Positions 1-64,000 of a stretch of DNA of 64,000 nucleotides are shown here, one piece after another. Location: positions 17,834,903-17,898,902 of the forward strand of contig CP099845.1 in assembly GCA_030062745.1 (NCBI GenBank). Direction: 5' to 3'. Position numbers and translations under genes: made by a program. Positions within the stretch are counted from its first letter, which is position 1. Each line of letters starts with the position of its first letter. The stretch is from Capitulum mitella (lineage: Eukaryota; Arthropoda; Thecostraca; Pollicipedomorpha; Pollicipedidae). The notes under the pieces were generated by a model. It saw only the letters and a program-made list of their open reading frames with translations. It was not told the origin of the DNA and did no database searches.

Positions 1-2849
1 CGTTGCGGTGAATTTTGGAACTAATCGACTTCCCATTACGGCCTTTGGAGGACGCGCTCTGACGAGTATACAGTGTTTCGTTTACATCGCAACGGCGGAA
101 GAGTAAGAGGAGTTTTATCATTTGCGCAGTCCGACAAAAATGCGTTCGTGATTCATCCACCCGACCGCAATATTCAGCCAGCTCTTTGAACCAAAGTCCG
201 CATGATTTGGGCCCTTGTCTGACAATGTTGGCTGATTGCCTCCTACGTTCAGCATGAGGTACACGGCAGTGACGTGTGGACTGAACGACATCAGACGTTC
301 ATAAAAAGCACTGGTCACCGTGGTTGGGTGGCTGGATCTGGCGTCCCCCGTATTTCGTAAACGACACAATAAATCCGGGGCTGCGCACGGGATGTGGGGA
401 GGAACCACATGTGGCTGCATGCAGCACCATTTCGACTCAATGTGCTCTGTGATTTGGGGATTCCAAAGCAATGCCAGTTTTCCCGAAATCCAGCAGACCA
501 CGTTGGTCCCAGGACTTTAGGTAACTGCGGCTGAACACTTAGGGGTTCGTTTCTAAACCTCTTATACCGCGAATGGTGGGAATATTGCCGTAACCATCTG
601 GAGCAGGATTTCACCCCAACATAGCCAATAACCAGGGGGAAGAGCGTGATTGTTTTTGCGAGGCGAGCGTGCGTGGTGTGTGGTGCTTGCAGTCTTGAAG
701 TGCGCCTCGTGGCGTACGAAGACGCAGATGATTCGGCCTGACCTCTGAAGTACTGGAGCGCCAGTGGCGCTGTAAGTGGAAATACCCCGCAAGTAAGAAA
801 CAAAAACTGAGCAAACCCAAGTTTATCTGGTATAAGTGTCTGTTAGGGAATCATTTCAATCGCAAATTATCTACAAACCAATTTTTGTTCAGTCTTGAGA
901 GGGTTTGAGAAGCGCAGTATTCTCGAATGCATCTGAGTGAGTGAATGGTAAAATAACGTATAAACGTTCAGGGTTTCGCTGAACTCCTCTGTGTTATTAC
1001 AACAGAGCGTACAAAAGTTACTGCTTCACCAACTTCTTGTCGCACACACAAATGAAAACCACGGTCCAGGCAGCCAGATCAACAGCTCAGAACTGCGTGC
1101 TGGTAAAGACAGATTGTTTGATCTGCACGCGGAATGTCCCGAATGGCTGAAAGCGTGCTTGCGGTTCTAAGGTCCCTTTCCCCGACCAGAACGAAGCCAA
1201 CTTCCCAGAGCTGGCAGCCGGTTTGGATAAAGGCACGTCCCGTGCTGACTACAGATGCAGTTAATTCGGCCTTCCGGGTGACAGTCTTAATTAAGCCTGG
1301 GATTCCCCGGGCGCCAGGGACTCCCCTCACGCCATGCCAGCTCGACAGGGTTTCCCGCTTTCGAGCCGTGAATGCGCTTTGTGGCGGCCGACGATGACCA
1401 CACAATGGTATGCCACTAGCACGGCCAATGGGAGGGGAGAGGCGGCGAGATAGTCGTTTGCATAATAAAGGTAAGCGGAGAGTGGTTCACAGACGCCATC
1501 ACGGATCGATGCTCGACGGCAAAAGGCTTCCAATTGTCTCGGTAAAGCACCAATCGGCACGCTCTGTTCTACGGGACGTTCCGTGTTTCCGAAATGCGCG
1601 GTAGCCTTGAACGTAAAGAAGCAGCATCAGTAGGCACGTTGGAAGTAAAAGGCATCTGCTCACCGTGCGAAAAACGACACTGTTCGCCCAGCGGCCAGTG
1701 GCGATAGTCAGTGATCTGCTGATAAGTCAAAACCTGAAGCTGAAACTTGAGGTGTTCCCCTAGCAGGCAGCCCACGCCCAACGGACATCATAACCATCGC
1801 AATGGTCAGTGGCTTCAGTCAATGATCTGCTAAAAATGTGTAATGTGCCGGTCTCTGTGCCGCCTCCGCGTCGGCAGGCCGGGCATGGTAGGGCCCGTGA
1901 CGCCCGGCCGGTAGGCTGGCCCGCACAATGCCTGTGGCACTGCGTCCTCGTGTGGCGGCCAGTGGCAGCGGTGCGTGCTGGACTGCCGGCTAATATAGGT
2001 GTCCAGACTGAGCGGTCTCTACAAAAGGAGAACCCGAAAACGTACATTACTGCTGTCAAATACGATCTATTTCAGGGGCCGAATAGTCACCACGAATCAC
2101 AATGAACAAGCGGTTTGTTTTGGATCTCTGAAAATCTCTAGCATTCACAGGGTGCAATGTCCGAAATAAAACAGGTTTTTACTTGGCGTAAAACATGCCT
2201 CCACCACTGGATTCTGCGCATTCGAATTCGCTGGGAAAGAGCTACCGACTTGGCACTGACTGGCATATTTCTCAGGCACGAGGTGCGGGAGGATTCCCAC
2301 CTCCGACTACCTATCTCGAGAGCTAACGGTCCGATTTCGTGTTTTCAAACGGCACGGCAATTGATAGCCCGTCAACCGGACGCTCTTGGTTTTCCCCATA
2401 TGTTGGCGTCAGGCTTACCGATGACGTCACAAGCCAGGTCATATCCTTAAAAGCGCGTTATTTTCTGGCAGCTCCAGAAACTGATTTACAGGACAAGAAT
2501 GGTTATAACTGATTATAAGTAGCATGAGGCAAAGTCATTTTGCATGACGAGCAATATTTTTGCAATCGTTAATCCGATCTCTACACCTAGATCACGAAGT
2601 CAAATAAGGTGACGATCGATCTTTGACTTTTTTACACGCTTCCGGAGAAGACTTTCACGAGACGCTAAAAAGGAAATGGTTAGTCGATTACTTGAACACC
2701 AAAGAGAAATTCGTACTTGCATTTGTTGCATCAGTCCATTTGCATTTGTTGCCTCGAGTTACGAAGCCAATTATGTGAATCTCACTAAATGAAGAAAACA
2801 GCAGTTTTGGAATCGTGCGCGTTGGAGACAAAATGAAGGTCTTCATAGA
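1..2849. other. Region without recognisable genes
   Basis: I see no supported gene, RNA or repeat here. Open frames on both strands are short, overlap one another and lack signal peptides, domain motifs, biased third codon positions or convincing splice sites. A locally GC-richer patch lies near 1860-1990. It may simply be unique intergenic sequence. Confidence 0.5.
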
Positions 2850-4064
2850 TTAATCCTATTCCCGGCAGGGGGGTGAATCCGCCCCCCTCGGGGTTTTTTG
2901 CTTGCCAATGCCAGGATTTTTAATGCAGCTTCACGAAACGTGGCCACTTTTCCTAGTTATTCTTTCTACGCGTTGTGACAAAATTTCACAATTCTACTTT
3001 GCTCAGGAATGGAGCCAGGCAACGTTTTTGGGAGGCACCTCAAGCCATTTTTGGACATGTTCAGGGTAAAAGGAAAATGTCTGCCAAAAACAGAGTTTTT
3101 AAGATAGAACTTAAAATTTTATATGGATGTGTAGCTAAATAGCTGGGCAATGTGTAAACAAAATTTTGTTTATCTGAGATCACTTTACAAGGTCAGGTCA
3201 AGGTCAAGTCAAAACTTTTTTTTTTTTGCAATAATTTTGGCGCCATTTTTTTAAATGCCAAACACGGAATATATATGACGCAGAACGGGTGCCCTCTACT
3301 TGTGTACCAAGTTTCCGCTTGATATCAGGTCGGGTCACGGAGCTGTGACCTAAAATGTCAGTGCGCGTACCCTATATCGCAATAGCCATAAAATGAAATT
3401 TTTGAAATAGAGTGAATTGAAATGATTGCAAACGTTTACAGATAATATCAAATGCACACGAGATTATTCCAGGTGACTCCAAGGTCACTGGAGGTCATTT
3501 AAGGTCAAAGGTCACAAGTTGATCTGAAGAACGTGTGACCATGACAGTTCCCACTTTTTCATGTCCCTGGCACCGCCTATGCTAACATTATACAAACACT
3601 GTAATAGATTTGTACTTCTTTAGCATACCATGACTAGCAGAAGCCAAAAAAGTGCTCTTGCCCTTTTTTTGTTCATTCAGTTGTTAAAAAACTAACCCTC
3701 CTATTTTTGAAACCCTGTGAACGCCCATGAATTTTTTCAAACTTTCAGATTTGTGGATCCATGGTAAAAGCCCTATCCATAATCTCTCGATTCATGCCAG
3801 TTTCATTGATATCGGTCAAAAAACAACGGAGTTATAAGAAGTCCAAAAGTAGCCCCCCCATGTTAGACATTTTGCTCCCCTGCATCCATAAATTTCGAAA
3901 TTTTGAAAATATCTTTTTATAAAATGTAGTTCACGTCACGGCAAATTGATTGCCGTTTGTTGCGATGAAATTGGACGAGTAGTTCTCGAGATCTCAGGGG
4001 GGGGGGAATCCGCCCCCCTGCCCGCAATCGACCATATCGTCTAGCCCTCCGGGAATAGGGTTAA
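2850..4064 (+). mobile_element. Family 1 piggyBac-like non-autonomous element, copy 1
   Basis: This is a 1,215 bp element bounded by TTAA on both sides (2850-2853 and 4061-4064). The left end reads TTAATCCTATTCCCGGCAGG and runs straight into a G-run/C-run hairpin. The right end carries the inverted terminal repeat CCGGGAATAGGG, preceded by a ~23 bp spacer and a second copy of the hairpin block. There is no open reading frame, so it must depend on a transposase from elsewhere. TTAA targets and ends starting CCC are known piggyBac traits; membership is inferred from these. It contains AGGTCA half-sites, including a perfect direct repeat with one-base spacing at 3502-3514 and TCAAGGTCA at 3198-3206. 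Confidence 0.88.
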
Positions 4065-4189
4065 ATAAAGTCGAAAATGGTCTTTGTCGGTGCTGGGGCT
4101 TTTGCCACGATTATGGGAACAAACTGCTTTCTCTGTGTCACAGTTACTTCGGTTATACATGTAAAAGCTACGATGCGATGACAAATGCA

Positions 4190-4197
4190 TACAATGG

Positions 4198-4249
<52 letters not shown>

Positions 4250-4262
4250 GGCATATATGTAA
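4190..4262. repeat. (TA)n microsatellite
   Basis: An almost pure alternating TA tract is interrupted by a few C or G bases. A shorter related tract (TATATACATATATATATATA-like) lies at about 4818-4850. Short frames read through it encode only Ile/Tyr runs and are not genes. Confidence 0.9.
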
Positions 4263-5080
4263 CAATATATTGCACATGTTTAACAAAACATGTCTTAATG
4301 AGAAGATAAGGCCAAAGCACACTACGATATATATATCAATACTAGGATTTAACTTGAAAGTGGCCTGGTGCCGAAAGGAGGCGTCACCGGTTAACAGATA
4401 TTTTGCAGTAACGTGTACAGCCCAGTTTCTCCTGGCAAAAACAAAGCTATTTCTATAAGCATGTCCTCACTGCATGTAGATAAGCGGCACTCTGGCGGCC
4501 TCTGGTCAGCCGAGACATGCATTCCTCTCCGACCACAGGCCCGGAGAAGCATAAACAAAGCCCTCTCCGTCTGGGATCGCATGACAGGGCTAATCTGACT
4601 ACTGCTGGTGTGGGTTTCCCCGCCTGTTCGTCTTCCCTTCGACCGAGTCTTTTTGGCCACCAAGAATCCAGGCTTCTGCAACACGTGATCGATAACACCC
4701 AGACAACGGCTCAGATTTTCGGCGCTTGCGTAACGCTATGGCATCAGCTGTCATCAGGAACGCGGGAAAATTAATGGAGATGGATGGATGAGTGCTATCG
4801 ATGGCTATCGATACCACTCATATATACATATATATATATACGTACATATACAACCGTACATGTAAGCCCTCCAAAGCGATGATATCGGTTCATCATGCAC
4901 GAGCCAATCGCTGACTCGACCACGGCTTTAAATTGCCCTGGAATGTTTCCGTGACTGATCACAACGTTAACTCGGCTCGGGGTCACAGAGTGCATATGTT
5001 GTGTCAATGCCCGCGCCGGCCGCCATATTGCAGGCCATTTATAACTTGAGGCAAGTGAACCTCAGTGACGCATTCCCACA
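4263..5080. other. Region without recognisable genes
   Basis: This stretch between the microsatellite and the minisatellite zone holds only short chance frames and the small AT tract near 4818-4850. I see no conserved motif, RNA gene or element end. Confidence 0.4.
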
Positions 5081-5289
5081 GTGACTTCATCAGAGGCGCG
5101 CCAAGGGGTGGGGTTGGTGCTGAGAAGGCTGGAGCTCCTCCCTGAGCTCAGAGGAGCCCCCTCCTACCCAAATCCGGTGCCCCTCTGTGCGCAGTGCGGA
5201 GGGGCCCCTGCTTTGGACTGGATGGTGCCCCTCCGCGCGTTGCACGGAGGGATTTCCCCACTGCTCTGCCTTGGGGCTCCATGTGCAAA

Positions 5290-6130
5290 GGAAGGGGCAA
5301 CATTAATAGGAGCCCTCTCTACAAAGGGGCTATTTTCCAGTCAAGGCTACTTTACTAGCTAAGGGGTTCTGCTGTTCAGTGAAGGAGGCGCTTCTCGCCT
5401 CCAAAGAGGGCCAGTGCCGGCTTGCAGAGGGTCCCTGCCGTAAAGCGTCCTTTGCCGCTCTGCAAATGGCCTCCTGCGGACCTGTAGAATGGCTCTATGA
5501 AGAGACCTCATGCCAGCTAGTGAAAGGTCCCTGCTGGCCCACAGAGGGGCCCTGCTGGCCTGTAAAAAGTCCGTCTATGGACACGTAGATGGACTCCTGC
5601 TGCCCTCTAAAGGGCCCCTTGCTGCTGGCCCTACAGACCACGGGACGCCCCGTTGGCCTGCTGACTTGTAAAGAGGTCCTCTGTTGACCTGTAATGAAAC
5701 CTTCTGCCGCCCTGGAGAAAGGCTCCTGCGGACTCGTGGAGATGACCCTGTAAAGAGCCCCCAAAAGCCGACCCCTAAATGGATTCTGCATGGCTGTAAA
5801 GGAATCGTTCTACATACCAACTTGTAAAAGAGCCCAAGGCGTCCTGCAGAGTGATTTCCACCAGGCATTACAGCGTCCATGCCTTCCTAAAGGGCATCAG
5901 TGGTCTCCACCTGGCAATACAGGGTCATACATGTCTTCCTAAAGGGCATGCGCTGGTTTGAAAATAGCACGGCCCCTTTAACAAGTCAAAGTGTTCTTTC
6001 TGCAACGAAGGGGCCGTTGCTGATCTGTAAGGAGGATCACTGCTGGTCCATATGGGACCCGTGCTAAGCTGTGAAGGAAGCCTCTGTGGACCTGTGAACA
6101 GCAAGAAACCGCTATAGAGGCCATCATATC
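5290..6130. repeat. Degenerate ~21-23 bp minisatellite, array 1
   Basis: A loose unit built around CCTGTAAAGAGGCCCTGCTGG recurs many times at roughly 21-26 bp spacing, for example around 5461-5640 (CCTGCGGACCTGTAGA, CCCTGCTGGCCCACAGA, CCCTGCTGGCCTGTAAA). Units are strongly diverged and spacing drifts, so this is an old array. Frames of up to about 100 codons cross it on both strands, but they are periodic by-products and show no coding signature. Confidence 0.65.
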
Positions 6131-6505
6131 CGATAACGTTTAGCACCGTGTGGAATTCTATAACAAACCGAAACTGGTGTCCATAAATGCACTTGAGAAT
6201 TTTTGAACAATTTTGATTTAATTTCTCTCTTCCGTCAGACGCATTTTTTGCCTTTGCGCTCTTTGATGTATGTGGTGCGAATCAGGCCCTCGCTGATCTA
6301 CAAGGGCGGTCTGAGCTGAAAAGGAGGCTTCCGTGTACTTGTAAGTAACATGAACCTGTTTCGGAGGCCGTCGGATTCCACAGCATTTCATGCTATGTGA
6401 CATTCTAATAAAATTAAAATTGATGTCCATGAATACAGAGCGAACAGTTTGATTTAATGACTCGTTCCTGTGGGACGCGTTTCTTGTCTGTTTTTTCTTT
6501 CTGCG
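6010..6505. repeat. Diverged ~247 bp tandem duplication
   Basis: Two similar blocks start at about 6119 (AGGCCATC) and 6366 (AGGCCGTC). Each runs through a 'TGTGACATTCTA/TGTGGAATTCTA' segment, a 'GGTGTCCATAAATGCA/GATGTCCATGAATACA' segment, 'TTTGATTTAAT' and a 'GACGC(A/G)TTT' segment in the same order. This is an imperfect tandem duplication that begins within the end of minisatellite array 1. Confidence 0.6.
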
Positions 6506-6524
6506 CTTTTCTTGTATGTGCGTG

Positions 6525-6575
6525 TGCGTATGAGTGCGTGTGTGCGCGCGCGTGTGTGTGTGCGTATGTGTGTGC
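6525..6575. repeat. GT-rich simple repeat
   Basis: This is a run of alternating GT/GC (for example GTGTGCGCGCGCGTGTGTGTG-like) with potential to form Z-DNA. It is non-coding. Confidence 0.8.
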
Positions 6576-7640
6576 CATTGAGGATGAAAGCATAATGTGC
6601 TAGAACAAACCAGCTTCTTCTCGTTTTCTCAACATTTCTGATCAGACGGGGTGTGAAGAGGTATAGGACTATAAATCACGCTTCCATGGTTTGTCATGCA
6701 TAATGCAATATTAGCTCCAGAAACATCTACTGAAAATTACAACGATTTGAACATTCTTAATCGTCAGACAAAAAATATGGTCCACAGCAAAACGTTAAAT
6801 CGTCGCTTTCAGAACCACCATTCAGTGCGCACGCAAAAGGCATAAATGATCTCGCACTGAGAGGAAAAACAGGGCTCATGCAGGAAAAGTGTCGCACATT
6901 ATGTACATGAAATACATGAAATTGTCGCTGACCCCTGAAATCGGAGGACGCTCGGCCGAAGGCCTAACCCTCCCCCCTCCCGATGGGAGGATCCTGGGTG
7001 CGCCGCTGGACTTGATCAAACCAATGCCGGGCCGTCGACCTTGCTAGTATGTTATAACTGTCCAGTGCGTTACGATAGTGAGGCCTCCGCGAGGACTTTG
7101 AGCACGTGTGCCGCTTTGCTGCAGACCAATATAATGATACGGACGTTCTTTGATTTCGAGCTGAACCGGGACAAGCGAGACCGAGGTGCAAACGATTATC
7201 ACTTTACCGATATTATCGCTGTATAATGATCGTCGTTCGTGGCTTCGCGAGCCACGAAAGCGTGAATTGACTACGATCAACTACCGCTTCATGACACATC
7301 TGTCGCTGGGTTGTGCGATGATCGACAAACACACCGTCATGACAGCAACGGTGCCGTCTTTTATTATGTAATGCAATCATTGTATCGTGGCTCTGCACGG
7401 GTGACCCCGGCGGGGACGGCGTATGGGTACACCCGACTGAGGCGACCCCACGCCGCCGACTGGGGGGGGGGGCTTTTCACTCTTCTCATCGCCTCGTACT
7501 GCTGTCAAACGCAATGTACAATGCCACTTTCATCACTTGCAAAGGACTGAAAACCCCAAGAGATGCTGAACGCTTTGACATGGCGCGTAATTGACTGGCT
7601 ATCTGAGCCTGCCAAATGCCTCGTATGACGGTCAACGCGT
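6576..7640. other. Region without recognisable genes
   Basis: Only short overlapping frames are present. Nothing resembling a gene, RNA or transposon end was identified. Confidence 0.4.
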
Positions 7641-7649
7641 TCTGCGGAG

Positions 7650-8110
7650 CGCACCAGGATCGGAATACGCCGCGTCGCGCCGGCACCCCCCCCCCCCGCT
7701 CCCCGCACGTCGGCCTGTAATCCGTCACGCGCTCGTCGCGCTAAGCCGGCGGTACGTGGCCGCGCGCCCGCGCCAGTGCCATTCGCCGCACGGTCGGCGT
7801 TGGCTCGCGGGTCGGCCCTCAGACGTAGAAACCCGGCCCGCGGCTGGCGGCGGGAAGACCGCCATGCCGCTGGCTGACGGGCCGGCGGCGGCGCGTTCCC
7901 ACCGACAACGGTCTCCGGCGTGGGCGGCACGTCCGGGAGGCCGGGCCCGGCTCCGTTACGGTGCGGCAGTTTGGGTGACGCGCCGGAATGGCCGCGGACT
8001 CGCCACGCAGCTGGAGCGGAGCGTGGGCGCCGGAACAGGCGCAGGCTGGTGGGCCGCCGTGGTTCGTGGGCTGCGCATCACTCATTTTCGCCGACCTGAA
8101 CTCGAGCGGT
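7650..8110. promoter_or_regulatory. GC-rich, CpG-dense island of unknown role
   Basis: CG dinucleotides are dense here compared with the flanks, and long frames are open on both strands (195 codons on +, 141 and 104 codons on -). That is what GC-rich DNA does by chance. I see no signal peptide, domain or convincing splice pair. In this window the two supported genes sit in similarly GC-rich islands, so this may mark an unmethylated promoter or a missed exon. That is inference. Confidence 0.3.
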
Positions 8111-9059
8111 TGGCAGAGGCGGCTAAAGGGCACTACATGACGTCAAGGCTGGTGACATCGGCCCTCCGGCGCAATTAAACAGGGGTTTCCACGACGAGGC
8201 GACAGGAGAGTGGCGTGGGTGTAAATATGCCTGACGTTCTGATGCAAGCCACGTTCCCAAGCGCGACCTCCTTGCTCACTGACGCAGACTCATGCAACGC
8301 TCAGAGGCCGTGCGTCGTAATCTACACTGGCGTGGCATTTATCTGTGCAGTCTCTGACTGACTGCTTGCTGAGGAAGGTGTAGTAGAAAGCACAAGTGAG
8401 TGTTTTACGTATTTCGGGCCTCTTTTATCGCGTTGTGCAACGTTTTTCGCTTAACGATAGCGCACTACTGCACGCATTGGTCGCACCAAACTTAATACCA
8501 TTTTGTGAGCAGTTTTCCACGAAATTCGCCTGTCCCTTCCCCTTTATTTTTCCGAAAACTTGGCTTTGAAATTCCAAATTAGCTAGAAAATATGCAGGTT
8601 TTATTTTTTCGCATCAGTCCCTGCGACGTTGCACGAACAATATCGCCACGACATAGATTTTTGCAGAAGTCTACGAGTATTTTGGTCTAGAGGGATATTT
8701 TACCTGCTGATGAAATGACAGTAAATTATTACGTTTCGTTAATACATTTTATTTGAAAGCACATAACGTTGTTGGAAATGGTTCTCGAGGAATCAGTCCC
8801 GGAACAGACTCATTTCATTTCGCGTCGGGATCGAATCAGTTTTGGAGACCGCTTGCGATGAAAATCAGAATCGATTCAGCAAGCCATAAGTCGGATTCGG
8901 AATTTATTCCCCCAAGTGGAATCAAGGACAAGTTTAGTGGGGAGGGGGGGGGCAACGAGGTCTCGTTACAAACGTTAACCTTACCTGCTCCATAGTTGAG
9001 GACAGCGTATCACACCGTACCCCGCAGCGAAACCTAAAAATCCATGCAAAAACCAGTAC
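8111..9059. other. Region without recognisable genes
   Basis: AT-richer sequence without a supported gene, RNA or element boundary. Confidence 0.4.
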
Positions 9060-11010
9060 CTAATCCAGGATTTACTCGGGGGGGGGGGGAGGAGCGAATG
9101 ATCAGCGCGGGCCACCTTTCCGTCCGCCCCTCCTTTTTTGCTCTGCAAACTGAGAAAAGTTGATCTGCTCGAGTCTATAGAGAAATATTTCGCGTAATTT
9201 TGCTTTTTTAATTACATAAAGTGACCGAAAAAATCCAAGCGCATCACCTTGTCCGAGAAAAAAAATCGTTTTGTTCCCGTACACAGTGGCCGAAACATGA
9301 CAAAACATAGCGGGATTTTCTCTCTCTCTTCATCTTTGTTTGAAATGTCGTGTCCGTATCTGGTCCAGGAGCCTCTCTGTCTCTCATCGTTGCTGGAGAC
9401 TGTTCTGTCAGATAAGGTTAAGTTTTCTCGTGCACTTACAAGGGCACTTTTGGTGGTCTCGGGCCGTCTGCCGTGTCAGGGCCCTGTAGTGGTCTCAGTT
9501 TTCTTTTGAAGTTTCACTTGTCCTCGGGACATCTCAGACGCTTCTTTGGCAGTTTCAAGAGCACCTTGAACAGTTTCAGGGACCCATCTGGCAGTCTCAG
9601 GGACGTTTAACCCTATTCCCGGAGGGCTAGACGGTATGGTCGATTCCCGACAGGGGGGGGGCGGATTCGCCCCCCCCCGAGATCTCGAGAACTACTCGTC
9701 CGATTTCATCGCAACAAACGGAAATCGATTTGCCATGATGTGAACTACATTTTTATAGAAAGAAATTTTCAAAATTTTGAAATGTGTGGGTACAGGGGGC
9801 AAAAATGTTAAAATCAGGGGTATTTTTGGACTTCTTATAATTCCATTGTTTATTGACCGATTTCAATGAAACTGGCATGAATCGAGAGATTATGGATAGG
9901 GCTTTTACCATGGGTACACAAATCTGAAATTTTCAGAAAATTCATCGGCGTTCACAGGGTTTCAAAAATAGGAGGATTAGTTTTCTAACAACTGAGTGAA
10001 CAAATGAGGCAAAAACACTTTTTTGGCTTCTGCTAGTCGTGTTGTGCTAGAGAATTACAAATCGCATTACAATGTTTGTATAATGTTAGCATAGGCGGCG
10101 CCAGGAACATGAAAAAAGGGGGAACTGTCATGGTCACACGTTCTTGAGATCAACCTGTGACCTTTGACCTTAAATGACCTCCAGTGACCTTGGGGTCACA
10201 TGTAATGATCTCGTATGCATTTAATATTATCTATAAACGATTTCAATCATTTGAATTCACTCTATTTTGAAAAATTTCACTTTATGGCTATTGCGATGTA
10301 GGGTACGCGCACTGACATTTTAGGTCATAGCTCCGTGACCCAACCTGATATCAAATTGAAACGTGATACGCAAGTAGAGGGCACCGTTCTACGTCATACA
10401 TATTCCGGATTTGGCATTTGAAAAAACGGCAAATCTCAAATTATTGCAAAAAAAATAAAAAAAATTGATTTTGACCTTGACCTGACCTTGTAAGGTGATC
10501 TCAGATGAACGGCATTACATCTGCACATTGCCCAGCTATTTATCTATACATCCATGTAAAGTTTAGGTTCTATCTTAAAAAACTCTGTTTTTGGCAGGCA
10601 TTTCCCTTTTACCCTGAACATGGCCAAAAATGGCCTGAGGTGCCTCCGAAAAACGTTGCCTGGCTCCGCCCCTGATAAAAAAAAAATTGAAATTTTGTCA
10701 CGGAGTGTAGAAAAAATGGCTAAGAAAAGTCACCAAGTTTCGTGAAGCTGCGTTAAAAATCCTGGCATTGGCAAGCAAAAAACCCGAGGGGGGCGGATTC
10801 AGCCCCACCCCTGCCGGGAATAAAGTTAAGCCATCTCGGTTTCCCTCCTGTCGCCCTAAGATATTTTTGCCAGCTAAGAAGCCACTCAGGCAATAACACG
10901 GCCCTCCATAAGTCTCTGTCTTGACGGAGACGCCTCTGGCAATCCTTTAGGTCCTTTGGTTGTTGCAGGAAATGTCTAGACGTATCAAGGTTTAGTAGTT
11001 TTAGGAGCAC
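9060..11010 (+). repeat. Segmental repeat copy A, split by a transposon
   Basis: Sequence at 9060-9606 and 10830-11010 matches 12460-13165 block by block. Shared landmarks in order are ATCCAGGATTT, GCGAATGATCAGCGCGGG, AATTTTGCTTTT, the CTTTTGGTGGTCTCGGGCCG segment, the cagtttcag repeats and GACGCCTCTGG/GGCGCCTCTGG. A family 1 element (9607-10829) interrupts this copy and is absent from the other. The start resembles transposon ends of the GGCGGATCCAGGATTT type common in invertebrates. Confidence 0.75.
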
Positions 11011-11700
11011 GTTTGGTCAACTCGGGGGCCCCTATTACTGAGACCGGTAGTTACCGGTCTCAAATGTCCATCTTTAGCAGAAGCGCCTCTTGTCTCATCT
11101 GGGGAACATTTCTGCCATCGCGAGGTCCCTCTGGCAGTGGCAAAAGACGTTTTTGGCGTTTTTAAGGCCCCTGTGCAGTGGCATGGGCCCTCTGAACGTT
11201 TCCGGTGGTCCCCATGACTGTATCAGAGGTCTTCCTGTGTAACATGGGATGTATCTGTCAATTTCAGGGCCCCCCTTAACCGCATCAGGGGTCTTCGTTG
11301 GCTTCGGGACCTCACTGGCAGTATCAAGGGGACATTTTCCGTGCCAGGAGCTCGCCAAACATAATCAGGGGCTCTTTGGCCGCCCAAGGCCCCCATACCG
11401 TCCAAGATGCCCTCTTATCGTCTTTTGCCTGGCAGGGGCCCTCCAACCTTTTGTGCGGTCTCAGGGGTCATCAGCTTTCTAGAGGCCCATCTTGCCGTCT
11501 CAGGACCCACCTGACCTTTCCGGGGCCCCCTGACAGCATCAAGAACCCCTCAGGTTTTCAAAAAGACCAGTGTAGCTCGTTTGGGGTCCCCGCGAGGTTG
11601 AGAAGGCCGCCAATTAATCTCCGTTCAGGGGGTCCTTCTGGATGAACAGGGTCTCCTTATGCCGTGCTAGGTACCCTCTAAAGTTTCTGTCGTCTCAGAT
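9420..11700. repeat. Degenerate ~20-21 bp minisatellite, array 2 (element 9607-10829 excluded)
   Basis: Outside the inserted element, a loose unit of about 20-21 bp repeats: CAGTTTCAGGGACCCATCTGG and relatives, with steps of exactly 21 bp at about 9551-9615 and roughly 20-21 bp through 11040-11700 (for example CGTCTCAGGACCCACCTGAC followed by CTTTCCGGGGCCCCCTGACA). Frames crossing it, such as 115 codons at 11298-11645, look repetitive and unconvincing as genes. The related array continues at 12830-13130. Confidence 0.6.
9607..10829 (-). mobile_element. Family 1 piggyBac-like element, copy 2, with empty-site paralogue
   Basis: This 1,223 bp copy is in reverse orientation, with TTAA at 9607-9610 and 10826-10829. 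The spacer-type end (CCCTATTCCCGG, then about 23 bp, then a second CCCG block and GC hairpin) comes first. It sits inside segmental repeat A. The paralogous sequence at 12981-12998 reads GACGC-TCAA-GTCATCTCGG where this copy reads GACGT-TTAA-element-TTAA-GCCATCTCGG. That shows insertion with duplication of a 4 bp TTAA-like target. A perfect TGACCT-T-TGACCT lies at 10158-10170. Confidence 0.92.
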
Positions 11701-11819
11701 CAATCAGTCAGGCGATCGCCCCATTACCCATCATGGAACCGCCCCCGCAATAAACCAATACCGTACAGACAGAACAGCCTATGCCGTTTTTTAAACTGTC
11801 AACGTTGATGCAGACCGAC

Positions 11820-12350
11820 TCGGCCGGATACGCAGATCCGACCACGTGCATCTGCGGTAGCCTCGCGGCCGACCGCAGGAATTTCAGCCCGAGCCGCCCT
11901 CTTAGCTTGCGCGAACCGTCTGCAGGACGGCAGCGTCGTTAGTCGTGACCTGCGCAGCACTGTTGAATGTTTCTGGTGACGCCGCGGCAGCCGGCGGCAT
12001 GGACCACTGCACTCCGCATCCACAGCCCCAACGTCAACCACACGCCCCTTCCCGATAGGTCACATGATTGGACGTACCGCAGGGCGGCTGGCCTGAGAGT
12101 GGTGCCACTGTTCGCGGGGGGGGGGAGGGGGGGCAGAGGCCCATTACCCTCTCGTATTCCGGACATGTGTCCCCCCGCGAGGCGCCTCGACCTGGTCCTG
12201 CTGCGCCACGACCGTCGCCTCTTGGCCGCGGGTGGCGGGAGGCCAGAGCTCGCCGGTGGAAAGCGGCCGCGCCGACAGCCGGAGGCCGGGTTCGTGGCGG
12301 CCAAGGGTCCAGTGCAGCACAGAGTTTGCTCTCTGGGGTGACAGGGCTCG
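11820..12350. promoter_or_regulatory. GC-rich, CpG-dense island of unknown role
   Basis: GC-rich with long open frames on both strands (124-173 codons), none of which shows a signal peptide, family motif or a clear advantage over the opposite strand. It could be a promoter region or a decayed exon cluster. It is followed by a transposon-like border at 12378 (CAGGGGCGTAGCCAAGATTT). Confidence 0.3.
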
Positions 12351-12459
12351 GCCGACAGCGGATGGCGAATACCGACTCCAGGGGCGTAGCCAAGATTTCG
12401 CCAGGGGGGGGGGCAAATCGGATTAAGGAGGCCCCCGTAACCAATGGGGGATCTCGCCA

Positions 12460-13165
12460 AGGGCGGATCCAGGATTTCGCCAAGGCGGGGGAGGGGAAGG
12501 ATGGAGGCGAATGATCAGCGCGGGGGCTCCCATTTTTTTCTCTTCATATAAGAAAAATGAAGTAATTTTGCTTTTCTTGCCAAATGAAATAACCGAAAAA
12601 ATTCAAACTCGTGACCTTGTTTGAGAAAATTCCCCTTTTTGTTTTCGAATAAAGTGGCTGAAATATGATAAAAACTTAGGCGGTTCTGTCCCTCCCTCCA
12701 TTTGAAATGTGGTGTTTGTATCTGGTCCATTAGCCCGTCTGTTCCCCCCCCCCCCCCATCTCGTAGCTTCTGGGATTTTTTTTGTCAGCTTTAGTTTAGG
12801 TTTCCTCTTGCAGTTATAGGGGCACTTTTGGTGGTCTCGGGCCGTCTGCCGTGCCAGAATCCACTAGTGGTCTCAGGTTCTTTTTACAGTTTTAAGTGTC
12901 CCGCGGGTCGTCTGAAATGCTCCTTTGGCAGTTTCAGGGGCACCTCGAACAGTCTCAGGGACCCACTTGGCAGTTTCAGGGACGCTCAAGTCATCTCGGG
13001 TTCACTCCAGTCGTCCTTGAGACGTTTTTGCCGTCTAAGGAGCCCCTCAGGTACAAAAAAGGCTCTCTATAAGTCTCTCTCTGTCGTGACAAAGGCGCCT
13101 CTGGAAATCCTATAGGTCCTCTGTCCGTTTCAGCAGCCTGTACGTCTCAAGGTCTAGGTGCTCAG
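12460..13165 (+). repeat. Segmental repeat copy B (empty site)
   Basis: This is the uninterrupted counterpart of 9060-11010. It begins GGCGGATCCAGGATTT, contains GCGAATGATCAGCGCGGG and the 21 bp cagtttcag series, and carries the pre-insertion target TCAA at 12986-12989. Long C and T homopolymers lie near 12740-12785. Confidence 0.75.
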
Positions 13166-13670
13166 TCGGGACGTCTCAAAGGGCCGGTGCTCATTGCAGG
13201 TGTCTGCCAGAGACCCGATGCGCGTCCGATGTCACTGTTCCGGCACCAACGGCGGTAGGCCCGGGTGTTCATGCCAGGCGCCCAGAAACGCCGCCAGGGG
13301 CCCGGTGTTCGTGCCGGAAGAAAAATGTTCGTTTCAGGAGCAAATCCTTTTGCCAAGCACCCGATGACAGGGTCATGGGCCTGATGGAAGTGATAGGGGA
13401 CTGGTGTTCGTTGAGCTAGGGGCCTGTTGTTTGTCTGGTGGGCCGCCACGTCCGTGGTTCTAGGGGCGGCGATTCCGTGTTCGTTTCTGGGGCTCGGCGC
13501 TTGTGCCAGGGACCCGGTGTTTGAGGTGCCTGGGGCCGGTGTTCCTAGAAAGAGGTGTTCGCTCCATTGACCTGCTTTCGCGGTGTTTGCGGTTCGGTGT
13601 CTGCGCCAGGCAGTGGCCAGGTGTTCGTGTCTGGACATGGTATCTGTGCAGGAACAGATGTTCTGACAGA
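13160..13670. repeat. Degenerate ~20-21 bp minisatellite, array 3
   Basis: A different unit, roughly GGGCCCGGTGTTCGTGCCAG, recurs with drift (GCCCGGGTGTTCATGCCAG, GGGCCCGGTGTTCGTGCCGG, CCAGGTGTTCGTGTCTGG). Frames on both strands, such as 158 codons on the - strand, are periodic artefacts. It follows arrays 1 and 2, which have a similar period but other unit sequences. Confidence 0.6.
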
Positions 13671-15305
13671 CAGATGACAGATGGCTCCCAGAAGTTTTGC
13701 AAATTTTGCGTTTTTAGAACCCAAAAATAAAAAAAGTCACGGGTCTCCGAGAACTAAAAATAAATCGATATTCTGTGTTCGTAGTGACAGTCATCATCTT
13801 TGTGTCTCCAACGAAAACACGGTATTTTTCTATGAAAATCCATCTTGAATAATAGTCCTAGACCTATGTTCGAACTCATCCACTGGAGTCACAAGAAATG
13901 ATAACTCTGCAACGCTGAAACTTGGGACAACCCTTCATTGTAGCTCTCCCTTCCTCTGTGAGAAAATGGCAAGTCTCTGGCGATATTCAGGGGGTCTTGC
14001 ACCCCTTTTTCCATGTTCAAGGCTGACTACGAATTCTTTGCGGCCACGGCTGTTCAAGTGTTTGTATCGATGTGTTTGTTGTTGTTAAGTTACATATCCT
14101 CATCTTTACGACATTGTAATTGTATTTTTGACCGAAAAAATTAATGGACTAAGTTAGATATTCATAGCTACAAAGTTTGGTCCATGCACTGCATTTCTGT
14201 CCGCTTCCTTGCACGATTCCCTAAGTAAAACTCTTTCTTGTGATGGAAGGTGACCCGTGAAGATATAGTGAATGAAATTCGATGCGTTTTTCGGATTTTT
14301 GGGAGCCAAGTCTGGAATTCTAAAGATCTTTGTGTCCCCTCCACCACGAAATGAAAGCATGGCTGCGCTGACGGTAGTGAGCGGGTTATCTTTGAACTGT
14401 GAGCTTGCGTACTCGTACCTACAAGTGTAGTTACTGGGGCTGGTTATCAGCATTTGATTAAGTCACCCGGGTTGTTGCCCACATCATGTATTTATGCCAG
14501 TGTAGCAACTTTGCATTCGACCGGTCTTTAAACAGAGCGTTAAAAAATGATCAAGATCATGTTGCTTAATCCGTCAAGGACTGGGACATCGGAGAGCAGC
14601 GTCTCGACAGCGGTCAAGGCGGAAGCATGTTGGCCACACACAGCCGGCAAATGCGTTGCCTTCTCTCCGCCGGAGAAGGCGCCACTTTATGGCGCGGTTA
14701 TTGCCGTTTCTGCGGAAACACGCCGCACGTACGGCCCACACGTGCGCGAGCGCTGCGCGATTTCGTGACGCCTGTCAGTCCTTCGCGCGTGTACGTGCTG
14801 CACATCTCGTCCGGTTGATGAAGTACTGCGATCCGCTGCAACACCACAAGGCCCCTATACACGCCGAAGACACCGAAGCAGTCTCTTAAGAAAAACAAAT
14901 AGACGGCACAAGCCACCGGCGACGTGTTGGAAGCAGGGGACGCATTTCGCTCCGGGTGCCTCCGACTGATACGAAAAAATCCGCAAACTCTCCAAAGACG
15001 GGCACAGTCGGGTCCATTCATACAGCCTGTTTGCAGTGCTGACTTCCCAGGACAGGTATAATGCACCGCGCGAAGTAAAATTTGTGCTGCTTCTTGTGCA
15101 TGTGTGTTGTGACCGTTTTGATCAGTAATGAAAATGGCTTTAATGCAGATTTTTTGTAAAGCCCTGTGTCACTGACTACAATGTAACAGGCACCGTTTAC
15201 GTACCGCTCCGTACCAGCAGTAAGCATTAATTTTAATTATCTGTTCCTGACATGTAGGTAGGTAGGTATGCGGTCAGTTTAAGTACGAACAGGAGTAAGA
15301 TGTCC
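13671..15305. other. Region without recognisable genes
   Basis: No supported gene. Short frames near 14550-15070 overlap on both strands and lack domain, signal peptide or splice support. A tiny GGTA repeat lies near 15255. Confidence 0.4.
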
Positions 15306-16528
15306 TTAACCGTATTCCCGGCGAGGGGGGGCTGAATCGGCCCCCCTCGGGTCTTTTGCTTGCCAATTCCAGGCTTTTTAACGCAGCCTTACAAAACTTG
15401 GTGACTTTTCCTAGCTATTCCTTCTACGCGCTGTGACGAAATTACAAAATTCTATTTTGCTCAGGGGCGGAGCCAGGCAACGTTTTTGAGAGGCACCTCA
15501 GGCCATTTTTGGCCATGTTGAGGGTAAAAGGAAAATGTCTGCCAAAAGCAGAGTTTTTAAGATGGACCTTAAAACTTTATATGGATGCATAGCTTAAAGA
15601 GTTGGGCAATGTGCAGTTGTAATTTTGTTCATCTGAGGTCACTTTACAAAGGTCAGGTCAAGGTCAAAAGTCAAAATTTGTTTTTTTGTGGTAATTTCGG
15701 CGTCTTTTTTTGAATGCCAAGCCCGGAATATATATGATGTAGCATGTTGTCCTCTACTTGTGTACCAAGTTTCAGTTTAATATCAGGTCGGGTCACGGAG
15801 CTATGAACCTAAAATGTCACTACGCATATCCTATGTCGCAATAGCCATAAAATGAAGTTTTTCAAATAGAGTGAATTCAAATAATTGAAAACGTTTACAG
15901 ATAATATTAAATGCACACGACATCATTCCAAGTGGCCCCAAGGTCAATAGAGGTCATTTAAGATCAAAGGTCACAAGTTGATTTGAAGAACATGTGACCA
16001 TGACAGTTTCCCCTTTTTCATGTTCCTGGCACCGCCTATGCTAACATTATACAAACATTGTAATGCGATTTGTAGTTCTTTAGCATAACATGACTAGCAG
16101 AAGCCAGAACAGTGTTTTTGTCTTTTTTGTTCATTCAGTTGTTAAAAAAACTAATCCTCCTATTTTTAAAACCCTGTGAACGCCCATGATTTTTCTCAAA
16201 ATTTCAGATTTGTGTACCCATGGTAAAAACACTATCCATAATCTCTCGATTCATGCCAGTGTCATTGAAATCGGTCTATAAAGAACGGAGTTATAAGAAG
16301 TCCAAAAATGCCCCTGATTTTGTTATTTTGGCTCCCCTGCCCACATTTATTTCGAAATTTTGAAAATTTCTTTCTTATAAAAATGTAGTTCAAGTCATGG
16401 CCAATCGATTGCCGTTTGTTGCGATGAAATCGGATGTGTAGTTCTCGAGATCTCAGGTGTGGACCGAATCCGCCCCCCCCCCTGCCGGGATTCGACCATA
16501 CCGTCTAGCCCTCCGGCAATAGGGTTAA
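15306..16528 (+). mobile_element. Family 1 piggyBac-like element, copy 3
   Basis: This 1,223 bp copy is bounded by TTAA (15306-15309 and 16525-16528). The left TIR is TTAACCGTATTCCCGGC and the right end is spacer-type, ending CCGGCAATAGGGTTAA. Internal order matches the other copies, including the highly conserved CCAATCGATTGCCGTTTGTT block near the right end. The one-base-spaced half-site pair is decayed here (AGATCA-A-AGGTCA, 15961-15973). There is no coding capacity. Confidence 0.9.
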
Positions 16529-17346
16529 ACAATTTTCAAAATGTAAGAATCATGTCACGAATGTATTTTATGACAAATGTTTCGAAATCATACCCATATG
16601 GCTTATATTTTGGAAGAAATCAAAGTTAGCAGGAATACGGGCCAAATCAGGTCATGGCGCATGACCAACTTTGCCCCGAGGGATTACGTGTTTCACCGAG
16701 AAATTTTGTTGATATGATACCAGCGATGTCACATATTTTGCGTGTGAATTTAAAAGGAATAGGAAGGGGCAAAAATGTATTGACCTTGACCTCAAAAGGT
16801 AATGAGATTAGCTTTACAAATCTGACTTTTAGAAAGTGAACTTTTACAAAAACACATTCCTTGTTTCTTCGTCTTTCCAATGATGTATAATTTGTCCTTA
16901 AAACTTTTTTGATCATGGAGATATAATGACATGCGTAGTTGGTCGTCGACACTGACCTCACATTTTCAATGACCTGTATCTCGTGGCCCCTTGACCTCAA
17001 GACTTTATAAGCCCAAAAATCAAAACCAGGGCTCACAAAAACCCAACACCCTACTTTGTAGGGGAATCTGGGAGGGTTTGATGAACTCGCCTTGGTGATC
17101 TGTCCCGGAATTGCCGAGCTATCACTTGGACAGTCCGAGAACATATAAACGATAGTCCTTTTATATTCAGTGCAAAAATGAGTGAAATGTGCATGTGTTA
17201 TTGTTTTTGTTCTATTTTGTGACGGGAGCTAGCCATAGTACTGCCGTCAGTCATGATATGCAAAATTGGAAGGTACAGGATACACACCACTGCAATGTTT
17301 TTGTTTTTTTATGGGAGGAGGGGGAGGGGCAATGTAGCTACAAGAT
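16529..17346. other. Region without a supported gene
   Basis: A 165-codon frame on the - strand (16647-17144) has no recognisable domain and no composition bias, so I do not call it. The segment contains scattered AGGTCA-like motifs similar to those in the nearby transposons. It could be part of an old element, but no TTAA-bounded ends were identified. Confidence 0.35.
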
Positions 17347-17892
17347 ATGTTGGAATTACTAGAAGATGAAAACAAGGATGCCACTTCGTATTTATCTCTT
17401 CTCCAGATGTCAGAGAGGATTTCGACATTTGATTCTGCTGACGAACATGACGATGGAGAGCGACCGGATAAACACTCTTGGCGGACCGTGAAATTATCAG
17501 AGCGGATACCCAGGATCCAGGGAGCAGGCGCATGTTTCCGGATAACGCCGAAGGTGTCCCAACACCTCTTAAGAAATGTGGCAAGTCCCCCCCCAAAAAA
17601 ACCCAGGATCCAGGGAACAGGCACATGTTTCCGGATACCGCCGAAGGTGTCCCAACACCTCGTAAGAAACAAGGCAAGTCCCCCCCCAAAAAAAAATATC
17701 CCGGGGGCGCGTTTGGGCCAAACGAGATACTGCGGTAGGCCAGCACCTGCAGCGGATAAGGTGTCAGCTCAAGTTGACCTATTTTCTCTCGCTCCGATTG
17801 AAATATTCGAGTACTTCTTTGACTATGACCTACTGCAGCACATTGCTTTTGAGAGCTGCTGGTATGTTGAGTGTAAGAAAAATAGTTCGTAG
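17347..17892 (+). pseudogene. piggyBac transposase-like N-terminal fragment
   Basis: This open frame of 181 codons starts at ATG 17347 and stops at 17890-17892. Residues 1-50 are acidic (for example FDSADEHDDGERPD), as in N-termini of piggyBac-type (PGBD) transposases. Near the end, LAPIEIFEYFFDYDLL matches the usual opening of the DDE_Tnp_1_7 domain, which is commonly PxxLFxxFFxxEL. The catalytic aspartates lie downstream in that family and are not present here, so this is at most a truncated remnant. Between the two parts, 31 codons are duplicated in tandem (93 bp; 17508-17600 and 17601-17693). It lies between family 1 copies 3 and 4 but not inside either, so a source role for those elements is inference. 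It could also be an exon of a domesticated gene. Confidence 0.45.
17508..17693 (+). repeat. 93 bp tandem duplication inside the transposase-like ORF
   Basis: Two 93 bp units start with ACCCAGGATCCAGGGA at 17508 and 17601 and end in a C-run/A-run. They differ at only a handful of positions. The length is a multiple of three, so the frame is kept through both copies and both encode a 31-residue unit ending SPPPKK. Confidence 0.85.
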
Positions 17893-18330
17893 GAACCGGA
17901 GCGATCATTTGCTGTTTGGAAAGAATTGTTACCAAAAAGATTTGCGCTTAAAATAGGGCAAAAGTCGTTGTTGCGGGGGAATTCCAGGACAAATAGACCA
18001 GTCAGCAGAACAGTTTTACACCTCCACGTGCAAGATATTGATATAGTTTGGCCCCAGCGGTCCTCTTGGGTGCCATATACGGCTGTGTGAGATTTAAGCT
18101 CGTAAGACCTAAGGTTTGGAAGTTATTGCCCGTGGCGTTTTAGATTACTGCTTGGCAAATGGGGCCGTTGATGGTAAATAAACTAGATGGAATAATTGGA
18201 ATCACAGAGACAAAATACATCGTCGGGTTCAACAATGATCAAGAAAAACGTTCTTGGTATTATTTTTCTGTCTAATTCAAATATTAAGCATGTGAACTCG
18301 TGACCTTAGGCCACTTAACTTAGTATGGCT
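17893..18330. other. Region without recognisable genes
   Basis: No continuation of the transposase-like frame was recognised in any frame. Nothing else is evident. Confidence 0.4.
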
Positions 18331-19555
18331 TTAACCCTACTCCCTGAGGGCTAGACGGTATGGCCGATTCCCGGCAGGAGGGAGGATTGGCCCCCCCCCC
18401 GAGATCTCGAGAATTACACCTCCGATTTCATCGCTTCAAACGGCGATCGATTTCTATGAAGTAAATTACACTTTTAAAAAAGGAAGTTTTCCAAATTTTG
18501 GAAGGGGTAAGTCTAGGGGGGGGGGCAAAAATGTCAGAATGGGGTATTTTTTGACTTTTTATGACTCCGTTGTTTATAGACCGATTTGGATGAAGTTAGA
18601 ATGATCGAGAGACTATGAATGGGACTTTTACCATTGGTAGACACATTTTAAATTTTCATAAAATTCAAAGACGTTCACAGAATTTCAAAAATGGGATTAG
18701 TGTTTCAACAACTGAATGAACAAAAAAAGGTAAAAACGTTTTTTTGGCTTCTACTAGTCATATTGTACTGAAGAAGCACAAATCGTATTACGATCTTTGT
18801 ATAACATTAGCACAGACGGTGCCAGGGACATGAAAAGGGGGGAACTGTCATGGTCACATGTTCTTCAGATCAACTTGTGGCCTTTCACCTTAAATGACCT
18901 TCAGAGACCTTTGAGCCACTTGGAATGATCTCCTGTGCATTTAAGATTATCTGTAAACGTTTTCAATCAAATGAATCCACTCTATTTCAAAAATTCCATT
19001 TTACGGCTATTGTGAGATAGGGTACGCGCACTGACAGTTTAAGTCATAGCTCCGTGAACCCAACCTGATATCAAGCTGAAACTTGGCACACAAGTAGAAG
19101 GCACCTTCCTACGTCATATATATTCCGAATTTGGTATTTCAAAGGATTGCGCCGAAATTAGTACTATAAAAGCTAATTTTGACTTTTGACCTTGACCTTA
19201 CCTTGTAAGTTGACCTCAGATAAATAAAGGTGTATTTGTATGTGTCCCCACTATTTAGCTATGCATCCAAGTAAAGTTTAAAGTTCTATCTTAAAAACAC
19301 TATTTTTGGCAGTCATTTTCCTTTTACCCTCAACAGGGTCCGAACGTGACCTTAGGTGCCTCTCAAAGACAAATTGCCTTTGACGTGGCTCCGCCCCTGA
19401 ACAAAATAGAACCTCGAAATTTGTCCACAGTACGTACAAAGAATAGCTTGGAAAAGTGACCAAGTCTCTTGAAACTGCGTCAAAAACCCTAGAATTGACA
19501 AGTAAAAAAACCGAAGGGGGGCCGATTCAACCCCTCCTGCCGGGAATAGGGTTAA
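18331..19555 (-). mobile_element. Family 1 piggyBac-like element, copy 4
   Basis: This 1,225 bp copy is in reverse orientation, with TTAA at 18331-18334 and 19552-19555. The spacer-type end starts TTAACCCTACTCCCTGAGGG. The simple end closes with CCGGGAATAGGGTTAA. More diverged than copies 2 and 7 across the middle, and its half-site pair has decayed (TGGCCT-T-TCACCT). No open frame of note. Confidence 0.9.
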
Positions 19556-19604
19556 TGACACTCACTGACATGAAAACAAAATGTATTTGTGGTAATTCGT
19601 AATT

Positions 19605-19665
19605 ATGTTTTACTTGTGTCCGCGTGTGTCTGTATTTGTGTGCGTGTGTGTGTTTGTATTCGTTG
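19605..19665. repeat. GT-rich simple repeat
   Basis: GTGTCCGCGTGTGTCTG and following GT-rich runs form a short degenerate microsatellite. Confidence 0.6.
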
Positions 19666-19889
19666 CCTTTACCGTCACCTCATGTTTTGATTTATATGGC
19701 GATGGGCTAGAATTGTCAGGAGTTCGTTCCAGACCGCCAACAGTCGAATATGTGCGGTGCCGGAGATACGTGCCTTTCGTTGATGGACAGGGAGCACCTT
19801 TGGCATATGAAATGTCATTTAACATGCTGACCCGAGGAAGTACATACCAAAAATGACATTTCCTTGGACATTAGATAGCAGAGCCGTCA

Positions 19890-21624
19890 GGGTGTGCTGT
19901 CTTCAGTTGCGGACTCAGCAGTCCTCAAGCTGTTGAATTGCCGACAGACTGTCCCCGACTGCTATCTTGATGTGCCACATAGTCAGCTCCAGCTTCTTCC
20001 TCGCGCATTCTCCGAGACCAAGGAGAACACTCGCGAGCTGATTTCTGTCGCCGCTGCTCCATTGTTAATCGGCATGTTGACTGGGATTCCTTCGATAGTT
20101 TCGCTCACAAATAGGCTGTCTTCGATGATGCTGTCGTTGATGACCACCAGGCCTTTTTGGACTACTTTGGCGAGATTCGGCGGTGCCCAGCTTTGCTCTA
20201 ATCCGTCTTTCTGGCTGATCTTCCGCTTCGACACCTTGTCTTGCTCATTTGAGCATCCAGCAATTGCGTTTCATGTAGCCCTTCTTCCGGCAGTACCACC
20301 ATGTGCCGTTGAACAGCGCGCGATGGTAGGACGTCTGAGAGCAGGTCTGCTGCGTCGGGTGATTTATCAGCTGAAGGGCGCCGTCCATCCTCTTCAATAG
20401 CTAGCCCATTATGCCTGTGTCTCTCACCAGCTGAACCTATTTCACTGCGAGGATGCTTTCTGGCGACGCTTATCGTTCTCACTGGAGCCACATGCTGATA
20501 CCTGCTGCAGTCACTGACGGCTTCATCAGTCGCTAGAACCGCCGGGACGTCTTGCAGCCTCCGTGGCTTTAATGAGCTGGGCTTGTGTTTTTTCATCTAC
20601 GGCCATGGTGAGATGATGCAGCAATGGAGCCTCTCGGACCTCACTGCAGGCCTCGTAATACGTCGTCCTCACTCTTCGCCCAGTATATTCGACCAGTGAT
20701 TGAAGTGGTTCGGTGTACCGACAGTGCATGCTATTTAGAAGAACACGGCTTCATTGCTGGCAGTCCTTGGATCCAAGCCGTCTTTCCAAGGCAGCCACGA
20801 GCTTCGAGAAGTCGGCTCGTTGTCCCTCCATCGGGTTGGTGAGCACAGTCTGCGCTGGCGTCTGATGCTGGCGCCATTTGATACGCCTTCTCTGTTTCTT
20901 TCCAGCGGTTAGCAACAGCCATGGTCTGGAACTGCGCAAGATACGCCTCCCAGAGGGACTTCCCCTCCAACCTGGAAATCTGTCTGTGTCTGGAAACGCT
21001 CAGGCAGTCATTCAGGGTATCCGTCACGATAGCTGACGACGATATTCTCCAGTGGTGGATGGTTTTACGGCGTACATCATCGTTCCGCACAGTCCGCGGT
21101 TTCACTGCCCAGATGGCTGATGTCTGCTTTTTCTCCCTTCCGGATATCATTACGCATTACTGTGATCTGGTCCACTGTATCCACCAGAAGGACGTGCTGG
21201 TCTTACTTCGGGTCCATTGTCGCAGCTTATTGGCCTCGTTTTTGCTGCCTGTTGGTCCGGAATTTGGTGGAGGTTCTGGCGTTGCTGGTCGAGGTTCTGG
21301 TCCATCTTCTGGTCCAGCTTTCGGCCCATGGCTGTGGCTTGCTGGTCAGTCTTTTGGATCAACGTCTCGCTTTGCTGGCTCAGCAGCGCCATGAGTACCT
21401 GAAAGTTGCCGCCGGTACGCTGATCATCTTGCGCTCCAGCCTACGGGACGTGCAATGTTCCTTCAGATGTTCCTGGCACGACCTGACACGCTGTCTCGTC
21501 AGTGACATCTTGGTCGACTTGGTCGGCAGTCCTTGCTGCAGACGGCTCCAGATGCCGCCCGCCTCCCGCAGCACACTCCCGCCGCTGCGATCTTGTTCTT
21601 GATCTTGTCGCCTGATGCCGACAT
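19890..21624 (-). pseudogene. Ty3/gypsy-type LTR retrotransposon gag-protease remnant
   Basis: Read on the minus strand, the gag-like frame starts at ATG 21624, just inside a primer-binding site. Fragments in shifting frames show a glutamine-rich coiled segment (about 21392-21150), a capsid-like motif WEAYLAQFQTMA (about 21050-20940), a zinc-knuckle-like stretch YCRKKGYMKRNC (about 20300-20250) and a protease-like segment ending INNGAAATEIS (about 20060). Knuckle positions are altered (first Cys to Trp, His to Tyr) and the protease active-site triad appears as NNG instead of DTG/DSG. Frameshifts and stops break the coding at several places, so it is dead. No reverse transcriptase or integrase was found before the element at 19555, so the pol part is missing. 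The family assignment rests on motif order. Confidence 0.7.
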
Positions 21625-21642
21625 TTCCCCTGCAAAGTAAAG

Positions 21643-21660
21643 ATCCCATTTCTGACACCA
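21643..21660 (-). other. Primer-binding site of the LTR retrotransposon
   Basis: On the minus strand this reads TGGTGTCAGAAATGGGAT. It ends in the complement of a tRNA CCA tail (TGG) and resembles the tRNA-Leu primer site used by many Ty3/gypsy elements. It lies 18 bp upstream of the gag ATG at 21624. The 5' LTR should therefore lie just above 21666, but I could not define its outer border and saw no second LTR. Confidence 0.6.
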
Positions 21661-21666
21661 GTCTTA

Positions 21667-23800
21667 TGAAACTGTTATTTTACCGTTTTTTTTTAACTCA
21701 AAACCGAAAGAGGTAAAAGTTAACTGTTAACTGTTACTTCAGCAGTTCCTGGCACCACCGAGTGCGTCGGCTCGGCGGACAGACTGTTGTGCAGGTTTCA
21801 AAGCGATTCGTGGTGTGTGGCACGTGTCACGTGGCGCGAACCAGACGTCTTCAGAATTCAATTAACCACGGGTACATGTGGGTGCTGCTGACTTGAGGCT
21901 TGATGACGGTATGGGCCCCATTTGTACAAGAGTACTCGCTCTTGGGCCTGATATCCACGTGCGATCCACGTGGCGATCCACAGATACGTGTTTCGATTCG
22001 GACCGGACAAGATCCCAGTGCCGGAAACAGGATCTAGGGCGGCTGAAATGTGGAGGGAGACAGAGCAGCAACAGCGCTATCCAGCCGTACCTCATACGAT
22101 GGGCAGGGTACAGCGGGCCACGTGTACCCTGAGGCCGCACGTGCATCTCTTTTACACCCCTGTGTTTCTTATAGTGCAACTGCCGGTACGCGAACGGCGC
22201 AGTTTTTAGCAGTTAAGCAGGGATCGTGGCTTGGAAAGGCGGACAGGCTGCTGCACGATCAATGTCGATGGATTCTGACCGGAATGAGGGTGCAACTTGC
22301 ACGTTGAAGCGCATGGTGCCTAAGCGAGTAATACCCTCCTTTATCGCCGCAAACTGCTAGCGCTGGGATGCTGAAAGTTGACGGGCAGGAGCATGTGATA
22401 CGCGGCAGTCGATAGATTTGGCTGTTTGCATGTTAATAGCTATAGTCTAGTGTGTGCGGAATGCACGTGCTGAGATGTAACCGTCTGCCATCCAGGCCTG
22501 GCGACATATGCAGCCTGGCGATATATGCGTTTCACGGGATGGTCTCATGCCAGACATCGTTTGCTCACTGGCCGTCGTAGGCGGGTGTTGAGGACGTGTG
22601 TCTAGTTATCCGACAGAGGCGGTTCGAGCTCAGCCGGCCGCGGAAAATTTTCATAGCTCGTCATGCGCCGTTGTTATTCAGATTTGTTTCACTGTCCAAG
22701 TGTGTCGTTGCGTGAATGGTAAAACGACTTGCAAATATGTACTACTTATGAGTGGGAGAAATGTCGGTACCAAGTGGCCTGCGCTCGATACAAAACCTTG
22801 ATTCTGACCTCAAACCAGCCGTGAAACGCGTTGGTTTGCATCTAGTCTTTATTGCCAGGATTCTGGGCGCCGAATGACGTCGAAGTCGGTGTTTTCCTAT
22901 ACCCCAATAATCAGTCACTCAGTTATTGCAAGGATTCGTTCCAAATGTAGTCTGCGTGTATTTAGAGGTTAATATTTTTTAAGTAAATTTAGGTCTTTTA
23001 AATAACGCAGGAATTCATCCGTTGCGACGTGAACCTCCTCAGCAATAAGCAACACCGCCCACATGCTACGCAGCCACAGGCCTGACTGAACCCCAGGCCA
23101 GTCTCCTCTGCGATCCGCACACACGCGTTGCCGTCCGCCCGCCTCACGCGATAGGATACTCAGTTCGACCGAGCTTAATTATTCATTCCGCTCCGGCCTA
23201 CCTTGCCTTATGCCGAAACATGGCTTCTAGAGCTTCTCCGAGGGCTTTGCACGCACCGTGGTACCTTCGAACCGACGACGAACACTGCTGCGAGCCGGGC
23301 GATGACGCCACCTGTTGCCAATTGCCCTGCCGCATGGCGTCACACTCGAGGCCCCGCCCACCGGCGCCGCGTACAAGAGACGCGGGAAAGGCACCGAATT
23401 CGGCTGTGTGTAACGGTACTACTGAAATCCACAACTTGGACATTTTTCAATGTTCCTTTGCATTTGATTCACTATTGTCGTCATTTTTATTGCTTTTATT
23501 GACTGTCAAGGATTGCCATATCAACCATAGGGTCAAAGTTCCCAAATCCATAATTCCCAAGCCGTGGACATGCGAGCTGAAATGTTTTATTTGCCGCGCT
23601 TGTCTCCCAGGATTATCCCTGACGCAAAATTTTCATCAGAATCTAAGGGATGGGGTGGTTGGCAGAAGCAAGGGCTGCTAAAGGTAGGTTCTAAAGACTT
23701 GCCAGCAAAAATCAACAGAAAGGTCAGAGGCAAGGGAATGAAAAGCAAAACAAGCAGAAACAATCAGAAGAACTGTATTAAGATTCCATCACCACTGGTT
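21667..23800. other. Possible decayed LTR, then region without a supported gene
   Basis: The first few hundred bases should include the 5' LTR of the retrotransposon remnant, but no TG/CA borders could be fixed. The rest holds short frames only. One frame at 23220-23681 on the + strand contains a double-cysteine pattern (CCEPGDDATCCQLPC), but its second half looks non-coding and no splice or signal peptide support was found. Confidence 0.35.
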
Positions 23801-23805
23801 AATCC

Positions 23806-24003
23806 CGGGGGATCTTGACCATGACTACCTTCGTTGGAAAAGGGGGCCAAATGTCTTGCATCCCTTCGAAGGAAGGTTCATTATTGTTTTGTTCCAGAAC
23901 TTTTTTGTTTAAGCGTATACTTATTTTAGAAAACGTCGAAACAAAGCGGCCGAAATACGGAGAGAAACCCACAACTGGGTAAAGGTCATACTACACGGAT
24001 GGA
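23806..24003 (+). repeat. Dispersed repeat family 4, copy 1
   Basis: This matches 56385-56592 in order: TTGGAAAAGGGGGCC, a CCTTCG..GGAA segment, CGAAACAAAGCGGCCGAAAT, GGAGAAA and CTACACGGATG. The same 'GGCCGAAA' core occurs more weakly in the segmental repeats at 9285 and 12655, hinting at one larger family. It has no coding capacity. Ends were not resolved. Confidence 0.6.
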
Positions 24004-26997
24004 GATCCCCCCAGTACATGTTCTACATCCGCAAAAGACCGTCAATGGTACTCAACAACATTGGCATCGTTACGTACTGTGCCCATTTCCACTTGCCTAC
24101 CGTGGCATCCTGTGCCAAAGGTCTTGTATGTGATGCATGGTATGATAGCGGGACTGTGCTTATTCCTGAAGAGGAGCTCAGACCAAGGCATTTAAACAGT
24201 GTCAGTGAAGCAGCCAGAATGTCTGCCTTTCTTGCGCAAGTGGCCAAATTCAAAGACGTTAGGGTCAAAGGGATGCTGCTGCCAGTACAGTGAAAATGTA
24301 ATGACGTTTATCTTGAATAAACACGTTTTCGAACAGAAAAGATGACGGGAGATTGAAGTTAAATGATACTCGAGAATCAGTTATGCTTTTTAATAGCAAA
24401 GGACGGAGGAAGCTGCCCGATGGCCGCCGCCCTGCATTATTGCGCCACTCCCCCATTATCTCCTAACTGAGACAGATGATGGACGGATAAAAGATGTTTT
24501 CCGGGAGAGAGAGAGACATGGCTGCAGATATAGTCCCTTCGTCCTCTTGTTTGCCAGCGGTACAGACGTATGGTGAGTCCGTGAAGTTTCAGTGCAAGTT
24601 TGAAATAATTTTCTGCCGTGTGTTACCCGTGCATAACTGCGTTATCGATAACGTGAAGCAAAATTGTTCCTATACCGTGCCTCCGTTGTTGAATTACGCT
24701 TCAAATTTGACCAAAATAGAGATGACACGTTCGCGCGTTTGTTATTCCTGGCTAGTTTTATTGTGGTGGAGCCATTGCCCTTTTTGCGCCATTATTTGCC
24801 AGGCCTTGTTGCGCCAGTAGCACAATCGAGGGAGGACCAGCTAACGGTGTGCTGAATGGTTCCGCTTGGAATGTTTTGCGCGTTTCTGGGGCACATTTAA
24901 GGCGGTATTCCGTAGGGGGAGGGAGATTCCAGTTGCAGAGGGGACGCCTTGAGAGTGAGGTAGAAGTGTCGTCTTGAGCCGTCTTGGAGGGGCTGCAACC
25001 CTCAGCCCTCCCGCCCCCCTCGCGGTGCCCATTCAGCCCCCACCGACCACTGGCCGCGGAAACTAATGTGAAACATCATTTTGTGCTCATTCACCATATA
25101 ATCAGCGCCCCACGTCTCGCAGGCAGCCCCAGGCCGAGAATCCTGGCGACACCCTAGGAACGAGGACCTCCTATCAGTTTTACGGGAAAATGTGCCTCAG
25201 ATTTTAGCCAGGTCATTTAGAGGGGTGCCTCGCCGCTGACCGCACTCACTGTGCCCTTAGGAGCCAGGTGACCTCACCGCGCCGTTCTCCATTGGGGAAT
25301 GTACCTGTCACTGCAGGAATTCGCTCCCTAATTAACATGCTAAAATGGGCGACCCTGAAGGCGGAGAATGCACCGTTTTCATACCTCGAAACCCTGTTGA
25401 CTTCGGTGGCCTTATCTCGACATTTTGAAAATACAGGACTGTTGTATTTTCGGCCTTAAGAGGGAAACATTTTGCGGATCACAATAAGGGCATGGACCCC
25501 AAATCCACTGGATACGTCTACTTAGCCACCTCCATAGGGCTGCCCAGCATCTTACCGAAAACCGAGCACCTCTCCCGACCTGTTTGCAAGCATTGGCAAA
25601 GGAAACAAAGGTTAAACTGTTCATAACATACCAGATAGTGGTTCATTATACCTTTTGCCGCCGCAAAGTCCCTAGAACCTCACATCATTTCTATGGTGGC
25701 GCAAATATGGCAGGGTTGTCCTAATTGCGCCTTTTGCAGTGTCTTGTAAGAAACTGAATAACAAATAGTAGGAAAGACTGAAGTTTAAAACACCGGATAT
25801 TATGGTGGTCAAAGGACAAGAAAAGGTACATGAGAAAGAAATAAAACAATTTTTCCCATGTCATGGCCATAGTGCCCATTTTTCAAAAAGGTGGCGAAAA
25901 TTGGGCAGCTTCCCCTACCATACCAATGACAGAGCTACAAAAAGGTATAATAGTGCAATCAGATTGCCAAAGAGTTCAAAAGCTCACTTGAAAAACATGA
26001 GTGCACAGACCATCGAAACATAATGGTTTGGGGACTGAAACCAGTTTTGAAAATATTGAGATTGCTCGTTCAAATAAGACCAATTAACTGATAACGCAAG
26101 CCCTATTAACTGATATAGCGATAACGATTCCAGACACTCGAAGACCAGCAGATCCGTCGTGGTTCGGTATTGGTGTACCATTTTCGGACCGGTAACACGC
26201 TGAGATCTGGCATAGAACTGCTCTCCCAGGATTGGGTGGCTCACCCGGCTGTGCCTCGAGTCGCGAATACTGGACGGACGCTAGCACTGCCTGCCACGTG
26301 ACGTAGACACCGCCGAGAGCGACTCAGAAGTCCGAGAACGTCCCAAATATCTGTCCCTGTTCGTCACCAGTTTGGCCTTTCGACCCGCATCTGGAGTGAA
26401 TGGAAGTTTGGGCGTCCCCCAGCCTCCTGAACCTTCCTCACGCCAGACCCCGCGATTCCGATAAGACGTGGGTGCGATTTCTGCTGAGCCGAGTCAGCAA
26501 TTTGTGTTTGTTTTACTACCGACGCCCAGTGACGTCAGCGCCTGTCCGCCTGCGCTGCCTTCCCGTTACAGCTTCGTCAGCGGGCGCGGTCGAACGGCGA
26601 GAGACCCTTTCGTCTCAGGACACGGGCCAATGGAGTCGATCGGCTCGCCCCGGGGAGCAGAACGGTCCGGGATTCACCGGCCGACGGCGCCAACGTGAGT
26701 ACCGGTGACTCAGGCCAGATATGAAACCCGCTGGAGGCGAAGCCCGACGATTGACAGTCGGCTTCGGACAACTCGCCGGCCCCCGGCTAAATGTCACCTG
26801 AACAGACAAGGGAAACCAGGAAAGACGGGACATTAGGAAGCCGGGGATTTTATGGCAATCCTCTTCTTACGCCGTCTTGAATCTAACGTACACAACTGTA
26901 CACAGTGAAGAACGTCGCGCCCCAGGCAGCTGCCAGCGTCCAGGTCGGCTGCGTGCGTCACATCATTGCGCAGGCCAAGTGCAGCACGTGATGTTCC
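24004..26997. other. Region without recognisable genes
   Basis: Only short frames are present. A modestly GC-richer stretch with frames on both strands lies around 26400-26830, without signal peptide, domain or splice support. No RNA gene or element boundary was seen. Confidence 0.4.
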
Positions 26998-28020
26998 TTA
27001 ACCCGCGCAGTGGAAGGGGTTTCTCACTGACGCGCACTGGAAAGGGGGGACCTAAAAGTGCCCCCCTCTGATCTCGGCAACGGAACGAGCTAGAGACACG
27101 AAATTTTATAGACAGGTTGGGGCTATAACGATTTACATTGTGTACAGTTTTCATGATCCTAGGTCGATATCTTAAGGTCAAATAGGGTGGAAAAGGTCAA
27201 CTTTGGACGCTTTCTCGGCCCGTACAGGCTATTCCGTACAACTTTTCGGACGAAACGGGGAAAGGGTGTTTGTCTGGGCGTGAAAACGTGGAATACCACA
27301 ACTTCCATCCATCTGGCATCTTGACTGAAGATTTCAGGCCGAGGTCATGCCAGGTCATTGACCTATGGCGTCATTTTTTCATCTTTTGCAGACCAGATTT
27401 CGAATAACACGGGACAGTTTGAGAGTAAATGAGGGCGCAACATGTACCTTTTGGTGTATTTTCAGTGAAGGTAGCCAACACCGGTAAATTTGGTCACTTC
27501 CAGCATTTGCATTTATTTATGTATGTATAAGTGTACATGTATATACATGTGAGTATCAATGTGCCAAACGTGTTTTCGTAGGGTCTTTGAATGCAGATTT
27601 CATACAAACCGACATGTTGCAATGCGAATCTGGATCAGGTCATTAGCTGGTTGACCTTGACCTCTGATGATCTTGACCCTTATTGACCCTGGCTGTGGTC
27701 TTGGTACATCCATCACTCATGCCGAATGACATCGCCTGATTGTGTTCAGACGGTAGTCTTAAGTAGAACGCTAGTTCTTTCACAAAGTTCCCATTTGTCA
27801 GCGACAACCGTCGTTTTCGTCGCGTTCGCCTGACTTCAGATGCTTGAAACTTCAAATTTTCCATCCGATTTCCGATTTTTCTGCGTCATTCGACGAGTTA
27901 TTTAATTACCATAAATGTCACAAAGCAGCAGCAACCAGCTCCAATCCATTTTTGAGATATTCAAGAAAAACAGGTGGGGGGGGGGGCACAAGAAAGACTC
28001 CCTTCCAGTGCGCTTGTTAT
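26998..28020 (-). mobile_element. Family 3 piggyBac-like non-autonomous element, full-length copy
   Basis: TTAACCCGCGCAGTGGAAGG opens the element at 26998. About 35 bp further in, GCGCACTGGAAAGGGG starts a G-run/C-run hairpin. At the other end CCCTTCCAGTGCGC is the inverted counterpart and is followed by GTTAT, a decayed TTAA, at 28017-28020. The spacer-type end is therefore on the left, the same asymmetry seen in family 1. The first ~480 bp match 58215-58689 in inverted order. It contains AGGTCA-TGCC-AGGTCA at 27342-27357. No transposase frame. Confidence 0.7.
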
Positions 28021-31000
28021 TATAGTTATCGAGCAGATTTTTACATCGATTCATTCGGGGATTTCGGCAGGGACGTTACAGCTAGTTCTTATCTTTAAAT
28101 ATCAGATGTATATTATATATGTTATATTCATATATATCAGATACATATATTCCTATATACCAAAAACTTAGTCCGATAAAATGTGATCACTGAACGGTGC
28201 CAGACAAAGTATCCGTGAGGGCCGCCCTGCAGCTCTGTTGAGCATCACCCTCTCTGGCGCCTCCAGCGAATTTCAGGACAAAGCCTGTTGCCAGAACTCG
28301 CGGAGGAACGTTTGCTTCGGATTGCGCTATGTTTGTTACGGAAAGCTACTCAAAGGATCTGGGGATCTGTAACACCATTTTCCCAGCACTACGTATGCAT
28401 AGCTTTGCTGCATCACTGCAGTGATGAGTAAAGTAATTTGCGTCAGAAGTTTTCCTGCGAATGATTGCATAGGTGTGAGACGAACACTTAAGTTATGGGA
28501 AGCACTCATATCCCCTTTTCCAAGGAATCTCGCCTCCGATGTTTACCTAGGGTTGGGGATGAGTAGAGAGTTGTAACTCGGTAAGGGGACAGTTTTCCAA
28601 CTGCTGGGATTTCGGAATGTCCTCTAGACAATTTGACCACGACAAAAATGCCAATGTGGTGTGGCGTAGCGTAATCGTGGAGCATACGAACCGTATGTTT
28701 TTTTTAGGAAGTCAATCTGCATGGATCATCCATACTTGCGACGCATTTCCACAGTTTATTTGGACAGGGAGGCTCCAAAACCATTTTCCAGCACAATTTG
28801 TCTCCTCCTCTCCAAGCGTTTTTGAAGAGGATGCGCTAATGACGACAACAATTGTAAGCAATGAGGCAACATATATTGTAAGGTCTCAAGCTTGTTAGAT
28901 GCCCAGCATCCGCCAGAGGAATTGAAGTTTTCAGGAAAGGGAAAAGTGACTGGAAAGCGATGGAAAACAAAGCACTGTTAAGTGATTACAGTTTGATGGC
29001 ACTAAAATAGCAACCAAGCATGGTACAAAGGGTGACCATCGGGACCGTCTCTCAGCATCATCCCGTGTTCCCATTGCATCGGTTGTACAGTCGGTGAGTT
29101 ACTAAAGAGTATGGCCATGCCATTTAGCGATTTGCATTTCTTGCGGTTGGGGCTGCGTTGGCCAAAGTGCTGCTTGGGATGAAGAATCTCAAGTGTTTCG
29201 ATCGTCAAATGTCCCTCGTTTTACAAACTTAGCGAGAAATATCATAGCCGAGTTGGTTTTGATTACATTATTGAATATCGTTCGTTGCGAATGTCCTCAA
29301 ATGCATGCAAAAGCAAGCATCCTCCAACCTTCGTAATTTTACTACCCCAGCCACACTGTAGATTCGACAACGTGCTGCATTCTGCTGAAAACATTGCCGT
29401 GCCCAAATTCACACGGAGATTTGGGTGTCGCTATGGTGTTCTGCCCTGTCCCAGTACCTTTCCGAGCATTTCCGCGTGGTCATGATTGTTAAATAATTCT
29501 CGTGCAGTTGTCACATATTATAGACCCGTCGACGTCGACGTCGGAAAAACTCCAATAGGCACGAGCAAGGAACAGAAACCGGATTCCAGACACTCATCAA
29601 ATTTGGCTCTCTGTGCGGAAGAGCCGTTTTTCCATACCGTTCTGAGTTGTTCCTTTCGTATGGACATGCGGCGCCGGCTTTAAAGATGCATTATTCATCT
29701 CTGCCCGATCCCGTCGTTTGTCGTGCCAAATTACGGCTGTTCCTTCCTTCGTCCTTGAGCCAGTCGCCACGTTTCGCAACCCCTTATATAAACTACAAAT
29801 CTCTCCTCCAGTGCTTGCACGCTAAGATGCTGTGCACGCGCCTCGCGAGCAGGAATACAGCGGCTTAGCTGCCGAAACGAGGATTGCCTTCTTCTGCAAC
29901 CCGTACATTACTTCAGACAAGCTGACGCTCTGAACATGATAGTAGTGGCCTAATCCGAGAGACGGAACTTTCCGTAAACGTTTTGAACTTTTAAGCGCCG
30001 CTTACTGTTTTAAAAATAGCGCTATCAAATCAAACAAAAACTATCGTACTCAACACAATGTAAATCTGTCTGCTACGGTTAACCTTCCATGTCAATTCGC
30101 ATCAGATCCTGAGGCATGCAGATATAGGCATGCACAGTTTAACGCAGATGCTGCAATACCTAAAAATCATTTTGCCATTTTCGAATAATTTTGAAATGAA
30201 TGCCCTTACTCAGCCTCTGACATGGCTTCATTTTACTTCACCTGTTTTGTCTGATGCTAGGTTATTAGGTTACATTTACCTCCTGTTTTGGTTTCTTGGA
30301 CAGCTGGCGACTTTTCTAATGTATTTCACTCATCGTCTCATAAAGTTACCGAAAAAGACCTAGCCAAATGGGCACAACTGAGTGAAAAAATCTACTACAG
30401 AATTTGTAGATGACTGTAACATGTTGTATGAGACCTTGAATCCGCCACTGATCCAAAAATCGCTTCCAAGCATGTATTTAGAGTAACCAAAGGCCAAAAA
30501 GTTGCTATGAGAGTCAAATTAGTCCTTAGGAGGGAAAAATAAGGAGCGCGAAAGTAAATCCAGGTCATGTGCTAAAGAGGGCCAAATTTCCATCCGTTTG
30601 GCCTAACCTACTCCCAAATCTTGATTCCTCCCGGGTTTTGGCCACTTTGTTTCAGCATTTTTTTAAATTAACACGCATTTTAAAACTTGTCGAAAGCAAG
30701 CGAAGCATCACATTTCCGTCCGAGATCGGGAGAGGGGTGTCTAAAGACCTCATGTCACTCCTTTCCAACAAAAGGGGTTCGTGACCCCGACTCCTCCTCC
30801 GCTCTGGATCCGTCAGTGCCGGAGTGTCGTACGCCATTGGATTATTATGGGGCGTTTACAACCTTTTTTGCGCTTTGCAAAGATGTCCCTAAAGTTTCTG
30901 TTTTGTACTTTTGCGTACACGAAAGTCCGCTTAGATCACAAGCTTTTATCTAAGCCCCGTTTGTCAAGTTCGGCACAGGAGACTGGGGGATTTTGGGGGG

Positions 31001-31993
31001 ACGAACTGTCCTCCCATGTCATCAAGCGAAATCCGCCAAATGAAAATAAGGTTAGCTCGCCATTGACCGGTAGCGTTCCACCTTTCCCTCTCCCACGGTG
31101 CATTTCCCTTATATGTCCCAAGTTAACAGACTCAGCATCTGGAAACTTTCAGCACCTTTTTTCGCATCAACTGTGCACATGCTGAAAAATATTTGGGACC
31201 AAAGTTGTCTTATATCATGTTTGAATGACGTCATAAAGACGACCAGGTGTTGCGATTTGACTCTCAGTTTTACTTTGCTGCTTCGTCGTTAATGCTTTTA
31301 CACTTCATGATGACTGTATCTGTATGTGGTCTGTATTGCTTATCAGCAAGACCTGATAGTGCAATATGGAGCACTTTTGACTTCATCCTAGGTCATCATA
31401 GATCGGGTGTGTAGTTTTCACTTCCCGAATCCAGTGAAAATACATTAAAAAATAGTCATAATGATAACTGGACCAACCGATTGTTTGATACGGCCAGACA
31501 GGCGAACAAATTTTTTGCGACATATTGAACTCATAGTTTTTAAAACATGTTCATGCAACAATACAACAATTTTTGCAGTTCGACTCAAGGCAGTTTTGAA
31601 GATTTTACAGTAGGGACTAAAATGGCGTCGTCCCTTTGATACTCCGGATAACCAGCGGGGAAATATCGGCCATTGCAACGTTACGCAACATTCTGTGAAA
31701 ATATGCAACACGGAACAAATTGACTGACAGAGCCATCCAGAAATGCCTGACAGAGGTCGCCAATGTGAATGTGGAAAAGGGCCACTTTCCCGGATTTGAC
31801 CGGACCTGTGACGCCATCACTGACCCAAAAGCAGAAAATGGTAGATGTCTCAAGGCCGCACGGTTCGTCGCCATCGATTGCCACTGAAATCAGCCAAATC
31901 GGACGATGGGTTCTTTAGAGACAGATAAGGGGGAGGGGTAAAAGCCCCTCCCTCGTCAATGGAAAGCGGTAAAACACCACAGTCAATGTCGAC
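28021..31993. other. Region without recognisable genes
   Basis: About 4 kb with short frames only and an AT-rich patch near 28100-28160. A GGGAGGGGTAAAAGCCCCTCCC-type hairpin at about 31930-31955 lies close to the next transposon and could be a decayed element end, but no matching partner was found. Confidence 0.4.
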
Positions 31994-33244
31994 TTAACCC
32001 TATTCCCGGAGGGCTTGACGATATGGCCGATTCCCAGCCGGGGGGATTCAGCCCCTCGAGATCTCGAGAACTACACATCCGATTTCATCGCAACAAACGG
32101 CAGTCGATTTACCACGGTGTAGCCTACATTTTCATAAAAACAAGTTTTCAAAATTTCGAAAGGAGGGGATAGAGGAAGCAAAAAGTCAAAATGGGAGATA
32201 TTTTTGGACTTCTTATAACTCTGTTGTTTTGTGGACCGATTTCGATGAAATTGGCATCAACCGAGAGGTTATAGATGGGATTTTTACCAGTAGTCCATAC
32301 ATTTCATATTTTGAGAAATCATAGGCTTCCGCAGGGTTTTAAATATAGGAGGACTAGTTTTTCAAAAACTGACAAACAAAAACGAAGATAAAGCGCTTTT
32401 TGGCTTCCACTCGTCACGTTGTGCTGAAGAAGTACAAATCGTATTACAACGTTTGTATAATATTAGCAAAGGTGGTGCCTGAAAAAGGGGAAACTATCAT
32501 GGTGATATGTTCATCGGATCAACTTTGAACCTTTGACTTTAAATGATCTCGAATGATCTTAGAGTCACTTGGGGTGATCCTGTCTGCATTTTGTATTATT
32601 TGAAAATGTTTCAGTCATTTAAATTCACTCTCTTTTTTTAAGTTCTATTTTACGGCTGTTGTGGTGTTGGGTACGCGCACCGATATTTTAAGTTATAGCT
32701 CCGTGACCCGACCTGATATCGACCTGAAATCCGGCACAGAAGTAAAGGGAACCCTTCTAAGTCACGTGTATTCCGTGTTTGGCATTTGAAAAAAATACCA
32801 AAATTATTCCTATAAAACCAGCTGCTGACTTTTGACCTTGACCTGAACTTGTGAAGTGATCTCAGACATACAAGACTGTATTGTACTTTGCCCACCCATT
32901 TACCTATATCTTCATATAACGTTTTAAGTGCTATCTTAAAAGCCGTATTTTTAGCAGCTTTTTTTCTTTTACCCACAACAGGGCCAAAAATGGCCTGAGG
33001 TGCCTCCCAAGAACGTTGCCTGGCTCCGCTCCTGAGCAAAATAGAATTTCAAAATTTTGTGGCAGCACACAAAAGTCATCACTAGGAAAAATCACCAAGT
33101 TTCGTGAAGCTGCGTCAAAAACCCTGGAACTGGTCATTGATTGACTGATTGATGGTAAATTTGCAATTACATACAGTTGGAAATGGCGAACAAAAAATCC
33201 GAGGTGAGCGGATCAACCCCCTCCCCTGCCCGGAACAGGGTTAA
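31994..33244 (-). mobile_element. Family 1 piggyBac-like element, copy 5, beside a promoter
   Basis: This 1,251 bp copy is bounded by TTAA (31994-31997 and 33241-33244). The spacer-type end TTAACCCTATTCCCGGAGGG comes first. The simple end reads CGGAACAGGGTTAA. It is longer than its relatives because about 50 bp of extra sequence interrupts it at roughly 33135-33185. Its outer edge is only 127 bp from the ATG of the three-exon gene on the + strand, so it is part of the promoter-proximal DNA. Its half-site pair is decayed. Confidence 0.9.
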
Positions 33245-33326
33245 GGGGACAAGCGAACGGAGCGGCTGGCTGCCGCGCGCGCCACGATCAGAGGTACAAC
33301 GTGGGGCGACCCGGCGCGGGCGCGGG

Positions 33327-33362
33327 AAATAAAATGCGCGGCGGCCGGCCGGACGGCCAGTT
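33327..33362 (+). promoter_or_regulatory. Candidate core promoter (TATA-like and initiator)
   Basis: AAATAAAAT at 33327-33335 stands alone in very GC-rich DNA. An initiator-like CCAGTTC lies at 33357-33363, with the A at 33359 about 31 bp from the TATA-like start, which is the usual distance. The ATG follows 12 bp later at 33371. The leader would be very short, so transcription could instead start further upstream. Confidence 0.4.
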
Positions 33363-33370
33363 CAAACGCA

Positions 33371-33523
33371 ATGGAGGCCGGGCTCGGAACGGGCTGCGGA
33401 CGGGCAGCCCTGCTCTGTCTGCTGGCGGCCGCCGGCCAAGTGACTGTGCTCGGCGCACCGCGTGTGCCTCCAGGCAAGGTCGTCCAGCGAGGGCAGCAGC
33501 GGGCGGTTGGTGCTGACGTGCAG
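33371..33523 (+). CDS. Exon 1 of a predicted secreted protein gene (signal peptide exon)
   Basis: Fifty-one codons start at ATG 33371, with purine at -3 and G at +4, and end exactly at a CAG/GTGAGG donor (phase 0). The product opens with a typical signal peptide: a short polar start, a hydrophobic core around ALLCLLAAAG and a likely cut after VLGA near residue 29. A basic stretch (KVVQRGQQR) follows. GC at third codon positions is high. The frame is closed soon after the donor, as expected of an intron. I propose that it joins 38904-39030 and 40214-40890, because the phases agree at both junctions. Intron 1 would be 5,380 bp and contains a decayed family 1 element and a family 2 element. Confidence 0.65.
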
Positions 33524-33727
33524 GTGAGGCTCGACTGACTTACACGCCGAGGCAGGTGAGACGTGACTGACCAATGCATTGAGGCTGGTTAGGAACGACT
33601 GACTGGTGAACAAAGGCGGTCGAACACATCTGGCCGTTTTTCTGAGAAAAACGAAATGCAGCGTACATACGGCTGATGAGAAAAGAAAACTTTAAACCGA
33701 TGCTCTCGTCTCATTTATCTTGAGAAA

Positions 33728-34031
33728 TTAACCCTGTTTCAGTATGCTGGGAAGGGGGAAACAGAAGTCGTCCCTCCGAATATTTGTTCGGCATTTCCAG
33801 GGTTTTTGAAGAAGCTTTACGAAGCTTGGTCACCTTTCAAACCTATTCTTCTTAGGTATTTGGAAAATTTCTGTAATTATATTTAGCTCAGGGGCGAAGC
33901 CAGACCATACCTTTAGGGGGCCATTTTTGGCACGAATGAAGGCACAAGAAAAATGGGCGCCAAAATAGCTTAAAGCTTATGTATATATACACAATATAAA
34001 CACTAATGTAAACTTAAGTTTATATTAGTGT

Positions 34032-34081
<50 letters not shown>

Positions 34082-34577
34082 TTATGCACTATTACTAACT
34101 TAAGTTTATATTAGTGTGTAACACTTTATATTAGGCCAATGACTGAGTAAACATAAGAATAACTATGTAGGTCAGAGACTATTTCAAAAGATCAACTGAA
34201 GGAGAAAAATGAAAACTTGTCTTTTTCTTAAATACTTTTGACGTTAATTTTTCAGATACGGAATACAGATTATACGTAGCTCAGCACAGTGTCCGTTTCT
34301 TGTTTCTTAGCTTTCAGGCTGATATCCGATCGGATCACGGAGATATGACCTAAAATGTCCGCAGACCTACCCTATACCACCATGGTCACTCCTCTGTCCT
34401 ACCTGTACGTTATTTCGAAACGTCTTTAAGAGGAAATGTAGCTTACGTTATGGCCAATCGATTGCCGTTTGTTGCGATGAAATCGGGCGGATGGTCCTCG
34501 GGATCTCAGACGGGCCGAAGGAGCCTCCCCGATAGGGAAATGCGTACTAGCGTTAGGGCTACGGGAATGAGGGCTAA
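33728..34577 (+). mobile_element. Old, shortened family 1 element
   Basis: The ends are diverged (TTAACCCTGTTTC on the left; CTAA at 34574-34577 on the right). The order of blocks still follows family 1: TCCAGGGTTTTT, a GAAGCTTGGTCACCTTTC segment, CTCAGGGGCGAAGCCAG and the exactly preserved GGCCAATCGATTGCCGTTTG block near 34452. The middle is missing and replaced by a (TA)n expansion, so length falls to 850 bp. It sits in intron 1 of the + strand gene and indicates that the family has been active over a long period. Confidence 0.75.
34001..34079. repeat. Imperfect palindrome and (TA)n microsatellite
   Basis: A 30 bp near-palindrome (34001-34030; arms CACTAATGTAAACTT and AAGTTTATATTAGTG, 14 of 15 pairs) is followed by a (TA)n tract. 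One arm pair is repeated just beyond the tract at about 34100-34115. Such AT-rich palindromes are unstable, which may explain the expansion. Confidence 0.8.
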
Positions 34578-36682
34578 AGAAGTTACGCATTAAATTTATT
34601 TCTAAGTCAGCAGTCATGCTTTTATCAGACAATGCAACTTGTGCGGCCAATATTGGGTTATTTCGCACTTTTAGAAAAAGGTGTCACTCTCATGTATCTT
34701 TCGTTCATGAACACTCACTAGCTAAGTCGGAAAAAGCTCATCTGCCCCTGTCTAGCGTCGTTGCACGCAGAATTGAACGATGCCGTGTGGCTCGAGGAAA
34801 TATCTGCTGGGTTTCACGGTGCAAATTGGCCGCCCACCTTTGGATCACCAGGACGGTCTAGCAGCCAGCCAGACCGACTTGCGGCCGTACTGCAATTGAT
34901 GTACCTTCTCGGGCTGCCCGGCGGTCCGTGGGTGACTTAAACGCGTGGCTGAGAAAGACGCAAAGCGCAGCACGGGGTTCGCGGGGCATGTCGCTCGTCT
35001 TCTACACCCAGTCCGTCTAGTTCGTTGACCTCTTTGTGCATGTCATTACTGCCGTTTCCAAGCGCTGGTAACCAAGAACCGTTTCTTTATCAAAGACGTG
35101 AGGTCTTGGTTACGTTCCTTTTCCAGAGCTGGAATGACTTATGATATGAATGACAACTCTGTCATTACAGTGCAGCCGCGGCAGGAAACCAGTGACGGCC
35201 GGCCGCGAATTGCTCCCAGTGTGGAAATCTCCTATAGCAGCCCACGATACTGAACCCAATCACTAAAACACGGCAAAATCTCGAAACCGGTTGGCAGTCG
35301 GAGCAGGTCAATGTCGTTCACTTGACGCGAGGCGGTCACAAGGCAAATGACAGAAACTAGTCTCGGCTGGGCTCGGAATTTTCCATCCGTATAAAAGGCA
35401 CGTTTCACATCTGGCAATGTTTGCAGAGTTTTTTGACGCTATTGCGTACGTCCAGGATGCGGGGATTGCCCCGCGAATGACGACACGCACTATTTGTCTG
35501 ACCGATGTCGTCACAGATCTGTTTTTTTCCGCACCGATCATCAGCGTAGGACGCTCATTCCCGAACGCGGCCGGGCCGCGACGGAGGGCGCAGCTGTTGA
35601 CGACCGCCGCAGGAAATTCCGCACGGAAGGCGCAAAAACACGGCCCGGACGTGCCGGGGGTGTGGGGCACCGGACCCGTCCAGAACCGTCGCGCGACTGA
35701 AAAGCGACGGCAGACGTCCGCTGCTGGCTGGACCTCCGGCTGTCTCCGGCCGGGCGGAAAAAGCCATTAGATCCGGTTCGCTTGGCGTTGACGAGTCACA
35801 ACGCTGGAACCGATGGGATTTCCCTCTGTGTCCATGATCATCGAAGCGTTTCGTTTCCGAATCTAGGCCGTTGCTTTGCATTGTCTTGACACACGACACA
35901 GATCACACAGTCATCAGGAAAAGTACCTCAGCTCCGTCGAAAAACGCGCGCAAATATAAATCTCAAACAGCAGGCCGCCAAGAAAACGCATAGTCTTAAA
36001 CTCAGATTTTGCAAATATACCTTTGCTTATGCGTGCATTGCGTTTGAATATACCTTTGCAACACCAAAAATAAGATTTGTTATGTCTTCGTAATCATAAG
36101 GTGCACTTGCTAAAAACCAATGATCATGGAGTGAATGTGGATTAGGGTATTAACATTCCTACCAATATTTGAGTATTTTTTTTAGCTAAATGGAAAGTGC
36201 TTACTTGTGTACTTACGACCCTGTTTTCTGACGTCACTTCAAAAGAACACAAGACATCCTCAAGTTACTTCCGTGTCGGTCATTTCATTGGGGCGTGGTC
36301 ATCTAAAAAATCTTTTGGGAATGCCCCAGATGCCAAATATAAGGACATACAAAGAACATCGGGCCCCACGTAAGATCATCAACATCCACTTCCGGGCTCC
36401 CTGCTAACTTGTTTCTTTTCCGAAATAGATGCGTCTCAGTTGACCAAAGTATTACAAACGCAGAGAAATAAACGATGTCTGAGTTTCTCGTGACCCTCAC
36501 AAGGCGGAGAAATGCCCAGATGTCCCTGGTGGCCTAGCCTGCACATGATCCGTTTTCATGATAATAGGAATGTTCGTTGCAAAACAGTGCTTCGATGAAA
36601 CGTTTGGCTGATTCCGACAATTCTTTTACTAAATCCCGTAAAAAATACCCTACAAGACAGCGAACATGTACAGTAGGGTCTT

Positions 36683-37922
36683 TTAACCCGTCCCGACTGG
36701 GGGGGCAGTTGACTGCCCCCCTGAGGTTTTTCGGGATTGCAAGAGAACCAACAAACACAGAGTCGTGAAACTTTGCGTACCTTTTGCTTCATCAATTTTA
36801 CATCTCGTGTCACAATTTTGACCTCAGGTCACGTCAGGTGCCTGACCTAGGTCAGGTCAAACAGACCTATCTCAAAAAAAGTTTAGCGCCCTCTAACTTT
36901 TTCGCAAAACAACATATCTCAATGATACTTTCAGGGATTAGCGATCGTGATAGATGCAACAAATCTGCCATCTCAGATTTTTTGGAATTTTCCGGGTCAT
37001 TGACCTAAGGTCAAGCCCATTTTTAAGACATGTCGCCGTTTTTTTCGGAAATTGGCGGGATATTCCATAACATTTTTAGTGTGATGTGAATTTTAAACTA
37101 GATGAAGCAGACATCTAGTTACCGTCATTGGGCAAAGTATCAGTGACTTCCAGCCATTGACCTGAGGTTAGGTCATGAATAACTGTAGTGAGCCAAAAAG
37201 TACCACCGTCAAAATCGACGATGAATTACTCAGAATGGGTAGAAAATGGCAGAACTAGCTTGAACAGACCTAATTAATACCAGGAACCTCAAAAAGTCTG
37301 AAAAAGTAGAATATTTTGCAAATAAACAGGCTCTCGCGAATAAAGCTCTTCCAACTTTGTAGATTGGTAACTAATGAATTTTTCCAAAATTTAAGAATGA
37401 GAAACCATCACAAGAACCACAAAGATCAATAAAATTGACATAGGTCGTCTTTTTTCGCGAAAATAAAGGAACGCCAAAATTAGTTCCCGTCAATTTGGTA
37501 TCGCATACGGCAGCGGCGCACACTGACAGCTGGCGGGAGAATTATGGTGTCTTTAACTCAACGTTTCGGCGCATATATTGAACAAATCTGGGGAAATTAG
37601 ACGTGTATCGGCATCCGGGGACCTTTACTTGTGCCCTGGTGCATTTACCTATGCGCTATTAGTCACAGCCCTTGAGATTCAGGCCATTTCTCGGTCTCAT
37701 GCAGTCGGCTATGAGAAAACATGTGGAGGGCGTAATTGGCTTACATATTATCTAAAACTACAAATGAGACCAGTTTCGAGCTCTACTCGTCACAGACTTT
37801 CCAACGGTATGCATATTTTTTATCGTGCGACCAACCGTTCGTGAGTTAGAGGGGGGCATTCAACTGCCCCCCCCCCCCAGTCGCCCATGTTCGAGACGGA
37901 CCGACGGTCGTGCGCGGGTTAA
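36683..37922 (+). mobile_element. Family 2 piggyBac-like non-autonomous element
   Basis: This 1,240 bp element is bounded by TTAA (36683-36686 and 37919-37922). The left end is TTAACCCGTCCCGACTGGGG, leading directly into a GGGGGGGCAGTTGACTGCCC hairpin. The right end, read inward on the other strand, is TTAACCCGCGCACGACCG, then a spacer, then GACTGGGG and the same hairpin. It shares design but not sequence with family 1. It contains the palindrome CCTGACCTAGGTCAGG at 36841-36856. No transposase frame. It lies in intron 1 of the + strand gene. Confidence 0.85.
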
Positions 37923-38119
37923 GAGTATGCACTGTACTGCAAATTTGGCACTTTGACCTAATGTACGATGCCATTAACGATCCTGACATTAATTCAAATG
38001 GACTGAGCGATCACAGCAAGAGAATGTGGTCATGCGCCCGACGAAAGCCAAGGTTCTCTTCAACTGACTGATTACTTGAACACTATTTACACATACATCT
38101 TAAACTACGAACCGTTGAT

Positions 38120-38225
38120 CAACAATGCCAGCATTGGCAATACTGGCACGTTATTGGTACGAAACGTCTCACAATACTGATACCCATTACTGGTAATATT
38201 GGTACGATATCGGTACGAAACGCTC
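38120..38225. repeat. Short imperfect repeats in intron 1
   Basis: Variants of 'ATATTGGTACGA' and 'GGTACGAAACG' recur four or five times (for example TATTGGTACGAAACGTC and ATATCGGTACGAAACGCTC). This is a small decayed tandem array with no coding role. Confidence 0.5.
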
Positions 38226-38903
38226 AAACTAGTCTGTGTTTAGGCTTTATTCAAAACCGTAACATTATTTGTCAGCTCGGACATGCATGGCATGAACCCT
38301 ACGTCGTAAGCAAGCTGCTGATGGTCCCTTGATATCCGACTTCCCCTTGTCCCCTGGATTCTCATTGCACTGTGCATTTCCTTACGGATAAGGTTTGTAC
38401 AATAGCCAACACAGGCTACATGCTATTGATGTGTAATGCTAAGAGCATCAGATGTGGGGGATTCTAAGTCAGGAATCTTGACTTACTTGTTCTCATTGTC
38501 TTACCACTGAAATCGTGCAGTGTAGCGTCAATCACAAGCTTACAAATCTGGAAATGAAGCCACACTTGACGGCAAAAGAGCAAAGTTGCCCAAATTGTAT
38601 GAGGATTGTATTCACCCCAAGCGTTCCTCCTATACCAGAAGGTATGAAAACAAATCTTCGCATCTTAGTCAGATCATGACAGTTTTTCAGCCTTAGGTAA
38701 CACCATAGCGCACCGGACAAAGCCATGCGCTTAGCCCGAAGCTCGTCTTTGAAAGCACTTCTTAGCCCCGTCTTTGATGTAATTCTTACGTATTCATCAG
38801 TGACTTGCTGGGCGTACTTTAGGCAACTTACAACCAGGGTACGCACCGGCTGCGGGACGACACGAGGGTGCACGAATGGATGCTAAGTGGCCGATGATTA
38901 CAG

Positions 38904-39030
38904 GATGTCGCCGAGCCAGTGGAACTGCAGTCAACACCTGCAGCGCGACAGAGACGGGCCATCGCCCAGTCGCAGTCGATCGCCCAGCAGACGTTGGTCC
39001 AAGGGCCGCCAGCTTCGACGTCCGGGACAG
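38904..39030 (+). CDS. Exon 2 of the predicted secreted protein gene (furin-like site)
   Basis: 127 bp follow TTACAG and end at GGGACAG/GTCGGT. The frame is closed by a stop at 38895-38897, so the exon cannot extend far upstream. Entry phase 0 fits exon 1 and exit phase 1 fits exon 3; the split codon becomes Asp. The 42 residues are rich in Gln, Ala and Ser, and contain AARQRRAIAQ. RQRR matches the furin consensus RX(K/R)R and may release a propeptide. Weak points are a poor pyrimidine tract before the acceptor and a sub-optimal donor after position +2. A second phase-compatible acceptor (CTGCAG) would start the exon at 38931. Confidence 0.5.
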
Positions 39031-40213
39031 GTCGGTGCATCGATCACGGGGTCGAGTGCATGGGGGCCGACAGAAATGTCCCTCTGTCTTTCAGTCACTC
39101 CCTCTCCAGGAGTGACTCAAGCGTCATCAATGTCGGACTTGACTCGGACGAAACGTGGCAAGCTGGCGCGCGACAGAATTCATTGCTGGAGAGCAGCGTT
39201 TCTAATGCGGTTTCCTGGCAACGCGCGCAGCGCTGTTTTCGTAGACTGCCCTACCTTGGCGTCAGAGGGTACGCGGTTCGGTGATGGGGTTCAAAAACAA
39301 TCGTTTCAGTTGCATTGTGGCGTATCGCATGAGGCATCGGTCTCGCTGGAAACGTAGTCATGCCAGCTGGCGGAAGCAGCATGACTTGGCAGACTGCGGC
39401 CTTTGACGTTTCATCAGATTTCCGGGTTCGATTGTCCCCTGCCTCTGGTGAAAGTCAGATCGTTCGACAAATGGTGTACTTAAGTCCTTATTTTCCTCCT
39501 GTCAGTCTACCCGTGAGCTCAGGCAAGACGATAAGCTCTTAAAAAGAGACCCTCCTCCTCTCAACACCGGGTTTCTCCCAGGATTTGGGCCTCTTTAGTC
39601 TAAGCTTTACGATATTTGTAATACGAAACTTGGCGCTCACCTGGCCGAAATGGCGTTAGAACTGGCAATAACCCTGCGGAAAACTTTATGTTTCACATAA
39701 CAAAGCAAATTTGTGAATTTCCCTCCTCCTCAGAAACAGCTAGATTTCAATAATCCCATTCATCAAAGCAAACTTTGTCACAATATACCCGAAGTTAAAC
39801 TTCACCAGCAAAATGACGCCATAAAATTTTATTATACTTTGCACTGGATTTCAAACCGCCGTCGAAGTCGCACTGATAATCGTCTCGCACCTCTTAGTTT
39901 TGTTTAAATGACAATGCTTATAGGCAGTACACCACGAATCAAATGACTGTGGGGTACTGGTACTCTGCACGTACCCAGGGTGGCGCCGTCCATAGCTGTA
40001 AAATCCACGTCGTTTCCCGGTACTCATTGACATCCATGACGTGTCCATTCATCCGCACCCACGCGCTGGCGCATCCTATTCACCGCACGCGTAGGCCGTG
40101 CCGCGCGGGCAGCGGTCCCACCGAGATGACGTGGTCGCAGTCTGACGGCAGTCAATGTCCGCCGCAGCGCCGACTAAACCCGCCACGGCTGACGTGTCCA
40201 CCCCTGACTTCAG
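39031..40213. other. Proposed intron 2, no feature seen
   Basis: The 1,183 bp between exons 2 and 3 show no element ends or further coding signature. It ends in a good acceptor context (CCACCCCTGACTTCAG). Confidence 0.4.
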
Positions 40214-40890
40214 ACTCGGAGCGGTGCCCTGTGCGGATGGAGGTCGGCCAGCTGGAGCACGGCGCGCGCCCGGTGACCGTGTCCGTGCCGGCGGCCTGCG
40301 ACTGCGACCAGCTGGAGCTGGCCATACTGGTGCGGCGCGGGCTGCCGTGCGCGGCCGACCAGCGCCGCTGCGCCTGGCTCACGGCGCACGGGGCGACGCC
40401 GCTGGGCGGCCGGGTGCGCTTCAACGTCTCCGTGGCCGGCGAGTACCGGCCGGTGGCGCGCTGCGCCGGCGGCGTGCCCGTGTACGGCTCCCAGCAGCGG
40501 CTGCCCGGGCTCGACCTGGCCTCCTGGAACGTGAGGTTGTGGGGCCAGCGGCACGACGACATGGCCGTGGTGCGCGTGCTCGAGCAGACGGACGACAGCG
40601 GCGACGGCGCGTTCTTCCCACAGCTGGTTGTGAGCCTGTACTGGCGGCCGGCCAGCGGCCGGCAGCGGCTGCGGACGCGGCGGACGGCGACGTTCTCGGC
40701 GCAGACGGGCTGCGAGGCGGAGTTCTACCGCCTGGCGGCCGACCCCGGCGGCCGGTTCGTGGTGGACGCGCGGCCGGCCGGCAGCTGGGTGTGCCGCGGC
40801 GCGAACGACGGCTGCCAGCGCCGCGGCGCCGCCCTCAACTACCTGGACGCCATCAGCCAGCACGCCTTGGACGGCGCCATCGCCTCCTGA
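40214..40890 (+). CDS. Terminal exon of the predicted secreted protein, cysteine-containing domain
   Basis: 677 bp begin after CCCCTGACTTCAG in phase 1 and run to TGA at 40888-40890. Nearly every codon ends in G or C, which marks both strand and frame. The 224 residues carry nine cysteines (SERCPV, AACDCDQ, GLPCAAD, QRRCAW, VARCAG, QTGCEA, SWVCRG, NDGCQR), one N-glycosylation sequon (NVS) and alternating hydrophobic stretches such as FFPQLVVSLYW, suggesting a beta-rich extracellular domain. There is no transmembrane segment. With exons 1 and 2 the protein is 318 aa: signal peptide, short linker with RQRR, then this domain. I recognise no family. The frame is also open upstream to 39943, so a longer single-exon reading is possible but loses the coding bias. 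Confidence 0.75.
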
Positions 40891-41093
40891 GCGGCGTGGC
40901 GTTGTCGGGCGCGTGTGGGCCCGCACGCTCCTGCGCCCGGGGCGCTCGCTGACAAAACGTTCTGCTGTCGCCTTGGGCTGGCTCAGACGCCTTGCAGTTG
41001 CGGCCGTGGGGGGACCGCGTGCTGAGATGTTATGTCTTCTGCAGGTCGTTTAAATACTCGCACGGATGATTGGTGTAGCTGAACAGACGCTCA

Positions 41094-41099
41094 AATAAA
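41094..41099 (+). terminator. Poly(A) signal of the + strand gene
   Basis: AATAAA lies 204 bp after the stop codon of the terminal exon, in a stretch that has dropped back to AT-richer composition. It is a sensible 3' end for the transcript. Confidence 0.6.
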
Positions 41100-42702
41100 A
41101 GAGGGACATGTCCGTCACTGCTCAATGCTTTACTCAATATGATATTTGGATCTCGCTTCACAATCGACATGCATGTCTCGCTTGTATATTACATAATCGA
41201 CATTAAAGTGTGTAACTGCAATCGAAAGCAATCTTTGCCGGGGAAAACCGAATGTTTAAGAGAATGGCGCCAAAGAAGTGCGCTTTCCATTCCTCGCTCG
41301 GTAGGTATCGCACTGCATTGGCATGATATGCTATGACAATGCTATGACAGCATCGCACTGGCATGGCAATGCTGTCATACACAACGGTGCGTTTTTTTCA
41401 AAGGGTGTTTTGACATGGGGTCCTTCAGAAGAAAGGCCCATTGCCTGGGTGCAAAGGACATTTTCAAAGAGTAAAAAGGCAAAATGGGTCCAGTAAATAC
41501 GAAACATCACCAAAGTATGCTGGTTATGTAGCAAGAGCTGTACCTCGTATGTCCGATAATACATGACATAAAAGAGTTCAGGAAAAAAACGAAATGTCTC
41601 CCGCAGAGGGATAGCGAAATGCTCAGTGGCCAGGCCTCAGGTGGCCTTCCGGCCATGCTCAGTGGTGCCGTTTCTCCCGGTCTTCCGTAGGATATCGTAT
41701 ATGGTTGATCTAGCTATCGTCGTAGCAAGTGCCTGACAGCATCGCGTTTCGGCACTTTTGGCTTGATTTCCGTCAATCTGCGCTCCATTTTTCTAACATC
41801 CTCTTTGCTTACTGACATCGACCAAATAAAAAAAGATAGGATTGCAATTTGTATGGCACGTATATTATGTCCTCAGTGCAAAATTTTGCTTTCAGGAAAC
41901 TCACGACTTCCGGGGTACTAGCAACTGGATTTTGTCCGGATAATTCGTGGGCACATGTCAATATACCATATCCATTGCATGCTTCAGTTTCTACAGATAA
42001 GAGGCATTTTTTACAACGATGTTTTAGCTTCAGACCATGTAATACAGTACCAATTTAAACTCAGACTAAGGCATACATCATCGATGTGACACGACTGCTG
42101 ACAAAAGTGCTGAACCGAATCGTACCGAATGCCGTTCAATAATAATAAAAATGCTGCCATGAATTTATGTTCCCGAAAGCCAGATCAGTGTCCGGCACCC
42201 TCAACTGTCCAGGACTTGACGCTCTGCATGGCCCAGAATAACCTGACAGTCCCGAGGTATTCCACTAATCGGAACTGTATCGGCGATGCTGGGAAGCCCG
42301 CACGTAGGACGACTGTGAAGCGGCAGCCCCGGCCTTGGCATATTCGCAGGGATCTGCGAGACGCCATTGGCTGGGCGGCGAGAGACGGGCAGAGTCGGGG
42401 ACAGTCCTTGTTCTGATCCGGGTATCTGCACCGAGCCCTTGTTCGAAGCCTTTGTAATGAGCTTGGTTCATGGCCCCTGACATCGATCCTGCTGACGTGC
42501 AGGGACACTCGAGCTCAATCGAGACCTTACCTTGCCTCCCAGCGTTCAGGGGGACTCGGCCTGTTTCGGGTCAAACGTCGCCGGGCCCTTCGAAGCGTCG
42601 AATGAATCAAGGTGCTTGTCCTACGGCCATTTATAAGTCAGCTGACGTTGTCGCATCATTGTCCCGAACAGTTCGCGATTTGCGGACATGAGGCATAATT
42701 CA

Positions 42703-42753
<51 letters not shown>
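42703..42753. repeat. (TA)n microsatellite
   Basis: Nearly pure TA alternation. A second tract of the same kind lies about 300 bp downstream (43010-43070). Confidence 0.9.
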
Positions 42754-42755
<2 letters not shown>

Positions 42756-43009
42756 AAGCTAATGATCTACAACCATCTTTCGTTTAGGTGTGCAGGGGAT
42801 CGATTGGTATTTTTTTGAGAGGGCCTTGGCCCACCCAATTCTGATTTGCCCCCATACTGGTTTGCCCTTCCCCCCAATATTTTCTGCCGGTCGGAAAGGG
42901 AAATGAGCAATAACAACGAGAAAAACGGCCGCAACAGATAAGATATAGCAGAAAGCAAAGAATAAAGTCTAAAGCGATTTATCTATTTATCTTTCCATCT
43001 TATATATTA

Positions 43010-43055
<46 letters not shown>

Positions 43056-43070
43056 TATATATATATATGT
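43010..43070. repeat. (TA)n microsatellite
   Basis: Nearly pure TA alternation interrupted by a single GC near 43052. Confidence 0.9.
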
Positions 43071-45094
43071 GGATAAATGCAATTTTTATCCGATAAAGAG
43101 TAACAAAAAAAGGCTTATGGATTTTCTTTGGTCAGTTTTTTCGGCCCAAATCCGTTGAGAAATTCACATTTGGGGAAGGTTAGGTTATCAGGCCTTCGGC
43201 TCCACCCCCCAATCGTTCACAGCAATCGACAACCCTGCACGTGCGTACGTTGGGGTATTATTTTCCTGCTTTGTGCATGTTTTCAAGTTAGTCTTTAACC
43301 CAGAACCTCCTTGTGTGGGCCGGCTATGTTCCTTTCATAAGTGTGCAGTCAAAACCATGGGGGTGAATATTAAATTGAAGTGTTTAAAGGGCTGCAGCTC
43401 TCTAATGGCCAAATGGTTCCGTCGCCCTGCTTACGGACAGCAAAGACGATCACCATTCGCTCGCTTTAAGAAATCGTGATGCCAGATACCTTCCATCATG
43501 CTTCCGAACCCTAATCGTCATAAAATTCCTAAACCACCACAATACAGTAGGTGATTGTATGCGTAACCTAGGTTTCAGTCTTCTGGAATCCTTGTTGCAA
43601 AGTCTTCATTAGCAAGATTATATTTCTAACCGTCATCGGACGATGGCGTGTGGTTGCCAGCCACTGACAACAACGGTTGATTAGTTTTTAAAACGAAGTC
43701 GTCGTATAAGGATGATTTACAAACCTTCACAAGTAAAACTCCTACGATGACAGCGAAGACTGCAAACGACGTGAAAGTCTCCTTCAGTGTGACCTGAAAG
43801 GTCACGCCGCGCTCTGAAGAATCCAGGTCGAGCAGCATCAGATTCGGAAAGAAAAGGCTGTACGCTTGTTTTTGCTTCGTCTCTCTATCGCAGTCAGATG
43901 CAAAATGTAGGAAAGGTGGCACCCCCTCTTTTGAAATGGATTACAGTTGGATTTCCGCGCAGGATCAAACCCAGATTACATCAAATGTTTCTATGACCAT
44001 TTAAAGGCAAGTCAGGATTGCATGGGGGCATCCTGATCAGAGGGTGAAATCATCGTTTCCTTGCCGTTTATCACATATGTGCGACGTTTCCCTTCAAACC
44101 TGCTGAACACTTGCCTTGAATGAAAGTTTCCATGGCTACCGCATAGCCTGATGGACGCAAATTATGCGGTTCCAGTGCACGACCTGTAATCTCGGGGGAG
44201 GCGGAAGGGAATGTTCCGTAACCCCCAATATTCAGCGATTACAACATTAGGCATATGCCAATGACTGGAAAGAAACGGTATGAAATCCCATGTGGACCCT
44301 CCCCAATATAATTTCCGGAAAACTCCAGCTATTTCAACAACGAAATTTGTGTAGTCCGATTGCGTCTGCGCGATTGGCAAGCATTGGTTATAATTTGCCA
44401 TTTTGGGCGAAGAGCGGATGGACGAATCTTAAAGGTCTTCATACACCAAGTTCCCATTGCCTGGGAAGAATGGGTGGAGCGAATCTGAGTGAATAATCCA
44501 TTCCAAACGAAACTGACGTCCTTGTACTGCACGAAATGACGTTATGCGGTTTAAAAACACACAACGCCGCAGTTTGCTGCAAAATCTACACAAGAACTAC
44601 ACGACAATCGTCCAAGAAATTGGGATGGCCTCTGCAAAAGACCTCAGGTATCAGAATGGCCAACGTCAATTTAGAGGAGGATGCAGTGGCTAACTTGAGG
44701 AAATGCCTGGTTGGCAGCTCACCAATAGCAACCAACTTTTTATCCCGGTTTCCTCTGGCATTTTTTCCATTTCTTAACCCGGATGTCCCAAACTGGATTC
44801 ATTTCAAGGAACAAAAATAATCCCATCGTAGGAATTCCACTAATGCCCCGTCTAATCAGCCTATGTCAGCGCAGGGCGATACCAGCATTAGAGCTTTTTG
44901 TGGTCTTGGGGCTTTTTTTATGACTAGCAGCAGGGCTATATCCTTTTTGATACAAGAATGGAAACAACACAACATGATCTCTTTATATATTTATTTGCAT
45001 CAAATCGGACAAATTACAAATTCCACCCCGGATGTGACGTGGCCCCCAGCAGCGCATGATTCAATCTTGCGATCCCGTTTCATTTCACCGGCTC

Positions 45095-46298
45095 TTAACA
45101 GTACTCCCGGAGGGCTAGGCGGTATGACCGATTCCCGGTGGGGGGGGGGGCGGATTCGGCCCCCCTGAAGGTCTTGAGAACTACACATCCGGTTTCATCG
45201 CAACAAAAGGCAATCGATTTGCTATGATGTAGGCTACATTTTTTTGAAAAAGAAGTTTTCAACATTTTGAAAGGAGGTGGATACAGGGGAACAAAAAGTC
45301 AGAATGGGGGATATTTTTGGACTTGTTTATAACTCTGTTGTTTATGGACCGATTTTGATGAAAATGGCACGAATCAACATATTATGGATGGGAATTTTAC
45401 CATTCGTCGATACATTTCAAGTCCTGAGGAAATCCATGGGCGAGGGTTTCGAATGACGGGAGGATTAGTTTTTCAAAAAATGAATTAGCAAAAAAGTTAA
45501 GAACAATTTTCTGGGCTTTTACTAGTCATGGTATGCTAGAGAAGAATAAATCGTCCTACATTGTTTGTATAATGTTAGTATCGGCGGTGCCAGCGTCATG
45601 AAAAAGGGGAACTGTCAGGACCACATGTTCAACTCACGACCTTTGACCTTAAATGACCTGCAGCGACCTTGGAGGTCACATGAAATGATCTGTAGTGCGT
45701 TTCGTATTGTTTAAAAACACTTCCAATCATTTCTATTCATTTTATGTCTAAAATTCCGTTTCACCGCTGTTGTGCTCAGGGTACCCGCAATGACATTTCA
45801 AGTTACAGCTCCTTGACCCGACCTGATATCAGCCTGAACTTGGTACACAAGTAGAAAACACTCTTCTACATCATGTATATTTTGAGTTTGTCATTTGGCA
45901 AAATAGTGCCGAAATTATCCCCAAAACAAATTTCGGCTTTTGACCTCGACATGACACTACGAATTAATTTAAGATTAACAAAATTACATTTGTATGTTTG
46001 CACAACTATTTACCTATACACCCACGTAAAGTTTCAAGTCTATCGCAAAAACGCTATTTTTGGCAGGTATTTTCTTTTACCCCCAACAGGACCAAAAATG
46101 GCCTGAGAGGCCTATCAAAAACGTTATCTGGCTCCACTCCCTGAGCAAAATAGATTTAGGATTTTTTTGTCAAAGTACGTAGAAAGAATAGGTACGAAAA
46201 GTGACAAGGTTTCGTGAAGCTGAGTCAGAAATCCTGGAAATGACAAGCAAAAAACCTGATGGGGCGGATTCAGCCCCAACTGCCGGGAATAGGGTTAA
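45095..46298 (-). mobile_element. Family 1 piggyBac-like element, copy 6
   Basis: This 1,204 bp copy is in reverse orientation with TTAA at 45095-45098 and 46295-46298. The spacer-type end is mutated (TTAACAGTACTCCCGGAGGG). The simple end is intact (CCGGGAATAGGGTTAA). The half-site pair is one base off perfect (CGACCT-T-TGACCT, 45637-45649). Confidence 0.9.
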
Positions 46299-48145
46299 GC
46301 ATGAGGGATGCTTCACACATTCTGAAAGATAACACGACATAAGCCACTGATAGCAGCGAGCATGAGTGAACATACGCATATTGACGGAACGTATTTAGAC
46401 GAGAGGCAACTAAATTTAAGTCGACACTGACTGGGTTATTACGTTTCCTAGGTACTGGAGGAAAGGGATTTTTGTCTCCTTCCCTGACTCTAAAATGGAA
46501 GGTCCGATTTTTATTATTTAAACGGTATTGGACAGCCCGTCTCTCGAGTCCCAGGCGGCAGCTGTCCTACATTTATTGAACTGAGATAGCCGTTGGTGTC
46601 ACAGGTCAGGTCATCAGGTCAGGTCATCCTTATATCTGATGATTATTTGTTGGCCCTTCAGAAGCAGTTTTGGATGATATATATTTGTTTTTTGATATAC
46701 ATTTGTTTTGATCAGAATGATAGGAGTTGGCTGTATGTGGCATAAAATGAACTAGTTTCAAAAGAAAGCAATGAACTAGTTTTAAAAGAAAGCATTTTGT
46801 TTGTAAAACGTGACCTGAAATCAGCCGAGTTCATGACGTCAAATGAGGCCATTCCCTTATCTTTGAGCTTTTGCATGTTACTGATGCAGAATATCACAAC
46901 AAGCTCAAAATAGCATTTGTCTCTCGGTATCCGGAATACCTCGGTTGCTGGAGCCGCAGATGGTCAGAGTCTATTTGTCTCAGAAAATAGGCTAAATTGA
47001 CACTGTAAGGTTAGCAGCTGACTGACAATGACCTGACTTGTGCTGACTTGTGACTTTCGGAGCCTGGTGATTGGCCTTTGCGTCATCCTTAATGAGCTCC
47101 TTGCAAATCACGCCAAGAGAAAAATGGACACCAGAGGCTGAAGAGCGTTTGTCCCGTGCAGCATAGCGCATGTCACCAGATGGATCCTGGGCCTGCTTTA
47201 ACTTGTTAACCGGGGGAGGGGGAATCCCCCGCAGATGACCGTAAATCCCCCCCCGTAAAGGCGAAAGCGCCCCGCAGTGAGATCGGCAAAATAGAATTTA
47301 GCTTTAGGAAATGAGGGGGATACTTCTCACAAATGCGAAGAAATGAAATAATTTCGCAATTACATTTTTTCTGGTAATCCTTACTGCATTTTAGTTCTAG
47401 CAATTATGTTGCTTACCAACGCATGTTCAGAAGTTAAGCATATATGTTCTGACCAGTTAGGGCAGGCATGGTATGAAGCAGACGTGCTGAGCAAGCTGCT
47501 GATGATTCAGTGGCGTATGACTGACCACTCAGCTTTACTTAACACTCATCGCGACTTTGTCCAAAGCCAGTGGGTCTCTGCCAGCGATGTTGCCTAGTGA
47601 AAGACTGTTGCACGACATGGGCTGACCGCTGAAACATAGCCTTGTTACATGAAGACAAAATGTACTGCATTAGGCTTGCAGAAGGCTGCAGTTATTTAGA
47701 TCTATACAATTTGCAGTTTACCCTAAGCTTCAGGAACTTTCAGACATATTTGGATTAACGTCCTACGAAATGATTCAGCTTCACAAATAAGGGCATTTTT
47801 CTGATTGTGAAATAAAGTGCTGGCTTAAGTAACCGAAGCACAGAGAAGGCTGGGGACTTTTCCCTGCTCCCCATGACTGATGAAAGAAAAATGAAAAATC
47901 AAGACTTCTCTGTGGGCATGACTGGAAACTTCCGGAAATTACATATTGTGAGGGAAAGGCAAACAGGATTTCAGACCCTGTGTTTATAACCATAGCCATA
48001 AACCTATTGTTAAAATCTCTGTAAAGTATGGGGAAGGGTTGAGACTCTTCTGTGAACTACATTTAAGCAAGCAAGCATTGAGAACTCTGATTTTCATCGA
48101 CTGTATGACTGCGTTTGCTTGTTTCTCCCGCTCCTTCCTTTTGAA
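46299..48145. other. Region without a supported gene
   Basis: AGGTCA motifs occur at about 46600-46625 (GGTCAGGTCATCAGGTCAGG). TTAACCGGGGGAGGGGGAAT at about 47206 with a following CCCCC run resembles a piggyBac-type end, but no partner end was found. Confidence 0.35.
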
Positions 48146-48149
48146 TAGG

Positions 48150-49200
48150 GTACAGCTAAAGTCATTTACAACGAATCCGCTTACGAAATTCGGCCGTAGC
48201 CAGGAAGCTTGTCTAGTGATCTCAGAATTCGATGGGAAAAGTCGGATATAACGAAATTGGCTATAACGAAGCTTTGTTTTCTACAGGACTAAGCTCCATG
48301 AGATTTAGCGCAATTTTCGGTCAAGTTGAAAACTTACGATCCTCTGGCCAGTATTAAAGAGGACAAAAATTATTCAGGAGTAAGCGAGCAAAACGAAGGA
48401 ACGCCCAGCGAAACAGTGAATGAAAACCAAAGTGCTGAAAGCTTGCTTGCTTCCTTGAACGTAATTCAGGGTAACTCGTCAGTTGTTTCGTTGATCAACC
48501 ACCTTGGAACGCAGGGAAATGTCTCGAACATACTCAGTGTTTCAGCCATGATTGAAACCCGTAATATCATCTACTTTTTAAACGCTCTTGCTTAAGAATA
48601 TGAATCATCTCGAAAGACCACGGAACCCACAAGACGAAAATTCTAGAGAAACTTCCCGTAGGGGAATTGGATAACTATGCACATTTTTCATTTCATTAAA
48701 CGAACTGCATTGTTCTGCAGGTCAAATGTAACTTTTTTCCTTTCATTCGAAATGGAAGGGTGCCTTGGAGACCAGCCAATTTTGTGCGACAGCAGTTATC
48801 AGCCGGCTTGCTGGCAAAGACCCACTGACTGAAGACGAGATAAAGTTGCGGCAAAACTTAAGTGATTTTATGTTAAAACATGTATCAGTCACGAGAAGTC
48901 CACCGATGCCAATTCAGTCATCAGTCGTACATCTTGGGAGTTAGGACAATGGAAAACTTATCCACGACGTGTGTTTCAAAAGCTAAAAAAGCTAGAGGAA
49001 GCAAAACATTTGTGCTATAGCGTGGCCAGGATACTAGCTTCATTGCTCCTTGCTTTTCTGATGTCTTTTAATCTTACATACATTTTGATTTTAGCTATCT
49101 GTTTTGTGACTTTGGCTATAACAAAGTCCGCTTACGGCGAATTTCCATGCATATACCCTCGAACTCGTTATACATGGATTCAGATGTAAATGGTCTGCCT
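48150..49200. repeat. Possible decayed pogo/Tigger-like DNA transposon remnant
   Basis: TATAACGAA occurs twice at 48247-48270, with ACAACGAATCCGCTTACGAA nearby. A related block (TATAACAAAGTCCGCTTACG) occurs at about 49117. Repeated TATAACGAA motifs are typical of the ends of pogo/Tigger-type Tc1/mariner elements. An 89-codon frame between them (48326-48595) has no clear domain. The blocks are in direct rather than inverted order, so this is tentative. Confidence 0.25.
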
Positions 49201-49216
49201 TAACGATACAGTCACT

Positions 49217-50440
49217 TTAACCCTATTCCCGGCAGGGGGAGGGACTTAATCCGCCCCCCCTCGGGTTTTTTGCTTGCCAATCCCAGGCTTTTTAACGCAG
49301 CTTCACGAAACTTGGCGACTTTTCCTAACTATTCTGTCTACGCGCCGTGACAAAATTTCAAAATTCTATTTTGCTCAGGGGCGGACCCAGGCAACGTTTT
49401 TGGGAGGCACCTCAGGCCATTTTTGATCATGTTGAGGGTAAAAGGAAAATGTCTGCCAAAAACAGAGTTTTTAAGATAGAACTTAAAACTTTATATGGAT
49501 GTATAGCTAAATAGTTGGGCAATGTGCAGATGTCATTTTGTTTGTCTGAGGTTACTTTACAAGGTCAGGTCAAAGTCAAAATCAAAATTGGTTTTTTGCA
49601 ATAATTTCGGCGCCGTTTTTTCTTTTATGCCAAACCCGGAATATATATGACGTAGCACGATGTCCTCTACTTGTGTACCAAGTTTCAGCTTGATATCAGG
49701 TCGGGTCACGGAGCTTTGACCTAAAATGTCCGTGCGCATACCGCGTATCGCAAAAGCCGTAAAATGAAATTTTTGAAATAGAGTGAATTAAAATGATTGA
49801 AAACGTTTACAGATAACATTGAATGCACACGACATCATTCCAAGTGTCCCCAAGGTCAATGGAGGTCATTTAAGGTCAAAGGTCACAAGTTGATCACAAG
49901 AACGTGTGACCATGACAGTTTCCCCTTTTTCATGTCCCTGGCACCGCCTATGCTAACATTATACAAACATTGTGATGTGATTTGCACTTCTTCAGCATAA
50001 CATGGCTAGCAGAAGCCGAAAAAGTGTTTTTGTCTCTTTTGTTCATTCATTTGTTAGAAAACTTATCCTCCTATTTTTGAAACCTTGTGAACGCCATGAA
50101 TTTTCTCAAAATTTCAGATTTGTATACCCATGGCAAAAGCCCTATCCATAATCTCTCGATTCATGCCAGTTTCATTGAAATCGGTCCATAAACAATGGAG
50201 TAATAGGAAGCCCGAAAATACCCCCGATTTTGACATTTTTGCCCCCCCCCTGTATCCACACATTTCAAAATTTTGAAAATTTCTTTTTATAAAAATGTAG
50301 TTCACGTCATGGCCAATCGATTGCCGTTTGTTGCGATGAAATCGGATGTGTAGTTCTCGAGATCTCAGGGAGGGGGCGAATCGGCCCCCCCCCCCGCCGG
50401 GAACTGACCATACCGTCTTGCCCTCCGGGAATAGGGTTAA
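49217..50440 (+). mobile_element. Family 1 piggyBac-like element, copy 7 (well preserved)
   Basis: This 1,224 bp copy has near-consensus ends: TTAACCCTATTCCCGGCAGG on the left and CCGGGAATAGGGTTAA on the right (50425-50440). The right end has the spacer and second GC hairpin. A perfect AGGTCA-A-AGGTCA lies at 49873-49885. It is one of the better copies for building a consensus. Confidence 0.93.
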
Positions 50441-53400
50441 TACACATCAGACAGAACGCTCCAGAAAGAAATTATGGCAAAGAGTATTTTACGAGCAATC
50501 GACAAGGGCTTGCAATAACCCCGTGATGTCATTTTGGGGAGATTCGCCCGGCTGGCCGTTACGAATAAAGGTAAAAAAATCTGCTCAATCTCATAACCGC
50601 ATGCGTGAATCACAACAAATTACACGCAACCGCACGAAAAAAACGCTTCACGTAGGTAGCTTCAATGTTTTTAAGTTGACATTGCGTCCAAAAGCGATTA
50701 AAAACAGTGGTTACTTAGTCGTGCGTTTCCAAAGACTTTATTTTCCGTTACTGGAGGGACAAACAGGACAGGGCATATCAATGCAGCCGTGAGGAAATGA
50801 ATGCTATTTGGGTCGCAACGTTTTTCTTCAGCCCACCGCATGGTCAATTTAGATTCGTAGTGGTACAGAAAAACCCAAGACACCAAAAATAAGTGACAAA
50901 ATTCTGAATATCTTTAGTTGTCCTCCCAGTCATTTTCTCGTAAAGTACGCCATAGACAGATCACGAACGTTCCGGTCAAACCACCATCCGCTATAGCTCG
51001 TCTCCAAGGCGATCTTCCGAGCCAATTCAGCAGCGCCTCGCATTGAGCCGTGCATGTTTGGGACCTGCGCTGACCTGACCTGATCTGCACTGAGCCATTC
51101 GAGGCTCGCGACGGGGAAATGTCAGTTGTTGCCATTTCGACGGCGATCGCCGCGCCGCAAACGTCGCCGCAGCACGCTGCGAGCGGGCGAAATCCGTGCC
51201 GCTCGGAGACGCAGTCGCTCCCTGTTACGAGAGTGGTCCTCGGAACGGCCAGGGTGGTCGGAACGGAAGCAATTAATGGAGCGAGAGGAGCGAGCGGAGA
51301 GTGACGAGTGCAGGGGCGCGGCCAGAATTTTCTTAGGGGAGAGGGGGCTGGAGCTCAGAGTGAACTGAAATGATACGAAAACCGCCTGTCGGGAAGACGA
51401 TGTGCAATGGTTTTCGAAAAAGATCTGGGCTTAAGGGGAGGGGGACCCGGGTCCCCCGGCTCCCCTCCCGTGGACGAGTGAAATGGACAAACGTCATATG
51501 ATCTTCCCACACGCGATACTGCGTCGCGGCCGTGACGCCTGTCCTGACGCGAACGCCCATCGGAGGTTGCGGCAGGCATCTGTCAAGACCGGAAAGGACT
51601 TGGCGAATGGCAAGACCTTTGTGCTTTTAGCACACCACTAAACAATCACAGCCTGTGACAATGCAGTTCTGGCAACCCTCGCCAGTATTCGTGATCTGGT
51701 CACTTCCGACGGTACGTGGGGTTAGTACGACCCCACTCTTAACCATTTCCGAATTTGACAAAATGGAGGAACGAAACGAAATTAGCCCAAAGTCCGGTCT
51801 TTTGACTACACAGTATCGCTTGCAATGACTATGTCTCACATAGGAGCTCTGCAGGCGATCTCAGCGGAGGTCATACCAGTGAATTTTGGTTTCCATTAGA
51901 CCCTATGGGACGTGATCAGTAAGGCGTTTTTGAAAGGCCCAGAACAACTTCTGGAGATGAAAAGGGTCTTGGACTTTTGAAAATAAGATGAAAAGCAGCG
52001 CTTCAGATCACTTCATGATCATGATCATGAGGTCATAGGCAAATCAAAAAAGCCACTGAACATGATTCACGATTTGGGCCTAAGGTCACATTGACCCAAA
52101 TCAGAACTCAACTGCAGTGATCACTAAAACCATGGGTGCCGCTTATGACTACCTTCGCCGTTGCATGATTTCTCCATAACATACACTCGAGAAAGAAGCT
52201 TTTTTCATCATTTGTGCCACTTTTGAGGAAATGATTTTTTTCAAGTCTGAATATGCCCAGGAGTCATTTCTCTCAAATTTTCGGCGAGCAATAAAAAAGG
52301 GTTCCTAACGCGTCTTAACGCGCCTCTACTGTCAAAGCTCAAATGATTTGATAAGGAATGGCCTGAATCTGTACTTAGGGGCAAACCGGAAATAATCCAT
52401 CTGTTTTTTTCCTGAAATCTGTCGACACATTGTCGACAAAAAAAAGCGAATAAGATGAAGGGGGCGGAAAAAGCAAAATCGTCAACGAAGCGTCGACATC
52501 GAATTCCATTCGTTTCACTTAGTTCGCTGAAGAGTTCGCAGACATATGCATACGCCTGTGAATGATCCAGATTTGCGGCCATGGTCAATAATCTTGATCA
52601 TCTGCGAACAGCTAAGTAACAGGCATTGGTCTTCGCCCACTCCCTGTGGATACTCACTATTAAGACTTCCAGAAAGGGTAACAGATATCTGGCGTTGTCG
52701 AATTCATGGGGTCTCTTTCAACAATAACAAATTTTTAACACTACTTATTGTCTGACAGCCTGCGGTCAGGTTTCCTTCACATGAGTTTTCAAATCAGGCA
52801 TCGTCCTGACCTCCTTCATAAACCAACGGTGATGTGGCAGCCTCTGCTCCCAGCCCCATATCGGCGGCAGTGGCATGCTTCTAGGGCTGCACGCTCGGGC
52901 CGTCGCCGCCAGCTGGTCCCGTCTCGTGGTCGGGGAGGTGACGGGTGTGCGCACGACCACCGCGGCCCGCCTGTTCCGTTCTGAGTCACGGCCAGACCAA
53001 GGACGACCGCATCCACCGGCAGCTCGCAGTTCAGGTTGACCAGCGGTCTTCCGGTGTGCTGGGCACGCGAAGCGCTGTGTACGTGGGTTGTGCGGTGGCT
53101 GAGTTGGACAAAGCTGAAGTCATTTTTCCCATGTAATACGAATGATTCACGGGAAACATTTCGAAACGCAGTATGGGTGCGCCTACGGGAGTGAAAATGA
53201 GCCGTAAAAAATGTTTACAACCGAAATCCGCTAAAACAGAAAACAGAAAACCGCCTGTCATCATTAATCTGGCCAAGAAGAATTATGATGCTTACCCGTT
53301 TCGCATGAGTAATGATCTGTAAAAGAAGATTGTTTTGTGCATCTATTCAGTATGAAATCCAGATATTCGGTGTTATCCATATATCCAAACGACGGTCGGT

Positions 53401-53685
53401 ACCGACAGCCAACCGCTCAATTCGATGTTGCGCTGTTATGATGATGATGTTATGTTGTATTGATGTTGCTACACTGCTTTTACCTCAGCGGCCAGACAGG
53501 CTACAATGTCCTTGGAACTTTGTAGATGAATGGGTAATAAGCATACCGTACCATATCGGGGCAAAAAATGTACGATAACATTAAAATTAACCGTCTGTCA
53601 AGGAGTAACAAAACTGAGCGGTGATGTTTAGTCTTTTTCTAATAATTTGCTCAAGGATGGCAACAGACATGTGTCAGGATCTGGA
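50441..53685. other. Region without a supported gene
   Basis: GC-richer patches at about 51110-51300 and 52850-53090 have frames on both strands. On the minus strand, 53045-52960 reads plausibly (VNLNCELPVDAVVLGLAVTQ), but no splice pair or continuation supports it as an exon. A border resembling CAGGGGCGCGGCCAGAATTT at about 51310 may be a transposon edge. Confidence 0.35.
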
Positions 53686-53689
53686 AAGA

Positions 53690-53900
53690 TCCGATCTGAG
53701 ATCCAGGTCAAGAGTCTGGATCCGGGAATCCTTAGTGTCCTAGATTCTATGTGCTAGATTTGTCGAAAGACCACCCCACATCCCACACCAAAAGCCTACA
53801 TTTCGTCGAAAGATTCCTTCGGATCCCAAATCCTATGTTGACAGACCCTCTCAGACACACGAGATCCTAAGTCAAAATCCTGATCCTAAGTCAACACTTT
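53690..53900. repeat. Degenerate ~43 bp tandem repeat, array A
   Basis: Variants of TTGTCGAAAGATCCCTTCGG and GATCCTAAGTC recur (GATTTGTCGAAAGACC, ATTTCGTCGAAAGATTCC, TATGTTGACAGACCC). The same unit appears more regularly at 55420-55665. Confidence 0.55.
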
Positions 53901-55419
53901 GATGGAGAATACTTCGTATGCAAATTTCTGTACCAAGGAAATCATTGTTATGGAATTCCATATCAGTATTTTGACCCGTGCGCGTGTTTTCTTGCTTCAA
54001 ACAAATCAAGTATTGTACAGTATCGTATTTCAGGGTTCGGCCAATTCATTTTCCGTACCAAAATTCGCCCCAGTTCTACATCCAAGATAGTATCCATTTC
54101 TGCCGACCTCGCGCAGGGAACTGTCCTACACGCATGAGTGAATGTCGTGCACAGATCACAATCGTGACAACATCAAACTTGAACACTTCCCATAATAGTC
54201 CGCGGGAAATATCCCCGGTCCCCAATAATTGCTGAAAATCAATAGCACATCAGAAATACATCTGAAATGCATGAGAACACACTTGCTTCTGGGAGAACTG
54301 CACAACAGTCCACAATGTCCCGCTCTGACATGCTGCTACTTGACACTGTCTTGCTTATGCACCATCGTGAGCGATGTGCACCAGCCACCATGATGCATTT
54401 CACACATTACAGGTCCTTTGACTTTTGGCCTAGGTTTACTTGAAATCAATCCCACATTTAGTCAGATAAAATGAAATGAAATTAAATGGTTTTCAAACCA
54501 CTGGTAATGGTGATCAACTCTTTCAATGCCCAGGTGCACATTCAGGCTACGGTACCCTCTGACAAGAATGAGATTTCAAGCACTCCTCTCTCACTTTGTT
54601 CCTCAACCAGCAGAATACCATGGGACTGAAATCAATCGCACAGGTGTGCTCAGTTGGCCAGCATTATGTATGCATTTCGCACATCATGGATCATTGGGCT
54701 TTTAGCCTGAGTTTAGTTGGAATCCATTTTAGATTCAAGGTTTTCGTCAAAATTTTGGAACATATCGGTCATACCTGAGCCAAACAAAAGCAAAAACAAA
54801 CATCCGACTGTCCTCATGAATTATCCAAAATATACATACATCAATCCTTAAGCAATACAGGAACTGGCTGTTGAAAGCCCGCTGAGTGTTTAGAAGGAAC
54901 CATTTATTTTTTATTCATATATTTTTTTATGTAATACAATATATGATATATATTGTGTTATGAAGAAACCACTTATTTCATTCAGTTAACCATTTATCAC
55001 TGGTTTTTGTCGTAAACCGATTCAGCCACTCTAGCGAGAGTTGTGTCAAACTTAGACAACTGTCTGAAATACCTACAAACAAATGTATGCTGCTTTTAAT
55101 CCTTGACAAGATTTTGCTTCAAAAAAAAAAAAACGACGCAATGCTAGGCCTCATGTCCTCAATACATTGCCGTATTTTACACTGTCAAACAAGAGGTCGG
55201 CTGCTACCGTTGCCCGTTATGCCGGCCGTTAATGAGCGCTGCTATCTTTGCGACCGGCATATGGGTACATACGGCCCTGGGTTTGTGAACATGATTGGAA
55301 CCTACGACGGAAATATTATTTATTGACGGACTGGTAGAATCATTATTGCGAGGAGAATGTGCCACTGCGTGTTGCCAGGTTTACTGAACCTTCTTGTGCA
55401 AGGTTTCCGCTTGGCTCAT
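53901..55419. other. Region without a supported gene
   Basis: AT-rich sequence with short frames only, including an A-run near 55120. Nothing recognised. Confidence 0.4.
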
Positions 55420-55665
55420 TCGGATCCTACCTATCTAGATCGCTTTAGTCTCACCTAGATCCCTTCATATCCTAGATCTTTAGCCTATATTTTGTCGCGG
55501 GGCCCTTCAAGATCTTAGACCTCTTCAGACCTCAGGTCCCAAGTCTGTGATATGTCGAAAGATCCCTTCAGATACCCGGACCCTTTTCCACATTTTGTTG
55601 AAGGATCCCTTGAGATCCGGGATCCTATGGTGGCAGTTTGTCGAAGGATTCCTTGGGATTGCATC
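55420..55665. repeat. Degenerate ~43 bp tandem repeat, array B
   Basis: Units such as TGTCGAAAGATCCCTTCAG, TGTTGAAGGATCCCTTGAG and TGTCGAAGGATTCCTTGGG follow one another at 43-44 bp. They match array A at 53690, about 1.7 kb away, in the same orientation. Confidence 0.65.
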
Positions 55666-55987
55666 CTCTTGTGAGGTCCAGGCGCATGTATGGTTGGCAG
55701 TAGAAATGCTCATTTTGCAATATTAGCTTCCTGGCTGAGAGATAAGCTGCTGATTCAGTGTCTGCTGGCGTTATGTGTGGAATTCAAGCTTATAGCAAGC
55801 AGACCTTGCCGTACGGACCTGGACCGCAGATACCAACACGTATATGCCAAACAATGGCTGATTCGGTGGCGAAGATTTTACATGCCGTCGAGGAAAGGAT
55901 GCCAAAATGCGGTCACCACGACCCTGGCATGTCGCGTTGCTGCCTGCAGTTCGTTCATGTGTCAGACATCGAGTCCAGGGGCGACTT

Positions 55988-56166
55988 GCACCCTCTCTCT
56001 GTCACTCCTCCTCCTCCCGCTGCTCTCCCTCCCTCTCTTTTTTCTCTCTCACTCTTTCTCTTTTTCTTTCCCCCTTCCTCTCTCCCTCTCCCTGCCTCTC
56101 TCTCTTCCTCTCCCTACCTTCCTCTCCCTCCCTCCCCTTCTCTCTCTCTTTCTCTCGTGCTCTTCC
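55988..56166 (+). repeat. Polypyrimidine (C/T) tract
   Basis: About 180 bases are almost only C and T on the + strand. Frames across it encode Ser/Leu/Pro runs and are not genes. Such tracts can form triplex DNA. Confidence 0.9.
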
Positions 56167-56384
56167 AGTCTGCCTGTGGTCCGCAGCCAAGTCCTGCTTT
56201 ATTGGATTATAATCACCTCACGAAGTACATGCAGCGATGTCTGGACGTTGTGGTTGCTTGTAGGGGCACATCAAATTGATGCATCTAAATAATGCATGTG
56301 AATAATGCATTCAAGTATGCATGATTTGGTGTGACTTGTATTTTCCACGCTATTAGTGGATTACACTATTACTACACCGGCGGA

Positions 56385-56592
56385 TCGAGGGGGCCATCGG
56401 GGCCATGGCCCCCTTTTGTTGGAAAAGAGGCCAACAGTTTTTTTGCCCTACCTTCGGACGGAACAGCGTAATACTTTTTTGCTTTCGAAACATTAAAGAA
56501 AAAATACCGGTAATTTTCCAAAGTCGCGAAACAAAACGGCCGAAATCCGAGGAGAAATAAACACTTCGGGGTACGTTAGGCTACACGGATGC
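56385..56592 (+). repeat. Dispersed repeat family 4, copy 2
   Basis: This is the counterpart of 23806-24003, beginning near CGGCGGATCGAGGGGG and ending CTACACGGATGC. It contains a perfect palindrome GGGGCCATGGCCCC at 56399-56412. Confidence 0.6.
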
Positions 56593-58214
56593 AGACTTAG
56601 TCGCTCTCAGCACGTGGTCTGGACTCGCCCTTGTATTACCAGCATTTCTAGTTAGTCAGTATTGTACATGAACAGTAATCGAAATCGGGTTCGCGACCAC
56701 GATCAGTCATAAATGTACAGAGCCGAGCCGAGCTCGTTTCGGGAGCCATTGGAAATCTGGATCAATTGCCGGGGCTGGCACGCCGCGGCCAAAGCCCCGC
56801 TTGAAAGTAACGTAAATGCGCCATGCTGGCGCTTCGACCATCAGACGGGCATCAGATAACGAGTCATCGGGCTGCTTCTCCGCAGGAATGTCCTGGTCCG
56901 GGCGATCGGACACATCGCCATCCGGCCGGGCTCGGAGGGCGGCCGTGAGCGTGGCACGCGCCGGTACGAGTGACGCTATCCTCACGTGAGTTGCGTTCTC
57001 GGCTGGTTACGCAACCCAGCGTCGCTCGTCAATGTTGACCGCGCGTCGCCACCAGTCGACGTTACTGATCGCTGGGAGCACAGGGGAAGGCAGCGGGAGA
57101 TAGGCAGTGGGATGTAATCCAAAACAGGGGATCAGTGTCAGCGACTGAGACGATAGTTTGGCAGAATGAAGGGTAAGCCGCGGTCGTTAGTAGCTGTGGT
57201 GTGGTGCTGCATCGTGAGATGCAAACAGTCCGTTGGTTCTGAGAACAGAGATGCTTTTCAATATTAGCCACAGATGCCGCAGATGTCCCGGCACGCATGT
57301 AAATGGCATAGCAGCTTAGTGTTTATCAGCAGAGTTTAACATGGGTAAAATTCCGACTCGGAAAATCACTACACGGCAACATCTTATCCACTGTTTATCT
57401 AACAACCATTGCAAATTCGCTCGGGATAATTAAATGTTTAGGCTACTGGAAAAGTCTCGCGCAAATTCACACGCCAAAACTATAGGACAACCTCAGTTCT
57501 GCTGATCACACAGTTGGGAGTGGCGGTAATATTCGAACGTAAATGCTCCAACAACACGCCGAAACTATACATCGGATTGAAACCAACATTTCAGGATATC
57601 TCCTCTGTAATATGAACTCACGACATGCAAAAAATTGCATCGATATCTCGCTTGATTGTCCCAGTAAATGATTATTATTTCTGAGAAACGGGTTTGCCGA
57701 TCCGGTGTCCGCTGTGCAATACTGCCATTGCCCGCGCAAAGTCCATTACTAGAGAAGTCTATGCATCGACTTATCAAAGGTGACCTGATCACATGCTGAC
57801 AATCGTTCTGAACCGATTTCATGCTCATCATCTACCGTTTATGCGTACCTATTGTCCTAAAATGGTAAAAAAAACGATATTTGGCGCAAAAAGCATTCTG
57901 TAAGCCTTTAGTAATGACGTCTTAGCTCAATGACCTCCGACTACTTTGGGCCACTGTTTTTTTGCAAAACATGCGCAATGAATGCACCGTCAGCTATGCT
58001 AAATTGCACGGCGCTGCCGTTTGCTGTATTTCCGTGGTCTCGGAAACACTGCTTGGGGTGGGTTGGAATCTACTCCCTTCGTCCGTCAAGGGTTGAAATT
58101 CGAAAATGTTGCGTTTTGAGAAAACAGAGCTCAACATGATCGGGTGAGATTTTAAAGCAGGTAAGATAACGCTATATATACGTAAAGCAAGTGAACTGCT
58201 CAGTGCTTAGGTCA
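56593..58214. other. Region without a supported gene
   Basis: A 92-codon frame on the - strand (56985-56707) lies in moderately GC-rich DNA and has no recognised domain. Otherwise nothing seen. Confidence 0.35.
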
Positions 58215-58689
58215 GCATACCTTGTTGCTCGAAATCTGGCCTGCAAACATAAAAAATGGTGTCATAGGTTAATAACCCAGCATGACCTTCACCCAGAATC
58301 TTTACTCAGGCCGTCAAATGAATGGATATTGTCGTATTCCACGTTTCAACGCTCTAACATGCGCCCTTTTTTTCCAGTTTCGTCCGAAAAGTCGTACGAA
58401 AGAGCTTGTACGGGAAGCAAAAGTGTCCACGTTGATCTTTTTGTGTGTCCACGTCCACGTCCACGTTGAGCACGGTTGACCTATTTGGCCTCATTTGACT
58501 CTGGAAATGTTGACCAAGGGTCATGAATATTACATACAATATAATTCTGTATGGCCCAACCCTACCCTTAAAATTTGGTGACTCTAGCTCTTTCCGTTTA
58601 CAAGATCTGGGGGGTGTCAAACTGAAAAGTAAAAAGTGCCCCCTTCCAATGTGCGTTAGCGCGAAAACTCCTTCCATTGCGTGTGTTAA
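58215..58689 (+). mobile_element. Family 3 piggyBac-like element, partial copy
   Basis: Read on the minus strand from TTAA at 58686-58689, this follows the first ~480 bp of 26998-28020: ACGCAATGGAAGG, GCGCTAACGCACATTGGAAG, a GC-rich stem, GAGCTAGAG, CACCAAATTTTA, CTTTTCGGACGAAAC, AACGTGGAATAC and GGCCAGATTTCGAG. Only the spacer-type end is present. Homology ends near 58215, so the copy is truncated or internally rearranged. Confidence 0.7.
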
Positions 58690-58726
58690 ACCTGGAGAAA
58701 AAGTTTCCATATTGAATCATTACTGA

Positions 58727-58775
58727 GTGATTTTTTTTTTTTTTTTTTCCCTTTTTTTTTTTTTTTTTGTCTTTT

Positions 58776-58815
<40 letters not shown>

Positions 58816-58839
58816 AATTTTTTTTTTTTTTTATATTTT

Positions 58840-58870
<31 letters not shown>

Positions 58871-58889
58871 GCCTCCTTCTTTTTCTTGT

Positions 58890-58931
<42 letters not shown>

Positions 58932-58989
58932 TTTTTTATAAAAAAAAATTATTTTTTTTTTTTTTTTTTTGAGGGAAGAGGGGGAAAAT

Positions 58990-59038
<49 letters not shown>

Positions 59039-59040
59039 CT

Positions 59041-59085
<45 letters not shown>

Positions 59086-59305
59086 AAACAACCCCCAAAA
59101 TTTTTTTTTTTTGTGGGGGGGGTTTTTTTTTTTTTTTTTTTTTTTGCCGGGGCTTTTTTGTTGTTTTTTTTTTGGGTTTTTTTGTTTTTTCCCGGGGAAA
59201 GGGCGCCCCCCCCCACCCAACCTTTGGGTTTGGGGGGGGGGGAAAAAAGGGGGGGGGGGTTTTTTTATATTTTTGGGGGGGGAAAAAGGGGGGGGGAGGA
59301 GAACA
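58727..59305. repeat. Homopolymer block (long T runs, then G/T/C/A runs)
   Basis: About 580 bases consist almost only of T runs of 10-40 bases, followed at 59090-59305 by alternating long runs of G, T, C and A with little else. The second part looks like sequence in which each run has been stretched. It may be a genuine poly(T) tract followed by low-quality assembly. Frames here (poly-Phe, poly-Gly, poly-Pro) are meaningless. Confidence 0.85.
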
Positions 59306-59392
59306 TTCGATGACATACTTCGCCTTTCGGAAGAATTTTAGCCATAAGTATAAAACGAAGTAAAACTGTATGTCAAAGCACAAAACATCACT

Positions 59393-60048
59393 GTCTTTCT
59401 GACATCGAAATGACATGACCCAGAACGACATTGATCACCAACCTTTGAAAGACCAAACTGATGACCAAACTGATGTTAAGAAAGATATTCATAGTTTCAA
59501 CGACCTGCGGCCATTCCTTTCGAAGATATTTACCCGCAATCGTAGCCGACCCAGTGGCCTTGGGGAAAGATCGCGGGCTTGGGTCCAATTGCAACGGGTT
59601 CGAATCCCGGCAAAAGCGAACTGCTTTAAACCGACTGTTGCCGAGCGGCCATTTGGCAAGTGACCAGAGTGGGTCAACCTGACACGGGATGGCCGTGTTT
59701 TTTTCACTGTATTGTAGCATACGGCACGAAAAAAGATTCCTCCGAGGTCTTGCCTGGCAAAAAGGCAGGAGGCAAAATCATCCGTTGAACTGGATTGAAT
59801 TGCACTACTGGATGGCGGATTCAGGATACAAAAAAAACGGGCAAAATTTAATGAAAGAAAAAAACTACGAAGATACGTGAAACTGGCACCAAATAGCAAA
59901 ATATGGTTGTCTTTATAACGTCATATTGACCTGACTCAACACGTCTTTCACCACCAAATTTTGTTGACACGTGACAAATTGATGTAAAGAAAGGTACTGA
60001 AAGTTTCAGCGCTGTGCGACCATCCATTTCGGATACCTTTTAAAAAAT
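59393..60048 (+). repeat. Diverged direct repeats flanking the SINE-like sequence
   Basis: Two blocks share order and spacing: 59450-59533 (TGATGTTAAGAAAGATA, AGTTTCAACG, TGCGGCCATTC, TTTCG) and 59970-60048 (TGATGTAAAGAAAGGTA, AGTTTCAGCG, TGCGACCATCC, TTTCG). They are about 515 bp apart. They may be the halves of an older tandem repeat split by the SINE-like insertion. Confidence 0.45.
59540..59705 (+). mobile_element. tRNA-derived SINE-like sequence
   Basis: An A-box-like TAGCCGACCCAGTGG (59543-59557) and a perfect B-box GGTTCGAATCC (59597-59607) have tRNA-like spacing and form an internal RNA polymerase III promoter. The 3' half of a T-arm (GGGTTCGAATCCCGG) is clear, but no acceptor stem closes, so it is not a functional tRNA. 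A T-run near 59695-59705 could end transcription. Tail and target duplications were not resolved. Confidence 0.5.
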
Positions 60049-60057
60049 ACACCATGC

Positions 60058-60073
60058 GGGGCGTTAACGCCCC
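60058..60073. other. Perfect 16 bp GC palindrome next to a TTAA
   Basis: GGGGCGTTAACGCCCC is followed 18 bp later by GGCGGTTAA. A hairpin close to a TTAA recalls the ends of the piggyBac-like families, but no partner end was found. Confidence 0.4.
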
Positions 60074-60187
60074 TTCCGATCACAGGCGGTTAAAACAGTA
60101 CGTAACTCCTGCTTTAACTCCAACCGGTACACGTCTGTACTGTACACAGGTATCTTGCACCTGAAGTACCATTTTGACAGTCATCCT

Positions 60188-60193
60188 TTTATT
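60188..60193 (-). terminator. Candidate poly(A) signal of the - strand gene
   Basis: AATAAA on the minus strand lies about 320 bp beyond the stop of the 553-codon gene. No other signal is closer. Confidence 0.45.
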
Positions 60194-60512
60194 CCATGAA
60201 AAAGGTGCGCATTCTGTGTTTTTGACTGCTGGCCATCCGCTCACAAGACTGCAAGACCCCTGGGGCCGTTAGCTGGGTAAGTAAATATATTATCCAGTTT
60301 GCAACATGAAGAGCTCCGGGAACTACAGATCGCTGAAGCACATTGGCGCCCTAAAGATGTTGCTTTGATGCCCCGATGACATGCCCATCCTCACCACCCC
60401 ATGCCCTCCGTCCCACGCTCTTGGGCCCACGCGCCTCTTGCAAAGCAGCCAGATCCGGTTCTCATCCTCTCCGCGACGAGGAGGTATCCCATGGCGCGCC
60501 GCAGTGCGACCG

Positions 60513-62174
60513 CTAGCCTTGGTAGGTGGCGCTGGCGATCTTTTTGGTCTTCGTGGTGACCTGCTCGTCGACGTGGGACGAGTTGGTGCTGGTGACCACT
60601 GTGGAGCCGCGGTGCGAGCGGGAGAAGCGGCAGCGACCGTCGGCGCCGCAGCCGGCGCTGCTCGAGCCGCGCCGCCGGCGCCGCTCCTCGCCGATATCGA
60701 CGCGGCGCAGCTGGGTGCTGTTGTCGGCGGTGGTCGTCGCCCCCTCCTGCAGCAGGGCGGGCCCGCCCTGCGCAGCCGTGAGCGTGCGCTGCGCCGTGCG
60801 GCGGGCGCGGCCGGACGCGGTCACCTGGTCGCGGCGCACGCTGCCGCGCTCGATGTCCTCGGACCTGTCCGCGCGGCAGCCGGGGCAGGAGCTGGCCTGG
60901 GCGCGCCGCTCGGTGCCCCGCCGGCGGGTCGTCGTGTCCGTCTGGTTGGCGCTCTCGGCCGACGACTGGCTGGTGGTGACGTCGACGCTGCCGAGGCCGT
61001 CTCGCTCCAGCAGGCGGCGCTCGGAGCGGCCGCGCGCCGTGCCGCTGCTGGAGGACGTCTGGTCGACGGTGCCGCGCTCGGCCGTCTCGCGGCCTGCCTC
61101 GGTCACGACGCCGCCGCGCTCCTGCCGCGTCCGCCGCGCCGAGCCGCTGCTGAAGTCGACCGCGCGCTCGCCGCTGCCGCTCGTGACGCGCGCGGTCTCG
61201 CTGATGACCTGCTCGATGCTCTGGCCGCGGAGCGCGCCGCCCTGCCCGGCGACCGTCGGCGTGCCGGCGCCGAACACCTGCGACGCGTCCAGCGTCGCCG
61301 TGCCGTTGGTGTCGATCCTCCTGCTCTGCACGCTGGCCGTGTCGGTGGTGTTCTGGCGGTCGCGGCCGCGAGTTCGGCGCCTGCCGACGTCGCTCCGGAC
61401 GTCTCGCCGCCGGCCGTCGGCGAAGGTCAGCGTCTGCTCCGACGCGTCGGTCGTGGTGTCGACGCGGTCGAGCCGCGTGTCGAGCGCGCGGCGGCGCTGG
61501 GTCGAGAACAGGCTGGTGTTGATGCGCAGTCCGCCGTCGGTGCCCAGCTGCACGCCCCGCAGCGCGGCGCCCGGCAGCGTCGGGATCCTGCCGCGGAAAC
61601 TGCTGGTCAGCCCGACGGTCAGCGAGCCGTTGACTCTGCTCCTGATGTCCGTGTCGAAGACGGTCACCTGGCCGCCCTCGCGGCCGGAAACGCGACGCCG
61701 AAGGCCGCCCACCAGCTTCAAGGTGCTGCTGTGCGAGTCGTTGTCAACGCTGGTGACCTCGCCTCTCGAGCCGACGCGGCGCGAGCCCACCCGGCTGGTG
61801 GTCTCCAGCGAGATGAACGACAGCGCGTACAGCCGGTACAGGCCGTCACGCCCGGCGGCGATCAGGTCGGCGCAGCGCTCGACTGGCACCCGGTTGCAGC
61901 CCGTCATCAGCCGGTCCGCCACGCAGCCCCAGCCAGCCTGCCGGTGCACGGGGTGGCCGCGCGCGCCGCTGCTGCAGAAACGGCGGCACGCCTCCAGGCT
62001 GGTCACGCCCGGCGCCGGAACGAACTTGTCCAGCAGTGACGTCTTGCAGCACTGGTACACCGCGGACGGCGGCGACGCCGCTGTCGCCGCCGCCGCCTTC
62101 GCTGCCGCCGCCGAGCTGACGGCGGGCGCCGTCGCCGCCGCCGCCGAGCCGACCAGCAACACCAGTCGCAGCAT
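60513..62174 (-). CDS. Predicted secreted Ser/Thr/Arg-rich protein with N-terminal cysteine module
   Basis: A single 553-codon frame runs from ATG 62174 (A at -3) to TAG at 60515-60513. The frame is open upstream to 62207, but only from a TTG codon. Almost all codons end in G or C, which separates it from the long overlapping + strand frames. Residues 1-20 form a signal peptide (MLRLVLLVGSAAAATAPA), followed by an Ala-rich stretch. Residues 40-105 hold seven cysteines (YQCCK, EACRRFC, GWGCV, TGCNR, ERCAD). The remaining ~440 residues are rich in Ser, Thr, Arg, Asp and Gly, poor in Lys and hydrophobics, with eight N-glycosylation sequons (such as NGS, NTT, NGT, NST) and two late cysteine pairs (SCPGC; GCGADGRC). 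No transmembrane segment. An extracellular matrix, cuticle, mineral-associated or adhesive role would fit the composition, but I recognise no family. Confidence 0.8.
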   Translation of the reverse strand: MLRLVLLVGSAAAATAPAVSSAAAAKAAAATAASPPSAVYQCCKTSLLDKFVPAPGVTSLEACRRFCSSGARGHPVHRQAGWGCVADRLMTGCNRVPVERCADLIAAGRDGLYRLYALSFISLETTSRVGSRRVGSRGEVTSVDNDSHSSTLKLVGGLRRRVSGREGGQVTVFDTDIRSRVNGSLTVGLTSSFRGRIPTLPGAALRGVQLGTDGGLRINTSLFSTQRRRALDTRLDRVDTTTDASEQTLTFADGRRRDVRSDVGRRRTRGRDRQNTTDTASVQSRRIDTNGTATLDASQVFGAGTPTVAGQGGALRGQSIEQVISETARVTSGSGERAVDFSSGSARRTRQERGGVVTEAGRETAERGTVDQTSSSSGTARGRSERRLLERDGLGSVDVTTSQSSAESANQTDTTTRRRGTERRAQASSCPGCRADRSEDIERGSVRRDQVTASGRARRTAQRTLTAAQGGPALLQEGATTTADNSTQLRRVDIGEERRRRRGSSSAGCGADGRCRFSRSHRGSTVVTSTNSSHVDEQVTTKTKKIASATYQG

Positions 62175-62330
62175 CGTGACTGACGCCTGGGGGTCCGGCC
62201 CAGTCAACCCGACCTCCGACCGTCGCCGGCGGACGTTACCCCCGCCTGACCTTCTGCCGCCCGGCGTCGACGTGGCCGCGGCCTGACTGGCGCCGCGGTC
62301 GGGCGTTGTTCTCCACGGTTAACCGCATGG
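62175..62330 (-). promoter_or_regulatory. GC-rich upstream region of the - strand gene
   Basis: On the minus strand GCGTCAGTCACG lies immediately before the ATG and contains TCAGT, the arthropod-type initiator. A leader of under 10 bases would be unusual, so it may be coincidence, or the 5' UTR may lie in an upstream exon. No TATA box is evident. Confidence 0.25.
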
Positions 62331-63677
62331 CGAGTGGCAACTGGCAGACGTGAGGCCATCAGGGATGGCTCGTCCCACGCATGCATCTGGCTTCTGTCCC
62401 GCGGCGACTGTGTTTATTTATTTATTGATTTATTTACGCCATGGGATCATCCTCATAAACATGACCGAGCTCGCAGGTGCTCTCTCGATCCCGAGTCATC
62501 ACATGTGAAGGATACAAGAGGTAAGACACACACGCAGGACACACACAGTGTTATGACCTGCAGGACAGCACGTCGAGGGTAATTGTGTACTTAATCTGTG
62601 TTCCATTTCAGCTTCGAACCGCGAGCGGGGACTTGCACTTGCCTGCTCCTGTGTTTTAGATGCTTCTGTTTGCTGCTTCATATGTAAGTCATTACACAGC
62701 AGGGTTTATCTTTTGTGTTTGTGCATGTGTTGCACTTTACAAACTGCTTAGATCGGTGAACGTTTTCGCGGTTTCGAAATTAGCAAAGTCTGATAAAATC
62801 GCAAAATAATTCCACCAAACGTCATGGTTTCACATCGCAGGCGTGTCGTTCTATACCTAAATGACCTGCGTGAAAATTTCGAGACATGAAAGGTACGAAA
62901 TAGCTATGAATTTTCGAACTATGAGAATTTGAGCTGTGAAATAGGCGAATACTAGATTTTATGTCATCTCTTTTGTACTAATAATGGTACAACAGATGAT
63001 ACGACGAACACCAGAAATACACGCGACTTACAGGCGTCAAAACTTTAAGCTAAATTGACCTTGTGCAACCTTGACGTCATGGATATATTTATCTGCGTTC
63101 CAAACACATTTACAGCATGTTTCAGCGAAAACAAAGCCTTAGACATTCAGGAGAATGTGACTACACCGACCGTACAAAAAGCCAATATTTTCCCTTCATT
63201 TTCACCTTCTTCTGAAACGCCCAGATTTGAGGTCAAGTGCCCATTTCTGGATCTAATAGCTAAATCATGCCTTTGTGTTACTGCTAGTTCTTTTGGAGCC
63301 AATTTAAGGTAATTTTCAGCCAAACTGTGTGCTTGTAGTTGAACCTTAGTTGACTTCTGGTGGTAATAACTCGATTGAAAGAATTATAGGTGCTTTCTTG
63401 TCGTCTCGCCGTGGCCTTTCCAACAGTGTTTTTCATTTGTTATGGGTTTTGCGCAGTAACGTCAGAATACCAGAAACATGTGTAGGGGGCGTGGCACCCT
63501 GCGGGGCGTTTCTCTCCGCAGGATAAAATTTTTGTCAAATTTTCAAAAAGGTGAGCGATCATGACACCCGCCCCGTTTTCTACACCTATGCCTTCACAGT
63601 TCTTCAGATATGGGATTCTTATGAGCCACATCGCCCCAGACCATCGAAAGTGGCTCCTGAAGCCAGCATGGCGAGGC
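62331..63677. other. Region without a supported gene
   Basis: Short frames only; a TTTATT-type AT repeat lies near 62415-62435. A GC-rich stem (CCTGCGGGGCG / CTCCGCAGG) at about 63498-63522 has no matching element end. Confidence 0.4.
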
Positions 63678-64000
63678 TTAACCCTATTCCCGGCAGGGGG
63701 GCGGAATCCGCCCCCCTCGGGTTTTTTGCTTGCCAATTCCAGGCGTTTCGACGCAGCTTCACGAAACTTGGTGACTTTTCCTAGATATTTTTTCTACGCG
63801 ATGTGACAAAATTTCAAAATTCTACTTTGCTCAGGGGCGGAGCCAGGCAACGTTTTTGGGAGGCATCTCAGGACATGTTGAGGGTAAAATGAAAATGTCT
63901 GTCCACAACAGAGTTTTAAAGCTAGAACTTAAAATTTTATATGGATGTATAGCTAAATAGTTGGGCAATGTGCAGATGTAATTTTGTTTATCTGAGGTCA
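63678..64000 (+). mobile_element. Family 1 piggyBac-like element, copy 8 (cut by window end)
   Basis: TTAA at 63678-63681 begins the element, with left end TTAACCCTATTCCCGGCAGG followed by the GC hairpin and the usual TTTTTTGCTTGCC, CAGCTTCACGAAACTTGGTG and GGGGCGGAGCCAGGCAACG blocks. The rest lies beyond the window. Confidence 0.9.

Follow-up and report, generated by a model that had tools for sequence, protein, structure and literature searches.

The window, i.e. the whole stretch of 64,000 bases that was analysed, carries seven full copies of a 1.2-kb repeat, one partial copy and one old copy (coordinates and lengths are those of the element without the flanking TTAA). Three of the full copies lie on the plus strand, c1 (2854–4060, 1207 bp), c3 (15310–16524, 1215 bp) and c7 (49221–50436, 1216 bp), and four on the minus strand, c2 (9611–10825, 1215 bp), c4 (18335–19551, 1217 bp), c5 (31998–33240, 1243 bp) and c6 (45099–46294, 1196 bp); each has an exact TTAA on either side, and c4, c5 and c6 belong to an older layer of the family. 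The partial copy, c8, is on the plus strand with TTAA at its left and is cut by the window end after its first 319 bp (63682–64000). The old copy (33732–34573, plus strand, 0.84 kb) is flanked by TTAA and CTAA and is internally deleted, from about position 533 to 1024 of the family profile. Among the full copies, c5 is interrupted close to its left end by some 50 bp of inserted sequence. The right tip of c6 is decayed (CAGTACTCCCGG) and the motif scan therefore set the start of this copy 28 bp too far inward.

Alignment confirmed this inventory, which the original prediction had already given, and the share of the window that it had put at about 15% was measured at 15.1% (9,657 of the 64,000 bases, old copy included). 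The lengths of 1,204–1,251 bp that it reported were borne out, as they equal 1,196–1,243 bp plus both TTAAs, and so were ends lying at TTAA or a derivative, since exact TTAA was found at 15 of the 15 flanks of c1–c8 inside the window. The span that it assigned to the family, 2850 to 50440, does cover c1 to c7 and the old copy but leaves out c8 at 63,682. The seven full copies display 74–89% pairwise identity and 81–94% identity to their own consensus, which is 1,206–1,207 bp long and to which c7 is the nearest (93–94%). Tip motifs with up to two mismatches occur 17 times in the window, where 4.25 are expected and where the maximum among 100 shuffles was 13. A Pfam search with six long open reading frames of the window gave no match, nor did a scan of the window with ARAGORN and Rfam.

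The inverted ends noticed from the outset correspond to a 12-bp terminal inverted repeat, CCCTATTCCCGG, found in c7 at 49221–49232 (left, plus strand) and 50425–50436 (right, minus strand). Both ends start with CCC and the tips begin with CCCT. The published hallmark of piggyBac tips is CC[C/T]T, according to the excerpt of PMC2872659, and the repeat falls within the piggyBac definition (about 12–19 bp with a CC[C/T]T start). Each end also carries a palindrome-like subterminal block, and the two ends are asymmetric. At the left end, the block starts at nucleotide 5 of the element (49225–49265 in c7, plus strand; ATTCCCGGCAGGGGG..CCCCCCTCGGG). At the right end, 33 nucleotides inside the tip, the tip motif occurs again and is followed by the palindrome-like block (50361–50404 in c7, minus strand). 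The block thus lies 28 bp deeper at the right than at the left, with a duplicated tip motif, in 35 of 35 readable ends; the inner block is at nucleotide 5 in 17 of 17 left ends and at nucleotide 33 in 18 of 18 right ends. This survey covered 19 copies or part copies, allowing up to two mismatches in nine positions and reading the copy at L070 in reverse. The family furthermore contains AGGTCA half-sites, and its consensus a perfect DR1.

The family extends far beyond the window. The exact 12-bp tip occurs 14,847 times in the 477-Mb genome, against 27 occurrences for the same motif written backward, and TTAA adjoins 13,225 of these 14,847 tips, against none in the control. Exact TTAA is missing at the other 1,622 (11%); for example, CGAG lies next to one tip at L001. 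The first 100 places include 39 neighbouring pairs in which a plus tip is followed by a minus tip, and 36 of these pairs are spaced 1,164–1,238 bp apart. A DNA search with c7 yielded 9,799 candidates at first look, of which 40 were scored; they gave nine partial rows and 40 full-length rows, i.e. c7 itself and 39 others at 89–91% identity. Going by the tip counts, the family may comprise at least 7,400 copies and occupy roughly 2% of the genome. Divergence from the consensus falls into two layers, of about 4–8% and about 14–19%, and amplification probably took place in at least two rounds. Tip-TTAA-tip junctions, searched with at most one mismatch, number 95 genome-wide, a pattern that is self-complementary, every junction being reported on both strands. 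With about 10^4 insertions and about 1.9 million TTAAs in the genome, the latter as extrapolated from the density in the window, the junctions are about twofold over a uniform model (some tens), an excess that clustering may explain; no self-targeting is claimed.

Three insertions, i.e. c2 and those at L059 and L054, show that TTAA is duplicated upon insertion of the family. Indeed, element-free relatives of each of them, all of which are paralogues, align without a gap across the junction and carry a single TTAA-like tetramer. The paralogous empty site of c2 lies in the window itself (12562–13157, plus strand) and has TCAA at the junction. For the insertion at L059, ungapped empty relatives are found at L051, L055 and L056; L050 offers two places, the first of which is likewise ungapped while the second has TGAA and an adjoining gap. 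For the insertion at L054, all six relatives tested align empty and ungapped at the junction. Exact TTAA is present in none of the empty relatives, the ungapped tetramers being TCAA, TTCA or TTTA, which counts against the piggyBac explanation given below, as does its absence at 11% of the exact tips. A family of retrotransposons or segmental duplications merely placed between TTAAs, to which the high copy number could also point, is refuted by the TTAA duplication with its empty relatives and is further opposed by ends that stay the same whichever way the copy lies, by the inverted tips and by aligned copies with neither a poly-A tail nor a long terminal repeat, so that we give it practically no credence.

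The longest stop-free stretch of the consensus is 82 amino acids, and the interior displays no likeness to the three transposases of this genome with which it was compared, which leaves descent by internal deletion unsupported. The family is therefore non-autonomous. It has the absence of coding capacity, the homogeneous size and the very high copy number of MITEs. As MITEs are conventionally under 500 bp in most cases (PMC2872659, in the part consulted), the consensus of about 1,206 bp makes it at most MITE-like.

These features make it highly probable that the 1.2-kb family consists of non-autonomous DNA transposons of the piggyBac kind, present in high copy number. The TTAA target, the CCCT tips, the empty relatives and the asymmetric subterminal layout all support the piggyBac-like interpretation of the original prediction, which was largely right. 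A piggyBac-type transposase would have bound the tip and the palindrome-like block at either end, paired the left end with the right one, excised the element and inserted it at TTAA; the copy number would then have grown as a single 1.2-kb unit of almost invariant form was mobilised in trans. This transposase may have come from a family that had the same ends and is now extinct or heavily decayed, or else from one of the other piggyBac families of the genome, acting across family lines.

The genome holds 118 matches to PF13843 and several piggyBac families, two of which, A and B, are multi-copy with intact frames. Family A encodes 588 amino acids in an intact frame and has the tip CCCATTAACGCCCA, while family B encodes 523 amino acids from the first listed start, inside an open frame of 612 amino acids, and has the tip CCC[A/T]TTAGTGCCCA. 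Members of A, like those of B, display about 92–97% DNA identity in the pairs compared, and the ends of both families are devoid of the shifted block. The autonomous relative with matching ends and a DDE_Tnp_1_7 transposase that had been envisaged for the 1.2-kb family was absent among the 55 transposase loci read (L009–L038 and L041–L065; 52 from the 118 PF13843 matches, and L055, L056 and L057 through protein A only): in none do the tips of the family form the ends of a transposase-bearing element. Nor did a relative from any other superfamily come to light in these searches, which were aimed at piggyBac transposases. Tips were sought with up to three mismatches in 16 at L009–L038 and up to four at L041–L065, where matches with four were set aside. 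About 1.5 kb of flank per side was viewed at L009–L038, so that a partner whose non-coding arms are long might have escaped notice there. As the partner protein was not found, the piggyBac assignment is drawn from the anatomy of the ends and from the target site.

Several arrangements resembling a longer form were rejected. At L017, a 2.66-kb segment that contains an intact DDE_Tnp_1_7 frame lies between two parts of a 1.2-kb copy; this segment is a nested family B element, with its own tips (CCCTTTAGTGCCCA / CCTATTAGTGCCCA) and TTAA at the junctions. At L024, a family B element adjoins a 1.2-kb copy across one common tetramer, TTAG, and is not a partner. Neither is the decayed family E transposase of L046, which has a copy of the 1.2-kb family on each side; these copies point the same way and are separated by about 3 kb, and what adjoins their tips within the interval is no end of the 1.2-kb family. 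In a pair of tips spaced 9,864 bp apart on C1, the far tip has no TTAA after it and the 401 bases around it contain no family sequence. The transposase at L027 is 48% identical to that of family A, and no tips were found there. The tips of families D (CCCGTTTTA..), E (probably CCCCTTAAAGATCAG, from L048) and H (one probable end, CCCTATAGTGCCC) differ from those of the 1.2-kb family.

Within the piggyBac explanation, mobilization by family A, B, D, E or H across family lines is conceivable, if somewhat unlikely. TTAA and a CC start are common to all these families, and the identity within A and within B indicates an age similar to that of the younger layer of the 1.2-kb family. Against this branch, the tips diverge past CCC, A and B have ends without the shifted block, and the family B element of L017 is nested with tips of its own and provides no longer form of the 1.2-kb family.

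Other TTAA-inserting superfamilies must also be weighed. Sola3 is one of them, and a non-autonomous element of such a superfamily, or of an undescribed one, would agree with an assignment made from DNA anatomy and with the failure to find an autonomous partner in the 55 loci; the CCC tips and the asymmetric 28-bp block, however, fit piggyBac, transposases of which are abundant in the genome, and this possibility appears improbable. Still less credible is a non-autonomous family of the Kolobok superfamily. Kolobok elements likewise target and duplicate TTAA and have very abundant MITEs, such as T2 in Xenopus (excerpts of PMC9587614 and PMC6004289), but their termini are 5'-RR..YY-3' (PMC9587614, same excerpt), whereas the 1.2-kb family has CCC at both ends. 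Moreover, the full-length Xenopus copies described at ten genes in these excerpts all have AG termini (PMC6004289, PMC9587614), and such termini place the Xenopus T2-MITEs and Kolobok in a different superfamily.

For the family of the piggyBac kind, a broader joint reading can be put forward, rather doubtfully. The 35/63-type asymmetric end, called "enigmatic" in the piggyBac of T. ni, might be a recurrent design of one piggyBac lineage, serving here a lost transposase; the 28-bp spacing, fixed in 19 copies, might be the fossil record of a left/right transpososome, and the family may have given its host clusters of nuclear-receptor half-sites (AGGTCA, DR1) at thousands of places. Although otherwise an ordinary sort of genomic parasite, it is a single non-coding family without a visible transposase source that makes up 15% of the window and maybe about 2% of the genome. 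Furthermore, its thousands of natural asymmetric-end variants allow sequence comparison to address why piggyBac needs unequal ends, and supply many end variants for excision assays.

A literature search did not find the string CCCTATTCCCGG, and a search on barnacles and piggyBac gave no study of barnacle transposons by title or abstract opening. Daphnia mPok1 and mPok2, MITEs of Pokey, are non-autonomous piggyBac elements of a crustacean; according to the excerpt of PMC4912750, they average 760 bp, occur in tens or fewer per genome and have terminal inverted repeats like those of known autonomous partners, whereas the 1.2-kb family counts about 10^4 candidates and its partner was not found. 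For other piggyBac MITEs, copy numbers between 50 and 20,000 are given (PMC4912750, same excerpt). The CMITE families and AmiPB1-4, both from Acropora corals, share the TTAA duplication and have tips, CCCTTTCCCGTCC / CCCATTCCCTGCC.., close to CCCTATTCCCGG; the CMITEs are set apart by their description, being about 100 bp long with a conserved interior of 75 bases (PMC2872659, in the part consulted), in contrast to the 1.2 kb and the asymmetric subterminal blocks of the present family.

The ends of the T. ni piggyBac start with CCC, as do those of the 1.2-kb family. The likeness extends to the TTAA target, to a palindrome-like block 28 bp deeper at the right, with minimal ends of 35 and 63 bp, and to a right end carrying an insertion and a duplicated segment (excerpt of PMC7351741). 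This layout is not a signature of the whole superfamily, since families A and B and piggyBat, described in the excerpt of PMC11707139 as without the internal repeat pattern of piggyBac, do not have it. Unlike the 1.2-kb family, which has no open reading frame, the T. ni element is autonomous, with a transposase of 594 amino acids, and the descriptions consulted give it 13-bp terminal inverted repeats as well as an internal repeat of 19 bp, which is bound at bp 17–33 of the left end; in the 1.2-kb family the tips measure 12 bp, and the palindrome-like block is longer, is rich in G/C and overlaps the tip motif. The 1.2-kb family is probably a new one among non-autonomous elements of a known kind.

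The original prediction of a dense, TTAA-bounded family of about 1.2 kb was borne out. Indeed, the window carries seven full copies (c1 to c7), a copy cut by the window end (c8) and an old, internally deleted copy (33732-34573), which together represent 15.1% of its sequence. The full copies measure 1,196-1,243 bp, flanking TTAAs excluded, and four of c1 to c8 lie on the minus strand. An exact TTAA is found at all 15 in-window flanks of these eight copies, against a background of 0.4% of window positions. The tip motif, with up to two mismatches, has 17 matches in the window for 4.25 expected, far above chance. The window also includes a 350-base T-rich tract with an imperfect periodicity of 8-15 bases, followed by a T-run and a GCCGGGG repeat (58731-59190), and a G+C-rich open frame of 553 aa (60516-62174, minus strand), whose start looks by eye like a signal peptide and which has no Pfam match.

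The consensus of the family is 1,206-1,207 bp long and is bounded by 12-bp terminal inverted repeats, CCCTATTCCCGG. Its left end reads CCCT, then ATTCCCGG, then a palindrome-like block made of a G-run and a C-run. Its right end reads CCCT ATTCCCGG, 20 bp (AGGGCTAGACGGTATGGYCG), a second ATTCCCGG and the same palindrome-like block. Counted from each tip, the inner block starts at nt 5 in the left end but 28 bp further in, at nt 33, in the right end. The survey of this layout covered 19 copies, some of them partial, inside the window and beyond it, at a tolerance of 2 mismatches in 9; L070 was taken in reverse, and the part copies L046, L046b and L053 contributed one end each. All 17 readable left ends have the block at nt 5, all 18 readable right ends have it at nt 33, and the 28-bp spacing is present in all of them, even at 19% divergence. 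Stop-free stretches of the consensus reach at most 82 aa, and comparison of the consensus and the seven full copies with three transposases gave no match (best E-value 2). The hexamer AGGTCA, the nuclear-receptor half-site, occurs eight times in the seven-copy consensus, between about nt 337 and nt 663 (in c7, window 49557-49886), versus 0.5 expected in shuffles. Single copies carry 2-8, and a perfect DR1 (AGGTCAAAGGTCA) is found in three of the seven full window copies. As a control against over-reading, the window outside the copies has 75 in 54,343 bases, likewise above the shuffle rate.

The family inserts by TTAA duplication. The copy c2 interrupts the first copy (9194-9610 and 10830-10995) of another repeat, about 0.6 kb long and unrelated to the family, whose other copy, 73% identical, is free of the element (12562-13157). 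Once c2 and one TTAA are removed, the two align without gap through the junction, TTTAAG facing CTCAAG. Likewise, the site of the copy in L059, minus element and one TTAA, aligns gaplessly with L051, L055, L056 and one place in L050, all of which read TCAA at the TTAA position; a second L050 place reads TGAA with an adjoining gap, and L055 has about 36 additional bases 10 bp upstream. The element in L054 is located within decayed piggyBac sequence, and its junction is aligned through in the six relatives tested (L027, L045, L047, L049, L052 and L053; 81.6-83.5% identity over about 600 bp), the tetramer being TTCA in five and TTTA in one. No exact TTAA was found in the empty relatives of these three insertions, as expected if only the TTAA-carrying relative could be targeted or if the tetramer changed later. 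As these empty sites belong to relatives at 73-88% identity and not to alleles, they are evidence of insertion, not of excision.

The genome containing the window (477 Mb, 16 contigs) carries 7,473 + 7,374 exact tips, for 12 + 15 occurrences of the backward-read pattern. TTAA precedes 6,640 + 6,585 of them (control, 0), and is thus retained at 89%, which, with the one TTAA-like tetramer of the empty relatives, upholds the predicted target. Within the first 100 places, there are 39 plus-then-minus pairs of neighbouring tips; 36 of these are spaced by 1,164-1,238 bp and the three others by 9.9, 66 and 79 kb. This near-constant length implies that one unit was copied, with no spread of deletion sizes. 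Tip-to-tip abutment of two copies over a single TTAA, with at most one mismatch, occurs at 95 sites (for example, G000:C1:38909418-38909445), about twice a rough uniform expectation.

A DNA search with c7 gave 9,799 first-look candidates, 40 of which were scored, yielding nine partial rows and 40 full-length ones, namely c7 and 39 copies with 89-91% identity. In a 15-row alignment, 11 rows lie about 4-8% from the consensus and four (c4, c5, c6 and L001) at 14-19%; four additional copies, each of them a top match of c7, are 95.5-96.4% identical to this consensus. The rows were not sampled at random. On what they show, the family is not a very recent one, and it probably spread in at least two rounds.

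TTAA duplication is common to piggyBac and Kolobok (PMC9587614). However, Kolobok ends are described as RR..YY (PMC9587614), with AG ends in the full-length Xenopus copies described (PMC6004289), whereas the tips here are CCCT. The reading of CCC ends as a piggyBac trait holds, CCCT fitting the hallmark CC[C/T]T given for piggyBac, and piggyBac elements of corals are described with the tips CCCTTTCCCGTCC, CCCTTTCCCTACTA and CCCATTCCCTGCCACA (PMC2872659). A survey of piggyBac elements across animals describes the 5' tip motifs CCCTC, CCCTT, CCCAT and CACTA and mostly short inverted repeats (PMC10813416).

The longer relative proposed as a check, with a DDE_Tnp_1_7 transposase (PF13843) and the same ends, was not found among the loci read: PF13843 has at least 118 matches in the genome, but the tips of the family bound a transposase-bearing element in 0 of the 55 loci read. 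The partner may therefore be lost, too decayed or among the unread matches, or a transposase of another family may act across lines. The best 30 of these matches comprise 14 loci of family A (2.9 kb, tips CCCATTAACGCCCA, a 588-aa frame in L010), 15 of family B (2.67 kb, tips CCC[A/T]TTAGTGCCCA, a 523-aa frame in L019) and the lone L027. Both families look autonomous (L010 and L009; L019 and L022): the elements are flanked by TTAA on either side, and some copies keep their transposase frame open. Families D, E and H, all decayed, carry different tips, to the extent that one or both of their ends can be read. Good tips of the 1.2-kb family near transposases (L017, L024, L046, L053, L054, L059), like fragmentary ones (L026, L031, L041, L057), belong to ordinary nested, interrupted or adjacent copies. 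In L017 (G000:C14:7029047-7033156), a 1.2-kb copy hosts a family-B element, inserted at a TTAA, whose 613-aa frame is intact, and an apparent second copy of the 1.2-kb family on the far side ends at the same tetramer (TTAG). L027 (G000:C2:27091099-27092190) carries a 574-aa stop-free transposase frame 48% identical to family A, no element tips being detected there; it has decayed relatives at 80-85% DNA identity and is possibly a domesticated gene. The piggyBac-bearing pairs L043/L044 and L051/L055 are 71-82% similar well past the transposase, which suggests duplicated regions or gene-like conservation. L062 (G000:C2:31385400-31390000, locus 388-1832), where a 134-base inverted repeat with one arm edge TTAACC surrounds about 1 kb of tandem repeats, is possibly another TTAA element.

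The end layout is the strongest added point for the piggyBac assignment, supporting it without being diagnostic. The minimal ends of the T. ni piggyBac measure 35 bp on the left and 63 bp on the right and thus differ by 28; each carries a palindrome-like 19-bp repeat to which the cysteine-rich domain binds, and right-end bp 34-63 are almost identical to left-end bp 7-35, a shift of 27-28 bp (as described in PMC7351741). The 1.2-kb family likewise has a duplicated segment and a palindrome-like block shifted by 28 bp, although the match of the number itself may be due to chance. As piggyBat ends are described as differing from this layout (PMC11707139), and the shifted block is absent from A and B, the two multi-copy intact-frame families of the genome, the layout is not universal. 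At either end, a piggyBac-type transposase would most likely have recognised the tip together with the palindrome-like block; it would then have paired the unequal left and right ends, cut the element out and inserted it again at a TTAA. The conserved spacing would be expected from a need for both ends in a fixed geometry, though shared descent alone would suffice to produce it.

The tip string was not found in the literature searched, and a named Repbase or Dfam entry for the family may exist. Its copy number, though high, has precedents, as piggyBac MITEs have been recorded at up to 20,000 copies (PMC4912750). The closest described elements include the coral CMITEs, of about 100 bp (PMC2872659), and Daphnia mPok, of about 760 bp (PMC4912750), versus 1.2 kb here. 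The 1.2-kb family is judged to be a new non-autonomous family of a known type, very probably piggyBac.
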